Source of the DNA: Mycolicibacterium baixiangningiae
GTDB taxonomy: Bacteria > Actinomycetota > Actinomycetes > Mycobacteriales > Mycobacteriaceae
DNA: 64,000 bases
Direction: 5' to 3'
Assembly: GCF_016313185.1 (NCBI RefSeq)
Contig: NZ_CP066218.1
Coordinates: 2,294,001-2,358,000 of the forward strand
Shown in pieces: positions 1-64,000 of this stretch. The position numbers were made by a program, and so were the translations under genes. The notes below the pieces were generated by a model, which was not told the DNA's origin, did no database searches, and saw only the letters and a program-made list of their open reading frames with translations. The stretch's first letter is position 1, and each line of letters begins with the position of its first letter.

Positions 1-255
1 CGCCAGCATCTGGCGCCGGTCTTCTTCGGACATCTCGTAGAACGCCCACACCCCCCACGCCGCGGGACGGACGTAGAGCGTCACCTCCTGGCGCTGCCCG
101 CCGAACAGGGCCGGGACGGGCACGACCCGGTCCAGCGTCGCGGCGCTCGACATCTCCTCGGCCAGCTTCGTCCGGTCGGCCGACTCGGCCAGCTCGTAGA
201 TCAGCGACTGACCGAGCTTGCTGGGCGGTCCTTGCATCGCCAGGAACCACGCCAT
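1..255 (-). CDS. hypothetical protein, 3' part cut off by window edge
   Basis: The frame is open from an ATG at 255 to the window start, giving 85 N-terminal residues beginning MAWFLAMQGPPSKLGQ. A good ribosome binding site (AGAAGGAG) lies about 5 bases upstream on the minus strand, so the start is well supported. There is no signal peptide or membrane segment. The visible part is a small soluble alpha/beta-looking domain with VRPAAWGVWAFYEM and acidic, arginine-rich ends. I do not recognise the family. Expression is divergent from the lipoprotein gene at 335. The rest of the gene lies outside the window. Confidence 0.75.
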   Translation of the reverse strand, partial: MAWFLAMQGPPSKLGQSLIYELAESADRTKLAEEMSSAATLDRVVPVPALFGGQRQEVTLYVRPAAWGVWAFYEMSEEDRRQMLA

Positions 256-334
256 CTGTACTCCTTCTATCGGGGGATATGCCGTGCGTCAGAGTAGGAG
301 ATCGCCCCACGATGGGGGTGCGTAGGCTCGACGC

Positions 335-823
335 ATGCGGCTGGTCCTGGCAGTACTCATGTCCGCAGGTCTGCTCACGGCGGGGTGCGGCTGGAGTCCG
401 CCCGGTGCCGCGCCACCCAAACCCGACACCTGCACACCGGCCGACGGGCCGACCCCGGACACCGTGCAGCGCGAGATCACTGGTACTCCACCGGCTGCGC
501 CGGGTGCGACGTGGACCGAGGTGGCCAACGGCCACACCACCGACTGCCGGCTGTACTGGGTGCAGATCGGCCCGACGGCCCCGCAGCCCGACAGCCCGCA
601 ACAGGTGCTCTTCTTCTCCGGCAACACGCCGCTGGGGCCCGCCACACCCGAGCCGCGGCCCTACATCTCGGTGCTATCGGGAGGCGAAGACACCGTCCAG
701 GTGCAGTACCAGTGGCGGGAGGGCGACGAGGCGCCTTGCTGCCCAACGGGTATCGGCACCGTGCGCTTCCGGATCGGGCAGGACGGCAAGCTCGAGGCCG
801 TCGACCCGATTCCGAACAGTTAG
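335..823 (+). CDS. LppP/LprE-type lipoprotein
   Basis: 162-residue secreted lipoprotein. A short N-terminal signal (RLVLAVLMSAGLL) ends in a lipobox (TAGC, lipidated Cys18), followed by a Pro-rich linker. The C-terminal half holds VQVQYQWREGDEAPCCPTG and TVRFRIGQDGKLEAVDPIP, which resembles the conserved end of the mycobacterial LppP/LprE family, whose biochemical function is unknown. The Cys-Cys pair probably forms a disulfide outside the cell. Its TAG stop (821-823) overlaps the TAA stop of the convergent acyl-CoA oxidase gene (820-822), so there is no intergenic terminator. The family assignment is from remembered pattern, not a search. Confidence 0.75.
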   Translation: MRLVLAVLMSAGLLTAGCGWSPPGAAPPKPDTCTPADGPTPDTVQREITGTPPAAPGATWTEVANGHTTDCRLYWVQIGPTAPQPDSPQQVLFFSGNTPLGPATPEPRPYISVLSGGEDTVQVQYQWREGDEAPCCPTGIGTVRFRIGQDGKLEAVDPIPNS

Positions 824-2757
824 GCCGGCTCCGGCGACAACAGCTCCTTGGGATCCATCATCGCGGCGTAGCGCAGTTGCTCGGGCACGCCGAAGCCGTC
901 CACCAGCAGCTCCGCGTGGGGCCGCAGCGCGCGGCACCGCTCGTTGATGCCGCGGGTGACCGCCTTGGCGCGCTCGGTGGACAGGAAGCGGTGCTCGATG
1001 AACCAGGCCTTGTCGTCTTCGATCACCGACAGGGCGAATAGATCGCAGACCATGCCGAGGATGCGCCGAGCCTCCTCGTCCGGGGACGCGTCGATGCCGG
1101 CGACGAACGCTTCGAGGACGATCCGGTCGATGTGGGCCTGCGCGGTGTGCATCACGTGGTCCTGCACGGAGTTGAACGCGTCGAACGCCGACATCTCCTT
1201 GGACTTGCTCTGCAACCGGCGCGCCACCGAGGACAGTAGGTACTCCTCGCGGTCCTCGAACATCTGCACCTGGGTGCCGCGGTTGAACAGGCTGCCCTCT
1301 TCCTCGTTGTCCTGGCGGGTGTCGAGGATGGTCTGCATGATCGTCTCGGCCGCAGTGCGTTTCATCACGCGGGTACCGACGGTGTTGGCCGCGAAGCGCA
1401 CCCACTCCACAGGGCTCATACCCTTGACATCGTCGGCGTAGGCGGTCAGCAGTTCCTTGGCGACCAGCTGGGTGAGCACATGGTTGTCGCCTTCGAACGT
1501 GGTGAAAACGTCGATGTCACCGCGCAGGCCGATCAGCCGGTTCTCGGCGAGATACCCAGCGCCGCCGCAGGCTTCGCGCGCCTCCTGGATCGCGCGGCTG
1601 GCGTGCCAGGTGTTGGCCGCCTTCAAGCCGGCGGCACGCGCCTCGAGTTCGCGCTGCTCCTCGGCGTCCGGGCTGTCCGAGCTCTGCAGTTCATGGCATT
1701 TGGCGACGAGCTCGTTCTGTGCGAACTGCAGCGCATACGAGCGGGCGATCAGCGGCAGCAGCCTGCGCTGGTGCACCAGGTAGTCCATGATCAACACCTC
1801 GTCGCCGCCGGGTGCGGAGAACTGCTTGCGCTGCAAGGCATACCGGGTGGCGATGTCGAGGGCGACGCGGGCGGCGGCGGCGCCGCTACCGCCGACGGTG
1901 ACCCGGCCGCGGATCAGGGTGCCGAGCATCGTGAAGAACCGCCGGTTGGGGTTCTCGATGGGTGAGGTGTAGGTGCCGTCCTCGCTGACGTCGCCGTAGC
2001 GGTTCAGCAGGTTCTCCCGCGGGACGCGCACGTCGTCGAACACGATGCGGCCGTTGTCGACACCGGGCAGACCGCCCTTGTAGTCGCAGTCAGAGGTGGT
2101 CACGCCGGGCAGGTCGTTACCGTCTTCGTCGCGGATCGGCACCAGGAGGCAGTGCACACCGTGGTGCACGGGCTCACCGTCGACGTGGGTGATCAGCTGC
2201 GCGAAAACCGATGCCATCCGGGCTGTTTGGGCCGCGCCGCCGATGTAGTCCTTACGCGCGGTGGGGGTGGGGGAGTTGACCACGAATTCCTGGGTCTGGG
2301 GGTCATAAGTCGCGGTTGTCTCGATGGACTGCACGTCACTGCCGTGGCCGGTCTCGGTCATCGCGAAACAGCCGAGCAGTTCGCAGTCGATGATCTTGCG
2401 AACGTACTGCTGGTGATGGCGCTCGGTGCCCAGGTTCTCCACTGCGCCACCGAACAGGCCCCACTGCACGCCCGCCTTGACCATCAGCGACAGATCGCTC
2501 ATCGCGAGCATCTCGATCTGGGTGATCGCGGCGCCGACGTTGCCGTTGCCCCCGTGCTCCTTGGCGAAGCCGTCCTCGGCCGCCCCGGCAGCGGCCATGA
2601 TCCGCAGTTGCTCGTTCACTTTGGTCCGGGCGATGACGGTGTTCGGCGTGTAGTGCGGTTTGAAGACCTCGTGGGAGAGCTTGTCCCGCATGGCGTTCTT
2701 CACGTCGCGCCAGCGGCCGTCGAGGGCGTTACGCAGATGCTCCGCAGTGGTGGTCAT
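820..2757 (-). CDS. acyl-CoA oxidase/dehydrogenase family flavoprotein
   Basis: 645-residue FAD enzyme expected to introduce the 2,3 double bond in acyl-CoA (beta-oxidation). The flavin/substrate loop FAMTETGHGSDV lies near residue 131. A four-helix C-terminal domain contains ALQRKQF, CGGAGYLAENR and TFEGDNHVLTQL, the pattern of peroxisomal acyl-CoA oxidases (ACOX) rather than short FadE proteins. The length of about 650 also fits ACOX-like mycobacterial proteins. I chose the ATG at 2757 (MTTTAEHLRN) over in-frame starts 26 codons upstream, because the extra residues look non-coding and run toward the promoter of the divergent gene. Whether it acts as oxidase or dehydrogenase cannot be told from sequence alone. 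Confidence 0.88.
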   Translation of the reverse strand: MTTTAEHLRNALDGRWRDVKNAMRDKLSHEVFKPHYTPNTVIARTKVNEQLRIMAAAGAAEDGFAKEHGGNGNVGAAITQIEMLAMSDLSLMVKAGVQWGLFGGAVENLGTERHHQQYVRKIIDCELLGCFAMTETGHGSDVQSIETTATYDPQTQEFVVNSPTPTARKDYIGGAAQTARMASVFAQLITHVDGEPVHHGVHCLLVPIRDEDGNDLPGVTTSDCDYKGGLPGVDNGRIVFDDVRVPRENLLNRYGDVSEDGTYTSPIENPNRRFFTMLGTLIRGRVTVGGSGAAAARVALDIATRYALQRKQFSAPGGDEVLIMDYLVHQRRLLPLIARSYALQFAQNELVAKCHELQSSDSPDAEEQRELEARAAGLKAANTWHASRAIQEAREACGGAGYLAENRLIGLRGDIDVFTTFEGDNHVLTQLVAKELLTAYADDVKGMSPVEWVRFAANTVGTRVMKRTAAETIMQTILDTRQDNEEEGSLFNRGTQVQMFEDREEYLLSSVARRLQSKSKEMSAFDAFNSVQDHVMHTAQAHIDRIVLEAFVAGIDASPDEEARRILGMVCDLFALSVIEDDKAWFIEHRFLSTERAKAVTRGINERCRALRPHAELLVDGFGVPEQLRYAAMMDPKELLSPEPA

Positions 2758-2857
2758 ACCTGACGGTAACCCGCTGTCCATTGCGCGAAACTGTGATGTG
2801 CCGAACCCAGGTCGACCTATGTTGTCCGCGCCCATTTCGGGAGCGTTGAATCGGAGG

Positions 2858-3592
2858 ATGGCAGACAGCGAGCCCCCGGCCGGCGCGCGGGCATGGCGGC
2901 CGCACGAGATCGATCACCGGCACGGCGACGTCAGTGGCGGCTGGCTGCGGGCCGCGACGTTCGGGGCGATGGACGGGCTGGTCTCGAACACCGCGCTGAT
3001 CGCCGGGATCGGGGCGGCGGCGGACGCGCACGCGGTGATCGTCGGTGGATTCGCGGGATTGGTGGCCGGGGCGTTCTCGATGGCGCTCGGGGAGTACACC
3101 TCGGTGCGCACCGCGAACGAGCAGATCGAGTCCGAGGTGCTCGTCGAGCGGCGCGCGTTCCGGAGGCATCCGCAGGCCGAGAAGGCCGAACTGGTCGACA
3201 TGCTGGTCGACATGGGCATGACGCGCCCGACCGCCACACAGGCCACCGAGGAGATCCACCGTGACGAGAACCGCGCGGTGAACTTCCACCTCGTACAGGA
3301 GATCGGCGTCGACCCCCGGGAGAAGCCGTCGCCCTACGTGGCGGCGATCTCGTCGTTCCTGATGTTCGCGCTCGGCGCCCTGACCCCGCTGATCCCGTTC
3401 CTCTTCGGGCTGGAATCGCTGTGGTTGGGTCTGGCGTGCGGGGGCCTCGGATTGATGGTGGCCGGTGGGGTCGCGTCGCGGTTCACCCGCAAACCGCTGT
3501 GGTTCGCCTCGGCGCGCCAGTTGGTGCTCGGTGCGGTGGCGATCGCCGCCACCTACCTGGTGGGAACGCTGGTCGGCACCGTCGTCACCTGA
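2858..3592 (+). CDS. VIT1/CCC1-family membrane protein (iron/manganese transporter-like)
   Basis: 244-residue integral membrane protein of the VIT1/CCC1 family, which moves Fe2+ or Mn2+. The first membrane segment holds the family signature (DGLVSNTALIAGIGAA, GAFSMALGEYTSVR). A cytoplasmic metal-binding stretch rich in Glu follows (RRHPQAEKAELVDML, ATEEIHRDENRAV). Three more membrane segments then run from SSFLMFALGALTPLIPF to the C-terminus. The ATG at 2858 gives the canonical N-terminus; GGAGG lies immediately before it, tighter than usual spacing. It is divergent from the acyl-CoA oxidase gene with about 100 bases between starts. Metal specificity is inferred from the family only. Confidence 0.88.
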   Translation: MADSEPPAGARAWRPHEIDHRHGDVSGGWLRAATFGAMDGLVSNTALIAGIGAAADAHAVIVGGFAGLVAGAFSMALGEYTSVRTANEQIESEVLVERRAFRRHPQAEKAELVDMLVDMGMTRPTATQATEEIHRDENRAVNFHLVQEIGVDPREKPSPYVAAISSFLMFALGALTPLIPFLFGLESLWLGLACGGLGLMVAGGVASRFTRKPLWFASARQLVLGAVAIAATYLVGTLVGTVVT

Positions 3593-3593
3593 G

Positions 3594-3780
3594 GGCGGGC
3601 GCGTCGGCGGAGTATCTCTTTGGCCTGTCCGGCGTCACCGCATACTGCGATCGCCCAGAGCATTTCATCGGTGACATGATCGGCGATGATGCCGTCGGCT
3701 GCCGCGCCCGCCGTGCCGAGCAAGACTCGGTTGAACGCCCCGATCAGGATCGGCAAATCGAGCCCGCCCAGCCACGGTGG
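3594..3780 (-). pseudogene. remnant of a luciferase-like (LLM class) oxidoreductase
   Basis: On the minus strand the reading frame encodes LPILIGAFNRVLLGTAG followed by AADGIIADHVTDEML and a Gly-Asp-Ala-Gly stretch. This resembles the conserved C-terminal section of F420-dependent LLM oxidoreductases (Pro-Ile-x-Ile-Gly-Ala, Ala-Gly-x-x-Ala-Asp-Gly). There is no plausible start, the piece is only about 60 codons, and its 3' end runs into the VIT gene. I interpret it as a gene scar between two intact core genes. It could also be chance similarity. Confidence 0.35.
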
Positions 3781-3814
3781 CCGACCTCGAGGTCGACAAG
3801 GCGGTCATGGCAGA

Positions 3815-3855
3815 GCTGTCATGAAGCGGCTGTCATGAAGTGGCTGTCATGACAG
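3815..3855. repeat. three 14-bp tandem copies of GCTGTCATGAAG, last forming a palindrome
   Basis: GCTGTCATGA begins at 3815, 3829 and 3843 (period 14). The last copy forms the perfect palindrome CTGTCATGACAG (3844-3855). The stop codon of the TetR gene (TGA, complement of 3847-3849) lies inside the third copy, so the array looks like duplications of the gene's 3' end. Confidence 0.7.
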
Positions 3856-4461
3856 CGACGTTGCGGTGAAGGTGGTGATCAGCCGGGTCAGTGCGTCGAT
3901 GAAGTCCTCACGGGCGATCGACGGCCGGTCGAGCACATAGCGAATCGTGATCTGCTGCAACGCCTGAACCGCCATCCAGACCATCGCCGGGCGGTGCGCG
4001 TTCCCGGCGTCCTGGGTGATCCCGGCGAGATAACCTGACGCCAGGTCGTTGGCGCGCCGCTCGATCGTCTTGATCTCGGTGGAGCCACCCAGTCGTGGCA
4101 TCTGCTCGACGAGCACGCGCACCAGTTCGCGGTTGCGTTCGGTTGCGTCGAGGACCGCGGCTACCACATGCCGGACCTGATCGGTACCGTAACCGCGGTC
4201 GACATCCTCGAACGCCTCGACGAGTTCGGCGCCGATCTGCTCGATCATCCGCTCGACGGTGGCGGCCACGATCGTGTCCTTGTTCGCGAAGTACTGGTAC
4301 AGGCTGCCCGGGCTGATGCCGGCTTCCGCCGCGATCCGATGGGTGGAGGCACCGTCATAGCCGGACACGACGAGAATACGAGCGGCTGCGTCCAGAATGC
4401 GCTCGACCATCTGCCGTGATCGCCTTTGCCGCGGGATCTTACGTGGTGGTTGCTGTGACAC
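3847..4461 (-). CDS. TetR-family transcriptional regulator
   Basis: 204-residue TetR-type repressor. Basic N-terminus (PRQRRSRQMVERILDAAARI), then a classic helix-turn-helix (HRIAAEAGISPGSLYQYF, about residues 42-60) and an all-helical ligand-binding domain. It is transcribed divergently from the DUF2236 enzyme at 4530, and the 68-base gap contains a GCGACT-N4-AGTCGC dyad. It therefore probably represses that enzyme and itself. The inducer is unknown. Confidence 0.9.
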   Translation of the reverse strand: MSQQPPRKIPRQRRSRQMVERILDAAARILVVSGYDGASTHRIAAEAGISPGSLYQYFANKDTIVAATVERMIEQIGAELVEAFEDVDRGYGTDQVRHVVAAVLDATERNRELVRVLVEQMPRLGGSTEIKTIERRANDLASGYLAGITQDAGNAHRPAMVWMAVQALQQITIRYVLDRPSIAREDFIDALTRLITTFTATSLS

Positions 4462-4498
4462 TGCGACCTCCGATGCCGGCGAGAAACACGACTATTAA

Positions 4499-4514
4499 GC
4501 GACTGAGTAGTCGC
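4499..4514. promoter_or_regulatory. candidate TetR operator between divergent genes
   Basis: GCGACT-GAGT-AGTCGC is a perfect 6-bp inverted repeat with a 4-base spacer, 16 bp in all. This is the usual size of a TetR operator, and it lies midway between the starts of the TetR gene (4461) and the DUF2236 gene (4530). A partly overlapping CGACTA/TAGTCG pair extends it to the left. Confidence 0.5.
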
Positions 4515-4529
4515 ATTATCGTCCATTTC

Positions 4530-5480
4530 ATGGTGACGATAGCCAATCGGGAGCAGCTCACGGTCTCGGACCGGGTGATGGACACGATGTTCGAGCCGAT
4601 CCGCCGGCAGTTCTTCAAGAACGTGCAGTTCGCCGAACCCGCCGGCGACCCCGGCTGGTTCGGACCCGGCAGTGCGGTCTGGTACGTCCACTCCCACCTG
4701 CCGACGTTTCAGATCGGGCTGTCCGCGGCGGCGATGATGGAGACGCTGCATCCCACCATGGCCTGGATGGGTTACGAGCACACCCGCGCGATCGAGCGAA
4801 GGAACGGCGTGCCGACCGGCAACTTCGACGACAAGGGGATGTCATCGCGCACGGGGCATTCCGTCGCATTCTTCCTCGGGGTGACGATGGGCCCCACGGC
4901 GGTCGCCGAGCAGGTCTGCCGCACCGTCGTTGCCATGCACGACAAGATCGAGGGTGTCCGACCCGACGGCCACGCCTACCGCGCCAGCGATCCGGAACTG
5001 CTGACGTGGAACTACGCCACGCAGGCGTGGGGATTGGCCGCCGCGCACACCGCGTGGCATCCCCGCCCACTACGGGGTGAGCGGCTCGAACAGTTCTTCA
5101 GGGAGTACGCCACCATGGGGGAGGCGCTCGGCGCGGTCGACCCGCCGCGAACGCAGGCGGGCGTGATGCAACTGCTCGAGGATTGGGCGCCCTACATGGG
5201 CGTCACCATTCCCACCGTGCGGTACCTGAACCCGTTGGCGCCGTGGCGGTATCCGGTCTACCAGCGGCCGTTGTACGCGCTCGTGTCCTGGGCGGTGCAG
5301 GATCTGCACCCGCAGTGGGCCAAACAGCTGATGAACACCCCGCAGTACACACCGGCCGGCCGGGCGGCCCGCCGGAGGGCGATGAAGGCGCTGCTCAACA
5401 GCATGGGCACCGGCCAGATTCGTGAGGTTCGGCAGGCGTGGGCGCGGACGGCCGGAAAACCTGCCGCAGTAGCGGTCTGA
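4530..5480 (+). CDS. DUF2236 (MpaB-like) oxygenase family protein
   Basis: 316-residue protein of the DUF2236 family, common in mycobacteria in many paralogs and related to latex-clearing/MpaB-type haem oxygenases. The usual order is visible: VWYVHSHLPTFQIGLSAA near the N-terminus, GHSVAFFLGVTMGPTAVAEQVCR, HDKIEGVRPDGHAYRASDPELLTWNYATQAWG (quoted in parts elsewhere as the family core) and AVQDLHPQW. ATG 4530 was chosen because upstream codons in frame would run through the putative operator. Divergent from the TetR gene, which is the probable regulator. The substrate is unknown. Confidence 0.8.
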   Translation: MVTIANREQLTVSDRVMDTMFEPIRRQFFKNVQFAEPAGDPGWFGPGSAVWYVHSHLPTFQIGLSAAAMMETLHPTMAWMGYEHTRAIERRNGVPTGNFDDKGMSSRTGHSVAFFLGVTMGPTAVAEQVCRTVVAMHDKIEGVRPDGHAYRASDPELLTWNYATQAWGLAAAHTAWHPRPLRGERLEQFFREYATMGEALGAVDPPRTQAGVMQLLEDWAPYMGVTIPTVRYLNPLAPWRYPVYQRPLYALVSWAVQDLHPQWAKQLMNTPQYTPAGRAARRRAMKALLNSMGTGQIREVRQAWARTAGKPAAVAV

Positions 5481-5655
5481 TACTGCTGCCGGACGGGCGA
5501 ATCGTTCGCAGGGGGAAGTACCGGTAACCGCTTGCCGTTTCAACAGCATGGCGCCTGGCTGGCAAACTCTCACCGTGCTTTCGTATTTGCTGCTCGGCGG
5601 CGTGTGCTCCGGCAAAACGCCTCTTCGCGAGCGATATCTGCCTCTTTGGTCCGCG

Positions 5656-6123
5656 TCAGCTGTCGGGTTGAGCGAGCAACCGCTTGATGACGTCGACGGC
5701 GGCGGCGAGCGTCTCTCGGTCTTCGGGCGAGAGCTGCTCCAGCCGCGGGTTGATCGCGGCGGCGCGGTCGATTCGGGCCTGGGCCAGCACCGTTCTGCCC
5801 TTGTCGGTGATGCGGATGAGGACGGCCCGAGCATCGATCGGATCGGTGGTCCGCGTGACCAGTCCGGCGTCTTCGAGACGGCGCACCTGGGTGGTCATCG
5901 TGGGCTGTGAACAATGGTCGAGGGCGGCGAGGTCGGAGATGCGGGCCTCACCCTGGTCCTCGATCGTCGACAGCAGCCGGGCTTGCGCCCAGGGCAGCGG
6001 CAGCCGCGTGCGCTGGGTGGCCAACCGGTTGAGCCGGGCGACGACGGCGAGCAGGTCGCCGCCGAGATGCTCGTCGACGGCCGCAGTGGAGTCCTGAGGC
6101 GCGGGAGGGGACATGGGGTCCAT
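5656..6123 (-). CDS. MarR-family regulator (Rv2327-like)
   Basis: 155-residue MarR-type winged-helix protein. DNA-recognition region: ISDLAALDHCSQPTMTTQ then VRRLEDAGLVTRTTDP, followed by the wing ARAVLIRITDKG. It is divergent from the ECF-type ABC transporter genes at 6205 and 8250. The same neighbourhood exists in M. tuberculosis (Rv2327 beside Rv2326c-Rv2325c), which supports orthology. A 19-bp perfect dyad sits directly at its start, so autorepression and control of the transporter are likely. An alternative start is the ATG at 6114, three codons downstream. Confidence 0.88.
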   Translation of the reverse strand: MDPMSPPAPQDSTAAVDEHLGGDLLAVVARLNRLATQRTRLPLPWAQARLLSTIEDQGEARISDLAALDHCSQPTMTTQVRRLEDAGLVTRTTDPIDARAVLIRITDKGRTVLAQARIDRAAAINPRLEQLSPEDRETLAAAVDVIKRLLAQPDS

Positions 6124-6125
6124 AA

Positions 6126-6144
6126 TACATAGGGACGCTATGTA
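6126..6144. promoter_or_regulatory. candidate MarR operator TACATAG-N5-CTATGTA
   Basis: A perfect 7-bp inverted repeat with a 5-base spacer lies between the MarR start (6123) and the ABC transporter start (6205). Its size and position fit a MarR dimer site repressing both divergent promoters. Confidence 0.6.
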
Positions 6145-6204
6145 GTCGAGCGCTTGCCGCAGCGGGCGCGTAAACCCCTCGGAGTCGACTGGCAGAATCG
6201 GGTG

Positions 6205-8253
6205 ATGACCGCAACCCGGACGCCGAGCCAGCCTCGACGCGCCGGATCGCTGCAACCCGGGGAACTCGCGCAGGCCTCGGTGATGGCCGCTTTGTGCGCG
6301 GCCACCGCGATCATCGCCGTCGTCGTACCGTTCGCTGCCGCATTGTCGCTGCTGGGGACCGTCCCGATGGGGCTGCTGGCTTACCGCTACCGCCTGCGCG
6401 TGCTGGTCGCCGCCACGGTTGCCGGCGCGACGATCGCGTTCCTCATCGCCGGGATGGGCGGCATGATGTCGGTGATCGACTGCGCCTACATCGGCGGCCT
6501 CACCGGCATCGTCAAACGGCGCGGCCGCGGCACGCCCACCGTATTCGTCGCCGCGCTGATCGCCGGAACCGCGTTCGGCGCGGCGGCCGTCGTCGCGCTG
6601 ACGGTGCTCTCGCGGCTGCGCAACCTGATCTTCGATTCGCTGACCGCCAACATCAACGGCGTCGCCGCGGTCCTGTCGCGCATCCCCGGCATGGAGCACA
6701 TGGCCGGCCAGCTCAAACGCGATTTCGCGACGGCGCTGGAGTACTGGCCGCTGGTCATCGGCGGGTCCGGGATCCTCAGCATCACCATGGTGACGCTGAT
6801 CGGGTGGTGGGCACTGTCGCGGGTGCTGGGCCGGCTGGTGAGCATTCCCGACGTGCACAAACTCGAGGCCTCCGCCGAGAATGGCCCGGTCGCGCCGGTC
6901 CCGACCGAACTGCGCGACGTGCGGTTCCGCTACCCCGGCACCGAGCAGGACGCGCTCGGCCCGGTCTCACTGTCCGTCGAACCGGGCGAACACGTCGCGA
7001 TCACCGGCGCGAACGGTTCGGGCAAGACGACGTTGATGCTCGTGCTGGCCGGCCGTGAACCGACCGCGGGCACCGTCGAGCGGCCCGGCGCCGTGGGGCT
7101 GGGCCGGCTCGGTGGGACGGCAGTGGTCATGCAGCATCCGGAAAGCCAGGTGCTGGGCACCCGCGTCGCCGATGACGTCGTCTGGGGTCTGCCGCCGGGT
7201 ACGCAGACCGATGTGCCCACGCTGCTGTCGGAGGTGGGCCTCGACGGGATGGCCGAGCGTGACACCGGCGGGCTCTCGGGCGGTGAGCTCCAGCGGCTCG
7301 CCGTGGCGGCCGCACTGGCCCGCGAACCGGCGCTGCTCATCGCCGACGAGGTCACCAGCATGGTCGACCAGCAGGGCCGCGAGGGCGTGATCCAGGTGCT
7401 GTCCGGGCTCACGGGCCACCACGACATGTCGCTGGTGCACATCACGCACTACAACGACGAGGCCAACGTCGCCGACCGCACCATCAACCTCACCGGAAAC
7501 GGGGGGGCGGCCGACAACGCCGACATGGTCGAGACCGCCGAGGCGCCCACCGGCACCACGCCCGTCGCCGACACCAGCGGCGCACCGGTCCTCGAACTGG
7601 TCGGCGTCGGTCACGAATACGGCAGCGGCACGCCGTGGGCCAAGACCGCACTCCAGGACATCTCCTTCTCGGTGCCCGAAGGTGACGGCCTGCTGATCCA
7701 CGGGCTCAACGGCTCAGGGAAGTCGACACTGGCCTGGATCATGGCGGGGCTGACCGTGCCCACGACCGGTAGCTGCCTGCTCGACGGTGAACCCGTCTCC
7801 GATCAGGTCGGCGCTGTCGCGATCTCATTCCAGGCAGCCCGCCTGCAGCTGATGCGCAGCCACATCGACCGGGAGATCGCCTCGGTGGCGGGCTTCTCGC
7901 ACCACGACCACGACCGCGTCCTGCAGGCGCTCGCGACGGTCGGCCTGGACCCGACGATGGCCTCGCGGCGCATCGACCAGCTCAGCGGCGGCCAGATGCG
8001 CCGTGTCGTGCTGGCCGGTCTGCTGGCCCGGTCGCCGCGCGCGCTGATCCTCGACGAACCGCTGGCGGGGCTGGACGCGGCCAGTCAGCGCGGACTGCTG
8101 CGGCTGATCACCGATCTGCGGCGCAACGCCGGGCTCACGGTCGTCGTCATCTCCCACGACTTCTCCGGACTCGAAGAGCTGTGCCCGCGCACGCTGCATC
8201 TGCGCGACGGCGTGCTCGCCCCCGCCTCGGCCACCGCGGGCGGTGTGTCGTGA
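6205..8253 (+). CDS. ECF-type ABC transporter: membrane domain fused to two ATPase domains (Rv2326c-like)
   Basis: 682 residues. The first about 215 residues are a hydrophobic domain with several membrane segments ([38 protein letters not shown] and others), resembling a substrate-binding S component. Two nucleotide-binding domains follow: NBD1 with [19 protein letters not shown] and LLIADEV; NBD2 with [18 protein letters not shown] and [12 protein letters not shown]. With the EcfT-like gene that overlaps its stop by 4 bases, it forms a complete energy-coupling-factor importer. It corresponds in size and layout to M. tuberculosis Rv2326c. The substrate (vitamin or metal) is unknown. The start at ATG 6205 avoids upstream codons overlapping the promoter. 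Confidence 0.88.
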
Positions 8254-9092
8254 CCACCCCGACGCGCAAGCCGCGCCGGCCGGTGGTGCTGTTGCGTCCG
8301 GTCCCAGGACGCTCGGTCATCCACGATCTGTGGGCGGGCACCAAACTGATCGCGGTCGCCGCGATCGGGGTGCTGCTCACGTTCTATCCGGGCTGGGTGC
8401 CGATTGCGGGGGTCGCCGTGCTGGTGCTGGTGGCGGCGCGGCTGGCGCACATCCCGCGCGGTGCGCTCCCGTCGATCCCGGCCTGGCTGTGGGGCCTGTT
8501 GTTCCTGGGCGGGCTGACGGCCACCTTCGGCGGCGGGGATCCCATCGTGACGTTGGGCTCGGTGCAGGTCGGGCTCGGCGGGCTGTTCAACTTCCTGCGT
8601 ATCACCGCGCTGTCGGTCGTATTGCTCGGTCTCGGCGCGATGGTGTCGTGGACCACCAACGTCGCCGAGATCGCGCCCGCGGTCGCCAAGATGGGCCGCC
8701 CCCTGCGGGCGGTCCGGATCCCGATCGACGACTGGGCGGTGGCGATCGCGCTGGCGCTGCGGGCCTTCCCGATGCTCATCGACGAATTCGCGACGCTGTA
8801 CGCGGCGCGCCGGCTGCGCCCCAAACAGCACCTGTCCCGACGCAGGGACCGGCGCAGGCGGTGGCTGATCGAGATCGTCGACCTGCTCGCCGCGGCCGTG
8901 ACGGTGGCCTTGCGCCGCGCCGACGAGATGGGCGATGCGATCACCGCCCGCGGCGGCACCGGGCAGATCTCGGCGGCGCCGTCGGGCCCGAAGGCCCGGG
9001 ACTGGATCACCCTGGCCGTCATCGTCGTGGTGTGCGGCGCGGCGCTCGCGGTGGAACTGACTGTGCTGCCCACCAGTTCGGCGCCCACCTGA
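8250..9092 (+). CDS. ECF transporter T component (CbiQ/EcfT-like, Rv2325c-like)
   Basis: 280-residue integral membrane protein. GTG 8250 overlaps the TGA of the ATPase gene (GTGA), indicating translational coupling. Four to five membrane segments precede a cytoplasmic coupling helix region, [18 protein letters not shown], containing the Ala-Arg-Gly motif by which EcfT proteins contact the ATPases. It supplies the scaffold of the importer formed with the preceding gene. It is the counterpart of Rv2325c. Confidence 0.88.
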
Positions 9093-9129
9093 TCGGTGCA
9101 CCCGCTCGACCGCCGCTACGGTGGATGCC

Positions 9130-10647
9130 GTGACAGCGCCCCGACCGGTTGACGCAGACTTCCTCGCCCTGCCACGAGAGCAACTGGCCGACGCCGCGTT
9201 GTCGGCTGCGCTGGCGGCCGGCGCCACCTATTCCGACCTGAGGATCCACGCGATCACCAGTGAACTGGTCCAATTGCGCGACGGTGAGCTCGAGACCGCG
9301 GTCATCGACCGGGAGATCGGTCTGGCGGTGCGGGTGATCGTCGACGGCACTTGGGGGTTCGCCTCACACGCCGAACTCGACCCGACGGTGGCCGCGGACA
9401 CCGCGCGACGGGCGGTGCGGGTCGCCACCACGTTGGCCCCGTTGAACGCCGAGCGCATCGAGCTCGCGCCCGAACCGGTCTACCGCGATGTCACGTGGGT
9501 GTCGGACTACCGCGTGGATCCGTTCACGGTGCCCGCCGGGGAGAAGATCGCTGTGCTGGGCGAGTACTCCGGCCGGCTGCTGGCCGCCGACGGCGTCGAC
9601 CACGTCTCGGCCGGACTGCACACCGCCAAAGAGCAGACGTTCTACGCCGACTCGTTCGGTTCGTCGATCACCCAGCAGCGGGTGCGCGTCCTGCCGACGC
9701 TCGAGGCGGTCTCCGTCGACACCGGCGCGGGCACCTTCGAGACCATGCGCACGCTGGCTCCACCCACGGGGCGCGGCTGGGAGGCTGTCGCCGGCGACGA
9801 CGTGTGGGACTGGACCGGCGAATTGGCGGAGCTGCCGTCGTTACTCGCCGAGAAGACCAAGGCTCCCAGCGTGGTCGCCGGACCCACGGATCTGGTGATC
9901 GATCCCTCCAACCTGTGGTTGACGATCCACGAATCGATCGGTCACGCCACCGAATACGACCGGGCCATCGGTTACGAGGCCGCCTACGCCGGCACGTCGT
10001 TCGCCACTCCTGACAAACTCGGCACCATGCGGTACGGCTCACCGGTGATGAACGTGACCGCCGACCGGACCGTCGAACATGGTTTGGCGTCAATCGGTTT
10101 CGACGACGAAGGCGTGCGCGCGCAGAGTTGGGATCTGGTGCGTGACGGTGTCTTCGTGGGATACCAGCTCGACCGGGTGTTCGCCCCGCGGCTGGGGGTA
10201 GCCCGGTCCAATGGCTGTTCATACGCCGACTCCCCGCACCACGTGCCGATCCAGCGGATGGCCAACGTGTCGCTGCAGCCGGCGGCCGAGGAGGTCAGCA
10301 CCGACGACCTCATCGCGCGCGTCGAGGACGGTCTCTACATCGTGGGTGACAAGAGTTGGTCGATTGACATGCAGCGCTACAACTTTCAGTTCACCGGCCA
10401 GCGGTTCTTCCGGATCCGCGACGGCCGCCTCGACGGCCAGGTCCGGGATGTGGCGTACCAGGCGACAACGACGGAGTTCTGGGGTGCACTCGAAGCGGTC
10501 GGCGGTCCGTCGACGTGGCGGCTCGGCGGGGCGTTCAACTGCGGCAAGGCGCAGCCCGGGCAGGTCGCGGCGGTGAGTCACGGCAGCCCGTCGGCGCTGT
10601 TCCGGGGCGTCAACGTGCTCAACACCCGTGAGGAGGCGCACCGGTGA
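9130..10647 (+). CDS. TldD-family metalloprotease (Rv2315c-like)
   Basis: About 505-residue TldD homolog. The zinc site HESIGHATEYD (HExxxH) is intact, as are family blocks ETAVIDREIGLAVRV near the N-terminus and YIVGDKSWSIDMQRYNFQFT toward the end. TldD/TldE heterodimers cleave unfolded or modified peptides. Here the partner tldE-like gene overlaps by GTGA. I prefer GTG 9130 (VTAPRPVD) over GTG 9121. It corresponds to M. tuberculosis Rv2315c. Confidence 0.9.
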   Translation: MTAPRPVDADFLALPREQLADAALSAALAAGATYSDLRIHAITSELVQLRDGELETAVIDREIGLAVRVIVDGTWGFASHAELDPTVAADTARRAVRVATTLAPLNAERIELAPEPVYRDVTWVSDYRVDPFTVPAGEKIAVLGEYSGRLLAADGVDHVSAGLHTAKEQTFYADSFGSSITQQRVRVLPTLEAVSVDTGAGTFETMRTLAPPTGRGWEAVAGDDVWDWTGELAELPSLLAEKTKAPSVVAGPTDLVIDPSNLWLTIHESIGHATEYDRAIGYEAAYAGTSFATPDKLGTMRYGSPVMNVTADRTVEHGLASIGFDDEGVRAQSWDLVRDGVFVGYQLDRVFAPRLGVARSNGCSYADSPHHVPIQRMANVSLQPAAEEVSTDDLIARVEDGLYIVGDKSWSIDMQRYNFQFTGQRFFRIRDGRLDGQVRDVAYQATTTEFWGALEAVGGPSTWRLGGAFNCGKAQPGQVAAVSHGSPSALFRGVNVLNTREEAHR

Positions 10648-12013
10648 TCGGGCCCCAGGAGGTGGTCGACGCGGTGCTCGCAGAAGCCGCGCGCCGAGGC
10701 CGGGCCGACGAGACGATCGTGCTCGTCACCGACCGGGCCGATGCGTCGTTGCGGTGGGCCGGTAACTCGATGACCACCAACGGAGAGTCGGTCAGCCGCA
10801 GCACGACGGTGATTTCGATTGTGCGCAAGGGCGATAGCGCTCAGGTCGGTTCGGTGCGATCCAGTGAGGTGGAACCGGCCGCGATCGCCACGCTGGTCGC
10901 CGCGTCGCAGGACGCCGCCGTGGCCGCACCGGAGGCCCGCGACAGCGCACCGCCGCTGCCGGCGAGCGAGACGCCGGGGGACTGGGAGTTGCCGGTGCCG
11001 GCGACCGGTGCGGAGGTGTTCGCCTCGGTGGCAGGCAGTCTGGCGCGCGGGTTCCGTGGTGAGGACGCGCTCTACGGATTCGCCCGGCATGTCCTGGAGA
11101 CGACGTTCGTCGCGACGTCGACGGGTCTGCGCCGGCGCTACACCGAGCCGACCGGGTCGGTGGAGATCAACGCCAAGCGCGGCGACGCGAGCGCATGGAC
11201 GGGTATCAGCACACCCGACTTCGTGGACGTGCCAACGGATTCCATGCTCGCCGACCTGTCGATGCGGTTGGGGTGGCGCAACGCACCGTCGACCTTCCTG
11301 CGGGGCGCTACGAGACCATCATGCCGCCGTCGACCGTCGCGGACATGATGATCTACCTGACGTGGACGATGGACGGCCGCGGCGCACAGGAGGGTCGCAC
11401 CGCGTTGTCGGCGCCCGGTGGCACACGGGTCGGGGAGAAGCTCAGCGACCTGCCGCTGACGCTGTACTCCGATCCGGCGGCGCCCGGGCTGGCGTGCACG
11501 CCGTTCGTGGCGGCCGCAACGTCCTCAGAGCGGGTGTCGGTGTTCGACAACGGTATGGACATCGGCCGGGTGGACTGGCTGCGCGACGGCGCGGTCAACG
11601 CGTTGGCGTATCCGCGGGCGGCCGCCGCGGAGTTCGGGCAACCGGTCGCGGTGCCAGCCGGAAATCTGTTGATGACGGGTGGGACGGCGGAACTCGCCGA
11701 CATGATCGCGAGCACAGAGCGGGGGCTGTTGCTGACCACACTGTGGTACATCCGCGAAGTCGACCCGACGGTCCTGCTGCTGACCGGGTTGACGCGCGAC
11801 GGGGTGTACCTCATCGAGGACGGTGAGGTGACCGCGGCGGTGAACAACTTCCGGTTCAACGAGAGTCCCCTGGATCTGCTGCGGCGCGCCACTGAAGCCG
11901 GAGTGAGTGAGGTGACCCTGCCGCGTGAGTGGGGTGACTGGGCGACGCGTGCGTCGATGCCGACACTGCGGATTCCCGACTTTCACATGTCCTCGGTGAG
12001 CCAGGCGCAATAA
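10644..12013 (+). pseudogene. TldE/PmbA-like protease subunit (Rv2314c-like), split by one frameshift
   Basis: The gene begins at GTG 10644, overlapping the tldD stop, and is read normally to about 11275. There the frame ends in a spurious tail (about 11348), while the rest of the protein (PAGRYETIMPPSTVADMM onward to YLIEDGEVTAAVNNFRF and the stop at 12013) lies in another frame. Adding one G in TGGCGC at about 11275-11277 restores a continuous 456-residue product reading LGWAQRTVD across the join. TldE is the non-catalytic partner of TldD, consistent with no HExxxH motif. Because the gene is core and both halves are well preserved, a sequencing error is as likely as a true mutation. Confidence 0.85.
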
Positions 12014-12020
12014 TCCAGGA

Positions 12021-12878
12021 GTGTCCACAGATCCTGTCGATGACGTGTTCGGTCAGCTGTCTGCACTTGTCGCGATGTCGTCGGGGGATCAACGCCTCGA
12101 CGCGGTGATCCGGTTGACGTGTGGACGGGCGTTGCAGCTGCCTCCGCTGCCCGTCGAGGTCGACCTGTTCGACGAGAAGGCGGACGAAGAATCGGTCGTG
12201 GCGGCGTTCGCCGAACAATTCGCCACGGATGTGTCGGAGGTCGGGGACAACCAGCGCGCACGGTTCACAACAGTGTTGGACGACAAGGCGTTTCGAGTGG
12301 CCGCCGCGGTGTTCGTCGCGGACTTCGTGCCGCGGGTGCGGGCGGGCTTCGAGGCCCTCGGCCTCGGTCACCCGGTCGGCGATGCGGTGGACTGGGATCA
12401 CGAGACCGACCCGGCGCAGGTGTTGATTGCCGAGTTCGTGCCCGCGGTCGCCCGGTTGCACTCGCTCGATCCGCTGACGACCGAGGTGGTGCGGTTGCGC
12501 GGGGCGATCGCCCACAACTGCCGGCTGTGCAAGTCGCTGCGGGAGGGGCACGCCCTCGATGCCGGGGGTTCGGAACCGTTGTACGCCGAGATTCAGGATT
12601 ACGAATACTCCGAGCAGTTGAGTGCAGCGCACAAGGTGGCGCTGCGATACGTGGACGCACTGGTGTGGACACCATCGGCGATTCCGGTCGAGGTGGCGCG
12701 GGGTGTGCGGAAGTGCTTCTCCGAGAATCAGTCCGTCGAGTTGACGCTCGACGTCATGCGCAACGCCACCAACAAGATCGCCGTCGCGCTCGGCGCCGAC
12801 GCGCCCAGGGTGGCGTCGGGCACCGAGCGGTACATGGTGAACGAGGACGGGCAGACGGTGTTCGCCGAGACGGCGTGA
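12021..12878 (+). CDS. AhpD-like / carboxymuconolactone decarboxylase family protein
   Basis: 285-residue all-helical protein. The AhpD catalytic signature is visible as GAIAHNCRLCKSLREGH (Cys-x-x-Cys with a following His), preceded by Glu in LTTEVVRLRG. It is about twice the length of a single CMD domain, so the N-terminal half may be a degenerate second copy. Likely role: thiol-based peroxidase or oxidoreductase. It starts at GTG 12021, 7 bases after the tldE-like stop, and ends in a GTGA overlap with the next gene, so all four genes 9130-13582 probably form one operon. Confidence 0.75.
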   Translation: MSTDPVDDVFGQLSALVAMSSGDQRLDAVIRLTCGRALQLPPLPVEVDLFDEKADEESVVAAFAEQFATDVSEVGDNQRARFTTVLDDKAFRVAAAVFVADFVPRVRAGFEALGLGHPVGDAVDWDHETDPAQVLIAEFVPAVARLHSLDPLTTEVVRLRGAIAHNCRLCKSLREGHALDAGGSEPLYAEIQDYEYSEQLSAAHKVALRYVDALVWTPSAIPVEVARGVRKCFSENQSVELTLDVMRNATNKIAVALGADAPRVASGTERYMVNEDGQTVFAETA

Positions 12879-13582
12879 CGGTTGCCGTGCAGCGACAGTT
12901 CGCGGCGTACGGGCCGTCATACTGGGGCGCCATCGCAGTGTTCGTGCTCGGCGCGGCGTTCCTGGTGTGGTTGGGGCGCAGGCAAACTGAGGTGCAGTCC
13001 CGGTGGTTCGGGCGGATCCTCGGCGCCCTGACCGCAGCGATCTACGCGTCGGTGCTGATCTACTCGCTCGTCCCGCTGACGGTCGAGCGGTCGGTGCCGC
13101 TGAGGTTGACCGACCTCGCGACGGTGGCCGCGGCCTGTGCGCTGTGGTCGCAGCGCCACTGGGCGTTCGCGCTGACGTACTACTGGGGCCTGGTGCTCAG
13201 TGCGCAGGCGTTGATTTCGCCGGTGCTCGTCGGCCCGGACTTCCCGCACTACACATTCCTGGCGTTCTGGGCGATTCACCTGCTGGTGGTGTGGGCGGCG
13301 ATCTACCTGACGTGGGGGCGTGGAATGCGGCCGAACTGGCGTAGCTTGCGCCTCGTCGTAGTCGTGACCGCCGGGTGGGCCGTTGTCACGTTCGTGTTCA
13401 ACCGGATCGCCGGTACCAATTACGGGTTCCTCAACGGCAAGCCGGCGACCGCGAGTCTGCTGGATGCGCTGGGGCCATGGCCGCTGTACATCCTGTCGGC
13501 GACGGCATTGGTCATCGTGACGTGGGTGTTGATGACGCTGCCGTGGGTGCGTTCTCGTGGTCTGCGTACCGACGGGCGGTGA
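12875..13582 (+). CDS. TIGR02206-family (YwaF-like) membrane protein
   Basis: 235-residue integral membrane protein with six or more hydrophobic helices. The segments YWGLVLSAQALISPVL, FLAFWAIHLLVVWAAIYL and NYGFLNGKPATASLLDALGPWP match the conserved core of TIGR02206/YwaF proteins, whose function is unknown. GTG 12875 overlaps the preceding TGA. It is the last core gene before the tRNA. Confidence 0.8.
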   Translation: MTVAVQRQFAAYGPSYWGAIAVFVLGAAFLVWLGRRQTEVQSRWFGRILGALTAAIYASVLIYSLVPLTVERSVPLRLTDLATVAAACALWSQRHWAFALTYYWGLVLSAQALISPVLVGPDFPHYTFLAFWAIHLLVVWAAIYLTWGRGMRPNWRSLRLVVVVTAGWAVVTFVFNRIAGTNYGFLNGKPATASLLDALGPWPLYILSATALVIVTWVLMTLPWVRSRGLRTDGR

Positions 13583-13638
13583 GGGCTGTTCGCCCGGGCC
13601 GCGGCCGCATGCGACGATGGTGCCGCGCTTGTCGCGCC

Positions 13639-13712
13639 GGGGCGGTAGCTCAGTCGGTTAGAGCCGTGGACTCATAATCCATTGGTCGCGGGTTCGAGCC
13701 CCGCCCGCCCCA
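13639..13712 (+). tRNA. tRNA-Met (anticodon CAT)
   Basis: 74-nt cloverleaf without encoded CCA. Acceptor GGGGCGG pairs with CCGCCCC; the D-stem is GCTC/GAGC; the anticodon stem GTGGA/TCCAT encloses loop CTCATAA (anticodon CAT); the T-arm is GCGGG-TTCGAGC-CCCGC. The CAT anticodon could also belong to an Ile2 tRNA. The 3' half serves as the integration site of the island that follows. Confidence 0.93.
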
Positions 13713-13713
13713 C
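13676..13713 (+). other. attachment site attL (3' end of tRNA-Met)
   Basis: 38 bases from the anticodon loop to one base past the tRNA end are repeated identically at 37159-37196. They recur with 31 of 38 matches at 46489-46526. This is the standard footprint of tyrosine-integrase islands that use the 3' half of a tRNA and restore the gene on integration. Confidence 0.85.
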
Positions 13714-13755
13714 GTCAGAGGGTGTTTTTCAAGATCGATTCTTGGAACTCATCGT

Positions 13756-14533
13756 TTATTCACCGTTTATGACGGTCTTCGCAGGTCGTACGGCCTGCCG
13801 CCATGCCTCGCGCACGGCGGCGAGCGCTTCGGCTGCCGTGACGGTGAGGCGGGTCTGTCCGGCCAGCTGGGCCTGCCACTCGGCATCCGTCGGAGCCCGG
13901 TCGAACATGCGCTGCGTCGGCACCTTGTTGGTCGGTCCGTATCGCCGAAACAGTGCGGCTGCGTCCGGGTCGATGGGCGCCGAGTCGGCTCAGCGCCCAC
14001 AGGTCCCAGAGGTCGCGGGCGGCGTGCCGGTCCGTCCACGTGGCCGTCTTCGACGCCGCGAATGCGGGGAGAATCGGTACAAGCAGTTCAGCAGCGGGTG
14101 CGTCCGCATAGCGCTGAAACAGGTCGCGCCGTTCCGTCGGCCAGACGACCCGGTCGCGCGCGGAGAGCAATTGGAGGCGAACCGGGCGTCCGTCCGACGG
14201 GCGCAACAGCACCGGCAGGGTGTCTGCAGTACCGCTGAGGGCGGGTTCGACGGTCAGCCAGCCGTGGGTGCGCGCGACAGCGCGGGGGAGGGTGGCGTCG
14301 AGCTCGGTGGCCACCTCTTTGCGGCTGCCGATGGCGATGAGGTCGATGTCTTCACTCAGCCGTCCGTCGGGGAGGTGGGTGCGGGCCAGGGCGGTGCCGC
14401 CGATGAAGTGGACGCGGTCACCGAACTCGCGGCTGAGGAACGCGAGGATGTGGGAGATGAGGTGGTCGCGCTCGACTTGTTCGGCGGACACGCTGAACTG
14501 CGTTGCGACCGAGTCGCGTTCGTCAGGATCCAT
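13756..14533 (-). pseudogene. abiEii: AbiEii-type nucleotidyltransferase toxin, copy 1, with one frameshift
   Basis: ATG 14533 (MDPDERDSVAT) overlaps the end of the antitoxin gene by 11 bases. The nucleotidyltransferase core is present: HFIGGTALARTHLPDG then RLSEDIDLIAIGSR. Near codon 185 (GGG at 13974-13976) the frame shifts; removing one G restores IDPDAAALFRRYGPT and the C-terminus ending VINGE with TAA at 13756-13758, about 258 residues. The second copy at 37.2 kb confirms the intended frame. AbiEii toxins add nucleotides to RNA substrates and arrest growth, for example during phage infection. If the shift is real, the toxin has an altered C-terminal third. Confidence 0.82.
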
Positions 14534-15176
14534 GATCGACCCCCGCCCAGTCTTCCGCCCGGCGCAGGGAGGCCAAGCGGCGTTGTTCGGTGGCGAGCTG
14601 GCGCAAACGGTCTGGATCCGCTCGTGCGTGGAGGGCTTTGACGGCGGCGGGGACGTCGGTTGCGCTGTCGCCGAGGGTGGGGCGGTGCGCGAGGTCGAGG
14701 ATGGTTTGTTCGGGTGTCGTCGCCAGTGTGGGGCCCAGGTCAGTGCGGACGCGTTCGGCGTCGAGTTCTGCGGTGTTGCGTTTGACGAACCGTACGACGG
14801 CCGGCCGGTCGGTGAGTGTGATGGGGCGGTGTTGGCGCGGTACCGCCACGATGGCGGTTGCCAGAGCGCGGGGGATTGCGCCGTGCAGGCGCGCGGCGCT
14901 GAGTCCCATGACGACGATGTCGTCATGGCCGAAGATCGTGGTGGCGATTCCGGCGGCGGCGGCTTCCAGATCGGGAATCCATCTGCGGCCCAGCATTTCT
15001 TGTGGGATGACGACGTAGTAACCGTGGGCGAGGCGATGGAGCAGGCCGTGTTCGTAGAGCCGTGCGATTTCGGGGCCCGGGTACGCGTAGGTGGCATCGG
15101 CCTGCCCGGTGCGAAAGGTGCGCAGTGGGCGCGCGGCGAGGCCGGCGGGGACCGCCGTGCTGTGTTGCCTTGCCAT
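14523..15176 (-). CDS. abiEi: AbiEi-type antitoxin / autoregulator, copy 1
   Basis: 217-residue protein, intact. The N-terminal winged-helix region (ATYAYPGPEIARLYEHGLLH, then YYVVIPQEMLGRRW) is followed by the AbiEi core VVMGLSAARLHGAIPRALA and TDRPAVVRFVKRNT. It should neutralise AbiEii and repress its own promoter through inverted repeats. The ATG at 15176 follows GGAGGGTGGATT. It is closely related to the copy at 37893-38546. Confidence 0.87.
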   Translation of the reverse strand: MARQHSTAVPAGLAARPLRTFRTGQADATYAYPGPEIARLYEHGLLHRLAHGYYVVIPQEMLGRRWIPDLEAAAAGIATTIFGHDDIVVMGLSAARLHGAIPRALATAIVAVPRQHRPITLTDRPAVVRFVKRNTAELDAERVRTDLGPTLATTPEQTILDLAHRPTLGDSATDVPAAVKALHARADPDRLRQLATEQRRLASLRRAEDWAGVDHGS

Positions 15177-15188
15177 AATCCACCCTCC

Positions 15189-15229
15189 AGTATGCGAATC
15201 ATAGGCTATTGACCTACAAAATGCATACT
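15189..15229. promoter_or_regulatory. candidate AbiEi operator upstream of copy 1
   Basis: AGTATGC (15189-15195) and GCATACT (15223-15229) form an inverted repeat just upstream of abiEi. The right arm sits in AAATGCATACTCA, which recurs exactly at 38589-38601 before the second abiEi. Known AbiEi proteins bind paired inverted repeats in their own promoter. Confidence 0.55.
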
Positions 15230-15275
15230 CATAAGTTTCATTGACCGTCGGGCTCTTTAACCGCGCGTGTGGCTT

Positions 15276-15341
15276 CTCAAAATTAATGTCCGTTTCTCAA
15301 ACTGAATGTCCACACGATGTCCAATTGGACATCAAAGTGAG
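15276..15341. repeat. cluster of CTCA-N5/6-ATGTCC repeats (left group)
   Basis: CTCAAAATTAATGTCC (15276-15291), CTCAAACTGAATGTCC (15296-15311) and, on the other strand, CTCACTTTGATGTCC (15327-15341) occur together around the palindrome TGTCCAATTGGACA (15318-15331). Similar units recur at 22344-22853. Multiple short terminal repeats of this kind are typical of IS21-type element ends, but no istAB genes are present. The rest of 15230-15540 holds no gene I can support. Confidence 0.55.
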
Positions 15342-15540
15342 AATCCGCAGCCCGGCGAGACGTTCCGGAGGGTGCAGCTGGCTTGAGAAACTGGTTGATG
15401 CCGCGGTGAGTGCGCGCGGATGCTGTGGTGGTGGGGGATCGTCGAGCAGTGGCCGTCGCTGCGTGATCAGGTGGTCCTGGCGGAGCCGGTTGTTTGGCCC
15501 GTCTGGGCGGCGCAAGGTCGGCGAATGGGTCGCCGCACAG

Positions 15541-16361
15541 GATGGTTTCGTGGGAGACGGCGACTTCGCCAGGACATTCTCCGATCACGTTCACCTGCCC
15601 GGTATCGCGTCCTTGGACTACGCGCACCGACATATCCGTACGCCGCGCGGCGACCTGCTGGGTGGGATCAGGTTCTACTCGCGAAACGTCGCTCGCCCGT
15701 TCGTCGACGTCTTGGCCCATAGCTTCGACGACTCGACTCCCTAGCCGCGTGCGTACTGGCTGAATGGTCGCCGTTCAACGTGCGCTACTTGCGTGTGCAG
15801 ACCCGGCCCCACCGGCTGGCCGATTGGACCGACGCTCTGCTCGACAAGAGCACTCACGCCGCCAGATGCCGCGACATGGCGCCCTGCGATGGCCGCGTCA
15901 CTCTACAACGGCTCGATACCCCCGAAGTCGCCCTCGGCGTGGTCGCCGAACGCTATGCCCAGCTCGCCGCGACAGACCCCGCACTGTCGAACAACATGTC
16001 CCTGGCCGCACCCGACGATCTGCGGTACTGGCATGCGCACCAACAACTGTGGGCCATCACCCGGGGCGCAGACACCATCGGTGCCTTTGCAGTGGTGCCC
16101 GGAGCGCTCGGCTGGATCACCGGCCAAGAGATCAACGAGCAGGCTCGCCGTCAAGCCGGGCCAGGACTGGTCATCAGCGCGCCCCACACGGGACAGCGTT
16201 ACGCCACCTCGACGCAGTGCGCGTGGGCGCACCGGTGGGCTGCTGACACCACCGACCTGCTCATCGGAACCATCGACCGCCACAACTACGCCTCACGCGC
16301 TACCGCGCTGCGCGCCGGGCGACCCCGCGTACTCGACAACGTCTTCATCAGCCTCGACTGA
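15541..16361 (+). pseudogene. GNAT-like acetyltransferase, frameshifted and probably 5'-truncated
   Basis: From about 15541 one frame encodes FARTFSDHVHLPGIASLDYAH (part) and GDLLGGIRFYSRNVARPFVD, then stops at about 15742. The next frame continues at once with LAACVLAEWSPFNVRYLRV and runs to TAG-free end at 16361. The C-terminus TIDRHNYASRATALRAGRP resembles the last helix and strand of GNAT N-acetyltransferases. A one-base loss near 15735 would explain the break. No convincing start is visible upstream, where the repeat cluster lies. It is convergent with the symporter gene. The substrate is unknown. Confidence 0.55.
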
Positions 16362-16468
16362 CAAGCCCATGGCATCGTGATCTGGTCGCCGGCTGACACT
16401 CCGAACCGGCCGTCCTGGCTCAGACCTAGAGAATGTGAACGGCTCAGTCCTTTACCAGCGCAGAGTCG

Positions 16469-17884
16469 CTATGTCCGTTCCAGCGCAACAGATCGTGGCA
16501 GGGGTGAAGGTTGTGGCGTCGGGAGCATTTCCTGGGTGATGGCATCTCGCACGGTTGCGGGGTTGTCGAGGGCTCGCTGGAAGGCGTCGTCGTCACGTTC
16601 CCCTGCGAGCTTGGCGATGATCATGGTTCCGGCGGCGACGCCGACAACGCTGGTGAGTGCTTTGCCTTCGCTCATGACGCGGTCGATGCCGATGACAAGG
16701 GCGATTCCGACAGCGAGAGTGGACGGCGGGAAGAATTCGGTTCCGAATGCTTGCAGCGTTGCGGCGAGTGTCACGACGCTCGCGCCACTGACTCCTGCCG
16801 CGCCTTTACTGGTGATCAGCATCAGGCCGAGTAGGGCCAACTGCGCACCTAGCGAAAGGTCGGTTCCGCCTGCCTGCGCGATGAACAGGGCAGCCATGGC
16901 CATGTAGATGGCTGTTCCGTCGAGATTGAACGAGTATCCAGTAGGGACGGTCAACGACACCACGCGGCGTGAGGCTCCGGCTGCCTCGAGTTTGGCAAGG
17001 AAGCGGGGTAGTACGGTTTCCGAGGAGGAGGTGCCGAGGACGATCAGCAACTCGTCTTTGATCATGCGCACGAACTTGAAGATGTTGAACCCGCTCCAAG
17101 CTGCGATCGCGCCGAGGATGACAAACACGAACATGATGCATGTCAGCCAGAACGCCAGCATCAAGAGACCTAGAGAGCCCAGGCTCTGACTTCCGAATTG
17201 TCCTGTGGTGTAAGCGATGCCACCGAACGCGCCCAGTGGCGCGGTGAACATGACGATGCGGATGATACCGAAGACGACCTTGTTGACTGTCTCGAATGTG
17301 CGGACGACGCTCTCGCGCAGAGTGGGCGTAAGCACCGAGACCGCGCAGGCGACGACGATGGCCAGCACCACCACTTGGAGTATCGCGTTCTCGACGAAGG
17401 GTTGTACGAAGCTGCTGGGCAGGATGTCGTGTCGAATGAAGCCGACGATCCCCTCGCTGTCGCTAGCTTGAGCGAGGTCTTCTTGTGCTTTTTCGAGTGC
17501 AGTGGCCCCAGGGTCGCCTTCGAAGCCGGCTCCGGGTTTGACGAGGTTGGCGACCACCATTCCCAGTGCCAGGCACAGTGTGGTCATCGCGAAGAAGTAG
17601 CCCAACGCGATGCTGCCGAGCTTGCCCACTTTGCGCAGATCGCCGAGAGAGGCGATACCGACGACGATGGAACAGAAGATAATCGGTGGTGCGACCACGC
17701 GTATCAACTGAATGAAGGTGTCGGCCAGCCATTTCATCTGAACTGCCACAGTGGGCGCAGTCAGGCCGAGAACGATACCTGCGGCGATCGCAACGATGAT
17801 CCAGAACCACAACTTGGTGATGATTCTCCATCGGCCGGCCGGCTGAGGCCGCGTCGATGCGGCGGTTGATCCATCGATGACCAT
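16469..17884 (-). CDS. dicarboxylate/amino acid:cation symporter (DAACS, DctA/GltP-like)
   Basis: 471-residue membrane transporter. Hallmarks are the serine-rich re-entrant loop VLGTSSSETVLPRFL, the NMDGT-like motif as GYSFNLDGTAIYMAMA, and a second hairpin ending SKGAAGVSGASVVTLAATL. It imports aspartate, glutamate or C4-dicarboxylates with H+ or Na+. The ATG at 17884 has a strong AAGGAG site 6 bases upstream. Neighbouring HAD, DSD1-like and RidA genes suggest it feeds a D-amino or hydroxy amino acid pathway. It lies within island A, absent from the core synteny. Confidence 0.88.
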   Translation of the reverse strand: MVIDGSTAASTRPQPAGRWRIITKLWFWIIVAIAAGIVLGLTAPTVAVQMKWLADTFIQLIRVVAPPIIFCSIVVGIASLGDLRKVGKLGSIALGYFFAMTTLCLALGMVVANLVKPGAGFEGDPGATALEKAQEDLAQASDSEGIVGFIRHDILPSSFVQPFVENAILQVVVLAIVVACAVSVLTPTLRESVVRTFETVNKVVFGIIRIVMFTAPLGAFGGIAYTTGQFGSQSLGSLGLLMLAFWLTCIMFVFVILGAIAAWSGFNIFKFVRMIKDELLIVLGTSSSETVLPRFLAKLEAAGASRRVVSLTVPTGYSFNLDGTAIYMAMAALFIAQAGGTDLSLGAQLALLGLMLITSKGAAGVSGASVVTLAATLQAFGTEFFPPSTLAVGIALVIGIDRVMSEGKALTSVVGVAAGTMIIAKLAGERDDDAFQRALDNPATVRDAITQEMLPTPQPSPLPRSVALERT

Positions 17885-17894
17885 GTTGCGCTCC

Positions 17895-17950
17895 TTGTTC
17901 TTTGGGTGACCACGGCGTCGAGTTGTTCTTTGGGTGACCACGGCGTCGAG
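17895..17950. repeat. perfect 28-bp tandem duplication before the symporter gene
   Basis: The unit beginning TTGTTCTTTGGGTGACCACG is present at 17895-17922 and again at 17923-17950 without mismatch. It lies in the leader of the symporter gene, next to its ribosome binding site, so copy number could alter expression. Confidence 0.85.
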
Positions 17951-18350
17951 CTAGTTGGGCCGGGGTCAGGTCTCCCCGCGACTGCGGGCGGTGACGGGGG
18001 GATGGGATGGAGGTAGTCGACCGGACTGGCTTCTCAGCTCGGTACGACATCGTCCGGTACGTCCTCAGCCTGTCCACGCGGCGAGCACGCCGGCAGACTG
18101 GCCCGGTGATCCGCCAGGGACGGTTCCGGTGATCAGGTGCATCACGGCAGGGCATCGAATCGGGTCATTGCCCGGCGGGGGCTCGGGAATGTACTTGATG
18201 CCTGAATTGCGGTTACGACAGAGGCAGATTGACAACTTGTCGCTGCGAGTTAGGAGGGGCTCTGGGTTTCCGCATGAGCGAGCCTCGCTACGGCTGTCCT
18301 GTTTGTCGACGGAGTACCGCCGGGATCAGCGCTCCGACCCGGTACTTGAC

Positions 18351-19025
18351 CTACGGACCGCACGAGATTGGCCCGACTGTGTCGCGGAGGAGCGGCGCCA
18401 GGCTGTCGTGTTCGGCGAGCGGAGCTGGAAGGTCGCCCCGGTCCATGTTGATGCGGTTGTGCCACCACACGGGCATTCCGAGGCCGCCGGCGCCGGGTAT
18501 GTCGTAGCGAGATCCCGCAACGAAAAGGATTCGATCCGCGGGAAGCGCGAGTCGCTCGATGGCAAGGGCGTACGGTTCCGGTCGCGGCTTGTATGCACCT
18601 GCGACCTCGGCGGTGACCATCACGTCCAGGGGAACACGCAGTTGATCCGCGGCAATTTTACCGAGTTTTTCGGAGCAGTTGGTGACGACACCTATCTTGA
18701 GTCCGTTCGATGAGAGTTCACGCAACACGCCCGGTGCTTCGTCCCAGGGTTGGATCGTGTTCCACCGGGCTGACAGGCGATCGGCATAGGAGCGGTCCAG
18801 TCCCTGGGCCTCAGCTGCTTCTGCTACGAGGGTTTCGTAAGGGCGGTACGCGCCTTCGCCATAGGTAATCTTCAAGTACTCATCGCGCCAGCGTCGGCCG
18901 ACGGCAGGATCGCCCGCAACGTCGGCCCACACTGTCCACGAGTCCAGAAGTGCTGTGAGCAGGTCGAATAGAACGGCGTCATACTGTCGGGCCGATGCTT
19001 CGCAAGGGGGGGTATCCATGTGCAT
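18351..19025 (-). CDS. HAD-family 2-haloacid dehalogenase-like hydrolase
   Basis: 224 residues, the size of type II haloacid dehalogenases. Motif I is LFDLLTALLDSW (nucleophile Asp21), motif II VVTNCSE (Thr115), motif III AGAYKPRPEPYAL (Lys146), motif IV FVAGSRYDIPGAG. The second Asp of phosphatase-type motif I is absent (DLLT), favouring a dehalogenase or related C-X hydrolase over a phosphatase. It lies between the symporter and the DSD1-like gene on the same strand. A start at the ATG at 19019 is also possible. The true substrate is not known. Confidence 0.8.
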   Translation of the reverse strand: MHMDTPPCEASARQYDAVLFDLLTALLDSWTVWADVAGDPAVGRRWRDEYLKITYGEGAYRPYETLVAEAAEAQGLDRSYADRLSARWNTIQPWDEAPGVLRELSSNGLKIGVVTNCSEKLGKIAADQLRVPLDVMVTAEVAGAYKPRPEPYALAIERLALPADRILFVAGSRYDIPGAGGLGMPVWWHNRINMDRGDLPAPLAEHDSLAPLLRDTVGPISCGP

Positions 19026-19159
19026 TCTCTTTCGTTCGTGGTGGCGGTGTTAACAGTTCTGTCGTGTGTTCCGGTGTGGGTGTGTGGGTAGACAAGCTGG
19101 GCGTCGACGTGGGTTCTCGTCTGCGTACGGTCGACCGGTGGGGTGCTGCAAAGCCGGGT

Positions 19160-20314
19160 TTACCAGCCCTGCGCCCGCTCCCAAGTATTGACAATGACGG
19201 GTGACGAGCCCTGCACGACGGAATACTTCGAATGTTGGATTCCCATGGCGCACGCATGGTTAGGCAAAATCCGCAATCTGGTTCCGATGGGGAGTGCCGG
19301 CAGTTCTGCGCCGCTGCCGGGCCGCACAGACAAGACGCCGTGCTCTTGGCTCGCGCCGCTCATCAGCACGTCGGGGAGTAGTTCGCCGTAAATGTCAGCG
19401 ACCAGTCCGTACCCTTGGTCGACGGCTTGGACTGCGGTTCCTCGATCACGTGAGGTTGCTGTCCACCCGCCGTCAGTCAGAATCCAACCCCTGTCGGGTC
19501 GGTGTCCGATGACACTGACCACGGCTGAGAGGGCGAGATCGTCGAGCGCGCAGACGCCAATGCCCGCCATGACCAAGTCGAAGAAGACGAAGTTCCCAGC
19601 TCGTACCTCGGTGACACCGGTCAGGTCGCGGACGGCGTGCGCGGTAGGAGTGGACCCGACGCTGACGATGGGCGCGGGGTGGCCCGCCGCGCGCAAGGTT
19701 TCGGCAACAGCAACGGCTGTTCTTCGTTCGGTTTCTGCGGCGGCGGCGCGCTCGTGTGGTGAGTAACTGAAGTAGGACTCGCCGGCGTGCGTCAACACTC
19801 CCCTCAACTCTGCACCGCCGACATTCAGAATCTCCGCGATCGTGATCGCTGCGGGATCCCCGGGGAGTACGCCTCCGCGGTGACCGTCGCAGTCGACTTC
19901 GAGGAGAGCTGGTATAGGTACACCGTAGGTCGACGACGCGTCCGCGACGGCTTGCGCTTGTTCGATGCTGTCGAGAAGCACGGTGAGGTCGACGCCCGCA
20001 CGTCGCAGGTCCACTACGCGCTGCAGCTTGTCTGGCGCAATCCCCACCGCATACAGGATGTCGGTGAAACCATCCGCGGCGAAGACTTCACCTTCGGCCA
20101 AGGTGGACACCGTGATCGGACCAGTTCGTCCGGCCCATATCTTTCGCGTGATAACCGTCGACTTCGATGTTTTCACATGGGGCCTGAGAGGGACATCGAA
20201 GCGTTCGAGGTGTGCCTGCAACCGGTCTATATTGCGGTCAATCTTCGTCTCGTCCGCCAGCAGGAACGGGGTCTGAGGGTCGAGCAAGGTCGTACGGTTC
20301 GGAGGTGTCGTCAC
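19160..20314 (-). CDS. DSD1-like PLP enzyme (D-threonine/3-hydroxy-D-aspartate aldolase type)
   Basis: 384 residues of the fold-III, alanine-racemase-like DSD1 family. The PLP lysine is in RPHVKTSK (Lys48). The barrel includes LEVDCDGHRGGV and VSVGSTPTAHAV. The C-terminal metal site is PNHACAM (His and Cys). Members cleave D-3-hydroxy amino acids (D-threonine, D-3-hydroxyaspartate to glycine plus aldehyde) or deaminate D-serine. Divergent from the DauR-like regulator, and in the same direction as HAD and the symporter, so it is probably the first gene of that transcript. Confidence 0.85.
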   Translation of the reverse strand: MTTPPNRTTLLDPQTPFLLADETKIDRNIDRLQAHLERFDVPLRPHVKTSKSTVITRKIWAGRTGPITVSTLAEGEVFAADGFTDILYAVGIAPDKLQRVVDLRRAGVDLTVLLDSIEQAQAVADASSTYGVPIPALLEVDCDGHRGGVLPGDPAAITIAEILNVGGAELRGVLTHAGESYFSYSPHERAAAAETERRTAVAVAETLRAAGHPAPIVSVGSTPTAHAVRDLTGVTEVRAGNFVFFDLVMAGIGVCALDDLALSAVVSVIGHRPDRGWILTDGGWTATSRDRGTAVQAVDQGYGLVADIYGELLPDVLMSGASQEHGVLSVRPGSGAELPALPIGTRLRILPNHACAMGIQHSKYSVVQGSSPVIVNTWERAQGW

Positions 20315-20374
20315 TACGAGGCTCTCTCTATCGAGTGGTATCGGGATCCTGTCGTGGGAATGCGACCTGCGTTA

Positions 20375-20442
20375 CATTCTGTCTAACCGACAACTGTTTG
20401 TAAAGAGCAGTGTGGACTTTGAGTAAAATCTTCGACAGAATG
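20375..20442. promoter_or_regulatory. inverted CATTCTGTC / GACAGAATG pair in the divergent promoter
   Basis: CATTCTGTC (20375-20383) and GACAGAATG (20434-20442) are perfect inverted copies 50 bases apart, lying between the DSD1-like gene (start 20314) and the regulator (start 20552). They are plausible half-sites for the DauR-like regulator controlling both directions. Confidence 0.45.
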
Positions 20443-20551
20443 AAAGGTGCCGCCCCCGGGCGCAGCCTGCCGGACCCGTCGGGGGCCGATCCAGGCCCGG
20501 ACGGGCCAGTAACGGCCCGGCGGTGCACCACACCACCGAGCTGGAGAATGA

Positions 20552-21208
20552 ATGACACCGTCGGAAACCGAGCACCTCCTGTCTGAACTCGACAAGATCG
20601 CCACCGCTGTCGGACGAACATTTCCCGGCCTGTGTGAGGTCGTCCTCCATGACTTGAGAGACTCCCTGCACACGATTCGCACCATCGAAAACAACATGTC
20701 GGGGCGCCAGCCAGGAGACTCGGCAACAGAACTCGGACTCGCCCGCATCCAGGACCCGAGCTTCCCTGCCGTGCTTCAGAACTACGCGAACAACTTCCCC
20801 GACGGCCGGGCATCGAAAAGCACCTCGATCGGCATCAAGGACAGCGACGGCAACTACATCGCCGCGCTGTGCTTGAACGTGGACGTGTCATTGCTCAGTA
20901 CTCTCAACCACCAGCTCGCTGCCCTGACCCGCATCGACGAACAGGGCACGCGAGTTCAGGAAAGCCTGCGGCCGAAGAGCCTCCAGGAGATACGCGACTT
21001 CATTGCCCGATACGCAGCCGAGCGAGGTCAGACCCCCCAGGCCTTGGATGCCGGAGCAACTCGGGCGCTCACACGCCAACTACGTGATGAGGGATACATG
21101 GACATCAAGAAGTCCGTCCCGACAGTCAGCGAGGCCATCGGCGTCTCTCGGGCGACCGTCTACAACTACCTCAAAGAGTCCACGCCCAACGAAAGCGCTA
21201 CGACATGA
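20552..21208 (+). CDS. DauR-like transcriptional regulator (YheO-type PAS plus HTH)
   Basis: 218 residues. The N-terminal YheO-type PAS-like domain (LCEVVLHDLRDSLHTIRTIE, then TSIGIKDSDGNYIAALCLNVD) senses a small molecule. The C-terminal HTH_22-type helix-turn-helix is VPTVSEAIGVSRATVYNYLK. The family includes DauR, the repressor of D-arginine catabolism, so a D-amino-acid-type inducer is plausible. Its end overlaps the start of ridA by ATGA. Divergent from the DSD1-like enzyme gene. Confidence 0.85.
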   Translation: MTPSETEHLLSELDKIATAVGRTFPGLCEVVLHDLRDSLHTIRTIENNMSGRQPGDSATELGLARIQDPSFPAVLQNYANNFPDGRASKSTSIGIKDSDGNYIAALCLNVDVSLLSTLNHQLAALTRIDEQGTRVQESLRPKSLQEIRDFIARYAAERGQTPQALDAGATRALTRQLRDEGYMDIKKSVPTVSEAIGVSRATVYNYLKESTPNESATT

Positions 21209-21579
21209 AGCAGATCAACGCTGCCGGTCTCGTCCCCCCACTGGGCAGATACAGCCACGTCACGATTGTCGGCGGAATCGCCTACATCTCCGGCCAGCTA
21301 CCCATCGACACTCACGGCGAGCCGCTCACCACCAGATCCTTCAGCGGACAGGTGAAACAAGTCCTTGCCAACGTCGATGCCTGCCTGGCCTCTGCAGGCC
21401 TGACCCGCGAAGATCTCGTGCAGGTCCGCGTGTATGTCACGAACATCGCTGACTGGGCAACCTTCGATGGCATCTACGGCGAATGGATCGGAAGCCATCG
21501 CCCCGCCCGAGCCGTTGCCGGCGTCAAAGAACTGCACTACGGGTCAGCAGTCGAAGTAGAAGCGGTCGCCCGGGCGTAA
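21205..21579 (+). CDS. RidA-family enamine/imine deaminase
   Basis: 124 residues, standard RidA length. Family features: AYISGQLPIDTHGE, the conserved Asn in VLANVDACLASAGL, VQVRVYVTNIADWATFD, and the final AVEVEAVA. The substrate-binding Arg is in HRPARAVAGV. RidA hydrolyses reactive enamines/imines made by PLP enzymes, fitting the neighbouring DSD1-like gene. The ATG overlaps the regulator's TGA, so the two are translationally coupled. Confidence 0.88.
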   Translation: MKQINAAGLVPPLGRYSHVTIVGGIAYISGQLPIDTHGEPLTTRSFSGQVKQVLANVDACLASAGLTREDLVQVRVYVTNIADWATFDGIYGEWIGSHRPARAVAGVKELHYGSAVEVEAVARA

Positions 21580-21926
21580 CCGCCTGCAGCGCTTGAGCAT
21601 CTATGCCGCCCAGCTGTCGCAGCGATGCCAGAGCCCTCAAGGCCTACCCAGGATCCGCCCGATCACCAGGGCATCCGGTCGCTTCATCTCCATCACCTGC
21701 CGCCGCATCAAAACGACCGGTTTGCCGCCGCCGGCTGGATCTCGGCCTTCGCCGCAGCAGCACACTGCGAGTCAGCCCGTGACCACTACAGGCGCCCGAG
21801 AGAGCTGGGTGATCGACCGCCCCCCAGCAGACCCAGGCCATTCCGCAGCGACCTTCGCCGACATCGCTGCCTCCGTCCCGGATGGGATTGCCGAGCGAAG
21901 GATCGCCTGGCGCACGTTACGGCGGC
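21580..21926. other. gap after ridA without a supported gene
   Basis: Several overlapping frames are open here because of high GC, but none has a start with a ribosome binding site or a recognisable domain. I see no terminator hairpin with a T-run. Confidence 0.5.
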
Positions 21927-22112
21927 GTGATCGCCAAGTATGAGTTGCCGGGAGGGGTGCCGAAGGGATGGGATGTCGTGTGCCCGCACTGGGGCATGGA
22001 GATGCCGCTGTCAACCGACCAAGCAATCTGGCTGCGTGACGCCGTCAGCTACGTCCTAGACGAGAGCAGGATCAATCGGCCAATATCACAACCAAAGCCG
22101 CTCTCCGAGTAA
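21927..22112 (+). CDS. small hypothetical protein, possibly a fragment
   Basis: A 61-codon frame from GTG 21927 encodes a plausible small soluble protein with KYELPGGVPKGWDVVCPHWG and DQAIWLRDAVSYVLDES. I do not recognise a family. The Cys and His in VCPHWG might bind metal. No good ribosome binding site is evident, and the frame is also open upstream, so this may be the end of a decayed gene. Confidence 0.35.
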   Translation: MIAKYELPGGVPKGWDVVCPHWGMEMPLSTDQAIWLRDAVSYVLDESRINRPISQPKPLSE

Positions 22113-22343
22113 GTTTTCCGACTGGCCCGCTGTCGGCGTCATCGCTGCCGCAAGCCTCCCCTTTAGTCAACACAGACCGTCGGAAACCGAACAGGCAACA
22201 TGTTGGCCGCCCTGGCCACCATCAGAGTATGTCTCGCGGGTGTTGACGTTCTCTGCGCAGATGGTGTCGATCCAGCACAGTGACGAAAAGGCCACTTGCG
22301 AGGGTGTCGCACCATCCAGTTTGAAAGTGAGTATCCGCAGGGC

Positions 22344-22853
22344 GGACATTGCGTGAGAACGCTGCAGTCGTCGGTCGTCAGCGGAAGGGGCGGCCATGAA
22401 GTCTGAAAGCCACACGGGCGCGAGGCGCGGCGGGGGACTGACCTGGTGTCGGGCGCCAGTTGTGGTCCGCACAACGGTGACGCAGTTGGAGGAACTTCGT
22501 GCTCGGGCGGTCGCCCCTGCGCAGCCTGCCAACGTTTTGGACGTCCGTGCACAACCCCGGTCAAGTTGGGGGTGACGGCGTCCGCACGCTCGATTGCTTC
22601 CGGCACTGCCCGCACTTGAAGTAGTCCACGTCTCCTTCGATCACCTGCCGATAGACGCAGGCGCGGAAAACGTTGTTACAGGGCCCGTTTTCGGTGGGAC
22701 GCGGCCAATCCTGATCGGAAGCGTTGTTGCGGTCACAGTGACGAGAAGGGGGCCAGTGCGCGGATGTCGTCGCATGCCGACTTGGCGCTCATCTCCGCAT
22801 TCATTTCGAAGTGGACATGAAAGTGAGAATCCGAAAGGTGGACATCGACTGAG
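22344..22853. repeat. right group of CTCA-N-ATGTCC repeats in a gene-free stretch
   Basis: Within 22113-22873, which holds no gene I can support, three units related to the left group occur on the minus strand: CTCACGCAATGTCC (22344-22357), CTCACTTTCATGTCC (22813-22827) and CTCAGTCGATGTCC (22840-22853). AAGTGAGAATCCG at 22821-22833 matches 15335-15347. Together with the left group they bracket the metabolic cassette. Confidence 0.5.
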
Positions 22854-22873
22854 AATGCCGATGATGCCGCAGT

Positions 22874-24068
22874 TCAGGGAGCCGGGTGTGGACAAGAAGT
22901 TTTAGAAGCCACAGCGCGGTCGAGCAGATCGGCAACCTGTGTGTGGATCCGGCCGCGGCTCATGTAGCGGTCTTGAGTCATGCTCACGTGACTGTGCCCG
23001 AGGTGATCCGCGCCGATTCGGGCAGACAAACCTTCGTCGTCGATCAGTGTCGCGACAGTCTTGCGGAAACTGTGAGTGGTGGCGTCCCCGAGGCCGAGTT
23101 CGTCACGTGCCGTGCGCCATTCCTTGGCGAAATTGTTGGGGTCGCGCAGCGTGCCGGCGGTGGACGGGAAGATGACCTCTTGTTCTCCGAGGTACGGCAG
23201 ATGTCTACGCTTCTGCAGCATCTCGATCGCGAACTTCGGTAGCGGAAGAGTCCGCCGTCCTGCGGTCGACTTGGTCTCATCGACGCGCATCAGCCCCTGT
23301 CCGGTCACGCGGATGACCTTCCCGGTGACGGCAAGCATGCCGGCCTTCTCGTCGAAGTCCGCCCACCTCAGGCCCAGGAGCTCGGAGCGGCGCAGCCCTG
23401 TGGCGACGAGCAGGGTGATCGGATCGATGAGGTCGTGCTTCTCGCAGTAGGAGGATGTCTGAATCTTGACCAGGAGGGTCCCGCAGCTGGTCCGCGGTGA
23501 GCGCGACCGCGCCCTTGGGCTGACTCTTCGATCCCAGAGGCTGGACGTCGCGCACAGGGTTGGCGCTGAGCACGCTCGACATGACGGCCAGTTGCAGTGC
23601 GCCGCGCAGCATCGTTTTGGACTGGCGGGCCATTGTGGCGCCGTGGGCGTTTCGCATGGAGCGCAGTGCGGCGTCGATGCGCGCAGGAGAGGATTCGCTG
23701 ACGCGGAGGCCGCCGATGAACTTCTTGAGCTTCGTCGTGGTGAATCGGTACGTCGACATGGTGACCGGTGACCGGCCGTCCTCAGCAAGCCGTGCGAGGT
23801 GCCGCTCGACGAGATCGCTCACTTTCGTGTGCGGTCCGATCTCTCCGTATTCGGCGAATCGCTGGCGCTCCGCGAGTGCGGCGATCAGTGCGTCCTCGGC
23901 CAGCTTGCCGTGCTGGTCGTATTCGTCCACAGGGCCGAGCTTCTGCACAAGGCGCGTGACGCCGTCGGCATCTCGGTAGCGGCACCGTGCCAGCCACACG
24001 CCGCCGCCCTTGTAAACGCGTTGGATCTTTCCGTGCGTGCCGATCCGCAGTTGAGGCCTACCGGCCAT
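22874..24068 (-). pseudogene. int: tyrosine integrase of island A, with one frameshift
   Basis: From ATG 24068 (MAGRPQLRIGTHGK) the N-terminal SAM-like DNA-binding domain is intact to about 23480. The catalytic domain continues in another frame. Removing one G from GGG at 23476-23478 joins QLRDLLVKIQ and yields about 397 residues. Catalytic residues are all present: Arg in TGLRRSELLGLRW, HSFRKT, LGHSHVS, and Tyr in DRYMSRG. It would catalyse integration at the tRNA-Met site. It lies about 9 kb from attL, which is unusual and suggests later insertion between them. It may be inactive or mis-sequenced. Confidence 0.85.
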
Positions 24069-24141
24069 GGGGCTTCCCCTCCCCGTGCCTGCCGCCGCCA
24101 TTTTGGCCGGCGATGATCAGGCGCCTACCGGATCATGTTAC

Positions 24142-24354
24142 TCAGGCGGAGTGACGCTTCGACGGGGCGAATTGATCCTCTTCCCAATCAATTACGTCGC
24201 TGAGTCGGTAACGCACGTGTCGTCCGAACTTCGCGTACCCGGGGCCAGTGCCCTTCGAGGCCCACTCGGCCGGTGTCTTCACCGGCAGTCCGTATCGGTC
24301 AGCGAGCTCGCGCCGGGTAAGCCATTTATCGCTGGTGTCATCCATGGTGGTCAC
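24142..24354 (-). CDS. excisionase-like small helix-turn-helix protein
   Basis: 70-residue protein of the AlpA/MerR-like Xis type: WLTRRELADRYGLPVKTPAEW forms the DNA-binding helix pair (cited in part), followed by GTGPGYAKFGRHVRYRLSDV, the typical wing. It lies directly upstream of the integrase on the same strand, the usual Xis-Int order. A second start three codons in (MDDTSDKW) is possible. Confidence 0.8.
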   Translation of the reverse strand: MTTMDDTSDKWLTRRELADRYGLPVKTPAEWASKGTGPGYAKFGRHVRYRLSDVIDWEEDQFAPSKRHSA

Positions 24355-24448
24355 TTCCTGTCGGCCGCCACTTCAGCGGCATTACACCACTGTAAGACCG
24401 CCCGATGACGTTCATATGCTCAAAATTTCGCGTGCACATCGACGACGT

Positions 24449-24588
24449 CTCCAATCCTCCAATCTTACCCCGCAACCCATCTCAATCTGTCCCATCACAT
24501 CCCCTATCACCACTCCTCCCTTCCCGCACCTTCCCCAAAACCCCTACACCCCTTAATATTACGGATATCCGCACCACCCAAACCCTCA
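24449..24588. other. 140-bp G-poor, C/T/A-rich stretch upstream of the relaxase; candidate oriT or origin
   Basis: In a GC-rich genome this stretch has only 6 G in 140 bases on the plus strand. It contains runs such as CATCACATCCCCTATCACC and the dyads AATATT and GGATATCC near its right end. It sits between xis and the MobF relaxase, 82 bases before the relaxase start, where origins of transfer often lie. No protein frame is supported in 24355-24669. Confidence 0.45.
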
Positions 24589-24669
24589 GAGAAACTGCAT
24601 GGCACATTTGCACAGCGGTGCGAGAATGGTTGTGGCGCAGCAAGTGCCGCCGTCGCTGATCCCGGGTGG

Positions 24670-27590
24670 ATGATTCTGATGTTGACGATCGCCAAGCTGA
24701 AGCGGTGGTCGATCAACTACTACATCGACACCGCCCAGGCCGCCGAGCGCGCCACCAAGGATCGCGCCCGCGCCGGAGGCGGACTGGGGGAGTACTACTG
24801 CGAGCACGAGACCCGGACACCGGTATGGCTACTGGCCGGTGACACCCATACGACCGCCAGACTCGTCGGGCTCACCGATCACCAGCGGGCGGGCGGTGAG
24901 GCCGACGCGGAGGTGGTGGCGCGCTGGCTCGATGACGGCGTCGGACCCAACGGTGCGCACGGGCGCACCTTCGGCGTGCGCGGTGTGCACGGTTTCGATC
25001 TGACGTTCTGCGCACCGAAGAGTGTGTCGTTGATACGCGCGCTGAAAACCGACGACGTGATCGCCAAAGCGATCGCCGACGCGCACACCACCGCACTCGC
25101 CGAGGCGATGGAGTATCTGAGCACGCACGCCGGCTACACCCGGGTACACAACCCGGTCACGGGAGAGAAGGATTTGGTGCGGCTGCCGGGATTGGTGGCG
25201 ATCGCCTATCAGCACGAGACCTCCCGGTGCGGAGATCCGCACCTGCACACCCATGTCATCGTGCCCAACCGCCAGGCGCGCGGCGACGGGCAGTTCGTCT
25301 CCATCGATGGGACGTCGCTGTATCACGAGGCCCGCGCTGCCGGAGTGATCTATCAGGCCACGCTGCGTCGCGAACTACACCGCTCCCTGGCTTTCGAGTG
25401 GGAGCCCGTGGACCCGGCGACGGGAATGGCGGAGCTGGCCGGGGTCGACCGGGACTCCATTACCGCGTGGTCGCGGCGCTCGACCGCGCTGCGCGAGTGG
25501 GCCGCCGGAAACCTCACCGTGGTGGACGGGCAGGTGTCGGCGGCGCAGCTGGCGGCCGCGCAAAAAGCCACCCGCCCATCGAAGCCGGAAGAGTTGTCCT
25601 GGGGGCAACTGCAGGAGCAGTGGGCCGCGGATGCGCGGGGGCTGCGCCTGGACCGCGCATCCTTCGACGCGGCGCGTGCGGCGCGCACTGCGCGGCGCAC
25701 ATCGGGGCGCGCGCTGTTCGATCGGGAGGACCTGGCCGAGGCGGCGGCCAATATTGAGAAGGCGGCGTTCACTCGCGCCGACTTGGTGGAGATCGTGGGC
25801 GCACAGCTGCCGGTGGACACCGCACAGTCACCGCGCGCGCTGGTCGAGGACGCGGTCGACGCGGTCGCGGTGCGCCTCACCGGGGTGCGCGCCGCACATC
25901 AGCGGGAGGGCCATGAGCGATTCACCCTGGATCAGATCCTGAATGAAGAAAAGGCGGTGCTCGATCTGGTCGATGCGCAAGAGCCGCGCTCCATGCTGTG
26001 GATCAAGCCCGAAGACACCGCCGGCCTGTCGGAGGATCAGCGCCGCGCCGTCGAGAACATCGGGCGCTCCCCATGGTTGGTGCAGCCACTGTCCGCACCT
26101 GCCGGGGCGGGCAAGACCACCACCATGCGCGCCCTCATGCCCGCGGTGCACCGCCGCTTCAACGGTCACGTCCTGGTCCTGGCCCCGACGGGGAAGGCAG
26201 TCGATGTCGCGATGCGGGAGGGGGCCGGCGACACCGGCCACACCGTCGCCAAAGCCCTACAGATGCTGCGCGACAACCAACTCGACCTGAGTCCGGCAAC
26301 GATGGTCGTCATCGACGAAGCCGCGATGGTGGGCACCGACGACCTGCGCCAACTCCTCACCGCCACCACCGCCGCCGGAGCGAAGACCGTTCTGGTGGGG
26401 GATGAGCACCAGCTCGCCCCGGTCAAAGCCCGCGGCGGCATGTTCGCCCAACTCTGCACCGACCTGCCCTGGACCCAGAAGCTCTCCGAGGTGTGGCGGA
26501 TGCGCGACCCAGACGAACGCACCGCGTCACTTGCGTTGCGCGACGGCAATCCCGCCGACGTCGCCCGCGCCGTCACTTGGTATCGCACCCATGACCGTCT
26601 TCACTGCGGAGACGCCGTCACCATGGCACACGACGCCCCCGCCGCCTACCAGACCGATCTCACCAAAGGTCATGACGCACTACTCATTTGCGACACCACC
26701 GAAATGGCCCGCGCACTCAACCAACGACTCCACGAGCAACGCATAGGACGCGACCAACCCACCCTCACTGTCGCGAATGGAGAGCAGATCGGGTTGGGGG
26801 ATCTGATCGTCAGCCGCCGCAACGACCCCAACGTCATCGTCATCGACAATCCACAAGCCACCGAGTCCGCCCCGATGGTCCGCAACGGAAACCGCTGGCG
26901 AGTCGCAGCGATCGATCCGGAGAATCACCGGATTGCTGCAGTCCGCCTCGACGATGGCGCTGGCGCAGTGTTCAGCGGCGACTATCTGCGCGAGCACATC
27001 AACCTCGGCTACGCCGTCACCGTGCACTCCGCCCAAGGCGTCACCGCCGACACCAGCCACGCCATCCCGGCGACAACGCCACCCGAAACCTGGTCTACGT
27101 CGCGATGACTCGCGGCCGCCACACCAACACTGCACGCTTTTATGAACGCTACATCGAGGACGACCAGCCCGCGCAAGGACAGATTTCGCTGGATCGTGGA
27201 AGCTCAACCCAGGCAGCACAAGTTGTGGGGATGCTACTTGCCCGCGACAACGCTCCGCAGACCGCGTACGGAGTCGCGTCCGAGGCGGACCCCGCCACAA
27301 TCCCGCGGATTGTCGAGGGATTCCTCAAGCGCCGCGCAGACGCAGCCAGATCTAGGAGGCACGGCTTCTGTGCGTGGCAGGCTGCACCGCTCGACAAGCT
27401 CATGAACTCAGTGATTCTCGCGAGCGAAGCGTTAGCTTCCGGCGTGAGTCTGAGTACAGCTTGGACCTTTGACTCACCTGGAACAGATCAGTGCTCCACT
27501 TATTGCGCGGCCGCAATCCACTCACGACCAAGGAGAAGCTGGACGCACCCGTCCCCGTCGAGGATGGCTGGCACCATTTCACAACCGTAG
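24670..27590 (+). pseudogene. MobF-family relaxase-helicase (TrwC/TraI-like), frameshifted near its 3' end
   Basis: The N-terminal TrwC relaxase domain has the catalytic tyrosines ([12 protein letters not shown]) and the three-histidine metal site [13 protein letters not shown]. The RecD2-like helicase domain has Walker [13 protein letters not shown], Walker [14 protein letters not shown] and [14 protein letters not shown]. At about 27080 one base appears lost: the frame ends at 27108, while [19 protein letters not shown] follows in another frame to 27590. The restored protein has about 970 residues, with the last about 80 looking degraded. An alternative start is ATG 24679. It would nick oriT and unwind DNA for conjugation. 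No type IV secretion or coupling gene is nearby, so the island is at most mobilizable. Confidence 0.85.
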
Positions 27591-28135
27591 GCCTGCGTGA
27601 ACTGGCCAATCCGTACATCCTGCGCGGCAATAGCACCCGTCCGACGGAAGATCGCCAGTCGGTACCTGTCCACGCTATGCGCATCCAGATCGTCTGCCGC
27701 GCAATTCTGTGACTACCTTGTCGGTTCCGGAGCAGGCTGCTCAGGATTCGACCGGAGCTGACACTACCTCCCAAATTTCTCACTCCGGCGCACTCAAGGC
27801 CGTTCGGAAGTGCTGGGAGCGGCAGCTATATCAAGGCAGAGGATCGCAAACAAATATCCGGGGAGAAAGATCTACCGGGCCGCAAGAGCTGAAGGGGACT
27901 GCTAACGGGTGCAGCTGAGCGTCAACGTGATCGAAGCTGCTGCCCCCAGATCGCTGGCTAGCGCCATTGATGCTAAGAAGCGGGGGAACATCTTCGTTGT
28001 GGCGGTCCCCCGGGAAAGGTCCTGAGCCGGGATCGCTCGGCAGTGCGGGCAGGGCCTTTATGGAGGTCTCTATAGTTGCTCGCGCACCAGGCTGCCTGCA
28101 ACAGTTTGTCCATCCGCTGGTGTATAGATATTGCC
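27591..28135. other. gap without a supported gene
   Basis: Short frames occur but none has a domain, a good start or consistent codon use. Base composition is lower in GC than the core, in keeping with acquired or decayed DNA after the relaxase. Confidence 0.5.
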
Positions 28136-28831
28136 GTGAACTGGGGAGATCTATCGACGCGACCCTTCCTCGCAGAGGTGTGGGGGGATGTTGCGACGTG
28201 GGTCGGTGCTGTGATGACGGGTGCAGCCGCTCTCATTGCAGCGATTGCGTACGCAGTCGGTAGGCGGGCTGAGAAGTGGGCTCAAGCCTCGCTCATCTAC
28301 TTCGAACCCGGGGCCGGTGGAAGGTACGAGGTTCATAACCGCTCGGATAAGCCAATCGTCGGAGTCCGCGTCTTACCGAAGCGTCGGTCTCTCTGGTCTG
28401 CGGTTCGCGCGGGCAACTACACCGAAGCGGTGATCTTCGGCGAGCCGTCGATCTTCGAGTCGCCTTCCTACGAGCTGTACCAATCGGTGAAGAGAGCTCA
28501 CTCGAAGAAGGCTCCGAATCGAGATTGCGGAAGCCACATGTTCGCCGCCAAGATTGAACCCGATCACCAGGGTCACTTCGGGGCTGAGTGGATCCAGATT
28601 AACGGATACAAGGCCTACATTGAGTTCCGTGATGTCCATGGCCGCGACTGGCGTTACGACGTCGAGGAAGAGAAGCTGAAGTCAATTAAGCGCCGTCCGA
28701 CACCTTTGAAGATGAAGACCAACAGCAGGTGGGCGATGCGTTGGATTGTGCAGAACGAGGCGATCTATCTGTGGCGGAATTATCTGTACCACCCAGAGGG
28801 CAAGCCGATCAGTCGCAAAAATTCTTCGTAG
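28136..28831 (+). CDS. hypothetical membrane-anchored protein
   Basis: 231 residues from GTG 28136 (VNWGDLSTRPFLAEVW). One membrane helix near the N-terminus (about residues 18-40: VATWVGAVMTGAAALIAAIA), then a soluble domain of about 190 residues with a beta-sandwich look (ASLIYFEPGAGGRYEVHN, SDKPIVGVRVLP) and a basic end. Codon use is less GC-biased than in neighbours, which suggests transfer. I do not recognise the family. Single-helix anchored proteins of this type are common in mobile islands, but no function can be assigned. An ATG 20 codons upstream is in frame. Confidence 0.6.
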   Translation: MNWGDLSTRPFLAEVWGDVATWVGAVMTGAAALIAAIAYAVGRRAEKWAQASLIYFEPGAGGRYEVHNRSDKPIVGVRVLPKRRSLWSAVRAGNYTEAVIFGEPSIFESPSYELYQSVKRAHSKKAPNRDCGSHMFAAKIEPDHQGHFGAEWIQINGYKAYIEFRDVHGRDWRYDVEEEKLKSIKRRPTPLKMKTNSRWAMRWIVQNEAIYLWRNYLYHPEGKPISRKNSS

Positions 28832-29195
28832 ACAATTACTTCGAGGGATCTGGGCAGCTGGTCGCTTTTATCACGTCCTACGGCTCAATGTGGTAACGAC
28901 GTACTCCCGCAAGTCCTTTCGGGCGGATTCAGGAAGCGATCAAGAAGGGCATCGCGCCAGGGAAGGCCGAGACGTCATGCGGGCATCCGCAACGAATCCA
29001 GTCTGTGCCGAGATGATCGCCCAGACGGAGAGTGTCAACGCGTATCGGTCGGGCTGTGAACTTCGGGCTGGGGAGGGCGTATCAACCGTTTGGCCAGTTT
29101 CAGAGATTTAGATCGATGTCAGAAGGTGACATCATTTCTTCGGGTGGTTGTTCGGACGGCTCGCGCGGGACTCGACCACCGTCGGCGACACCGGG
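28832..29195. other. gap left of the insertion sequence, no supported gene
   Basis: Sequence before the IS element shows only short frames without start signals. It was joined directly to the 3' end of the gajB-like gene before the IS inserted. Confidence 0.5.
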
Positions 29196-29201
29196 TCTAG
29201 C

Positions 29202-30295
29202 TGTCGTGACCTGACACGTTGTTGTCAGGCGGCGAGCCGGCTGATGGGTGGTTTTCCGCCGAGGGCGGAGTGGCCTCGTTGAGTGTTGTAGCGGCGTAGG
29301 AATCGGTCAAGGCCTTGTGTGCGCAGACTGTTGGATGACCAGGGGCGCGCGTAGGCCCATTCGGTGAGCAGGGTCCGGTTGAATCGCTCAGCTTTGCCGT
29401 TGGTCCAGGGGCAACCTGGTCGGATGAATCGGCGTTTGAGTTGCCATGCCGAGCACACCCAGCCCCAGTTCGTGCCGCGCCGGTAGACCAGGGCGTTGTC
29501 GGTGAGTAGACGCCGCACACGCACACCGTGGTCGGCGAACCAGGCCAACGCCCGGTGCAGGAATCCGGCGCAGGTCAGGTCCTTCTCGTCGGGCAGCACT
29601 TCGCTGTAGGCCAGCCGGGTGTAGTCATCGATGGCGGTGTGGACGTAGTCGTAGCCGATCCTGGTCTTCTTGTGTCTGTGGGCAACTGAGACCGCAGCGT
29701 CGCGCCCGTGCAGCCGCCACCCGCCCCCTGCAGGGATGCGGCCGAGCTTTTTGACATCGACATGGACTAGTGATCCGGGTGTGCGGTGTTCGTAGCGGTT
29801 GGCGCTGCGCCGCGATGACCGCACCGCCTCTCCCGTGATCGGGTCGATCGCAGACAGATGGGGCACTTCGTGGCGTGCCAGGATCCGTCCGACCGTCGAC
29901 GGATTGAGACCGAGTTCGGCGGCGAGCACCACCGCGCCCCGCTTGCGGCGTCGCCGAGCTGCCAGCACTTTCTGTTCGACCCGCCTACTGGTGCGCTGGG
30001 GCATCCGGATCGGCCGCGAGGACCGGTCGGCCAGCGCCGCGTCGCCGCCCTGGGCGTGCCGGCGTAGCCACTTGTACACCGTTGACCGCGAAACACCCAG
30101 CTGTTCAGCCACATGCGCGGGCGGCCAACCAGCAGCGACACGCTCAACGATCAGGCGACGAGCGAACAGGTTGGTACGGGCGTTAGCGTGAGACACGAGG
30201 ACCTCCTACGGGTGAATGCCAGACACATCCACTCCGTCAGGAGGTCCTCCCAATTTCAAGCAGGCACGCCGTCAACAACCTCCCGGGTCACGACA
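29202..30295 (-). mobile_element. IS481-family insertion sequence, complete, with 6-bp target duplication
   Basis: 1094 bp. The ends are inverted repeats: the left starts TGTCGTGACCTGACACG, and the right, read inward, starts TGTCGTGACCCGGGAGG; 19 of the first 23 bases match. The target sequence TCTAGC is duplicated at 29196-29201 and 30296-30301. It carries one intact transposase gene. The perfect duplication and open frame indicate recent insertion. Confidence 0.92.
29225..30196 (-). CDS. IS481-family DDE transposase
   Basis: 323 residues, intact. The N-terminal helix-turn-helix is WPPAHVAEQLGVSRSTVYKW, with a second HTH around LGLNPSTVGRILARHEV. The rve catalytic core has the DDE triad in LVHVDVKKLGRI, LTDNALVYR and NGKAERFNRTLLTEW. 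The C-terminal GHSALGGKPPISRL block is typical of IS481/IS3-like transposases. Length and end structure match an autonomous element. Confidence 0.93.
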   Translation of the reverse strand: MSHANARTNLFARRLIVERVAAGWPPAHVAEQLGVSRSTVYKWLRRHAQGGDAALADRSSRPIRMPQRTSRRVEQKVLAARRRRKRGAVVLAAELGLNPSTVGRILARHEVPHLSAIDPITGEAVRSSRRSANRYEHRTPGSLVHVDVKKLGRIPAGGGWRLHGRDAAVSVAHRHKKTRIGYDYVHTAIDDYTRLAYSEVLPDEKDLTCAGFLHRALAWFADHGVRVRRLLTDNALVYRRGTNWGWVCSAWQLKRRFIRPGCPWTNGKAERFNRTLLTEWAYARPWSSNSLRTQGLDRFLRRYNTQRGHSALGGKPPISRLAA

Positions 30296-30296
30296 T

Positions 30297-31958
30297 CTAG
30301 CCGGCAGGCGTCATCACCTCGACCACCCGATCGTAGGTGTCGACGAGCGGCGACCACAGCGGGTGCACTCGGTCGGGAACCACGATGTATGCGCGTCGAC
30401 GCGCCCGGGTAAGGACGACGTAAAGCAGCCGCGACAGCGTCGGGTACGGGGGACCCTCGTTACCATGGTATTCGTCGTCCTGCAGTAGCAGGATCGTCAC
30501 GTCGGCCTCCCTCCCCTTGGTTTGGTGCAGGTTCATGACCTGCACCGGGTGCGGTCGCAGTCCTGCGTCGCCCACCAGCGCGGCGTGGCGTGACCGCTCC
30601 AGTTCCGCTTCGACCCTGCTAAAGGGCTCGCCACCGCGGAGGTGCCGCAGCGCCGATCGCATCCGACGGGCGGCAAGCGTCCATGTCTCCTGGCCGCGGT
30701 GCGTCCCTAGACGCGCGTAGGCGCCCGCGACGACATCGGCGAGCCCGTCGACGTCCAATGGGTTTGATGCCGCGAGAAGATCGCCGGTCACGTCCAACAG
30801 AGCGCGTTCGAATGCGGGATTCGTCCTCTGCACGATCTGCTGGACCAACGGGGTGTGCGCCCGGTAATTCGCAGCGACGTACACCGCGAAGGCCGATCGG
30901 CCGGGGACGCCGTGGAGTGCGTAGCGGAGCATGGCTGCCTGTGCGTTCAGTGCCTCTCCGTAGGCCTCGGACAGCCCGACCTGCTCGTGCCGCACGCCGT
31001 TCTCGGTCAACGCATCCGACAGTTCCGTCGTCGCGGCGTTGGTGTGGGTGAACACACTTACCGTGTGCCGCGCCGAACGTTCGGTCGCGATGATTTCCAT
31101 CGCGGTCTCGTACCGGGACCCCGCCCCGATCCGGGTGACGACGAGCCGCCGGTCAGTCACGGCACCGATCAACGCCACGTCGTGGAACCGGCGTTCGCGC
31201 GCCGCGTCGGCTGCCGCCGGCAGCACGCCCGTCGGATCGCGATGGCTGGCGACCGGCAGGTCTATGCGGACCGCGTTGGGAAGCCGTAGGGCCTCCGTTA
31301 CCCGCAGTTCCGGGTCAATCCGCTTCATCTCAGCGTAGATGCACTGGTTGACGTCGCCGAGCAGGATCCGGCGCGAGGTCGGCGCGACGGCTTGCGTGAA
31401 CCGCCATTCCTCATCGCTGGTGTCCTGGAACTCATCGCAGATCACCAGGGCGTAGCGGCGCCGGTAGTACGCGGACACCGTGTCGTTACCGAGGATGTCG
31501 AGTGCGAGCGGAATGAGCTGCGCGTATCGCAGACTGTCGGTGACGGGGCCCCGCACCCGGTACTCCGCCTCGGACTGGATGCGCAGCGGCGGATGATAGC
31601 CGTACGCCGGGCCCCAGTCGGTGACGACGCGCCACGCGAATCCGTGGAAGGTGACGATGTCCATGCGGTTGAGCAGCGGCCCCACCACGGGCCCCGCCCG
31701 CTCGACGACCTGAGCCACCGCGGTCCGTGAAAAGGACAGGAGGAGCACCCTCGCCCGCGGCGGCAACGGTGACACCGTCTTCTCGATCAGCATCCTGCGA
31801 CGCAGCACGTCGCGCGACGCGTCGTCGGCGCGGATGAGGGCCGCGGCCGCCGCAGCGGCCGTCGTCGTCTTACCCGTACCGGCTCCCCCGAGCACGACCG
31901 TCACCGCCGCCGTCGACTTGATCACGTCGATCTGCGTTCCGACCGGGGTGTAGGTCAC
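30297..31958 (-). CDS. UvrD/Rep-like helicase, GajB-like partner of a Gabija-type system
   Basis: 553 residues from GTG 31958, which overlaps the TGA of the OLD-nuclease gene (GTGA). Superfamily 1A helicase motifs are visible: Walker A VVLGGAGTGKTTTAA (about residues 20-34), Walker B VICDEFQDTSDEEW, motif III ILLGDVNQCIYAE, and motifs V/VI QVMNLHQTKGREAD and SRLLYVVLTRARRRAY. In Gabija, GajB (UvrD-like) senses DNA ends and works with GajA to cut phage DNA. The TAG stop is at 30297-30299, inside the duplicated TCTAGC of the IS, so the gene end is unchanged by the insertion. Confidence 0.82.
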   Translation of the reverse strand: MTYTPVGTQIDVIKSTAAVTVVLGGAGTGKTTTAAAAAAALIRADDASRDVLRRRMLIEKTVSPLPPRARVLLLSFSRTAVAQVVERAGPVVGPLLNRMDIVTFHGFAWRVVTDWGPAYGYHPPLRIQSEAEYRVRGPVTDSLRYAQLIPLALDILGNDTVSAYYRRRYALVICDEFQDTSDEEWRFTQAVAPTSRRILLGDVNQCIYAEMKRIDPELRVTEALRLPNAVRIDLPVASHRDPTGVLPAAADAARERRFHDVALIGAVTDRRLVVTRIGAGSRYETAMEIIATERSARHTVSVFTHTNAATTELSDALTENGVRHEQVGLSEAYGEALNAQAAMLRYALHGVPGRSAFAVYVAANYRAHTPLVQQIVQRTNPAFERALLDVTGDLLAASNPLDVDGLADVVAGAYARLGTHRGQETWTLAARRMRSALRHLRGGEPFSRVEAELERSRHAALVGDAGLRPHPVQVMNLHQTKGREADVTILLLQDDEYHGNEGPPYPTLSRLLYVVLTRARRRAYIVVPDRVHPLWSPLVDTYDRVVEVMTPAG

Positions 31959-33835
31959 GGCGACGCTCCCACATCCCTTGCTGCGGGCGGAAGCATGTCG
32001 ACACGACGCGGCCCTCCGTACGCGGCGGACGCAACACGGCTCACGGTCGCGAGAGCCTCCTCGATGACCGGAGGCAGGGCGCCCAAACTCTCGACCAGGG
32101 CGTCGAGGAACTGCTCGTGCAGACCCTTCTTGTGAAGAACAGGGGACACGGCCTTCGACAGATTGTCGTCGGATGTGCCCACGGACGGATCGGGGATCCC
32201 GTACGCCGGCAGCACCCCCGCGGCGGCGCGGACGTGAACGGCGTCGACACCGGACTGCAGCGCCTCCTCGATCGCGGTCTTGGGAGGGAGTCGGACGACC
32301 ACGTCGCACGCGGCCTCGATATCGGCCAGCACCGTCGCCGAGGTCTTTTCCGGATCGCGGTCAATGAGCGCGACGACGCGAAAACCCAGTGCCCGAGCGA
32401 GATCCGCCACTCTCGGGATCTGACCGGTTCCGCCGCCGGAACCGTTGTCTGCCGATACGAGGCGGACACCGACCGCTGCGAGAGTCGAGCGCGCGGTTCC
32501 GGGGTGCCGGTCGGCCGCGGTGAATGTCGTCAGGTCGTGCGGGCCCTCCACGATCGCGACTATCGGCGCCGTGAGGGCGGGCAGCAGCTGAGTGTGGACG
32601 AGGCGCCGCACCGCGATCTCCTTCCGGTCGCTCGGCGTCGAAAGACGGTGGTGGCTCCGGGCTCCCCCGAGGCGCGCGAGCCGCACCAGTTCGGCGGGAG
32701 CGAAGGCGCGTGCCACTTCCGGGCGCCGCGTGGATAGCCAAATCTGTGCGGCGGCGACGCGCAGCGACGCGGCCAGGTGTTCGGAGGTAGCAGCGTCCAG
32801 CCCATCGCCGAAGTCGTCGCCGAGTACGACCGCGCGATCGGTGGTGGTCGCGAGCAGCAGCGCCTCAGCCGCAGCGAGGACAGCCGATGTCGTCGATCCG
32901 TGGTTGGACAGGCCCAGCAATCCCGCATCGTCGAGTTCGAGCGCTGGCTGAACGGTGCGCAGCAGAGCTGACAGCGAGCCGTCCTCCGGCTGAAACCGCA
33001 CCGCGTCGGCCATCATTGGATTCCCGGTCAGATGGTGAGAGAGATTCCCCACCTGCAGGACATCGCCGACGATCGCCGAGATCGTGGGATGCGCCGCGAG
33101 TGCATCCGTCGCGGTGGCCACCGATTGTTCGAGCGCGCGGAACGCCTCGGACGCGCCCTCGGCGTCCCGCTCATCGACCAACCTTCGCAGCGCACCCTCG
33201 GCTCTCAATTGCAGTGGGCGATGCGCCGAGAGGACGATAACGGGAAGCGCTCGCCGGGTCGCACCAGGGACCCGCGCGTACTGCGCCCCCGCGGGGTCGC
33301 TGCGAGCCGGGTAGTACACGACGTGCTCGAGAACGTCGGCGATCGGATCGTAGGTGACGCGATAGCAGATCCGCACCCCGAGTTTCGCGTCGAACGCCGC
33401 GTTGCCGCTGTCGTCGATCTGGTCGTCGACATCGAGTGGTTCGAGGAACCCGTCGCACGACTGTTCCAGCTCCGCGTCGAGGTCGACCAGGGTCGCCTCG
33501 ACTTCGGCGTACGGCGCCAGGCCCGGTTCGTTCACGGCGGTTCCGCCGACTGGTCGGGCTGCCAGCGTGTCCTCGCGCGGCTTGGCTGGTGCACCGGAAT
33601 CGTCACGTGTCGACGCGGCATCGTCGGGTGTCGAGGCGCCGCTCCGTTGCCGCCGTATGTCGGTGAGCGACGGCTGCACGCGGATGTACGCGGGATCTAG
33701 CAATCGCGCGAGCGCGGTGATCACGTCGCTGCGACCCGATCTGGGCACGCCCGCGAGCACCACGTGACCCTCGGGACGAAGATCCAGCTGCGACCAACCG
33801 CGGAAGTCCTTTAGCCGCAGGCGCGAGATGCGCAC
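31955..33835 (-). CDS. OLD-family ATPase-TOPRIM nuclease, GajA-like
   Basis: 626 residues from GTG 33835, preceded by GGAGGG. The N-terminal ABC-type ATPase domain starts RISRLRLKDFRGWSQLDL, but its Walker A (residues 29-36, GVPRSGRS) has Arg instead of Lys, and the Walker B region (336-341, VVLGDD) lacks the usual Glu. The C-terminal TOPRIM domain is intact: AIVEGPHD (Glu430) and VALIDRDPE (Asp492, Asp494). Residues 60-105 are an Asp/Ser/Pro-rich insertion. Class 2 OLD nucleases lie beside UvrD-like helicases, as here. This supports a Gabija-like anti-phage system with a diverged ATPase site. Confidence 0.8.
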   Translation of the reverse strand: MRISRLRLKDFRGWSQLDLRPEGHVVLAGVPRSGRSDVITALARLLDPAYIRVQPSLTDIRRQRSGASTPDDAASTRDDSGAPAKPREDTLAARPVGGTAVNEPGLAPYAEVEATLVDLDAELEQSCDGFLEPLDVDDQIDDSGNAAFDAKLGVRICYRVTYDPIADVLEHVVYYPARSDPAGAQYARVPGATRRALPVIVLSAHRPLQLRAEGALRRLVDERDAEGASEAFRALEQSVATATDALAAHPTISAIVGDVLQVGNLSHHLTGNPMMADAVRFQPEDGSLSALLRTVQPALELDDAGLLGLSNHGSTTSAVLAAAEALLLATTTDRAVVLGDDFGDGLDAATSEHLAASLRVAAAQIWLSTRRPEVARAFAPAELVRLARLGGARSHHRLSTPSDRKEIAVRRLVHTQLLPALTAPIVAIVEGPHDLTTFTAADRHPGTARSTLAAVGVRLVSADNGSGGGTGQIPRVADLARALGFRVVALIDRDPEKTSATVLADIEAACDVVVRLPPKTAIEEALQSGVDAVHVRAAAGVLPAYGIPDPSVGTSDDNLSKAVSPVLHKKGLHEQFLDALVESLGALPPVIEEALATVSRVASAAYGGPRRVDMLPPAARDVGASP

Positions 33836-34335
33836 ATCACCCTCCCTCGGCTGCGTCCGGGTGCAGCTGCAGCGACGCTAGCATCCCCGATGATTACGGG
33901 CCGATTGCCGAACGTGGGCACGGCGTCGGGCATCTCACGAGCTCTTGCGCTGCTCTGCGCGGCGAAGTGGTCGGCCCCGAAATCGCGTTCGTCGGCTTCA
34001 CCGGGAATGGTCTTGCACTCGGACACGGGGTTCGCTCCCGGTTAGTTTCGGCGCCCCGTAAGTCGTCCTGGGGCTCCCGCCACACCCTGGAACTGCGCAT
34101 CGTGAGGTACCTGACGATTTCGGAACACCCCGGTGTATTCGCCGCCGTCGGCGCGGGGTGTTCGGTTCCGCTGCGCTTCTCTGCGAGCCGAGAACTGGTT
34201 AACGCAGTTTCAGCGCGGGAGCGACTCCGTTGCTCTTCGGTGCATCGATTGGGGGAGCGCCTGTGACCGTCGACGACGGTCACAGGCGAACGAGCCGGCG
34301 CAGGATTCAGGCCGCCGACAGCAGCCGTGGGCGGG
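33836..34335. other. 500-bp gap between two defence-like operons
   Basis: No frame has a domain or good start. It contains the near-palindrome CGTGAGGTACCTGACG (about 34100-34116), which may be a hairpin, and should hold the promoter of the gajA-like gene. Confidence 0.5.
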
Positions 34336-35184
34336 CTATGGCTCATGCGCGTCGTAGTCTTCGTACGCTTCTTCCATCTCAGATGCTGCCTGCGCCATCG
34401 CCGCATCGTCCCAAGGCAGGTCCACTAACTCACGTTCGGGGGCGGCAAACTGAGAAGTAACGGTCTCGGAGGACGCAATCATATCTGCGACAAACGACTC
34501 TGCCGCTCGCACGAGGCGGTCGTCGTCGCAGACGAATCCTGTCTCAAGGTGGTAGCTCGATGCCTGCGTCCAGTTCGCTGAACCGAACCAGACCCGCTGC
34601 GGTTCAAAGCGAAAATATTCTTCGGTACCGTAGGGGGTGTCGTACTGGCGCCAACCAATTTCCCCGAGCACAAGTAGCTTGGCATGCGGTAGTGGGGGCT
34701 GACTAGTGGGCCGGCCATCCTTCCGCCACCCGAGCACTCGAATCGGGTCGATAACGTACGCGAGGTCCTCACGAGATGTGTACGGACCGATAATCTTTGG
34801 GTAGTCCGAGCTGTCGGCAGGAACAACATCCTCCAGGCGAAGGATCGCCCTATTGGGAAGTCCCTTCCCGCTGTTGATCAGCTCTGGCCGCGCCATCGCG
34901 CGGTGCCCGACTGGCAGCTTGTCAACGACGATGCAGAAGGTGTCGAGTCTGAGCAGACGTGAAGCGACAGCGCGACTCGTCAACCAGGGAACGCAGCCAA
35001 TGGCGGCCGGGTACAGCTCACGGCCGGAACGTGGGGCGGCGAGATGTTCGTCAAGGACGTCGCAGAGACCATCGACTACCCGACCGCCGAACCAGGCGCG
35101 CCAGCCGCTGTCCGCCGGACCCCATTCAAGCGGATTCCCTGACCATCGACGGAAATCCTCATAATCGCCAAGTGGCCTGTTCAT
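34336..35184 (-). CDS. phospholipase D-like (HKD) nuclease domain protein
   Basis: 282 residues. A single PLD active-site block is visible: PLPHAKLLVLG (His167, Lys169) followed by VWFGSANWTQASSYHLE (Gly201-Ser-Ala-Asn204). The usual Asp five residues after Lys is replaced by Gly. The N-terminal part (VPWLTSRAVASRLLRLD, then IVVDK) resembles the first lobe of PLD nucleases such as Nuc/BfiI. Single-HKD proteins act as dimers on DNA or phosphodiesters. The start is 3 bases after the HEPN-motif gene's stop, so the two form one operon. An acidic tail (EMEEAYEDYDAHE) ends the protein. Target and function are inferred. Confidence 0.7.
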   Translation of the reverse strand: MNRPLGDYEDFRRWSGNPLEWGPADSGWRAWFGGRVVDGLCDVLDEHLAAPRSGRELYPAAIGCVPWLTSRAVASRLLRLDTFCIVVDKLPVGHRAMARPELINSGKGLPNRAILRLEDVVPADSSDYPKIIGPYTSREDLAYVIDPIRVLGWRKDGRPTSQPPLPHAKLLVLGEIGWRQYDTPYGTEEYFRFEPQRVWFGSANWTQASSYHLETGFVCDDDRLVRAAESFVADMIASSETVTSQFAAPERELVDLPWDDAAMAQAASEMEEAYEDYDAHEP

Positions 35185-35187
35185 GGT

Positions 35188-36003
35188 CTACTTCAACCTT
35201 CGTCGCCCGTAACTCGTCAAGCCAGGAGGGATCGGTGACTTCAAATCGCCGCGCATGAGTCGCTGTTCCTGTCCGGCTTTCCTTAACTCGGCACGATCCA
35301 ACGAGCGCATCAACATGCTTGTCGTCGCCAGCATTTCCATTGCCTCGTGCTCGGTGATCTGCAAATTCGGGCCATGCCCACGCGGGTTACGCAGAACCTG
35401 CGCGACACCCATGAATAAGTACTTGAAACCCTCACGCTCGTCGGCCTTTTGGGCTTCGCTCGCGCCGTCGGAGGTTATGTCCAGCAGCGCCGCTTGCTCG
35501 TCAAAGATCTTTCCCATTAACCCCTTGCCGCTGAGTGCAACGCCTTTGGCGTTCTTCGGGTATCCCGTCAACGCCTGCGCCCTGTCCTCAACGGCCTTGC
35601 ACGCGTTGAACACAGCGTCGCCGTAGTGCCGGCTCGCGATCTGCGACCCGCTTGCCGCCGAGATCAACGGATGCAAGCCGGGCAGACTGACGGGCATCGG
35701 CTGCCGCAGCACCGTGCTACCGGACACCACCTCATACTTCGCGCCGGTGTGGTCCAAGTTCTTGCTTGCTCCGGGAAATGGCATCTCACGTACCTGCACT
35801 TCCCGCAATTTCATCGTCTTGGTCTTGCCATTCGGCAACGTGTCAGTGACCTCGTCCCCATCCTCAACGTCAGCATCTACGGCAAACGTTATGCCGTGTT
35901 CGTGGCCGAGGTCTTGAGCCTGGATGTCGAACTCTGTCACCGTGCCGTCGCCCGCGACTCGGCGCAGCTTCATGGTCTTGCCGGGGATTCCGTGCGGAAG
36001 CAT
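35188..36003 (-). CDS. TIGR02391-like (Ymh) protein with a HEPN RNxxxH motif
   Basis: 271 residues from ATG 36003. The first about 95 residues form a beta-rich region with two related stretches (KTMKLRRVAGDG and KTKTMKLREVQVRE). The C-terminal helical part (YGDAVFNACKAVEDRAQALTG to SMLMRSLDRAELRK) resembles TIGR02391/Ymh proteins. It carries RNPRGH at residues 205-210, an exact R-N-x-x-x-H HEPN ribonuclease motif. HEPN proteins commonly act as RNA-cutting effectors in abortive infection. It is followed after 3 bases by the PLD-like gene. In-frame codons upstream of 36003 cover a tRNA remnant and are unlikely to be coding. Confidence 0.7.
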   Translation of the reverse strand: MLPHGIPGKTMKLRRVAGDGTVTEFDIQAQDLGHEHGITFAVDADVEDGDEVTDTLPNGKTKTMKLREVQVREMPFPGASKNLDHTGAKYEVVSGSTVLRQPMPVSLPGLHPLISAASGSQIASRHYGDAVFNACKAVEDRAQALTGYPKNAKGVALSGKGLMGKIFDEQAALLDITSDGASEAQKADEREGFKYLFMGVAQVLRNPRGHGPNLQITEHEAMEMLATTSMLMRSLDRAELRKAGQEQRLMRGDLKSPIPPGLTSYGRRRLK

Positions 36004-36312
36004 TCCCCGATTCTCCCAGGTCGGACCAACAGAACTCGGCGTGTCGAGGCGTGCGTGTCGCAGTATCCCCGGAGAGTCCGTACCTGGACCGAACCTACGC
36101 GTTCTGCGGGCGAGTCGGTCCGACGTTCGAGCGAGCGCCGCAGCACCTACCTGTCTTGCACAAGCATGCCGTGTGATAGATAACCGCTTTGATTCGCCAC
36201 GCGCCTGGTCCGCACCGGAGCGACATATGCTGTGGCATCTGAACGCTCGTGATGTCCACGGGTTCGATCCTGAAGCCTTGAGTGGTCGAAAAGCCGCAGG
36301 CACCAGTAGAAG

Positions 36313-36337
36313 TGGAGCCAAGGGGATTCGAACCCCT
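36313..36337 (-). other. tRNA 3'-end remnant (T-arm plus acceptor strand)
   Basis: On the minus strand AGGGG-TTCGAAT-CCCCT forms a perfect T-arm followed by TGGCTCCA, the shape of a tRNA 3' end. No matching 5' acceptor strand (GGAGCCA) or D-arm is found upstream, so only the 3' end is present. Such pieces mark attachment sites of integrated elements. It differs from the tRNA-Met site. Confidence 0.6.
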
Positions 36338-37158
36338 TTCGCCCACTCGCTGCGTGGCGGCGGGGCCTAGCAAACGGCCGGTCATTCGTTTTGACGATAG
36401 GCGTCGATTCGTCGGGGGAGACGCTGGTGGTTATGGAAATGTGTAGAACTACCATCTGGGTTGAGCACGACCAGTTGCCATTTTCGGCAAGCGGCTCGTA
36501 TGCACCATCGGTGGCCCAGTGACAGCCAAATGTGAACGAATTTGTGAATGAAACTTCGTGAAACGGGCGAGACGCGGCGTGACTCGAAGTTGGTAGCCAA
36601 ACCGCAGATATGGCCTGAGCTGCGTATATGCAGCCAGAAGAATGGCGAGAAATCTCGATACTCTGTCGCATAACCCGGCGGTCATGTCAGCCGAAACGCA
36701 GTGGGCGACGGCTCTCGTCCCTTGAGGAGATCGGTCGATCGCAGCCCGCCTTGCCTGCTGGCGACGGCAGCCTCGAGGTCGTGGAGAAGACTCCCCGTGT
36801 GGTCGTGCCGCCAGGACCTCGCGTTCACCGTGCTTGGTCCTTCATTGACGCCGAGGCGAGGCAGATCGCACTAGGCCACCTCGACGCCCCGATCGCTCGG
36901 CGCCGAGAGGCTGTGGCGTCGCGACCGTCCGAGCGCAGAACACGGCTGGCGCACTGGCCGGAACCTAGCGACTTGGTCCCAATTTGCGGGTTATGTCCAG
37001 ACACATTTCACCATCGAATATTCACCGATAATGATCGAGAATCGCCCCGAATCGGCCAGAATCGCTCGGTCTCGACGAAGTTCGTAGAAGCCGGAAAGCC
37101 TATGTGCCGCTGGGAGATAACCGGATTAGCCTGCGTGCTCCGAGAACGGCCAAAAACG
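36338..37158. other. gene-free right end of island A
   Basis: About 820 bases with no supported gene. Frames that look open run through tRNA-derived sequence (for example NPLVAGSSPARP-type and GLEPATNG-type readings at the right end), a common artefact at attachment sites. Confidence 0.55.
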
Positions 37159-37196
37159 AATCCATTGGTCGCGGGTTCGAGCCCCGCCCGCCCCAC
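37159..37196 (+). other. attachment site repeat, junction of islands A and B
   Basis: Identical over 38 bases to 13676-13713, the 3' part of tRNA-Met, but with no anticodon arm or 5' half before it. The following bases (TTTTTCAAGATCGA) are also shared with the sequence after attL, because both islands begin with related AbiE modules. Confidence 0.88.
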
Positions 37197-37237
37197 TTCA
37201 GTGGCATTTTTCAAGATCGAGATTATGAACTCAACGG

Positions 37238-37903
37238 TTATTCATCGTTTGTCAGGGTTGGTGCGGGTCGCGTGGCCTGTCGCCAGGCCTCGCGTACCAC
37301 TTTGAGCGCTTCGGTCGCGGAGACGGTGAGACGGGTCTGGCCGGCCAGTTGCGCCTGCCACTGGGCGTTCGACGGTGCACGGTTGAACAGGTAGAGCCCT
37401 GGTGCTCTTCTAGTGGGTCCGTATCGCCGGTACAGCGCGGCCGCGTCCGCGCCGATGGCGCCGAGCTCGCCCAGCGCCCAGAGGTCCCAGAGATCGCGGG
37501 GCGCGAGCCGGTCCGCCCATGTCGCCGTCTTCGACGCCGCGAACGCAGGCAGCGTGGGCACGATCAGTTCGGCGGCGGGGGAGTCGCTATAGCGCTGGAC
37601 CAAGGCGCGCCGCTCGGTCGGCCAGATCGTCCGATCCCGGGCTGACAGCAGCTGAAGCCGGACCGGCCGTCCGTCTGCAGGTCGCAATAAGGACGGGCAG
37701 GGTGTCCGGGGTGGCGCTCAGTGCGGGTTCGACAGTCAGCCTGCCGTGGGTGCGCGCCACGGCGCGAGGGAGCGCGGCGTCGAGGTCACCTGCGACGTCT
37801 TTCCGGCTGCCGACGGCGATGAGGTCGATGTCCTCGCTGAGCCGCCCGTCCGGGAGGTGGGTGCGGGCGAGGGCGGTGCCGCGTCGCGTTCGTCAGGATC
37901 CAT
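37238..37903 (-). pseudogene. abiEii: AbiEii-type toxin, copy 2, broken
   Basis: The start MDPDERDA (ATG 37903) matches copy 1, but about 100 bases encoding residues 9-45, up to the Gly-Gly of the nucleotidyltransferase motif, are deleted, shifting the frame. The expected GTALARTHLPDGRLSED reading is then in the wrong frame until near 37690, where a second one-base shift restores the C-terminal frame (DGRPVRLQLLSARD to TLTNDE, TAA at 37238). Loss of the catalytic start makes the toxin inactive. The C-terminal part confirms the correct frame for copy 1. Confidence 0.85.
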
Positions 37904-38546
37904 CATCAATCCCGGCCCAGTCTTCGGCACGACGCAGGGACGCCAGCCGGCGCTGTTCGGCCGCGAGGCCCTGCAGGCGCTTCTTGTCGCTGCGCGCGTA
38001 GAGGGCCGCGACGGCAGCCGGGACGCCAGCTTCGTTGTCGCCGAGGCTCGGGCGGTGAGCCAGATCGAGGACGGTCTGTTCGGGTGTGGTCACCAATACC
38101 GGCCCGAGCTCGGTGCGAATGCGTTCGGCGTCCAGGTTGCCGGTGTCGCGCTTGACGAAACGCACGACCGCCGGCCGGTCGGTCAGCGCTATGGGGCGGT
38201 GCTGGCTCGGCACCGCGACGATTGCGGTTGTCAGGGCGCGGGGGATGACGCCGTGCAGGCGTGCGGCACTGAGCCCCATGACGACGATGTCGCCATGGTT
38301 GCAAATCGTTGTGGCGATTCCGGCGGCGGCCGCCTCCAGGTCTGGAATCCATCTGCGCCCCACCATGTCTTGGGGAACGACGACGTAGTAGCCGTCGGCG
38401 AGACGGTGAAGGAGTCCCCGTTCGGCCAGTCGGACCAGCTGGGTTCGGGGATGGGCGTAAACAGCTGCGGCATCGCGCGGCCGGATCGTCTTCAGCGGGG
38501 CCTGTGCCAGGGCGGCTGGGATCGGAGTGCTGTGCTTCAGTGCCAC
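37893..38546 (-). CDS. abiEi: AbiEi-type antitoxin / autoregulator, copy 2
   Basis: 217 residues, intact, colinear with copy 1 (HGLLHRLAHGYYVV there, RGLLHRLADGYYVV here; shared VVMGLSAARLHG and TDRPAVVRFVKR). GTG 38546 (VALKHSTPIP) aligns with the ATG of copy 1 and has AAGGAG 6 bases upstream. With its toxin broken, it may persist as a stand-alone repressor, able to neutralise or cross-regulate copy 1. Confidence 0.85.
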   Translation of the reverse strand: MALKHSTPIPAALAQAPLKTIRPRDAAAVYAHPRTQLVRLAERGLLHRLADGYYVVVPQDMVGRRWIPDLEAAAAGIATTICNHGDIVVMGLSAARLHGVIPRALTTAIVAVPSQHRPIALTDRPAVVRFVKRDTGNLDAERIRTELGPVLVTTPEQTVLDLAHRPSLGDNEAGVPAAVAALYARSDKKRLQGLAAEQRRLASLRRAEDWAGIDDGS

Positions 38547-38557
38547 TTTCACTCCTT

Positions 38558-38600
38558 GAGTACGCAAATCGTACTTCTACAGAGTACGAAATGCATACTC
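38558..38600. promoter_or_regulatory. candidate AbiEi operators upstream of copy 2
   Basis: Two adjacent dyads: AGTACG-CAAAT-CGTACT (38559-38575) and GAGTACGAAATGCATACTC (38582-38600). The second shares AAATGCATACTCA with the first operon. Paired inverted repeats are what AbiEi repressors are known to bind. Confidence 0.6.
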
Positions 38601-38651
38601 AACAGCGCAACCTTCATTCCGAGCGCGGCTCGTCGCGCTCGCTGACGGCGC

Positions 38652-38790
38652 AGTCGAGCAGATCGACAACTTGGGTGTGGATGCGACCACGACTCATGTA
38701 GCGCCTTGCGTCATGCTGACGTGGCTGTGACCGAGGTGATCGGCGCCGATGCGGGCGGAGAGTCCTTCATCGTCGTGTGGCAACGAGGTT
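38652..38790 (-). pseudogene. C-terminal remnant of a tyrosine integrase (island B)
   Basis: The minus strand encodes EGLSARIGADHLGHSHVSMTQ and, after a one- or two-base loss, RYMSRGRIHTQV and DLLD, near-identical to the end of the island A integrase. Only about 45 codons survive. It lies about 100 bases from abiEi copy 2, whereas in island A 7.7 kb separates the two. Confidence 0.82.
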
Positions 38791-38947
38791 TCGGTGGTTC
38801 GGCCGCTGGGCTGGGTCGTCGACGTGCGGTCAAGCGCAACCGTGCCCAGGACACAATATGGAGCTGTAAGGGGGCTATTGAAATTAGGGTCGCTTCAGCA
38901 TCTTTCGCACCGTCATTGACGTCATGACACCGTCGACGGTCTCCACG

Positions 38948-40540
38948 TCACCTCGTGTCCACCGTGGCGTCGCGGCGGTCCGATGCACCGTTCGACTCCA
39001 GGTCAGCCGAGTCGGGATGTGCTGGCAGGTAGATCAGCGTGAGGACGGCCGCGACCGCGGTCACCACGGCTGCCACGACGCAACCGGTGGTGAACCCGTC
39101 GACGAAACTGGTGCGGGCGAGATCCGTTAGTTGAGCGGCGGCGCGGGCGCCGGCGTCACCGAGGGACGCCGCGGCGTGTTGCGAGGCAGCGAGCGCAGCA
39201 CCGACGGAGTCACGCGCGGGGTCCATCAATTGCTCGGGCAACGGTGCACCGTGAAGGCCGTCCCGATAGACCGACAGTGCGACCGACCCTATGACCGCGA
39301 CGCCGAGGGTTCCGCCGATTTCTCGGGTCGCATCGTTGACGGCAGATCCCATGCCTGCCTTCTCCGGCGAGACGACCCCCATGATCGCCTCAGTCGCAGG
39401 GGTGTTCGTAAGACCGAGGCCCGCACCCAGGAACAGCATCTGGCCGACGATCTCGGGGTAGCTCGTGCCGACGTCCACGGTCGAGGCCCAGCCGAAGGCG
39501 ACGCTCAGCGACACCAGCCCGAATGCGACTACGAGCTTCGAACCGATCACCACGGCGAGGCGAGTCCCGATCAGGGACGCGACAGCGATCGAACCCGCGA
39601 CGGGAAGCATGCGTATGCCCGTCTCGAATGCGCCGTATCCGCGAACGGATTGGAAATACTGTGTGACGAGGAAGATGAAGCCGAACAGTGCGAAGAATGC
39701 GCTCGTCACAGCTCCGCTTGCGGCCGTGAAACGCAGGTTGGTGAACAGCCGGACGTCGAGCATCGGGTGCGCGACGCGTGCCTCCTGCACCACGAAGACG
39801 CCAAGAATCACTGCTGCTGAGACGAATCCGAGGATCGTCGGCTTGGATGACCACCCTCGATCGGGTGCCTCGATGATCGTGTATACCAAAGCGCCGAGAG
39901 CGAGGGTGGATAGAGCGAGACCGACGAAGTCCAGAGGAGGTGTGGCCGGGTCCTTGGAGTTCGGGACGAAGCGCAGTGTGAGAACCACTGTGAGTGCGGC
40001 TGCGGCACCGTTGAACACCAGGATTGAACCCCACCAGAAGGATTCGACGAGTGCTCCGCCGACGACCGGGCCTACAGCGACCGATATGCCGGTGGCCGCG
40101 CCCCAAATGCTGATCGCCTTGACCCGTTCGGACCGCTCAGTGAAGACGTTGGTCAGGATCGACAACGTCACCGGATACACCACCGCCGCCGCGGCGCCGG
40201 CCACTGCGCGCCAAGCGATCAGGACGCCGGAGCTCTGACTCCAGGCGCCGGCGAGTGAGGCGATCAGGAACACGACCAGGCCCAGCACAAGAAAGGGCTT
40301 GCGACCGAATCTGTCGCTGAGCGAACCGCCCGCCAAGACCAGAGCGGCGAATGCGAGGTTGAAGGCGTCGACGATCCACAACAGGTGGCGCGTAGTGGCC
40401 CCCAGTTCTCCGACAAGTGTTGGCAGGGCGATGTTCACGATCGTTGTCGAGACGTTCACCACGAACACCGCGAAGCACAGGGCCACCAGCGTGGCACCCT
40501 TATTCGGGCGGTCCCCACGCAGCCTTTTTCTCAGTGGCAC
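38948..40540 (-). CDS. MFS drug efflux transporter, DHA2 (14-helix) family
   Basis: 530 residues, typical DHA2 length with about 14 membrane segments. Motif A appears as GGSLSDRFGRKPFLVLG, motif B region around AWRAVAGAAAAVVYPV, and motif C-like GPVVGGALVESFWWGSIL. The N-terminus (FVVNVSTTIVNIALPTL) is characteristic of EmrB/QacA-type pumps. Proton-driven export of drugs or lipophilic compounds is expected. The downstream position relative to the DUF4188 gene and a divergent TetR suggests inducible efflux. Confidence 0.9.
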   Translation of the reverse strand: MPLRKRLRGDRPNKGATLVALCFAVFVVNVSTTIVNIALPTLVGELGATTRHLLWIVDAFNLAFAALVLAGGSLSDRFGRKPFLVLGLVVFLIASLAGAWSQSSGVLIAWRAVAGAAAAVVYPVTLSILTNVFTERSERVKAISIWGAATGISVAVGPVVGGALVESFWWGSILVFNGAAAALTVVLTLRFVPNSKDPATPPLDFVGLALSTLALGALVYTIIEAPDRGWSSKPTILGFVSAAVILGVFVVQEARVAHPMLDVRLFTNLRFTAASGAVTSAFFALFGFIFLVTQYFQSVRGYGAFETGIRMLPVAGSIAVASLIGTRLAVVIGSKLVVAFGLVSLSVAFGWASTVDVGTSYPEIVGQMLFLGAGLGLTNTPATEAIMGVVSPEKAGMGSAVNDATREIGGTLGVAVIGSVALSVYRDGLHGAPLPEQLMDPARDSVGAALAASQHAAASLGDAGARAAAQLTDLARTSFVDGFTTGCVVAAVVTAVAAVLTLIYLPAHPDSADLESNGASDRRDATVDTR

Positions 40541-40666
40541 AACGAGTCCGCTCCCGCTGCCGTCGGGGCCGTCTCGAGGGCTCCGCTCAGCTGCAGGCCG
40601 GCGAAGGGCGCGGGGGCGCGCATCGAGCGCGGGTTGACCGGACAGACCGTCGACGGTGGCAGCGAG

Positions 40667-41155
40667 TCAGTGAGCATCGGTGTCGCCGAGTCGGTCGCGC
40701 ATCGTGGACGTGCTCCGCAAGGTGCGGTACTGGCCTGCCGCGGCCAAGCCCATCCGCGGCATGTTGGCGTAGATCGCCTCGAACTGGCCGGCCTGGACGC
40801 GGAAGGTCTCGTGCCAGACCCCCACGTGGCCGTTGTAGGCGGTTCGGCGGAAGAATTCCCGTTGAGCCGGGCGATGTCTGCGGTCCTCGTTATTGGCCCA
40901 AGTCTCGAGTTCCTCCATCGAGCGCCAGTACTGGATGAACATCGGTACCCGCCAGTCGGTGACCGTCAGCATCGTCCGCGATTCCAGCAGCGGCGAATCG
41001 GGGAGCTCTTTGAGCTCTCTGGTCATGGCGAACGCCGCGCGCATCACGGGCACCCATTCGTTCACCCGCCGAAGGTGATTGACGCGCATTCCGATGAAGA
41101 AGACGACGAAGTCGTCCGGGAAGTTGGCGGTGTATCGGCCCGCTTCGACATCCAT
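40667..41155 (-). CDS. DUF4188 (ABM-fold monooxygenase-like) protein
   Basis: 162 residues from ATG 41155 (MDVEAGRYTANF), preceded by GGGAG. Family features: VVFFIGMRVNHLRRVNEW, QYWRSMEELETWANNEDRRHRPA and the end GMRLG-like NMPRMGLAAAG. The fold is a dimeric alpha/beta barrel seen in small monooxygenases. It is divergent from the TetR gene and upstream of the MFS gene on the same strand, so modification plus export of a toxic compound is a reasonable reading. Confidence 0.8.
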   Translation of the reverse strand: MDVEAGRYTANFPDDFVVFFIGMRVNHLRRVNEWVPVMRAAFAMTRELKELPDSPLLESRTMLTVTDWRVPMFIQYWRSMEELETWANNEDRRHRPAQREFFRRTAYNGHVGVWHETFRVQAGQFEAIYANMPRMGLAAAGQYRTLRSTSTMRDRLGDTDAH

Positions 41156-41273
41156 TGATCTCCCCGCTTTATGGGTGGAGCGGCGGAAGCCGCCGCCCGC
41201 ACAGCGTAAGACGGACACTGTGTACTTACAAGTTGTCTGTGACTATTCTTGGCGTGGCGCTAAGGTGGCGCGC

Positions 41274-41915
41274 GTGTCGGTCCTGGACAAGCGCAGTCGA
41301 GACGACCCGCGCCGCCAAGCCACGGAGCAGGCGTTCCTCGACGCGACGAAGTCGCTCCTCGACGACGGGGCGCCGTTCGCCGACCTCAATGTCAGTCGCA
41401 TCGCCGAGCGCGCCGGCCGGACGCGCACCGCGTTCTATACGCACTTCTCGGATCGACGCGAGTTGCTTTTGGCACTTCTGCGCGACGCCGGTGGAGACGC
41501 AATTGCGGCACTCGGACCGTTCCTGGCTGGTGAAGGTCAGATCGCCCATAGCGAGATCACGACGGCGACCCGGGCGCTGCTCGAGAACTTCCATAAGCAC
41601 GCGACGCTCGTGCGAGCGGTCATCGAAGCGGCAAGCTACGACGAGCAGATCGGTACCCAGTGGTCGACGATCGTGAGACGCATCATCGACGATGCCGGTC
41701 TCCGATTGCAGACCGCTGGACTGAGCAGAGACGCAGCCGCCCCCATCGCTACCGCGTTGGTCTGGATGACCGAGCGCACCTGCTACCAGCAAGCGGTCCG
41801 CAACGACACCGACCTCGATGACGAGCAGATGATCCTGGGCATCAGCAATGTCTGGTGGAACACGATTCGTGGCGCCGCTGAGTCCGGTCGGCCCAGTGCC
41901 GGGGAACATCGCTGA
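41274..41915 (+). CDS. TetR-family regulator
   Basis: 213 residues. The N-terminal HTH is DLNVSRIAERAGRTRTAFYT then HFSDRRELLLALL. The ligand domain is helical (ATALVWMTERTCYQQAV, a TetR_C type). Starts at GTG 41274 or 41265 are both possible. It is divergent from the DUF4188-MFS genes (starts 118 bases apart) and probably represses them. Confidence 0.85.
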   Translation: MSVLDKRSRDDPRRQATEQAFLDATKSLLDDGAPFADLNVSRIAERAGRTRTAFYTHFSDRRELLLALLRDAGGDAIAALGPFLAGEGQIAHSEITTATRALLENFHKHATLVRAVIEAASYDEQIGTQWSTIVRRIIDDAGLRLQTAGLSRDAAAPIATALVWMTERTCYQQAVRNDTDLDDEQMILGISNVWWNTIRGAAESGRPSAGEHR

Positions 41916-42221
41916 TTCGGAGTCTTCTCTCCTCAGCCCTCCGAGTGCGGACGCCGCACCGTCCGTGACTGACCGAGGTAACGGCGCGAGGTCGAGGTGT
42001 TCGAGATGGTTGCGCGACGGTCCAGCGGGAGGTCGTGGCACGGCTCACGACGGTACTTCCCGCAGTTCCGCAGATTCAGAGGAACACCATGAGTCGGAAG
42101 CGACCGGATCGGGTGCCGCTCGTCTGTATCGGTTGAGTGCTGGAAACTATTGTGTGCCAAGAGCATCGAGCGGAATGTGGCAGCCTCGAGATCGGCCCGT
42201 CTCAAATCCACTGGTCGCTGA
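41916..42221. other. gap with a short tRNA-like att match
   Basis: No gene supported. AATCCACTGGTCGC at 42205-42218 matches 13 of 14 bases at the start of the attachment site (AATCCATTGGTCGC), but the match ends there. Confidence 0.4.
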
Positions 42222-43343
42222 TCAGCACCGTGTCGAGTTGCGGACGGCAGCAGTGATGTAGCGCTGCGCGGCTTCGTCTATCGTGATGTTTTCTTCCTGG
42301 CTCAGGAGTCGAAGCTGGGCGAAGGCATCCTGAGCGCTGAGGCCGGCGTGCCTGCCGACACCAATGGCTCGATCGATGAGCGTCCGGCGATCTAGCAGCT
42401 CCTTTAGTTGTGCGGCTGCGCCTTTCGCCGGATGGCGCTCGCTGCAACTGCCTGACAGCTCGGTTGCCGCCCTGTCGGGTACGGGCTTCGCGGTCTGGGC
42501 GACGAAATCGCTGATGATGCCGGCGACTTCAGCCGGCGCCTCGATCTGGGGAAAATGCCCAACGGCGGGAAGAATCTCGAGCCGACTTCCTGACCTTGCT
42601 GCCTGCGCCGCGTACCCGTGCTCGACTGGAATGATTTTGTCTGCACCGCCCCAGATCAGCAGCGTGGGCGCGTCAGCGCGGATATGCAACCGGTTGAGCG
42701 CGCTCACCGTTTGGCCGCGGTAGTCGACCACCGAGCGCAGGGTGCGTAAGAACGCTTGTCGGGTAGGAGGCTCGGCGAACGAGGAGTAGGTCTTCCATAT
42801 TTCAGCGCCCAGCACCGAGTCCACTCCCATTGCTCCCAGCCACCTGCGCACCGTACGCCCGATGCCGAGCACGGGTCTCGGTGCAATGAAGGGAAGCACA
42901 AGCTCTGCGCCCGGCGCGGCCAGTAACCGCAAGATCAGGCCCACGTCTGGACCGAGGCCGCCGCTGCTGATCAAGATCAGCCGCTGGCAGTACTCGGGAT
43001 GCTGGTATATGAACTGCATCGCTACGCCGCCGCCGAGCGAATGACCGACAACGGTCACCTCGTCGATACCCAATTCGTCGAGCAAATCTCGCAACCCTGC
43101 TGCGAAGGCACCCAGCGAATAGTCGCTCCGTGGTTTGGCGGACAGTCCGTGACCCAGCAGGTCCGGTGCCACAACACGATAACTGTCCGCCAACAAGGAA
43201 AACACCGGACTCCATGATTCCGAAGTGCCCCCCATCCCGTGAAGCAGTAGCAACACCTCGCCGCTACCCGCCTGTCGATAAGCGATGCGATCTCCATGCA
43301 GGTCCACGTAGCGAACCTCGCTTTGATTTGCGTCGTTGCCCAT
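42222..43343 (-). CDS. alpha/beta-hydrolase fused to a C-terminal ANTAR domain
   Basis: 373 residues. ATG 43343 has AGGAG 5 bases upstream. Residues 1-280 are an alpha/beta-hydrolase: oxyanion region LLLLHGMGGTSESW, nucleophile elbow VVGHSLGGG (Ser102), acid after LLIWGGADKIIPVEHG, and catalytic His in LPAVGHFPQIE. The last about 60 residues (QLKELLDRRTLIDRAIGVG, LSAQDAFAQLRLLSQEENIT, DEAAQRYI) match the three-helix ANTAR domain, which binds paired RNA hairpins to prevent transcription termination. ANTAR is normally attached to sensor domains (GAF, PAS, receiver), so a hydrolase as the sensor part is unusual. Three GAF-ANTAR genes follow. Confidence 0.82.
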   Translation of the reverse strand: MGNDANQSEVRYVDLHGDRIAYRQAGSGEVLLLLHGMGGTSESWSPVFSLLADSYRVVAPDLLGHGLSAKPRSDYSLGAFAAGLRDLLDELGIDEVTVVGHSLGGGVAMQFIYQHPEYCQRLILISSGGLGPDVGLILRLLAAPGAELVLPFIAPRPVLGIGRTVRRWLGAMGVDSVLGAEIWKTYSSFAEPPTRQAFLRTLRSVVDYRGQTVSALNRLHIRADAPTLLIWGGADKIIPVEHGYAAQAARSGSRLEILPAVGHFPQIEAPAEVAGIISDFVAQTAKPVPDRAATELSGSCSERHPAKGAAAQLKELLDRRTLIDRAIGVGRHAGLSAQDAFAQLRLLSQEENITIDEAAQRYITAAVRNSTRC

Positions 43344-43966
43344 CGAACTCCTGTTTCCATTCACCGTGCTGTCGCCCCATCCATGCGTTCACCGGTATCT
43401 CCTGCGGGCCAATCGACTTCGCCGTCGGAGACATCGCAGGTGGCTATCGCGTCCGCTGTCTTAGCTGCGTTGGGGGTACGTCACCCGCGAACCCTGCCGC
43501 GATTCGTTTGTGTCTTCGGGGCCCTCGGGTGAGGATCGTGGTCTGGGGCCCTGCGTCGATCTATCGCGCTGCACGAGGTCGATGCGATGCGGCGTCGATT
43601 CCCTGCGGCTCAGGGACGACCGGCGACTGCTCCGAGATACCCGGCGCGGGGCCCTCCAAACGTCGGTCAGTCGTCGTGGGGGAGGCCCTATTCGTGCTTG
43701 GGCAACATCCGTTTGGGCCGTGTGACACCGGGTACGGGTCGCTGAGAGCACCAATGGAAGAGATCACCATGCGCGCAATGGATATCGGACACCCTATGAA
43801 CTGCGGGCCGACGAGATGGTCATGCCGTCCCTAGCACACCCTGACGCCATTCTTCGTGTGCAGGCGGCGGTCTGCGGACCGCACCAGCACCTCTACCACC
43901 GCAAGAGCGCGTCGCCTTCGTTGAAAGTCTTCCTTCGTTCGCGATCTCACAGTCTGGGTCTCGCGA
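43344..43966. other. 620-bp divergent intergenic region between ANTAR genes
   Basis: No supported gene. Several GC-rich potential stem-loops are present (for example GGGGCCCTCGGGTG and GGGGCCCTGCG about 43517-43556). The length is enough for leader RNAs in both directions, which matters because ANTAR proteins act on leader hairpins. Confidence 0.45.
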
Positions 43967-44677
43967 ATGCAGGATTTTGAACGTCGTCTGCTCGAGGCGG
44001 TCGGCGACGCCCGCGGTCTCAAGGCGGCCGACCGGTTGTGCGAGGCATGCGTCGGTTTACTCGACGTCGACGCGGCAGCGGTATCCATCGTGTTCGACGG
44101 CGCCAACATGGGCACCTACGGCGCCAGCGGTCCACAAGCCCGCAAGTACGACGAGCTGCAGTTCATTGTCGGTGAAGGGCCGTGCCTCGATTCCGTGGCC
44201 AACCGCGCACCGGTGATGGTTGCCGACCTGGCCGACCCTGAAGAAAATCGCTGGCCCGCCTACGGGCCCGTGATGATCGACTACCGGATCCGCGGTGTGT
44301 ACGCAATTCCCGTGGTAGTTGCCGGTGCCTACATGGGTGCCTTGGACTTCTTCCGCGCGATCCCAGACAGCCTGGCCACTGAGCAGATCGCGGGAATGGT
44401 GATCGCCGCTGAGCTGGCTCAACTGCCGCTGCTGGATCTGCTGAAGGGCGATTTGCAGACTGCGGTCGCCGATCCTGGCAGCGACGCCTGGGCAGAGCTG
44501 AACGAATTCTCGCGGACCGAAGTCAGTCAAGCCACCGGCATGCTGATGGCTCAGCTCAACATCGGCGCTGCCTCAGCCCTTGCGCGATTACGAGCCCGCG
44601 CCTACGCGAGTGGGCGCACCGCCAGCGCCGTTGCCCGCGACATCATCGACCGGCGACTCCAGATGGAGGCAGACTGA
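43967..44677 (+). CDS. GAF-ANTAR regulator
   Basis: 236 residues. GAF domain (about 20-160): LLDVDAAAVSIVFDGA, QFIVGEGPCLDSVANRAPVM (the EGPC block typical of this group), WPAYGPVMIDYRIRGVYAIP. ANTAR domain (about 175-230): VSQATGMLMAQLNIGAASAL then LRARAYASGRTASAVARDII. A ligand or redox signal sensed by GAF would switch RNA antitermination. It is the first of two tandem GAF-ANTAR genes. Confidence 0.87.
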   Translation: MQDFERRLLEAVGDARGLKAADRLCEACVGLLDVDAAAVSIVFDGANMGTYGASGPQARKYDELQFIVGEGPCLDSVANRAPVMVADLADPEENRWPAYGPVMIDYRIRGVYAIPVVVAGAYMGALDFFRAIPDSLATEQIAGMVIAAELAQLPLLDLLKGDLQTAVADPGSDAWAELNEFSRTEVSQATGMLMAQLNIGAASALARLRARAYASGRTASAVARDIIDRRLQMEAD

Positions 44678-44744
44678 TGTGTAGGACCTCATCTGTCCGG
44701 CTGCTAGGGAAGCCGTCTCCGGCGCCAAGCGGAAGTAGGCACTG

Positions 44745-45494
44745 ATGGATACATCGCGGGAATCGCGCGTTCTGGGCGCAGTCGTGACCTTGGTCGACAG
44801 CCTTCTGGATGACTTCGACGTGGTCGAGCTGCTCACCGATCTGACCGAGCAATGCGCCCAGCTTCTCGACGTCGGAGCTGCCGGGCTGTTGCTGGCGGGT
44901 CCCCGCCAGGGCCTTCATCTGATGGCTGCAACCTCACAAAAGTCGCATGAGCTCGAGGTATTCCAACTCCAGGCCGACGAGGGCCCCTGCCTGGACTGCT
45001 TCGCCACGGGCAAACCGGTCACGGCACCGGACCTCAGCACTCAGCACTCTCGTTGGCCTCGATTCGCTGCCGCTGCCGCCGATGCAGGGTATGTCTCTGT
45101 GCACGCGGTGCCCCTGCGCGCCGCTGGCACCGTATTAGGAGCGCTCGGGCTTTTCGGTGCGCGCGTAGGGGTGCTGAACGAAGCCGACCTTCTGGTGGCA
45201 CACACGTTGGCGCATGTGGCGAGCGTCGCACTCCTTCAAGAACATGCGCCGACATCCGACTCCATCGCAACGCCTCTTCGGGCGGCATTGACAGACCGTG
45301 TGGTCGTAGACCAGGCCACCGGGTTCGTCAGCCAACGCCTCGACGTCCCCATCGAGGACGCCTTCGATCTGCTGCGCCGTTACGCACGGACCCATGCTGA
45401 GCACTTGACCGACGCGGCACGGCTGCTGACAACCCCATCTGAGCAACGCCAGGGGATTCTTGAGGCGTTAACAGTCCTTGTGGTTCAGCCGTAG
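44745..45494 (+). CDS. GAF-ANTAR regulator
   Basis: 249 residues. GAF: LLDVGAAGLLLAGPRQGLHL, QADEGPCLDCFATGKPVTAP, VHAVPLRAAGTVLGALGLF. ANTAR: LTDRVVVDQATGFVSQRLD then PIEDAFDLLRRYARTH and LTDAARLL. It follows the previous gene by 67 bases on the same strand and probably shares its transcript. The pair differ enough not to be a recent duplication. Confidence 0.87.
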   Translation: MDTSRESRVLGAVVTLVDSLLDDFDVVELLTDLTEQCAQLLDVGAAGLLLAGPRQGLHLMAATSQKSHELEVFQLQADEGPCLDCFATGKPVTAPDLSTQHSRWPRFAAAAADAGYVSVHAVPLRAAGTVLGALGLFGARVGVLNEADLLVAHTLAHVASVALLQEHAPTSDSIATPLRAALTDRVVVDQATGFVSQRLDVPIEDAFDLLRRYARTHAEHLTDAARLLTTPSEQRQGILEALTVLVVQP

Positions 45495-45551
45495 GCACAG
45501 GGTTTGGTCGTGGGCGGTGTTCAGAACCCTCTATCGCACCCAGCGCTCCGC

Positions 45552-46250
45552 TCAGGCGCGGTTGAGTCTCGCGGCGTGTTGGTCGATCAACCAGCGGGCG
45601 AGCTCGACAAGCTTGATGTTCGATCGCTGCGACGTCTGCACCATCAGGGCGAATGCCTCTACATCTGTGAGGTTTTCGCGGTGCATCAGAAGGCCTTTGG
45701 CTTGGCCGATGGCATCTCTGCTGGACAGCGCATCGCGGAATTGAGACTCAGCGGCGGCGCCTATGAGTGCGACGGAAGCGTGCTGGGCGAGCAGTTCGCC
45801 CACGAAAAGCGACTCCTCATCAAAGACGCCGGGTTGGCTTCCGTACAGGTTGAGCGCCCCCAGATTCTCTGAGTGAACGAAGAGCTGAAACGAAAGGAGG
45901 CTTCCGATGCCGCGCGCTGCAGCGGTTTTGGAGAAGCGCGGCCAGCGAGACTCCAGCGCCATGTCTTCGATGTGGACCGTCCGGTGCTCGCGCAGGGCGC
46001 TCACGCACGGCCCCTCATCGAGCGACGATTGAAGCTCGTCGAGTTCGACGACCAGTGGATCGCTGGGCACACGGGCCTTCACCCGACGCCCCTCGATCAA
46101 AGAGATTCCTGCCCACTGTGCGCCGGGCACTATCGCGATCGCGCCGTCAACGATCGAATGCAACGTCGATTCGGCGTCAGTTTGGTCCTGCATCTCAACA
46201 GCGAGATCGCCCAAGACTTGCGCCAAATCAACCCGTGACAGCCCGGTCAT
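45552..46250 (-). CDS. GAF-ANTAR regulator
   Basis: 232 residues from ATG 46250 (MTGLSRVDLAQVLGD). GAF: PGAQWAGISLIEGRRVKARV, SLDEGPCVSALREHRTVHIE, FVHSENLGALNLYGSQPGVF. ANTAR: SSRDAIGQAKGLLMHRENLT, VEAFALMVQTSQRSNIKLVE, LARWLIDQH. The AKGLLM motif is textbook ANTAR. It is convergent with the preceding gene and is the last gene of island B. The frame is open upstream of 46250, but those codons look non-coding. Confidence 0.87.
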   Translation of the reverse strand: MTGLSRVDLAQVLGDLAVEMQDQTDAESTLHSIVDGAIAIVPGAQWAGISLIEGRRVKARVPSDPLVVELDELQSSLDEGPCVSALREHRTVHIEDMALESRWPRFSKTAAARGIGSLLSFQLFVHSENLGALNLYGSQPGVFDEESLFVGELLAQHASVALIGAAAESQFRDALSSRDAIGQAKGLLMHRENLTDVEAFALMVQTSQRSNIKLVELARWLIDQHAARLNRA

Positions 46251-46488
46251 GCCAAAGGGTATATCCGATTTTGACGTCGACGACACACGTCGACCGGCGC
46301 ACTGGTGGCCGGTCCTGCCTGCGGGCGCGCACCCAGCAACCCATTTGCTTGAGGCCACGGGAGCGGCGACGTAGGAGTTACGGGTGGAGTTGCGGATCAT
46401 GACCAGCGGAAACGCCAGTGGGATGGGGGTCAGCGTCGAACTCGTCGAAAGCGGTCGCCTTGTCGCTGTATGCGTCGAGCGAACCGGA

Positions 46489-46526
46489 AGTCCATTGCTC
46501 ACAGGTTCGAGCCTCTCCCGCCCCGC
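46489..46526 (+). other. degenerate third tRNA-Met 3'-end copy, right boundary of the island array
   Basis: 31 of 38 positions match the attL sequence, including TCCATTG, GGTTCGAGCC and CCCGCCCC. The tRNA 5' half is absent. It ends one base before the stop codon of the CDF exporter gene, where core sequence resumes. Confidence 0.75.
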
Positions 46527-47573
46527 TCACTTCCCCGTGGCGGCAGGGTAGGCGTGGACGAGTGCGGTGGACAGCTTGGGCACCGCGTGGGTGAGGATGT
46601 GTTCGGCGTTGTGTGCGATGCGGTGGGCGTCCGCAAGTGTGATGGCGGGGTCGATGTCGAGTTCGGCTTCGGCGTGCAACCGGTGTCCGATCCAGCGCAT
46701 CCGCACGCTGCGCACGTCGGCGACGCCGGGTTGGGCTGCCAGCGCGGCTTCGGCGGAATCGACGAAGGTGGGGTCGACGCCGTCCATGAGCCGGCGGAAG
46801 ACATCACGAACAACGGTGCGCAAGACGGCGAGAATGGCCACGGTGATGAGCAGACCGATGATGGGATCGGCCATCGGAACGCCGAGCGCCACGCCACCTG
46901 CGCCGAACAGCACGGCCAGCGAGGTGAATCCGTCTGTGCGAGCGTGCAACCCATCGGCAACGAGTGCGGCAGATCCGATTCGGCGTCCCACGCGAATGCG
47001 GTAGACGGCGACCAGTTCGTTGCCGATGAAGCCGACGAGCCCGGCTGCGGCGACCCAGCCGACGTGCTCGATCGGGACAGGGTTGATGAGGCGGCGGATC
47101 GATTCCACGCCGGCGACGATGGCGGAGAGTGCGATCATCGCGACGACGAAGAGTCCGGCGATGTCCTCGGCGCGGCCGAATCCGTAGGTGTAGCGCCGCG
47201 TGGCGGCCTTGGTACCGAGCGCGAACGCGATCCACAACGGAACAGCCGTCAACGCGTCGGAGAAGTTGTGGATGGTGTCGGCGAGCAATGCCACGGAGCC
47301 GGAAAGCAGCACGATGACCAGCTGGGCCACCGTGGTGACGCCCAAAACCAACAGGCTGATCTTCACCGCCCGAATGCCGGCGACGCTGGACTCCAGCGCA
47401 TCGTCGATGCTGTCGGAGGCGTCGTGGCTGTGCGGGGCGAACACCTCGCGCAGGGCTGCGCGGAATGTGCAGAAAAGGCCTGTGGCGCTGGGATGGTGGT
47501 GCCCATGGTGGTCGTGAGGGTGCCCATGGTCATGACCGTGTCGGTGCACCGCCTCCGCTGGGTCGTGGCTCAT
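46527..47573 (-). CDS. CDF-family metal cation exporter
   Basis: 348 residues. The His-rich N-terminus (HRHGHDHGHPHDHHGHHH) binds metal. Six membrane helices follow, with the site residues in ALLADTIHNFSDAL (HxxxD) and ALVADGLHARTDGFTS (DxxHxxxD), then a C-terminal cytoplasmic domain (VADVRSVRMRWIGHRLHAE). It exports Zn, Ni or Co. Its ATG overlaps the stop of the KmtR-type repressor gene by 4 bases, so it is metal-regulated. In M. tuberculosis the KmtR target Rv2025c is a CDF exporter. Confidence 0.92.
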   Translation of the reverse strand: MSHDPAEAVHRHGHDHGHPHDHHGHHHPSATGLFCTFRAALREVFAPHSHDASDSIDDALESSVAGIRAVKISLLVLGVTTVAQLVIVLLSGSVALLADTIHNFSDALTAVPLWIAFALGTKAATRRYTYGFGRAEDIAGLFVVAMIALSAIVAGVESIRRLINPVPIEHVGWVAAAGLVGFIGNELVAVYRIRVGRRIGSAALVADGLHARTDGFTSLAVLFGAGGVALGVPMADPIIGLLITVAILAVLRTVVRDVFRRLMDGVDPTFVDSAEAALAAQPGVADVRSVRMRWIGHRLHAEAELDIDPAITLADAHRIAHNAEHILTHAVPKLSTALVHAYPAATGK

Positions 47574-47983
47574 GCGCGACGTTCAGTCGCGGAGGTCCGC
47601 GCGGGGTCGTCGCTGTGCAACATCGCCAGCTCGGTGGCGTCGCGGTGATGACCGGGAATCCCCGGTCCCGCGTGTTCGGCGTTGAACACCGCGTCGGTCA
47701 CCAGCTGCCTCACATGGTCGTTGTCGAGGCTGTAGAAAACGCTGGTGCCTTCCCGTCGGGTGCGTACCAATCGCGCCATTCGGAGTTTCGCCAGATGCTG
47801 CGACACCGACGGCGGCGCCTTGCTGACATGGGTAGCGAGGTCGTTGACCGACATCTCGCGGCTTGCCAGCGCCCACAGGATCTGCACGCGGGTGGCGTCG
47901 GCGAGCATCCGGAACACCTCCACGACCAGGTCGACCTGATCGGCGGGTAGCGGACGTCGACATTGTCGACTACCTGCATTCAT
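47570..47983 (-). CDS. kmtR: ArsR/SmtB-family nickel/cobalt sensor, KmtR-type
   Basis: 137 residues. Winged helix: SVNDLATHVSKAPPSVSQHL then LAKLRMARLVRTRREG. Metal ligands of KmtR (His88, Glu101, His102, His110, His111 in M. tuberculosis) correspond here to His90, Glu103, His104, His112 and His113, with identical spacing, so Ni2+/Co2+ sensing is predicted. The gene overlaps and precedes the exporter it should repress. The start ATG 47983 sits in an AT-rich patch that may include the operator. An alternative frame-consistent start is further in. Confidence 0.88.
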   Translation of the reverse strand: MNAGSRQCRRPLPADQVDLVVEVFRMLADATRVQILWALASREMSVNDLATHVSKAPPSVSQHLAKLRMARLVRTRREGTSVFYSLDNDHVRQLVTDAVFNAEHAGPGIPGHHRDATELAMLHSDDPARTSATERRA

Positions 47984-47998
47984 AAGCAGATAATAGGA
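47977..47998. promoter_or_regulatory. AT-rich putative kmtR promoter/operator
   Basis: The only AT-rich patch nearby, ATTCATAAGCAGATAAT with imperfect two-fold symmetry (ATT...AAT), overlaps the kmtR start. This fits an ArsR-type operator and a leaderless or short-leader transcript. Confidence 0.35.
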
Positions 47999-48137
47999 AA
48001 GGCAAGAACGCGTCGCAAGCTACTGGGGCGCGTCCGCCTCCCTTGCGCCGCCGACGAAGAATGTCATGCGCGGGGACGGCTCATGTGTAAGTCGACCGCG
48101 CTGATCTGCATCGTTTGTCCGACGCGGATTGGGGAAC

Positions 48138-49451
48138 ATGGCGGAGATGATTTCGCCCGAGCTGACGAGAGCTAGACAGGCGCCCGCGGTCGAAAAGTCG
48201 GACACTCGCGCGCGAAGTCTGGTGAGTTACCTGGTGATGCCGAGGCCGAAGGACCTCGTCAAAGGCCTTCTCATTCCCGTCACCTACGGGCTGGGACTAC
48301 TCAGCGTCGGTGCCGCCACCGGCGAGTCGGTGCTGCGGGCAGTGGTGGTCCTGCTGGCTGTCGAGTTGCTGGTGTACCCGGCTCGATACCAGTGGAACGA
48401 CGTCCGCGGATTCGTCGCCGACCAGCAGCACCCGTCGAGCAGCAGCCGCGGTCGGCTGCCCGGACCGCTGAGCTGCGCGCGTTCCCGCATCCTCACCAGC
48501 TGCAGCGTCGCGGCGGCGAAGTTGGTGGCCGCCGCTGCGTTGATCGTCCTCCTGCCCGGCCTGGATCTTGCCGGCATCCTGACATTCGCGATCGTCGGCG
48601 TGTTCGCCGTCGCGATCGTCTACGAGTTGCTGCGATCCGTCAGCACCGGTCGACGCAGTGAGATGCCTGCACCGGTCACGGCCGGCATCGTCGGGCTCTG
48701 GGTCACCGTCGGCGCCGGCTACGTCGTGCGCGGGATCACCGGGCTGGCGTTGGCCGTCAACCTGTCCGAGCGGCCGACTCTGGCGGCGGCGGCCGCGGTC
48801 ACTCTGTGGGCGTACGGCATAGCGTTCGTCACCAGCCGATGGGCTTTGGAGGCAACGGCATTCGCATCCGTCGACGACGGTCGGGTGACATGGAGAGCGG
48901 CGGCAGGCCAGGCGCGAGAACATCTTCTCGCGCTTGCCCGGTGGTTACCCCTGAGGTTGGAACCTGCCTCGTCGCTTCGAGATTGGGCGCCTCTGGCGGG
49001 ACGGACGCCGGCCACCGCGCCGTGGAATGTGGCGATGGTGCTGGCAGGCACTGCAGCCGGGCTCACCGGGCGGCTTCTCTGCGGCCCATGCTCGCCGATC
49101 GAGGGCGGTATCGCGGCGGTCGCCGGTGGGATTCTGACGAGTGTGGCGATCGCCGCGGCGCCATGGCGCAAGAGTGCTGTCGCCCTCGGGGCGGCGGTCC
49201 TTTTCGCGGCGATGGTGCTGATGGGCTCGCCCAAGCCGCTGCTGGGAATCTCTCCGTGGCTCTTGGTGCTGGGCGCCTATCTGTTCTTCAGTACCCGCAC
49301 ACTGCGCAAGCTGGGGCAACGCAGTCCGGCCGCCCACGCCGTGGGCGCCGCCGTGGCGCCGTTCGGACGCCTGGTCCTCGGGCGTGCGACCTGGGAGGCG
49401 ATTCAGACCCACCACGACGTACTGCCTACCGCAGGTGCCAGGCGTGCATGA
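48138..49451 (+). CDS. UbiA-like integral membrane protein
   Basis: 437 residues with about ten hydrophobic helices. The first loop reads YQWNDVRGFVADQQHP followed by RGRLPG, which resembles the Asp-rich prenyl diphosphate loop of UbiA prenyltransferases (NDxxDxxxD, then R-x-x-P-G), but the central Asp is Gly. The second Asp-rich loop is not obvious, so activity is uncertain. The start is ATG 48138; ATG 48147 is possible. It overlaps the next gene, and four genes to 52770 run in one direction. A membrane-lipid or polyol-lipid role is a guess. Confidence 0.65.
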   Translation: MAEMISPELTRARQAPAVEKSDTRARSLVSYLVMPRPKDLVKGLLIPVTYGLGLLSVGAATGESVLRAVVVLLAVELLVYPARYQWNDVRGFVADQQHPSSSSRGRLPGPLSCARSRILTSCSVAAAKLVAAAALIVLLPGLDLAGILTFAIVGVFAVAIVYELLRSVSTGRRSEMPAPVTAGIVGLWVTVGAGYVVRGITGLALAVNLSERPTLAAAAAVTLWAYGIAFVTSRWALEATAFASVDDGRVTWRAAAGQAREHLLALARWLPLRLEPASSLRDWAPLAGRTPATAPWNVAMVLAGTAAGLTGRLLCGPCSPIEGGIAAVAGGILTSVAIAAAPWRKSAVALGAAVLFAAMVLMGSPKPLLGISPWLLVLGAYLFFSTRTLRKLGQRSPAAHAVGAAVAPFGRLVLGRATWEAIQTHHDVLPTAGARRA

Positions 49452-50259
49452 GAGCGCTGAGTCGGAGCAACTGTTGGAGGTTGCCCGGCTCGCGGCGGAG
49501 GCCGGCGCAGCGGTCGCGTTGGAGTGGCAGGGACGCGCTTCGTCGCTGGACATCGAACAGAAGACCGGGCCGCGTGATCTCGTCTCCCGGGCCGACCGGG
49601 AGGCGGAGGACTCGATCCGATCGGTGCTGGGGCGCCTGCGGCCCGACGACGGCGTGCTCGGCGAGGAAGGCGGGACCACTCCTGGCGTCAGCGACGTCCA
49701 GTGGGCCGTCGACCCGATCGACGGCACCACCAACTATCTCTACGGTCGATCGGACTGGGCGGTCAGCGTGGCCGCTGTGCGCCGGTCCGACCGCCGGATC
49801 CTGGCCGGTGCGGTCGCCGAACCGATGCTCGGCAGGCTCACCATGGCCCGCGCAGGGGGCGGGGTGTCCGGTACGCACATCCCGACGGCGGCGCAGGCCG
49901 AGTCGGCATCGCTTCACCAAGCGTTGATCGAGGTGAACTTCGGGCGGGAAGATCAGAAAGATCGCGCCGGACCGATGGTGAACGCCCTGGTGCCCAACGT
50001 GCGCGATGTGCGCCGCGGCGGCAGCGCCGCCTGTGCACTGGCCCAGGTCGCCACGGGACGAGTCGACGCCGTGTGGGCCCCCGGCCTGCAACCATGGGAT
50101 TGCGCCGCGGGAGTTCTGCTCGTCCTGGAAGCCGGCGGGACGGTGGGTGACCTTTCCGGGCCGACGCCGGGCACCTGGCCCGAAAGTGGCGACGTCCTGG
50201 CCGCCGATCCGGCTCTCTGGGCGTCGCTACGTGAGATTTTGGCGGCGATTTACGAATAG
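49444..50259 (+). CDS. inositol monophosphatase-family phosphatase
   Basis: 271 residues from GTG 49444, overlapping the previous stop by 8 bases (GTG 49435 also possible). Metal-site motifs of the family are complete: GEEGG (Glu pair), WAVDPIDGTTNYLYG (DPIDGT), and AVWAPGLQPWDCAAGVLLV (WD motif). It cleaves inositol phosphate or related sugar/polyol phosphates. Location beside a mannitol dehydrogenase-like gene suggests a polyol phosphate substrate. Confidence 0.88.
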   Translation: MHESAESEQLLEVARLAAEAGAAVALEWQGRASSLDIEQKTGPRDLVSRADREAEDSIRSVLGRLRPDDGVLGEEGGTTPGVSDVQWAVDPIDGTTNYLYGRSDWAVSVAAVRRSDRRILAGAVAEPMLGRLTMARAGGGVSGTHIPTAAQAESASLHQALIEVNFGREDQKDRAGPMVNALVPNVRDVRRGGSAACALAQVATGRVDAVWAPGLQPWDCAAGVLLVLEAGGTVGDLSGPTPGTWPESGDVLAADPALWASLREILAAIYE

Positions 50260-50372
50260 ACCGTTTGGCACGGGCCCGCGGTGGTATTACGCGCTGCGAG
50301 CGTTCAGAACAAGCGCCTTACTCGACGGGGCGCCGAGTCGCGCCCCCCGACAAGTTCATAGGGGGAAGCGCT

Positions 50373-51899
50373 GTGTCCAATGTATTTCGACTACGCCCGA
50401 ATGTGGGGATCCCTCTCAACGAGGAGATGCTTCCGCTGCATGCGAAGGCGCTCACACTGCCCACCTACGACCGGTCCACCATCACTCCGGGAATCGTCCA
50501 CATCGGTGTCGGCGGTTTCCACCGCGCTCACCAGGCCGTCTACCTCGACGATCTCGCAGCGAAAGGTGTGTCGAGCAGTTGGGGTGTGGTCGGTGTCGGG
50601 ATGCACAATCGCCAGATGAAGGACGCGCTGCTCGCCCAGGACTGCCTCTACACCGTGGTCGAGCGCAGCGCCGATCGCGAGATCGGCCGCGTCATCGGCT
50701 CGATGTGCCATTACCTTTTCGCACCCGAAGAGAGTCGGCAGGTGGTCGCGGCTCTGGCCGATGAGCGCACCCGTATCGTCAGCCTGACCATCACCGGGGA
50801 CGGGTATCACCTGCGCTCCGACACCAAAGAGTTCGATGATCAAGCTCCCGAGGTGACCGCGGACCTCGCCGGCAGCAACCAGAGCTTCTCGACCGTGTGG
50901 GCGTATCTGGCCGAGGCGCTCGATCAGCGCCGTCGAGAGGGCAGGCCACCGTTCTCGGTGATGTCCTGTGACAACGTCGCGGACAACGGGCGTGCCGCGC
51001 GTACGGCATTGGTGTCGTTCGCGGCGCTGCGGGACGCGTCACTGGCCCGGTGGATCGAACAGAACGTCGCCTTCCCTGCGACGATGGTCGACAGGATCAC
51101 GCCGAAGACCACCGCGCACGACCGAAACGGCATCGAACAAGCCTTCGGAGTGGCCGACCGTTGGCCGGTGGTGACCGAGTCCTTCAGCCAATGGGTCATG
51201 GAGGACACGTTCTGCGCCGGGCGCCCCGCGTTGGAGGAGGTCGGCGTGGAACTCGTGTCCGACGTGGCTCCGCACAAACTCGTGAAGAGTCGACTGCTCA
51301 ATGGAAGTCATTGCGCGCTAGGCTATCTCGGCCTTCTCGCCGGCTATCAGAAGTCGCAACAGGCGATGCGTGACCCGGTCATCTATCAATACGTCGAGCA
51401 ACTCATGCGCGAGGAGGTGGCGGCGCTTCTCCCCGCGATCGCGGGGCTCGACGTCCAGCAGTACCAGGAAACGCTTCTCGAAAGACTGGCCAATCCGCAT
51501 GTCAGCGACCAACTCTCGCGCTTGGCCGCCCGAGGATCGACGAAGATGCCGTCCTACCTGCTGCCGTCGCTCGTGGAGGCGCGTGCCCAAGGCCGTCCGC
51601 ACGCGCTGCTGACCCTGGCGCTCGCCGCCTGGATGCGTTACCTACGCGGATACGACTTCACCGGTCGCCCCCTGCGCATCGAAGACCCGCGCGCGCAGCA
51701 GCTGACGACGATCGCGAAAGTGGCGCAGAACAATCCGCAACCGCTGCTGGACGGTTTTGACATATTCGCCGAGCTCCGCGGCGACCGTCAGTTCGCCGAA
51801 AGTCTCGGGAGGTCGATGCGCGACCTTGACCGTCTCGGGGTGAAGGGTGCACTGGGCCGCGCTCTCTCCGGCGCGGATACCACGACGGCAACCGGTTAA
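50373..51899 (+). CDS. mannitol dehydrogenase-family polyol oxidoreductase
   Basis: 508 residues, the length of long-chain mannitol 2-dehydrogenases. The Rossmann start is IVHIGVGGFHRAHQAVYLDD. The catalytic signature KxxxxNxxH appears as KLVKSRLLNGSHCALGYLG. The NAD-binding and helical C-terminal domains are complete. It oxidises a sugar alcohol such as mannitol or arabinitol to a ketose. GTG 50373 has GGGGGAAG 8 bases upstream. Confidence 0.92.
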   Translation: MSNVFRLRPNVGIPLNEEMLPLHAKALTLPTYDRSTITPGIVHIGVGGFHRAHQAVYLDDLAAKGVSSSWGVVGVGMHNRQMKDALLAQDCLYTVVERSADREIGRVIGSMCHYLFAPEESRQVVAALADERTRIVSLTITGDGYHLRSDTKEFDDQAPEVTADLAGSNQSFSTVWAYLAEALDQRRREGRPPFSVMSCDNVADNGRAARTALVSFAALRDASLARWIEQNVAFPATMVDRITPKTTAHDRNGIEQAFGVADRWPVVTESFSQWVMEDTFCAGRPALEEVGVELVSDVAPHKLVKSRLLNGSHCALGYLGLLAGYQKSQQAMRDPVIYQYVEQLMREEVAALLPAIAGLDVQQYQETLLERLANPHVSDQLSRLAARGSTKMPSYLLPSLVEARAQGRPHALLTLALAAWMRYLRGYDFTGRPLRIEDPRAQQLTTIAKVAQNNPQPLLDGFDIFAELRGDRQFAESLGRSMRDLDRLGVKGALGRALSGADTTTATG

Positions 51900-51909
51900 G
51901 GAGCCACTT

Positions 51910-52770
51910 TTGCAGCAGTTCAGCCATATCGATGCCGGCGCCGTCCGAGTCCTGCTGTGCGACGCGGACGGGAACCTGTTCCCGTCGGAGGAGCCGGCTT
52001 TCGACGCATCGGTGGGGGTGACGAACCGATTCCTGCAGCGCTTCGGCCTGCCCGGGAACCGCACCGCGGATCAACTCCGCAAGGAAACCACCGGCAAGAA
52101 TTTCCGGACGACGGCGGTGGAACTCGCGGTGGCCGGCGGTGTGCCCCTGGAAGCGCCGCTGGCGGTGGGTCGTCCGGGTGCGGTCGTCGCATCACAGGAC
52201 GAGGTCGACAGCGGCGCGGCGCTCACCGGCCGGGAGCTCGAGCAGTGGGTGCGGGAGGAGAAAGACGTCGTCACCGCCCACCTCGGTGCCACCCTGGTTC
52301 CCGACCCGGACGTGCTCGGCCCCCTCGAGAGCCTGAGCCGGCATTTCGCGCTGGCGGCCGTGAGTTCGAGCGCCTCGCCGCGGTTGGATGCGTCCTTCCG
52401 CGCCACGGGGCTGGCCTCGCTCATACCGGCGGATGTGCGGTTCAGCGCGGAAGATTCGCTGCCCGTTCCCACCAGCAAGCCCGACCCGGCCGTGTACCTG
52501 TTCGCCGCCGACGCGCTGGGCATCGGGAAGAGCCAAGGCCTGGCGATCGAGGATGCCGTCGCCGGAGCGCAGTCCGCGGTAGCGGCGGGTTTCGTCACCG
52601 TCGGCAACGTGATGTTCGTGCCGCCCGAGGAGCGAGTCGACCGATCGATCGAGTTGCGTCAGGCGGGGGTCTCTGCCGTCATCGATTCATGGCGTGACCT
52701 GTGCGACGTCCTCATTCCCGCCGCCCCTGTGACGGCCGGGAAGAGGGTCGCGGCCGAACCCTCCCGATAG
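51910..52770 (+). CDS. HAD-superfamily phosphatase/mutase-like protein
   Basis: 286 residues from TTG 51910, chosen because AAGGAG lies 7 bases upstream and because an upstream start would overlap the dehydrogenase gene. Motif I LLCDADGNLFPSE (nucleophile Asp), motif II AAVSSSASPRL, motif III SKPDPAVYLFA, motif IV GLAIEDAVAGAQSA are all typical of the beta-phosphoglucomutase-like HAD group with an inserted cap. It probably dephosphorylates a sugar or polyol phosphate in the same pathway as the two preceding enzymes. Confidence 0.85.
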   Translation: MQQFSHIDAGAVRVLLCDADGNLFPSEEPAFDASVGVTNRFLQRFGLPGNRTADQLRKETTGKNFRTTAVELAVAGGVPLEAPLAVGRPGAVVASQDEVDSGAALTGRELEQWVREEKDVVTAHLGATLVPDPDVLGPLESLSRHFALAAVSSSASPRLDASFRATGLASLIPADVRFSAEDSLPVPTSKPDPAVYLFAADALGIGKSQGLAIEDAVAGAQSAVAAGFVTVGNVMFVPPEERVDRSIELRQAGVSAVIDSWRDLCDVLIPAAPVTAGKRVAAEPSR

Positions 52771-52795
52771 GGACTCCGGGGCGTTACCGCTACCG

Positions 52796-52816
52796 CCCGC
52801 GCATTACCTGCGGGCA
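52796..52816. terminator. short hairpin after the polyol operon
   Basis: GCCCGC-N9-GCGGGC forms a 6-bp GC stem 26 bases after the HAD stop and before the convergent VOC gene. There is no T-run, as is usual for mycobacterial terminators, so the call is tentative. Confidence 0.3.
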
Positions 52817-52837
52817 CCCCGTGTGGGCTGACGGGCT

Positions 52838-53305
52838 TCAGTTCATCGCGATGAGTTCGAGCTGGATGTTGTCGGGGTCCCGGAACACCACGGTCGAGTA
52901 GGAGATCGGCTGAGTCTCATCGACGACGCCCGTGTGGGGAACGCCGAGTTCGTCGAGCCACTCGGTCCAGGCCAGCAGTGCCGCGCGGCCCGCCACTCCG
53001 AATGACACATGATCCAACCCCGTCCGCGCCTCGTCGAACGGCTCGCCGCCGTTGCCGATGTTGGTGTGCAGCCCGAAGATCAGGCCCGACCGAGGCTCCG
53101 GCAGCAGCACGGCGTAACCCGTCTCTTCCCGCCCGTAGTGCGGGATGGTGATGTCCAACCGCTCCGTTCGGAACACCCGCTGATACCACGCGATGCTCGC
53201 CTCGAGGTCGGTCACCGTCAACGAAACATGATGGACGCCACTGAAACTCGCGTCGATGAACTCGCTCAACGAAAATCCCCTCACCCGGTGGCGCGGATGC
53301 GTCAT
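52838..53305 (-). CDS. glyoxalase/VOC-superfamily protein
   Basis: About 155 residues. Two beta-alpha-beta-beta-beta modules: GVHHVSLTVTDLEASIAWYQ at the start and LDHVSFGVAGRAALLAWTEW in the middle, ending VVFRDPDNIQLELIAMN (His and Glu metal ligands). It is a single-domain VOC enzyme or a resistance/isomerase protein; the substrate is unknown. The start is uncertain: ATG 53305, or a TTG about 12 codons downstream that gives the usual SEFIDASFSGVHH N-terminus. Confidence 0.82.
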   Translation of the reverse strand: MTHPRHRVRGFSLSEFIDASFSGVHHVSLTVTDLEASIAWYQRVFRTERLDITIPHYGREETGYAVLLPEPRSGLIFGLHTNIGNGGEPFDEARTGLDHVSFGVAGRAALLAWTEWLDELGVPHTGVVDETQPISYSTVVFRDPDNIQLELIAMN

Positions 53306-53439
53306 CGCGCCGAACCCGGCCAACCACCGGTGATACCGCCACGTCCAGCGCTTCCACAGTATGCGCCTCCACACCGGCGCGGGCTCTTCAATGCAGGCCG
53401 TGACCAACGCAGGCTCGCGCCGATGACGCAAACCCCACC

Positions 53440-55107
53440 TCACTGCGTCGGACGCAGCACCACGATCCCCGGAATGGTACGGACATAGTCGAACAACGGT
53501 TCATCGACCACCTTGTTGTTCGCCCGCAGCGACGAGGCGTTCCGGATGACCGGCCCGTCGGGGGTGTCGACGAAGATACCGACGTGGGTGACGTCGAGGC
53601 CGCCGTCGTCGGCATACGCCCCGATGTAGTCACCGGTGCGCAGGGCCTCCACGACGGTGTCGTCGACGTCCGCACCCGGAATGAAGGCGACCTGGCGTGA
53701 CACCTCGGGAAGGCCGGGCAGGTACATCCCGCCGGAGTCCTTCCGGTTCAGATGTTTCGTCACCGCAACCGATTTCGCGCTGAGCTCGGCGGTCACGTCC
53801 GTTGCGATCGCCGGCGTCGCCGCGGACCAGTCGGTGAAGAAGTGCTTCCGGTTCCGGAATCCGACGACACCGTCCTTGTACCGGACCTCGATCAGGCTGT
53901 CGATGAACTGCTCACGATCATCGGAGCGTTTCAGCGCCTCGACGTAGTCGGCGTAGGTGAAACAGTCCACCCCCTCCAGTTCGACGACGAGCTCCTCGGG
54001 GTGTTCCGCGGACCCGATGAGGGTGTTCGCCCGGTACTGCACTCCGAGGAACTGCCGCGACACCGCTTCCGATCTCGTCGAAAGCTCTTCGCCCGCCGCG
54101 GAATTCCGAGCGCTCAGCAACTTCTGGAGAATCTCGTCGCTGCGCCCGGCCATCCGCACGACCGGCGGTATGCGCGGGTGGTCGGCCAGGTAGTCGGTGA
54201 CCGAAATCGGTGCGGTCGCCGAGTACCCGATCGGCAGCACCACCTCACCGGCCGTCGTGTTGTAGTAGACGTCCCAGCGGTAGTACCCGTCGAACGCTGC
54301 GGGATCCCGCGCGAGCACCGCGGCGTAGTCACTGACCGCCCGCACGTACTCATTCGAGTTGTTGTACCGCCACAGCGCATGATCCGGGTTGCTCGCGAAG
54401 CCGTTGGCGGCCAGGTAGCGGCCCGCGGCCATGATGCTGTCGTGCGGCGAGCGGATGTCGCCGCCCCCGCCGTAGGCAGCGAACGTCGCAGGCATGAACT
54501 GCATGGGGCCCTGTGCGCCGGCGGTGCTCACTCCCGCGACGCGCCCGAACGCGGTCTCGACCAGATTGATCGCCGCAAGATAGTTCCACCCGACACCGGA
54601 GGCGGATTCCGCCTTGCGGTAGTAGCTCAGCAGCTCCTCGGCGGGCCGTGGTTCGACGATGCGCCATGCCGGCAGTGTCGCTTGCGCATCGCCCGTGCTC
54701 AGCGCGGTCAACTGTCGCCGCGCGCCCACATTGTGGTCGTAGATCTCGACAAGTGACTGCGGGATCCGTGGCCGTACCACCGCGTCCCACTCGGGATGGT
54801 GTCCGATGGCGCGGTAGGCCAGCTGCTGACGCCGCGCCGCCGCGCGCCTCATGTCCTCCGACGACGACGTGTCCCGCAGGGCCTGTTCGTCGGCGACCAG
54901 ATCGTCGCCGATCTGCGCGGGGTGAGACGCCAGCCGCAGCTTCACCGGGTCCGCACGTGGTGGGGCAGGCGACGGCGCGGTCGCCGCGGGCGGAGCCGTC
55001 GAGGACGGCGGCTCGGTCGACGCCGAACAGCCGACGGCCAACGCGAAGGCGACGAGCAGCGGCGGCGCGGCTCGCCGGATCGCTCGGATGTGGTGGTGCT
55101 GTCTCAC
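53440..55107 (-). CDS. lipoprotein fusing a lytic transglycosylase to a DUF1460 amidase-like domain
   Basis: 555 residues from GTG 55107. The signal ends in a lipobox (LAVGC, Cys27), then a Pro/Ala/Thr linker. Residues about 160-330 are an SLT-type transglycosylase: AINLVETAFGRVAGVS (catalytic Glu184), GAQGPMQFMPATFAAYG. Residues about 365-555 match DUF1460, a Cys-His peptidase fold: VELEGVDCFTYADYVEAL (Cys) and DVTHVGIFVDT (His). It would cut both glycan strands and peptide or amidase bonds of peptidoglycan from the outer face of the membrane. The upstream start 60 codons earlier is rejected because it would bury the signal peptide. Confidence 0.85.
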   Translation of the reverse strand: MRQHHHIRAIRRAAPPLLVAFALAVGCSASTEPPSSTAPPAATAPSPAPPRADPVKLRLASHPAQIGDDLVADEQALRDTSSSEDMRRAAARRQQLAYRAIGHHPEWDAVVRPRIPQSLVEIYDHNVGARRQLTALSTGDAQATLPAWRIVEPRPAEELLSYYRKAESASGVGWNYLAAINLVETAFGRVAGVSTAGAQGPMQFMPATFAAYGGGGDIRSPHDSIMAAGRYLAANGFASNPDHALWRYNNSNEYVRAVSDYAAVLARDPAAFDGYYRWDVYYNTTAGEVVLPIGYSATAPISVTDYLADHPRIPPVVRMAGRSDEILQKLLSARNSAAGEELSTRSEAVSRQFLGVQYRANTLIGSAEHPEELVVELEGVDCFTYADYVEALKRSDDREQFIDSLIEVRYKDGVVGFRNRKHFFTDWSAATPAIATDVTAELSAKSVAVTKHLNRKDSGGMYLPGLPEVSRQVAFIPGADVDDTVVEALRTGDYIGAYADDGGLDVTHVGIFVDTPDGPVIRNASSLRANNKVVDEPLFDYVRTIPGIVVLRPTQ

Positions 55108-55574
55108 TTCGTTCACTTCCCGCGGTTCCCTGTTCGATAGGGCTCGTTTGGCCGAACCCACCCTCGACGGTCGCACACTCAACGCGACGCCCGCCGCTTC
55201 GGGCGCCGACGTCCTCGGTCCGATCAGAGGCGACGATAGGCAGATATCGGTCCGTGGAATCGCGATCAATGCCTCTCTGTCACTCATCTTTAACTCCAGT
55301 CACAAATTTCACGTTTATCACAGGAGTATCACGGCAAGTCGGCGCCGTGCGGCAACCCCTGCCGCGGTGCCCGCGCAACCGGTGGAACACCGCGAATCCG
55401 TCCGGCAGTGAGTTCTTCGGTGGTCCGCATTTCGCCGACACAGCGAATTGCGCCACCGGCCTGTGGGAACCGGACAAATCGCCGCCGTGACCTTGTCGAG
55501 TTGCGGCTAGCCGTGCGGTGAGCATCTCCTCCACGATGGAACCAACCGATCACATCGAGTGGAGGAGGTGGGGG

Positions 55575-56195
55575 ATGACAGCTGCGCCTCCCACCGAGGA
55601 GACCTTCGAGATCCGCCTGCCCCGGTGGCCGCTTCTGCTACGCCTGTTCAACAGGGCGCCTCTGGTCCGCCCCACCGACCGGATCGAGGCCCTCGTGGTG
55701 GGGCTGGCCGTCGTGGTGGCGTTGCTCGCCCTGCCCGTCGCCGCCGCCATCGGCACCGCCGTGTACGACTCCCGCAGCCACCACTATGCGGAGCAGACGC
55801 TGACCAGCCACAGCGTGACCGCGACGATCACCGAGGTGCCCGACTCCCCACCGCTGTCCCGCACCGGGCTGATCGCGGTCCCGGTGCAGTGGTGGGACGC
55901 GGGCACGCGGCACACCGGTATCGCCCAGGCGCCGGCGTCCGTCGCCGTGGGCGACCCCGTGGACCTCTGGGTCGACGCCGACGGTGTGCGGGCCTTCGCG
56001 CCGACCCCGACCACCCGCGCGGCCGTCGAGGGGGTCGCGGCCGCCGTCGGCATCTGGGTCAGCGTGGCCGCCGGCGCAGCGATCGTGGCCACCATCGTCC
56101 AGCTGGCCTGTGACCGCATCCGGTTCACGGCGTGGCAGGACGACCTCGACAGCCTGGTCGGCAACGACGGGGGCCACACCACGCGCCGCTCCTGA
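55575..56195 (+). CDS. Rv1733c-like membrane protein
   Basis: 206 residues with two membrane helices (about 42-66 LVVGLAVVVALLALPVAAAI and 152-176) flanking an extracytoplasmic beta domain (TLTSHSVTATITEV, VPVQWWDAGTRHTG, DPVDLWVDADG). This is the plan of the Rv1733c family of mycobacteria, in M. tuberculosis a DosR-regulated antigen of unknown function. The ATG at 55575 is preceded by a strong GGAGGAGG. No DosR box was searched for rigorously. Confidence 0.8.
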   Translation: MTAAPPTEETFEIRLPRWPLLLRLFNRAPLVRPTDRIEALVVGLAVVVALLALPVAAAIGTAVYDSRSHHYAEQTLTSHSVTATITEVPDSPPLSRTGLIAVPVQWWDAGTRHTGIAQAPASVAVGDPVDLWVDADGVRAFAPTPTTRAAVEGVAAAVGIWVSVAAGAAIVATIVQLACDRIRFTAWQDDLDSLVGNDGGHTTRRS

Positions 56196-56255
56196 CCGGA
56201 CGCGCCACGCTGACCGCTACCGCGACTTGTCAGCGGCCTTCGGTAGGGTCTCGGC

Positions 56256-58589
56256 GTGACTTCGAGCCCGACCGTCAGATCTGTAAACGCCCGTCTCGCT
56301 GAGGAACTCGCAGTCAGCGAGGGGCGGGTGGCTGCCGCCGTCCGTTTGCTCGACGAAGGCGCCACCGTGCCGTTCATCGCGCGCTACCGCAAGGAGGTCA
56401 CCGGCAGCCTCGACGACGCCCAGCTGCGCACCCTCGAGGAACGCCTGACCTACCTGCGTGAACTCGACGATCGGCGCGCCGCGGTGCTGGCCTCCATCGA
56501 CGAACAGGGCAAGCTCACCGACGACCTGCGTGCCGCGCTGCTGACCGCCGACACCAAGTCGCGGGTGGAGGACATCTACCTGCCGTTCAAACCCAAACGG
56601 CGCACCAAAGCGCAGATCGCCCGGGAAGCCGGGCTCGAACCCCTCGCGGACCGCCTGCTGGCCGATCCGACGCAGGTTCCCGAGCAGCTGGCGGCGCAGT
56701 TCCTCGCCGACGGGGTGCCCGACGCCGCCGCCGCGCTCGACGGGGCACGGCACATCCTCATCGAACGCGCGGCCGAGGACGCCGACCTCGTCGGCGCCGT
56801 TCGCGAGAAGTTCTGGACCGGCGGGGCGCTGCGCACCTCACCCCGGTCCGACGACGTCGCGAAGTCCCCGGCAGGGCAGAAGTTCCGCGACTACTTCGAG
56901 TTCTCCGAACCGCTGGAGAACATGCCGTCACACCGCGTGCTGGCCGTCATGCGTGGTGAGAAGGAAGAGGTGCTCTCGCTGAACTTCGACGGCGGGGACG
57001 ACGACGCCTACCTCGCGATGGTGGCGCAGACGCTGGGCGTCGGCATGACATCGGCGGCCCCGGCCACACCGTGGCTGGCCACCACCGTGCGGTTGGCGTG
57101 GCGCGTCAAGCTGATGGTGTCCGCCGCCGTCGCCGCGCGCGTACGCCTGCGGCAGCGTGCCGAGGACGATGCCGTCGCGGTGTTCGCCCGCAACCTCAAA
57201 GACCTCCTCCTCGCCGCACCGGCGGGCACCCGCACCACCCTCGGGCTCGACCCCGGCTTCCGCACCGGTGTCAAGGTGGCGGTCGTCGACGGCACCGGCA
57301 AGGTCGTCGACACCTGTGCGATCTTCCCGCACCCACCGCAGAAGCAGTGGGATCAGGCCAAGGCGACGCTGGCCGCGCTGGTCGCACGCCACGGGGTCGA
57401 GCTGATCGCCGTCGGCAACGGCACTGCGTCGCGTGAAACCGACGCACTGGCGGGCGAACTGATCGCCGACATCCAGGCCGCCGGGGCCAAGGCGCCGGTG
57501 AAGGCGATGGTCAGCGAAGCGGGCGCGTCGGTGTACTCCGCCTCGGCCTACGCCGCGCACGAACTGCCGAGCCTCGACGTCACGTTGCGAGGTGCGGTGT
57601 CCATCGCCCGCCGGTTGCAGGATCCGCTCGCCGAGCTGGTGAAGATCGAGCCGAAGTCCATCGGTGTCGGCCAGTACCAGCACGACGTGACGCCGGGGAC
57701 GCTTGCGCGCAGCCTCAACGCCGTGGTGGAGGACGCGGTCAACGCCGTCGGTGTCGACCTGAACACGGCCTCGGTGCCGCTGCTGTCGCGGGTGTCCGGG
57801 GTCACCGACACCCTCGCCGAGGCGATCGTCGCCCACCGCGAGAAGACGGGTCCGTTCCGCAACCGCACATCGCTGCTCGACGTTCCCAGGCTCGGCCCCA
57901 AGGCTTTCGAGCAGTGCGCCGGCTTCCTACGGATCACCGGCGGCGAAGATCCGCTCGACGCGTCCGGTGTACACCCCGAGGCCTACCCGGTGGTGCGGCG
58001 CATCCTGGACCGTTCGGGCGTCACGCTGGCCGAGATCATCGGCAACGAACGGCAACTGCGGTCGCTCAAACCGGCCGAGTTCGCCGACGACCGGTTCGGC
58101 ATCCCGACGGTCAGCGACATCCTCGCCGAACTCGAGAAGCCGGGGCGCGATCCGCGGCCGGCGTTCTCGACGGCGACCTTCGCCGCCGGGGTGGAGAAGG
58201 TCGCCGATCTGAAGGCGGGCATGGTCCTCGAAGGGGTGGTCACCAACGTCGCCGCGTTTGGCGCGTTCGTGGACGTGGGGGTGCACCAGGACGGGCTCGT
58301 CCACGTCTCCGCGATGGCCGACCGCTTCGTGTCCGACCCGCACGAGGTGGTGCGGTCCGGGCAGGTGGTGCGGGTCAAGGTCGTCGACGTGGATGTGGAC
58401 CGCCAGCGGATCGGGCTGAGTCTGCGCCTGAACGACGCACCGCAGCGAGACAAGGCCGCGCCGCGCCGCGATGCGGGCCCCCAGCGTCCACAGCCGAAGC
58501 GAAATCCCAAGCGCGACAACGACCGTCGCGAGAAGGCACCTTCGGGGGCGCTGGCGCAGGCCCTGCGCGACGCCGGCTTCGGGCGGTAG
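56256..58589 (+). CDS. tex: Tex-family RNA-binding protein
   Basis: 777 residues, standard Tex length. Order of domains: Tex N-terminal helical region (TVPFIARYRKEVTGSLDDAQ, KTRAQIA-like RRTKAQIAREAGLEPLAD), YqgF/RNase H-like domain (TTLGLDPGFRTGVKVAVVD), helix-hairpin-helix pair (NTASVPLLSRVSGVTDTLAE, FRNRTSLLDVPRLGPKAFEQ), C-terminal S1 domain (LEGVVTNVAAFGAFVDVGVH) and a basic Lys/Arg tail. It binds RNA and affects transcription and translation. GTG start at 56256. Confidence 0.95.
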   Translation: MTSSPTVRSVNARLAEELAVSEGRVAAAVRLLDEGATVPFIARYRKEVTGSLDDAQLRTLEERLTYLRELDDRRAAVLASIDEQGKLTDDLRAALLTADTKSRVEDIYLPFKPKRRTKAQIAREAGLEPLADRLLADPTQVPEQLAAQFLADGVPDAAAALDGARHILIERAAEDADLVGAVREKFWTGGALRTSPRSDDVAKSPAGQKFRDYFEFSEPLENMPSHRVLAVMRGEKEEVLSLNFDGGDDDAYLAMVAQTLGVGMTSAAPATPWLATTVRLAWRVKLMVSAAVAARVRLRQRAEDDAVAVFARNLKDLLLAAPAGTRTTLGLDPGFRTGVKVAVVDGTGKVVDTCAIFPHPPQKQWDQAKATLAALVARHGVELIAVGNGTASRETDALAGELIADIQAAGAKAPVKAMVSEAGASVYSASAYAAHELPSLDVTLRGAVSIARRLQDPLAELVKIEPKSIGVGQYQHDVTPGTLARSLNAVVEDAVNAVGVDLNTASVPLLSRVSGVTDTLAEAIVAHREKTGPFRNRTSLLDVPRLGPKAFEQCAGFLRITGGEDPLDASGVHPEAYPVVRRILDRSGVTLAEIIGNERQLRSLKPAEFADDRFGIPTVSDILAELEKPGRDPRPAFSTATFAAGVEKVADLKAGMVLEGVVTNVAAFGAFVDVGVHQDGLVHVSAMADRFVSDPHEVVRSGQVVRVKVVDVDVDRQRIGLSLRLNDAPQRDKAAPRRDAGPQRPQPKRNPKRDNDRREKAPSGALAQALRDAGFGR

Positions 58590-58590
58590 A

Positions 58591-58652
58591 CGCCGAGACT
58601 GCGGTGAGATCGCCCCTGTCGCCCGGAGCGTGATCTCACCGCAGTCTCGGCG
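58591..58652. terminator. 21-bp perfect stem between convergent tex and mmpL genes
   Basis: 58591-58611 (CGCCGAGACTGCGGTGAGAT plus C) is the exact reverse complement of 58632-58652, with a 20-base loop. It starts 2 bases after the tex stop and ends 8 bases before the mmpL stop, so it can end transcription from both sides. No T-run is present. Confidence 0.75.
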
Positions 58653-58659
58653 GGAGTGC

Positions 58660-61557
58660 CTAGCGCCGGACCAGCGATCCCGACGTCGCGGGCCGCTGGC
58701 GCACCCGTTGCGGCCACCAGAACCAGCTGCCCAGCAGCGCCGCGATCGACGGTGTCATGAACGCCCGGATCACCAGCGTGTCGAAGATCAGGCCGAGGCC
58801 GATGGTCGTGCCGATCTGCGCGGCCACGGTCAGCTCGCTGACCACCATCGACATCATCGTGAACGCGAACACCAGACCAGCGGCGGTCACCACCGAACCG
58901 GTGCCGCCCATCGCGCGGATGATCCCGGTGTTGATGCCCGCGCCGATCTCCTCCTTCAAGCGCGCCACCAGTAGCAGGTTGTAGTCCGCGCCGACCGCCA
59001 GCAGGATGATGACGGCCATCGCCATCACCATGAAGTGCAGTTCGATGCCGACGAGGTGCTGCCACACCAGCACCGACAATCCGAACGACGCGCCGAGCGA
59101 GAGCACCACGGTGCCCACGATCACCGCAGCCGCGACCAGGCTGCGGGTCAGGATCAGCATGATGATGAAAATCAGTGACAGCGCGGCGATTCCGGCGATC
59201 AGCAGATCCCAGTTGTTGCCTTCCTGCATGTCTTTGAACGCCGCGGCGGTGCCGCCGATGTAGATCCGCGACCCCTCCAGGGGCGTGCCCTTGACGGCCT
59301 CCTTGGCCGCCGTCTTGATGGCGTCGATGCGGTCGATGCCCTCCACCGTCAGCGGGTCGCCCTCATGGGAGACGATGAACCGGATCGCTCGGCCGTTGGG
59401 GGAGATGAAGCTCTCCATACCGCGCTTGAAGTCCTCGTTCTCGAAGATGTCCGGCGGCAGATAGAAGGTGTCGTCGTTCATCGCCTCGTTGAACGCGTCG
59501 GCCATCGCCGTCGAGTTCACGTCCATCGCGGCCTGCTGTTCCAACAGGCCCGACTGGGTGGAGTGCATCGACAGGATCATCGAGCGCGAGGTCTCCAAGG
59601 TCTGGACCGTCTGCGGCATGAGCTCGAGGAGCTGCGGCAGCAGCGCGTCGAGCCGTTCCAGATTCGGGATGATGGCCTGGAAATCGTCGGTCATGGTGTT
59701 GACGCCGTCCAGAGCGTCGAAGACCGATCGCATCGACCAGCACAGCGGGATGTTGTAGCAGTGCGGTTCCCAGTACAAGTAGTTGCGGACCGGGCGGAAG
59801 AAATCGTCGAAATTGGAGATGCTGTCCCGCAATTCGGCGATCTTGACGGACAGCTCCTTGGACTTGCCGACCAGGTCGTGCGTCGTCGCGCTCATCTCCT
59901 TCATCAACCCGATCATCTCGGTCATCGTGTCGATGGACTTCTGCGTCTCGCCGGCCTGCGTCAGCATGGTCTCCGCCATTCCCTGCAGGTACGGCCGGGT
60001 CATCGTCTGCATCACCCCGCCGAGGCTCATCTGTGCCGGAATGGTGGTGTTCTCCAGCGGTTTGCCCTGGGGGCGGGTGATCGCCTGGACGCTGCCGACC
60101 CCCTCCACGCGGAAGATCGCCTTCGCGATCTTGTCGATGACGAGGAAGTCGGCCGGGTTGCGCACGTCGTGGTCTGTCTCAACGAGCAACAGTTCCGGAT
60201 TCATCGTGGCGACCGAGAAGTGCCGCTCGGCGGCCGCAAAACCCTCCATTGCGGGCAGGTCGCCGGGCAGGTAATTGCGGTCGTTGTAGTTGGTCTTGTA
60301 GCCGGGCAGGGTGAGCAGCCCGATCAGCGACAGCGCGATCGTCAGCAGCAGGATGGGGCCGGGCCAGCGGACCACCGCGGTGCCGAGGCGGCGCCAGCCG
60401 CGGATCCGCATCGCGCGCTTGGGTTCCAGCAACCCGAACCGGGTGGCCACCGTGACCATCGCCGGCCCGAGCGTGAGGGCGACCAACACCGCGACGGTCA
60501 TGCCGACGGCCAGCGGGATGCCCAGCGACTGGAAGTAGGGCAGCCGGGTGAAGGTCAGGCAGAACGTCGCACCCGCGATCGTCATCCCGGAGCCGAGCAC
60601 CACGTGGGCGGTGCCCCGGAACATCGTGTAGTACGCCGACTCTCGGTCCTCACCGTCGGTGCGCGCCTCCTGGTAGCGGCCGATCAGGAAGATCGCGTAG
60701 TCGGTGGCCGCCGCGATTGCCAGCGCGACCAGCAGGGTGGTCGCGAACGTCGACAGCCCGATCAGGTCGTGGTAGCCCAGGAATGCGACCACACCGCGCG
60801 CCGAGGTCAACCCGAGAAGCACCATGCCCAGTACGAGCAACACCGTGGCGATGGACCGGTAGACGATCAGCAGCACCACGATGATGACCGCGAACGTGAC
60901 CATCTCGATGACGCGGACACTGCGGTCACCGGCGATCTGCTGATCGGCGGCCAGCGCCGACCCGCCGGTGACGTACACATCCACACCGGGCGGGGGAGAC
61001 AGACCGGTGACCACGTTCTGTACGGCTTTCACCGATTCGTTCGCCAGCGCCTCACCCTGGTTCCCGGCGAGGTACAGCTGGACGTAGGCGGCCTTGCCGT
61101 CACTGCTCAGGGCGCCCGCTTCGGTCAGCGGGTCCCCCCAGAAGTCCTGGATGTGTTCGACGTGAACGGTGTCGGCCTCGAGCCGGTCGACCATGTCGTT
61201 GTAGAAGCGGTGCGCGTCGTCGCCGAGCCGTTGCTCGCCCTCCAGCACGATCATGACCGAGCTGTCGGACTCGAACTCCTCGAAGACCTCACCGGCCCGG
61301 GTCATCGCGATGACCGACGGCGCCTCCGCCGGCGACATCGACACCGACCGCATCTGGCTGACCACCTCGAGCTGCGGCACCGTGAACGACAACGCCGCAA
61401 CCAGCAAAATCCAGCCGATGATGATCGGGACCGCGAGACGCCGGATCCACTTCGCGGGACCGGTGCGCGGGGCACGTTTCACCGTGGGTTCTGAAGGCGG
61501 ACCGAGGCGGCGCCCAGCCTCAACGTGCGAGTTGGGCAACTTCTTGGAATCCTCCAT
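58660..61557 (-). CDS. MmpL-family RND lipid transporter
   Basis: 965 residues from ATG 61557, the length of MmpL4/MmpL5-type proteins. Two repeats of membrane bundles with large periplasmic loops; the proton-relay Asp-Tyr pairs are visible as [13 protein letters not shown] and [13 protein letters not shown]. The second periplasmic loop is long and helical (about 480-740), typical of the MmpL4/5 group. It exports siderophores, glycopeptidolipids or other lipids. No mmpS gene is adjacent, which is unusual for that group. Divergent from the Ser/Thr kinase gene. Confidence 0.92.
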
Positions 61558-61737
61558 GCGACGTGGTGTCGTCAGTAGTGATAGCAGATCGCTCGGCTTT
61601 TCAGTGGCCTCCCTTCCCGCCCGCCTGTGGGATGTCCCACGAATCCGGCCCGAGGTATCCGGGAACACTGGTGTCACCGGTCTTCTGATGTGTGCGTGGG
61701 CCGGTACGGTCGGGACGGACTGAAAGGATCTCTTCTG

Positions 61738-63300
61738 ATGGCCAGCCCGCACGGCGGCTCGCGTCTCGGTACCCGGTTCGGCCCGTACGAACTTCGGTCC
61801 CTGATCGGAGTCGGGGGGATGGGCGAGGTGTACCGCGCCTACGACACGGTCAAGGGCCGGACGGTCGCGCTGAAACTGCTGCGCGCCGAGATGGCGGCCG
61901 ACCCGAGTTTCCAGGAACGCTTCCGCCGCGAGTCACGGATGGCGGCGCGCCTGCAGGAACCGCACGTCATCCCCGTCCACGACTTCGGCGACATCGGCGG
62001 CGTCCTCTACATCGACATGCGTCTGGTCGAGGGCGCAAGCCTCAAGGACGTCCTTTCCGCCAACGGCCCACTCGATGCGAAACGGGCGGCGTCGATCATC
62101 GCCCAGGTCGGGGCGGCGCTCGACGCCGCGCACGCCGACGGGCTGGTGCACCGCGACGTCAAACCCGAGAACGTCCTGCTCAACCCTGACGACTTCGCCT
62201 ACCTCGTCGACTTCGGGATCGCCCACACCGGCGGGGACCCCGGCGTCACGTCGACCGGGATGATCGTCGGATCGTCGGCGTACATGGCACCGGAGAGGTT
62301 CAGCGGCGTACCGGTCGGCCCGCCGGCCGACGTCTACTCGCTGACCTGCCTGCTCTACGAATGCCTCACCGCTAGACCGCCCTTCGAAGCCACCGACCTG
62401 GGCCAGCTCATGAGCGCCCACATGTTCGCCCCGCCGCCACGGCCGAGCATCATGCGACGCGGGATCAGCCGCGCGTTCGACGACGTCATCGCCCGCGGGA
62501 TGGCCAAGCAGCCGGGGGACAGGTTTCCCACGGCTGGTGAGCTGGCCAAGGCGGCGACCGCGGCGGCGATGGTGCCCGCCGCACCCGCCGGCGCGGTGAG
62601 CGCGCCGCAGCCGGGCGGCACCCGGCAGTTCTCGTCGGTGTATCCGAACCCGGCGGCCACCGGTTTCACGCCGTACCCGCCGCCCGCGCCGCGGCCCGCG
62701 GCCCGGCCCGTGGCCAAAGCGCCGGCCAAGAAGAACACCGCGCAGGTGGTGCTGATCGCCTCGATCATCGTGCTGTTCGGGGTGGCCGCCGTACTGGCCG
62801 CCATCCTGGCCTTCGGCAACCAGGACACCGCGCCGACCGCCCGCACGACGTTGACGCCCACCACCGCGCCGTATGACGAGAGCGTCCCGACCACGACACG
62901 CTCGACCACGCCGTCCACCACGACGACGCCTTCGACCACGACGACCACACCCTCTACCTCGTCGACCGCCCCGGTGGGTGTGTCCGGCGCCGACGGGCAG
63001 GGTTTCGTCGGCCATTACGCCCGCTGCGATTCGGGCGGCTCTCCGGCGGCGATGGTGCGCACCGCGCATTCGCTGGCGATCGTGTGCCGTAACGACGACG
63101 ACGGCTACTACTACCGCGGTGAGCGGCTCAGCGACGGCGCCACGATCCAGCTGGAGGACGCGACTCCGGCCGGCGGTGGCTACGACGTGGTGGATCCGTC
63201 CGGGGGATCCCGTTACGAAGTTCGGCCCGACCGGCTCACCATCGTGAGCAACGGCCGGGCCGATACTTCAGAACGCGTTCTGGAGTACTACGCGGGCTAG
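61738..63300 (+). CDS. membrane Ser/Thr protein kinase (Pkn family)
   Basis: 520 residues from ATG 61738 with GAAAGGATCT upstream. The kinase domain is complete: glycine loop [15 protein letters not shown], Lys46, HRDVKPEN (138-145), DFG (158-160), APE (184-186). A Pro/Ala juxtamembrane region, one membrane helix (about 336-359) and a Thr/Ser-Pro-rich extracellular linker lead to a C-terminal sensor domain of about 100 residues. The overall plan is like PknE/PknF. It shares a 180-bp divergent promoter region with mmpL, so coordinated control of lipid export is conceivable. Its stop overlaps that of the next gene within CTAG. Confidence 0.92.
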
Positions 63301-63974
63301 TTCTTCGCCGCGCGCTCCTGCTGACGCTTTTCCTTCTCCGTCTGCGCGAGATCTTCGATGCGATCGGCCTGCGACCGCTTGGCGGCAGCCGCACCGGCCT
63401 TGTCGGCGGCGTCGTCGAGTTTGGTCTGGGCGATCTTCTCGACGCTCTTCTCGGTCGCCTTGATCACGGCCTCTTCCTGACGCCGCGCGGTCTCGGCGGC
63501 CTTGACGCGCTGCGCAGCGACCTGATCGGCATGCTCCTTGGCGTCGGCGGCCCGCTTCTGCGCGTTCTGCGCGGCGTTCTGCTTACGCTCGGAGGCCGTC
63601 TGACGCGCCTCCTTGATCTCTCGCTGCCGGTCCTGCTCGGCCTGCTGCTGGTCGCGCGCGGCCTGCTCACGGGTGGACTCGAGATCCGCGTCGGCCGCCT
63701 CGCGGACCGTCTCCGCGGTTGCGTCGAGCTGAGCCGCTCGGCGCAGAGCCTCACTGCGCTCGATCAGCGCGGCGCCGCGCTGCTCGACCTCGGGCGCGCA
63801 GAGCGCGTTGCCCACTGCGAGGTCGAGCATGCCGAGCGAGCGCTCGTACATCAGCCGGGCCGGGGCCTCGTCATCGAGACGGGCGACAACCCGCTCCTCG
63901 ATCACCTGCAACGGGAACCGGGCGATCTGGTACTGGAATCGCAGTACCGCGAATGGGACGTCGGTGATCTTCAT
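63297..63974 (-). CDS. coiled-coil protein, mycobacterial 'IF2-like' family
   Basis: 225 residues from ATG 63974 with AGGAG 9 bases upstream. After about 95 residues of ordinary sequence (KITDVPFAVLRFQYQIARFP, ERSLGMLDLAVGNALCAPE) the rest is one long charged coiled coil rich in Ala, Lys, Glu, Gln (for example QQAEQDRQREIKEARQTASE). Such proteins are often labelled translation initiation factor IF2 family because of composition only; no GTPase domain is present, so that function is not supported. Convergent with the kinase gene. Confidence 0.75.
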   Translation of the reverse strand: MKITDVPFAVLRFQYQIARFPLQVIEERVVARLDDEAPARLMYERSLGMLDLAVGNALCAPEVEQRGAALIERSEALRRAAQLDATAETVREAADADLESTREQAARDQQQAEQDRQREIKEARQTASERKQNAAQNAQKRAADAKEHADQVAAQRVKAAETARRQEEAVIKATEKSVEKIAQTKLDDAADKAGAAAAKRSQADRIEDLAQTEKEKRQQERAAKN

Positions 63975-64000
63975 CGATTACTCCTGGATCTTCTATCGCT

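Follow-up and report, generated by a model that had tools for sequence, protein, structure and literature searches.

Two integrative elements from a single mycobacterial family, a mobilizable one stacked on a decayed, older one at the 3' end of a tRNA-Met gene, very probably explain the DNA between positions 13714 and 46526 of the window analyzed here. The window comprised 64,000 nt of the Mycolicibacterium baixiangningiae assembly GCF_016313185.1 (contig NZ_CP066218.1, positions 2,294,001 to 2,358,000, forward strand). Element 1 (13714-37196) contains an AbiE pair, D-amino-acid-type cargo, a tyrosine integrase, an Xis-like HTH gene, a TrwC relaxase, an IS481 transposase, and a Gabija-like pair, while element 2 (37197-46526) lies directly outward of it.

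The insertion target, a forward-strand tRNA-Met gene with anticodon CAT (13639-13713; ARAGORN), sits downstream of tldD/pmbA in many relatives according to neighborhood comparison; the TMEM164 gene upstream of it, present in 24 of 100 genomes including this one, was rejected as core. The 3' 38 bases of the tRNA gene form att copy 1 (13676-13713) and, as a preliminary description of this DNA had reported, recur on the same strand exactly as att copy 2 (37159-37196, 38/38) and in degenerate form as att copy 3, the outer end of element 2 (46489-46526, 31/38). After the att copies, the runner-up match to this 38-mer in the window was 25/38, and 300 first-order Markov versions of positions 37197-64000, searched on both strands, yielded a maximum of 27/38. 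Genome-wide, the inner 32 bases matched with three or fewer mismatches at att copies 1 and 2 only. G+C content was 0.637 in element 1 and 0.642 in element 2, while the outer flanks stood at 0.683 and 0.682. The 98 bases preceding att copy 3 showed a weak similarity to the right arm of element 1 that was equalled by 13 of 500 shuffles, which, together with the imperfect 31/38 match, would fit a chance copy and an outer segment of ordinary chromosome. Such a coincidence is highly improbable, since the match exceeds the randomized maximum and a left arm, an AbiE pair, and an integrase stub mark the other end of element 2.

Gene content of the two elements

Element 1 opens with a forward-strand, P'-like left-end arm (13714-13768) common to AbiE-headed and integrase-headed islands elsewhere. 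On the reverse strand follow the adjacent AbiEii toxin gene 1 (13760-14533; Pfam, PADLOC E 3e-90, frame comparison) and AbiEi antitoxin gene 1 (14523-15176; Pfam, PADLOC E 7e-97), the latter open over 217 aa. Cargo 1 (15780-21579; Pfam) encodes a GNAT protein, an SDF symporter, a HAD hydrolase, an alanine-racemase-N/D-serine-dehydratase protein, a YheO-like regulator, and a RidA-type protein. A 31-base forward-strand repeat, which may be read as resembling an insertion-sequence end, occurs on the AbiE side of this cargo (15317-15347) and again, at 87% identity, directly before the integrase (22803-22833). The reverse-strand tyrosine integrase gene (22910-24068) is split over two frames (24068-23481 and 23476-22910), with the second piece matching PF00589. 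Neither a known phage (nearest Rhodococcus phage REQ3, 44%) nor a known plasmid (nearest a Mycobacterium ulcerans plasmid, 57% at two-thirds coverage) was accepted as its source. Beyond it lie a reverse-strand HTH_17 excisionase-like gene (24142-24345; Pfam), whose homolog adjoins an intact integrase in L128, and a forward-strand TrwC/MobF relaxase-helicase gene (24670-27108; TrwC E 2.5e-59) with 71% identity to a mycobacterial plasmid MobF at 98% coverage. Pfam scans of selected ORFs detected no T4SS or FtsK family in element 1. The reverse strand also carries an IS481-family transposase gene (29225-30196; Pfam), a Gabija-like pair (30297-33835), and a gene for a Hypoth_Ymh-domain protein (35188-36321; Pfam, with a weaker PADLOC match to PD-Lambda-3_B). 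The frames of the predicted GajB-like helicase (30297-31958; PADLOC GajB E 2.8e-40) and GajA-like protein (31955-33835; PADLOC GajA E 1.1e-19) are adjacent with a 4-base overlap, an arrangement consistent with that of Gabija genes, in which an OLD-like GajA neighbors the UvrD-like helicase GajB. The element closes with a forward-strand, P-like right-end arm (36923-37158) that recurs ahead of att copies in other genomes.

Element 2 begins with a forward-strand left-end arm holding 17 of 22 motif bases (37197-37251), followed on the reverse strand by the remains of AbiEii toxin gene 2 (37245-37903), the open AbiEi antitoxin gene 2 of 217 aa (37893-38546; Pfam, PADLOC), and an integrase remnant of ~45 C-terminal residues (38638-38774). 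An AbiE module thus heads each segment and each holds an integrase or its remnant, in agreement with the preliminary description. Cargo 2 (38948-46250; Pfam) encodes an MFS transporter, a Monooxy_af470-like protein, a TetR regulator, an abhydrolase-ANTAR protein, and three GAF-ANTAR proteins; no relaxase was found among the ORFs scanned. The GAF-ANTAR gene, tried as an origin marker, marks no origin, since some relative occurs in 213 of 297 genus genomes and the best outside this genome reaches 66%.

AbiE is a type IV toxin-antitoxin system, in which AbiEi counteracts a toxic AbiEii. Both AbiEii toxins, whose domain we take to be DUF1814, are broken and both AbiEi antitoxins are open. Toxin 1 changes frame near codon 186 when compared with relatives; toxin 2 is ~110 bases short of copy 1 near the start of the gene, with a frame change near codon 108. 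Errors in this single assembly could account for the frame breaks. Frame length was discarded as a measure of toxin intactness and alone proves nothing, because the broken copy 1, at 257 codons, also falls within the 244-260 codons found at 19 of 29 other AbiE loci. No sequence match to solved AbiEi/AbiEii structures was obtained at E 0.01.

Related islands and the order of insertion

Among the best 30 of 55 integrase matches in 297 genus genomes, the query's own species included, a raw count of 27 loci adjoined the 3' end of a tRNA gene (12 Met, 7 Arg-TCT, 6 Arg-CCT, and 2 Lys); one further locus lay behind AbiE and two beside neither. AbiEi was surveyed at 30 loci, one per genome, out of 43 matches with the window included, and followed a tRNA gene at 21 of them (18 tRNA-Met and 3 tRNA-Ala; likewise a raw count), the other nine being without tRNA. 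The left arm scored at least 15/22 in 11 of 70 distinct tRNA-Met flanks and was absent from 59, while 910 control windows reached at most 14. Ahead of att cores, the right arm was recovered in G002 (84%), G229 (85%), G019 (80%), and G128 (86%), and more weakly in G023 (74% over 77) and G103 (18/19 bases). Further stacked islands were found in L141/G100 and G019, and AbiE followed by an integrase or its remnant also occurred in G008, G229, L141, G190, and G006.

The two end sequences of element 1 also occur in islands elsewhere, two of which are AbiE units of 1.7-2.3 kb that lack a full-length integrase. Short AbiE units in relatives are somewhat more probably deletion scars only, immobile and kept since loss of AbiE would be harmful; an integrase fragment abuts the att copy directly in G100 and G190, and three of five short units (G034, G190, and G100) yielded no right arm. 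However, both arms are retained in G128, a 1.69-kb unit with AbiE alone, and in G229, whose AbiE unit holds an integrase fragment. More tentatively, AbiE might be a fixed end-piece of the family, and the G128 and G229 units might be non-autonomous toxin-antitoxin cassettes that stack at tRNA-Met and rely on full islands to move them in trans.

In our account of stacking, a family tyrosine integrase would carry out recombination between the tRNA 3' end and an element end consisting of core, left arm, and right arm; the arms would bind the integrase and, in AbiE-headed members, AbiE sits between left arm and integrase. The outer element would have been the first to enter, decay leaving it with an integrase stub and a broken toxin, and the relaxase-bearing element would later have entered at the restored tRNA end, displacing the first outward. 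The D-amino-acid-type cargo would then have entered between AbiE and integrase of element 1, perhaps via insertion sequences, and the integrase and toxin of element 1 would have broken. AbiE may have stabilized both islands, and neither element is likely to be movable unaided today. The preliminary description had taken the outer element to be the older, and its greater decay (integrase stub, att 31/38) suggests the same order.

Two other histories were weighed against this one. The related AbiE heads (74% identity between the AbiEi proteins of elements 1 and 2) would also suit a single composite island, stacked elsewhere beforehand, that entered tRNA-Met in one event; PMC5704250, in the portions available, reports that tandems of this sort can be transferred by conjugation, and a one-step move would leave much the same picture. 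We consider this unlikely in view of the unequal decay of the two parts (att 38/38 versus 31/38, near-complete integrase versus stub), which is suggestive, not decisive. Three insertions, in which 13714-~22.87 kb (AbiE and cargo) arrived separately from ~22.87 kb-37196 (the integrase element) and the att copy between them was lost, would account for an integrase ~9.2 kb from the tRNA gene, when in integrase-headed islands it ends 25-84 bases away. A search between the two parts, beside the integrase at 21-24 kb, revealed no att remnant (best 19/38). This history is doubtful, as the 31-base repeat flanks the cargo on both sides and AbiE is directly followed by an integrase or remnant in G008, G229, L141, and element 2, so that cargo entry between AbiE and integrase suffices.

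The outer flank

Att copy 3 ends at 46526, one base from the frame end (46527) of a CDF cation efflux gene encoded with an ArsR regulator on the reverse strand (46527-47923). While this spacing had been described correctly, the CDF gene is accessory here and not the original flank. The expectation that relatives would carry CDF/kmtR directly after tRNA-Met failed: CDF adjoined tRNA-Met in none of the seven same-genus genomes of 1-3 contigs with both loci found (G002, G004, G009, G029, G031, G050, and G054), and in all seven a distance of 355 kb to 1.5 Mb separated the ortholog (68-87% identity) from the site at tRNA-Met. This count leaves out G045 and G046 (40-42% CDF paralogs only), G076 (another genus, where a three-mismatch pattern match, a putative site, lies 89 kb from a 60% CDF), and draft genomes with CDF and tRNA-Met on different contigs. 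At 29 CDF loci in relatives, two clipped by contig ends, flanks of up to 1.5 kb on either side held no tRNA, and CDF was rejected as the original right-hand anchor. In G002, the CDF gene is 26 kb away from a solitary att core that is not at a tRNA, and the CDF/ArsR pair had largely different surroundings in five relatives over the 20 kb compared.

In the two closest relatives, sequence shared with the window resumes only at 56199 (G042, Mycobacterium sp. PS03-16) or 48099 (G002), so the accessory region exceeds 33 kb and runs past 46526. The proposal that two integration events explain ~33 kb is supported for the tandem att-bounded elements and falls short of the full accessory DNA. The first stretch beyond the islands common to G002 is 48099-48667 (forward strand), and a forward-strand gene region at 56199-58589, presumably Tex, lies 0.7 kb from tRNA-Met in G042. 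No base-precise empty site was found; this 0.7 kb separates tRNA-Met from the shared flank in G042, and ~20 kb of other DNA does so in G002. The gene at 48138-49451 was rejected as old core, being present in 7 of 198 genus genomes, this one included, and no ArsR or CDF gene was found within its 1.5-kb flanks in the six other carriers. Since G002 retains a shorter version of it next to the same right flank, this gene probably predates the G000/G002 split.

Relation to known integrative elements

Element 1 resembles an IME in its att repeats at a specific site, the tRNA 3' end, its tyrosine integrase, Xis-like HTH gene, and relaxase gene, and in having no conjugation pore gene among the ORFs scanned; it differs in its frame-broken integrase and in the AbiE pair between att end and integrase. 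With that integrase in two frames rather than working, element 1 counts in this assembly as no more than a degenerate IME. AICEs have an autonomous Rep. They also occur in Actinobacteria at tRNA sites, where closely related integrases use different tRNAs (tRNA-Lys, and tRNA-Met for Faln5456), according to the portions available of PMC3218068 and PMC7478629. Unlike AICEs, whose hallmark in the latter source is a TraB/FtsK-type translocase (PMC7478629), the island carries a TrwC relaxase without such a translocase in Pfam scans of selected ORFs.

Element 2 has lost integration and transfer genes as judged from the ORFs scanned, and its ends comprise an exact left att with an arm and a right att of 31/38 with an unconvincing right arm. 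It resembles CIMEs and tandem accretion as covered in the available text of PMC5704250, where a decayed element keeps its att sites and a newcomer enters at the shared att; the differences lie in the mycobacterial host, tRNA-Met, AbiE heading both elements, and the degenerate outer att. AbiE-type toxin-antitoxin pairs on integrated elements recall the stabilized ICEs in the consulted parts of two reports, namely ICESsuHN105 with AbiE and SezAT (PMC11062541) and SXT with MosAT, whose MosT carries DUF1814 (PMC2654960). In contrast, both toxins here are broken with open antitoxins. No description of this mycobacterial island family was found in the available portions of a mainly open-access literature (PMC5704250, PMC2654960, PMC11062541, PMC3218068, PMC7478629, PMC10654092, and PMC6456199).

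Tandem stacking is known in other bacteria, and the two islands described here join that known kind. They account for ~33 kb of accessory DNA with a Gabija-like defense pair among its genes, and caution that the neighbor of an outermost att copy is not necessarily the original flank. Two arms and a core provide recognizable ends for finding related islands at tRNA-Met across Mycobacterium, and the integrase family also occurs at tRNA-Arg and tRNA-Lys genes. From full island, through island with an integrase stub, to AbiE alone, these islands offer a natural series for asking if toxin-antitoxin pairs outlast the islands that carried them.

Two elements behind one tRNA-Met gene

The last 38 bases of the tRNA-Met gene (CAT, 13639-13713, + strand; the anticodon could also suit a tRNA-Ile2 type), which form att copy 1 (13676-13713), are repeated exactly on the same strand at 37159-37196 (att copy 2) and with 31/38 identity at 46489-46526 (att copy 3), against a chance ceiling of 27/38 in 300 Markov versions of 37197-64000. 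Copies 1 and 2 were the sole matches at ≤3 mismatches in the genome, a single 6.18 Mb contig. G+C content was 0.637 in element 1 (13714-37196) and 0.642 in element 2 (37197-46526), versus a higher 0.683 and 0.682 in the outer flanks.

Element 1 is headed by AbiEii, whose domain we take to be DUF1814, and AbiEi. It also encodes an HTH_17 excisionase-like protein, an IS481 transposase, a Gabija-like GajA/GajB pair (30297-33835), a Hypoth_Ymh protein, and a TrwC relaxase-helicase (71% over 98% to a mycobacterial plasmid MobF). Residues 1-198 and 200-388 of its tyrosine integrase lie in different frames in this single assembly, and the second piece matches PF00589 (E 2.4e-19). The cargo, comprising an SDF symporter, a HAD protein, an alanine-racemase-N/D-serine-dehydratase protein, a YheO-like regulator, and a RidA-type protein, looks like a set for D-amino-acid metabolism, and is flanked on each side by a 31-base repeat (15317 and 22803, 87%) that, to our eye, resembles an insertion-sequence end. 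A 28-base perfect tandem duplication (17895-17950) lies at the start of the symporter gene.

In element 2, the second AbiE pair is followed directly by ~45 C-terminal residues of an integrase, with up to 96% identity over 23 residues to an open integrase of another genome; the rest encodes an MFS transporter, a Monooxy_af470-like protein, and TetR and ANTAR-domain regulators. Both AbiEii genes are broken compared with relatives in this single assembly, by frame shifts near codon 186 (copy 1) and codon 108 (copy 2), and copy 2 lacks ~110 bases near its start that are present in copy 1. Both AbiEi antitoxin genes are open, at 217 codons each. Intact AbiEii occurs elsewhere, the toxins of two relatives (G027 and G229) sharing 85% over 319 residues of frame. 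An open antitoxin beside a broken toxin, found twice, is consistent with selection having ceased to maintain the toxin of the pair.

A recurring island family in mycobacteria

A tRNA-Met 3' of tldD/pmbA recurs among the same-genus relatives, all mycobacteria, and a CAT tRNA was found in 75/100 fetched loci (L092-L191). After removal of two with <90 bases of flank and three duplicates, 11 of 70 tRNA-Met flanks carried the left-arm motif, one putative element end, at ≥15/22 bases; the maximum was 14 across 910 upstream control windows. The left arm stands behind the tRNA whether AbiE or the integrase is the next gene and, as two unrelated genes terminate on the same DNA, we read it as a site rather than coding conservation alone. 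Among all loci collected, the right arm of element 1 (36923-37158, just before att copy 2) also directly precedes att cores in G002 (84%, 240 bases), G229 (85%, 183), G019 (80%, 104), and G128 (86%, 69). Two integrase-headed islands gave weaker matches, the 17.3 kb island of G023 at 74% over 77 bases and the 14.7 kb island of G103 at 18/19 bases. Given this recurrence before att cores elsewhere, element 1 possesses both ends of a recurring family. The sequence before att copy 3 resembles the right arm weakly, 13/500 shuffles being equally good.

Integrase relatives gave 55 matches in 50/297 genomes. Among the best 30 of these (one per genome, the query's own species included; raw counts), 12 adjoined tRNA-Met, seven tRNA-Arg(TCT), six tRNA-Arg(CCT), and two tRNA-Lys, with 25-84 bases between tRNA and integrase end; one lay behind AbiE and two had neither. 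AbiEi of the element type gave 43 matches in 42/297 genomes. In 30 of these loci (one per genome, window included; 1.5 kb flank, same strand; raw counts), 18 followed tRNA-Met, three tRNA-Ala, and 9/30 had no tRNA in the flank, five of which had an att core. We found no description of this family in the open-licence papers searched.

Among the regions compared, five relatives (G190, G019, G128, G034, and G100) carry AbiE flanked by a pair of att cores that lie 1.6-2.1 kb from each other. The right arm is retained in G019 and G128, an integrase fragment continues into att in G190 and G100, and of the five only G128 clearly retains both arms. G229 holds a ~2.3 kb unit in which an integrase fragment accompanies the two arms; the left core of this unit falls past the contig end. 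Stacks occur in G100 and G019, where a further unit (4.0 and 12.8 kb, respectively) separates the tRNA from the AbiE unit.

At the same tRNA, Mycobacterium numidiamassiliense (G104, L206-L208) carries a far larger integrase-headed island, with an att core 45.9 kb off and a full-length TrwC (58%), possibly a self-transmissible relative. Remains of a related element in G002 (C1:999288-1017955; L192, L093), with TrwC in three pieces, the right arm, and an att core, are found 1.5 Mb away from the tRNA-Met site of the same genome and in opposite orientation, as if an element had been split by inversion.

A TCGG(N)TGATG array was also observed 3' of tRNA-Met (≥2 repeats in 24/70 distinct loci vs 0/1400 control windows). 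It comprises 2-4 repeats ~22-24 bases apart and starts 14-42 bases from the tRNA (e.g., L164 15560-15660, L170, and L120), positions having been determined for 20 of the 24 loci; an IS481-type transposase comes next in L164. In L170 and L177 it reappears behind the second att copy, as if a transposon targeting this tRNA end had been displaced outward. No inverted partner of the array was recognised.

The outer flank

The preliminary description took the CDF gene just past att copy 3 as original flank, expected to adjoin tRNA-Met in relatives. The comparison contradicted this: the two adjoined in 0/7 same-genus genomes of 1-3 contigs carrying both, lying 355 kb to 1.5 Mb apart, and 0/29 CDF loci included a tRNA in the flanks of the gene (up to 1.5 kb). 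In five relatives, CDF and its ArsR regulator (a putative KmtR, as first labelled) occur without any window neighbours in the 20 kb read, and their flanks differ mutually, one pair having 1.4 and 0.4 kb blocks in common and another 0.3 kb. The window sequence resumes at 56199, 0.7 kb past the tRNA, in Mycobacterium sp. PS03-16 (in a gene region we take to be Tex), and at 48099, ~20 kb past it, in G002. With CDF away from tRNA-Met in relatives and the surroundings of the pair different, 46527-48098 is likewise accessory at its position. No att was found at the outer side of this segment, nor any base-precise empty site among relatives. Farther out, polyol-type genes at 48668-53439 (inositol monophosphatase family, mannitol dehydrogenase, and HAD) are absent from G002, where the flanking pieces are joined.

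Probable order of insertion and possible role of AbiE

Under the accretion model of IMEs and CIMEs (PMC5704250), element 2 most likely inserted first and subsequently decayed, and element 1 would have inserted later at the restored tRNA end. According to two further papers, AbiE is one of the two TA systems that stabilise an ICE of Streptococcus suis, either antitoxin being sufficient (PMC11062541), and MosT of SXT has domain DUF1814 (PMC2654960). From the analogy with these TA-stabilised elements, we propose that AbiE may have contributed to the persistence of these islands.
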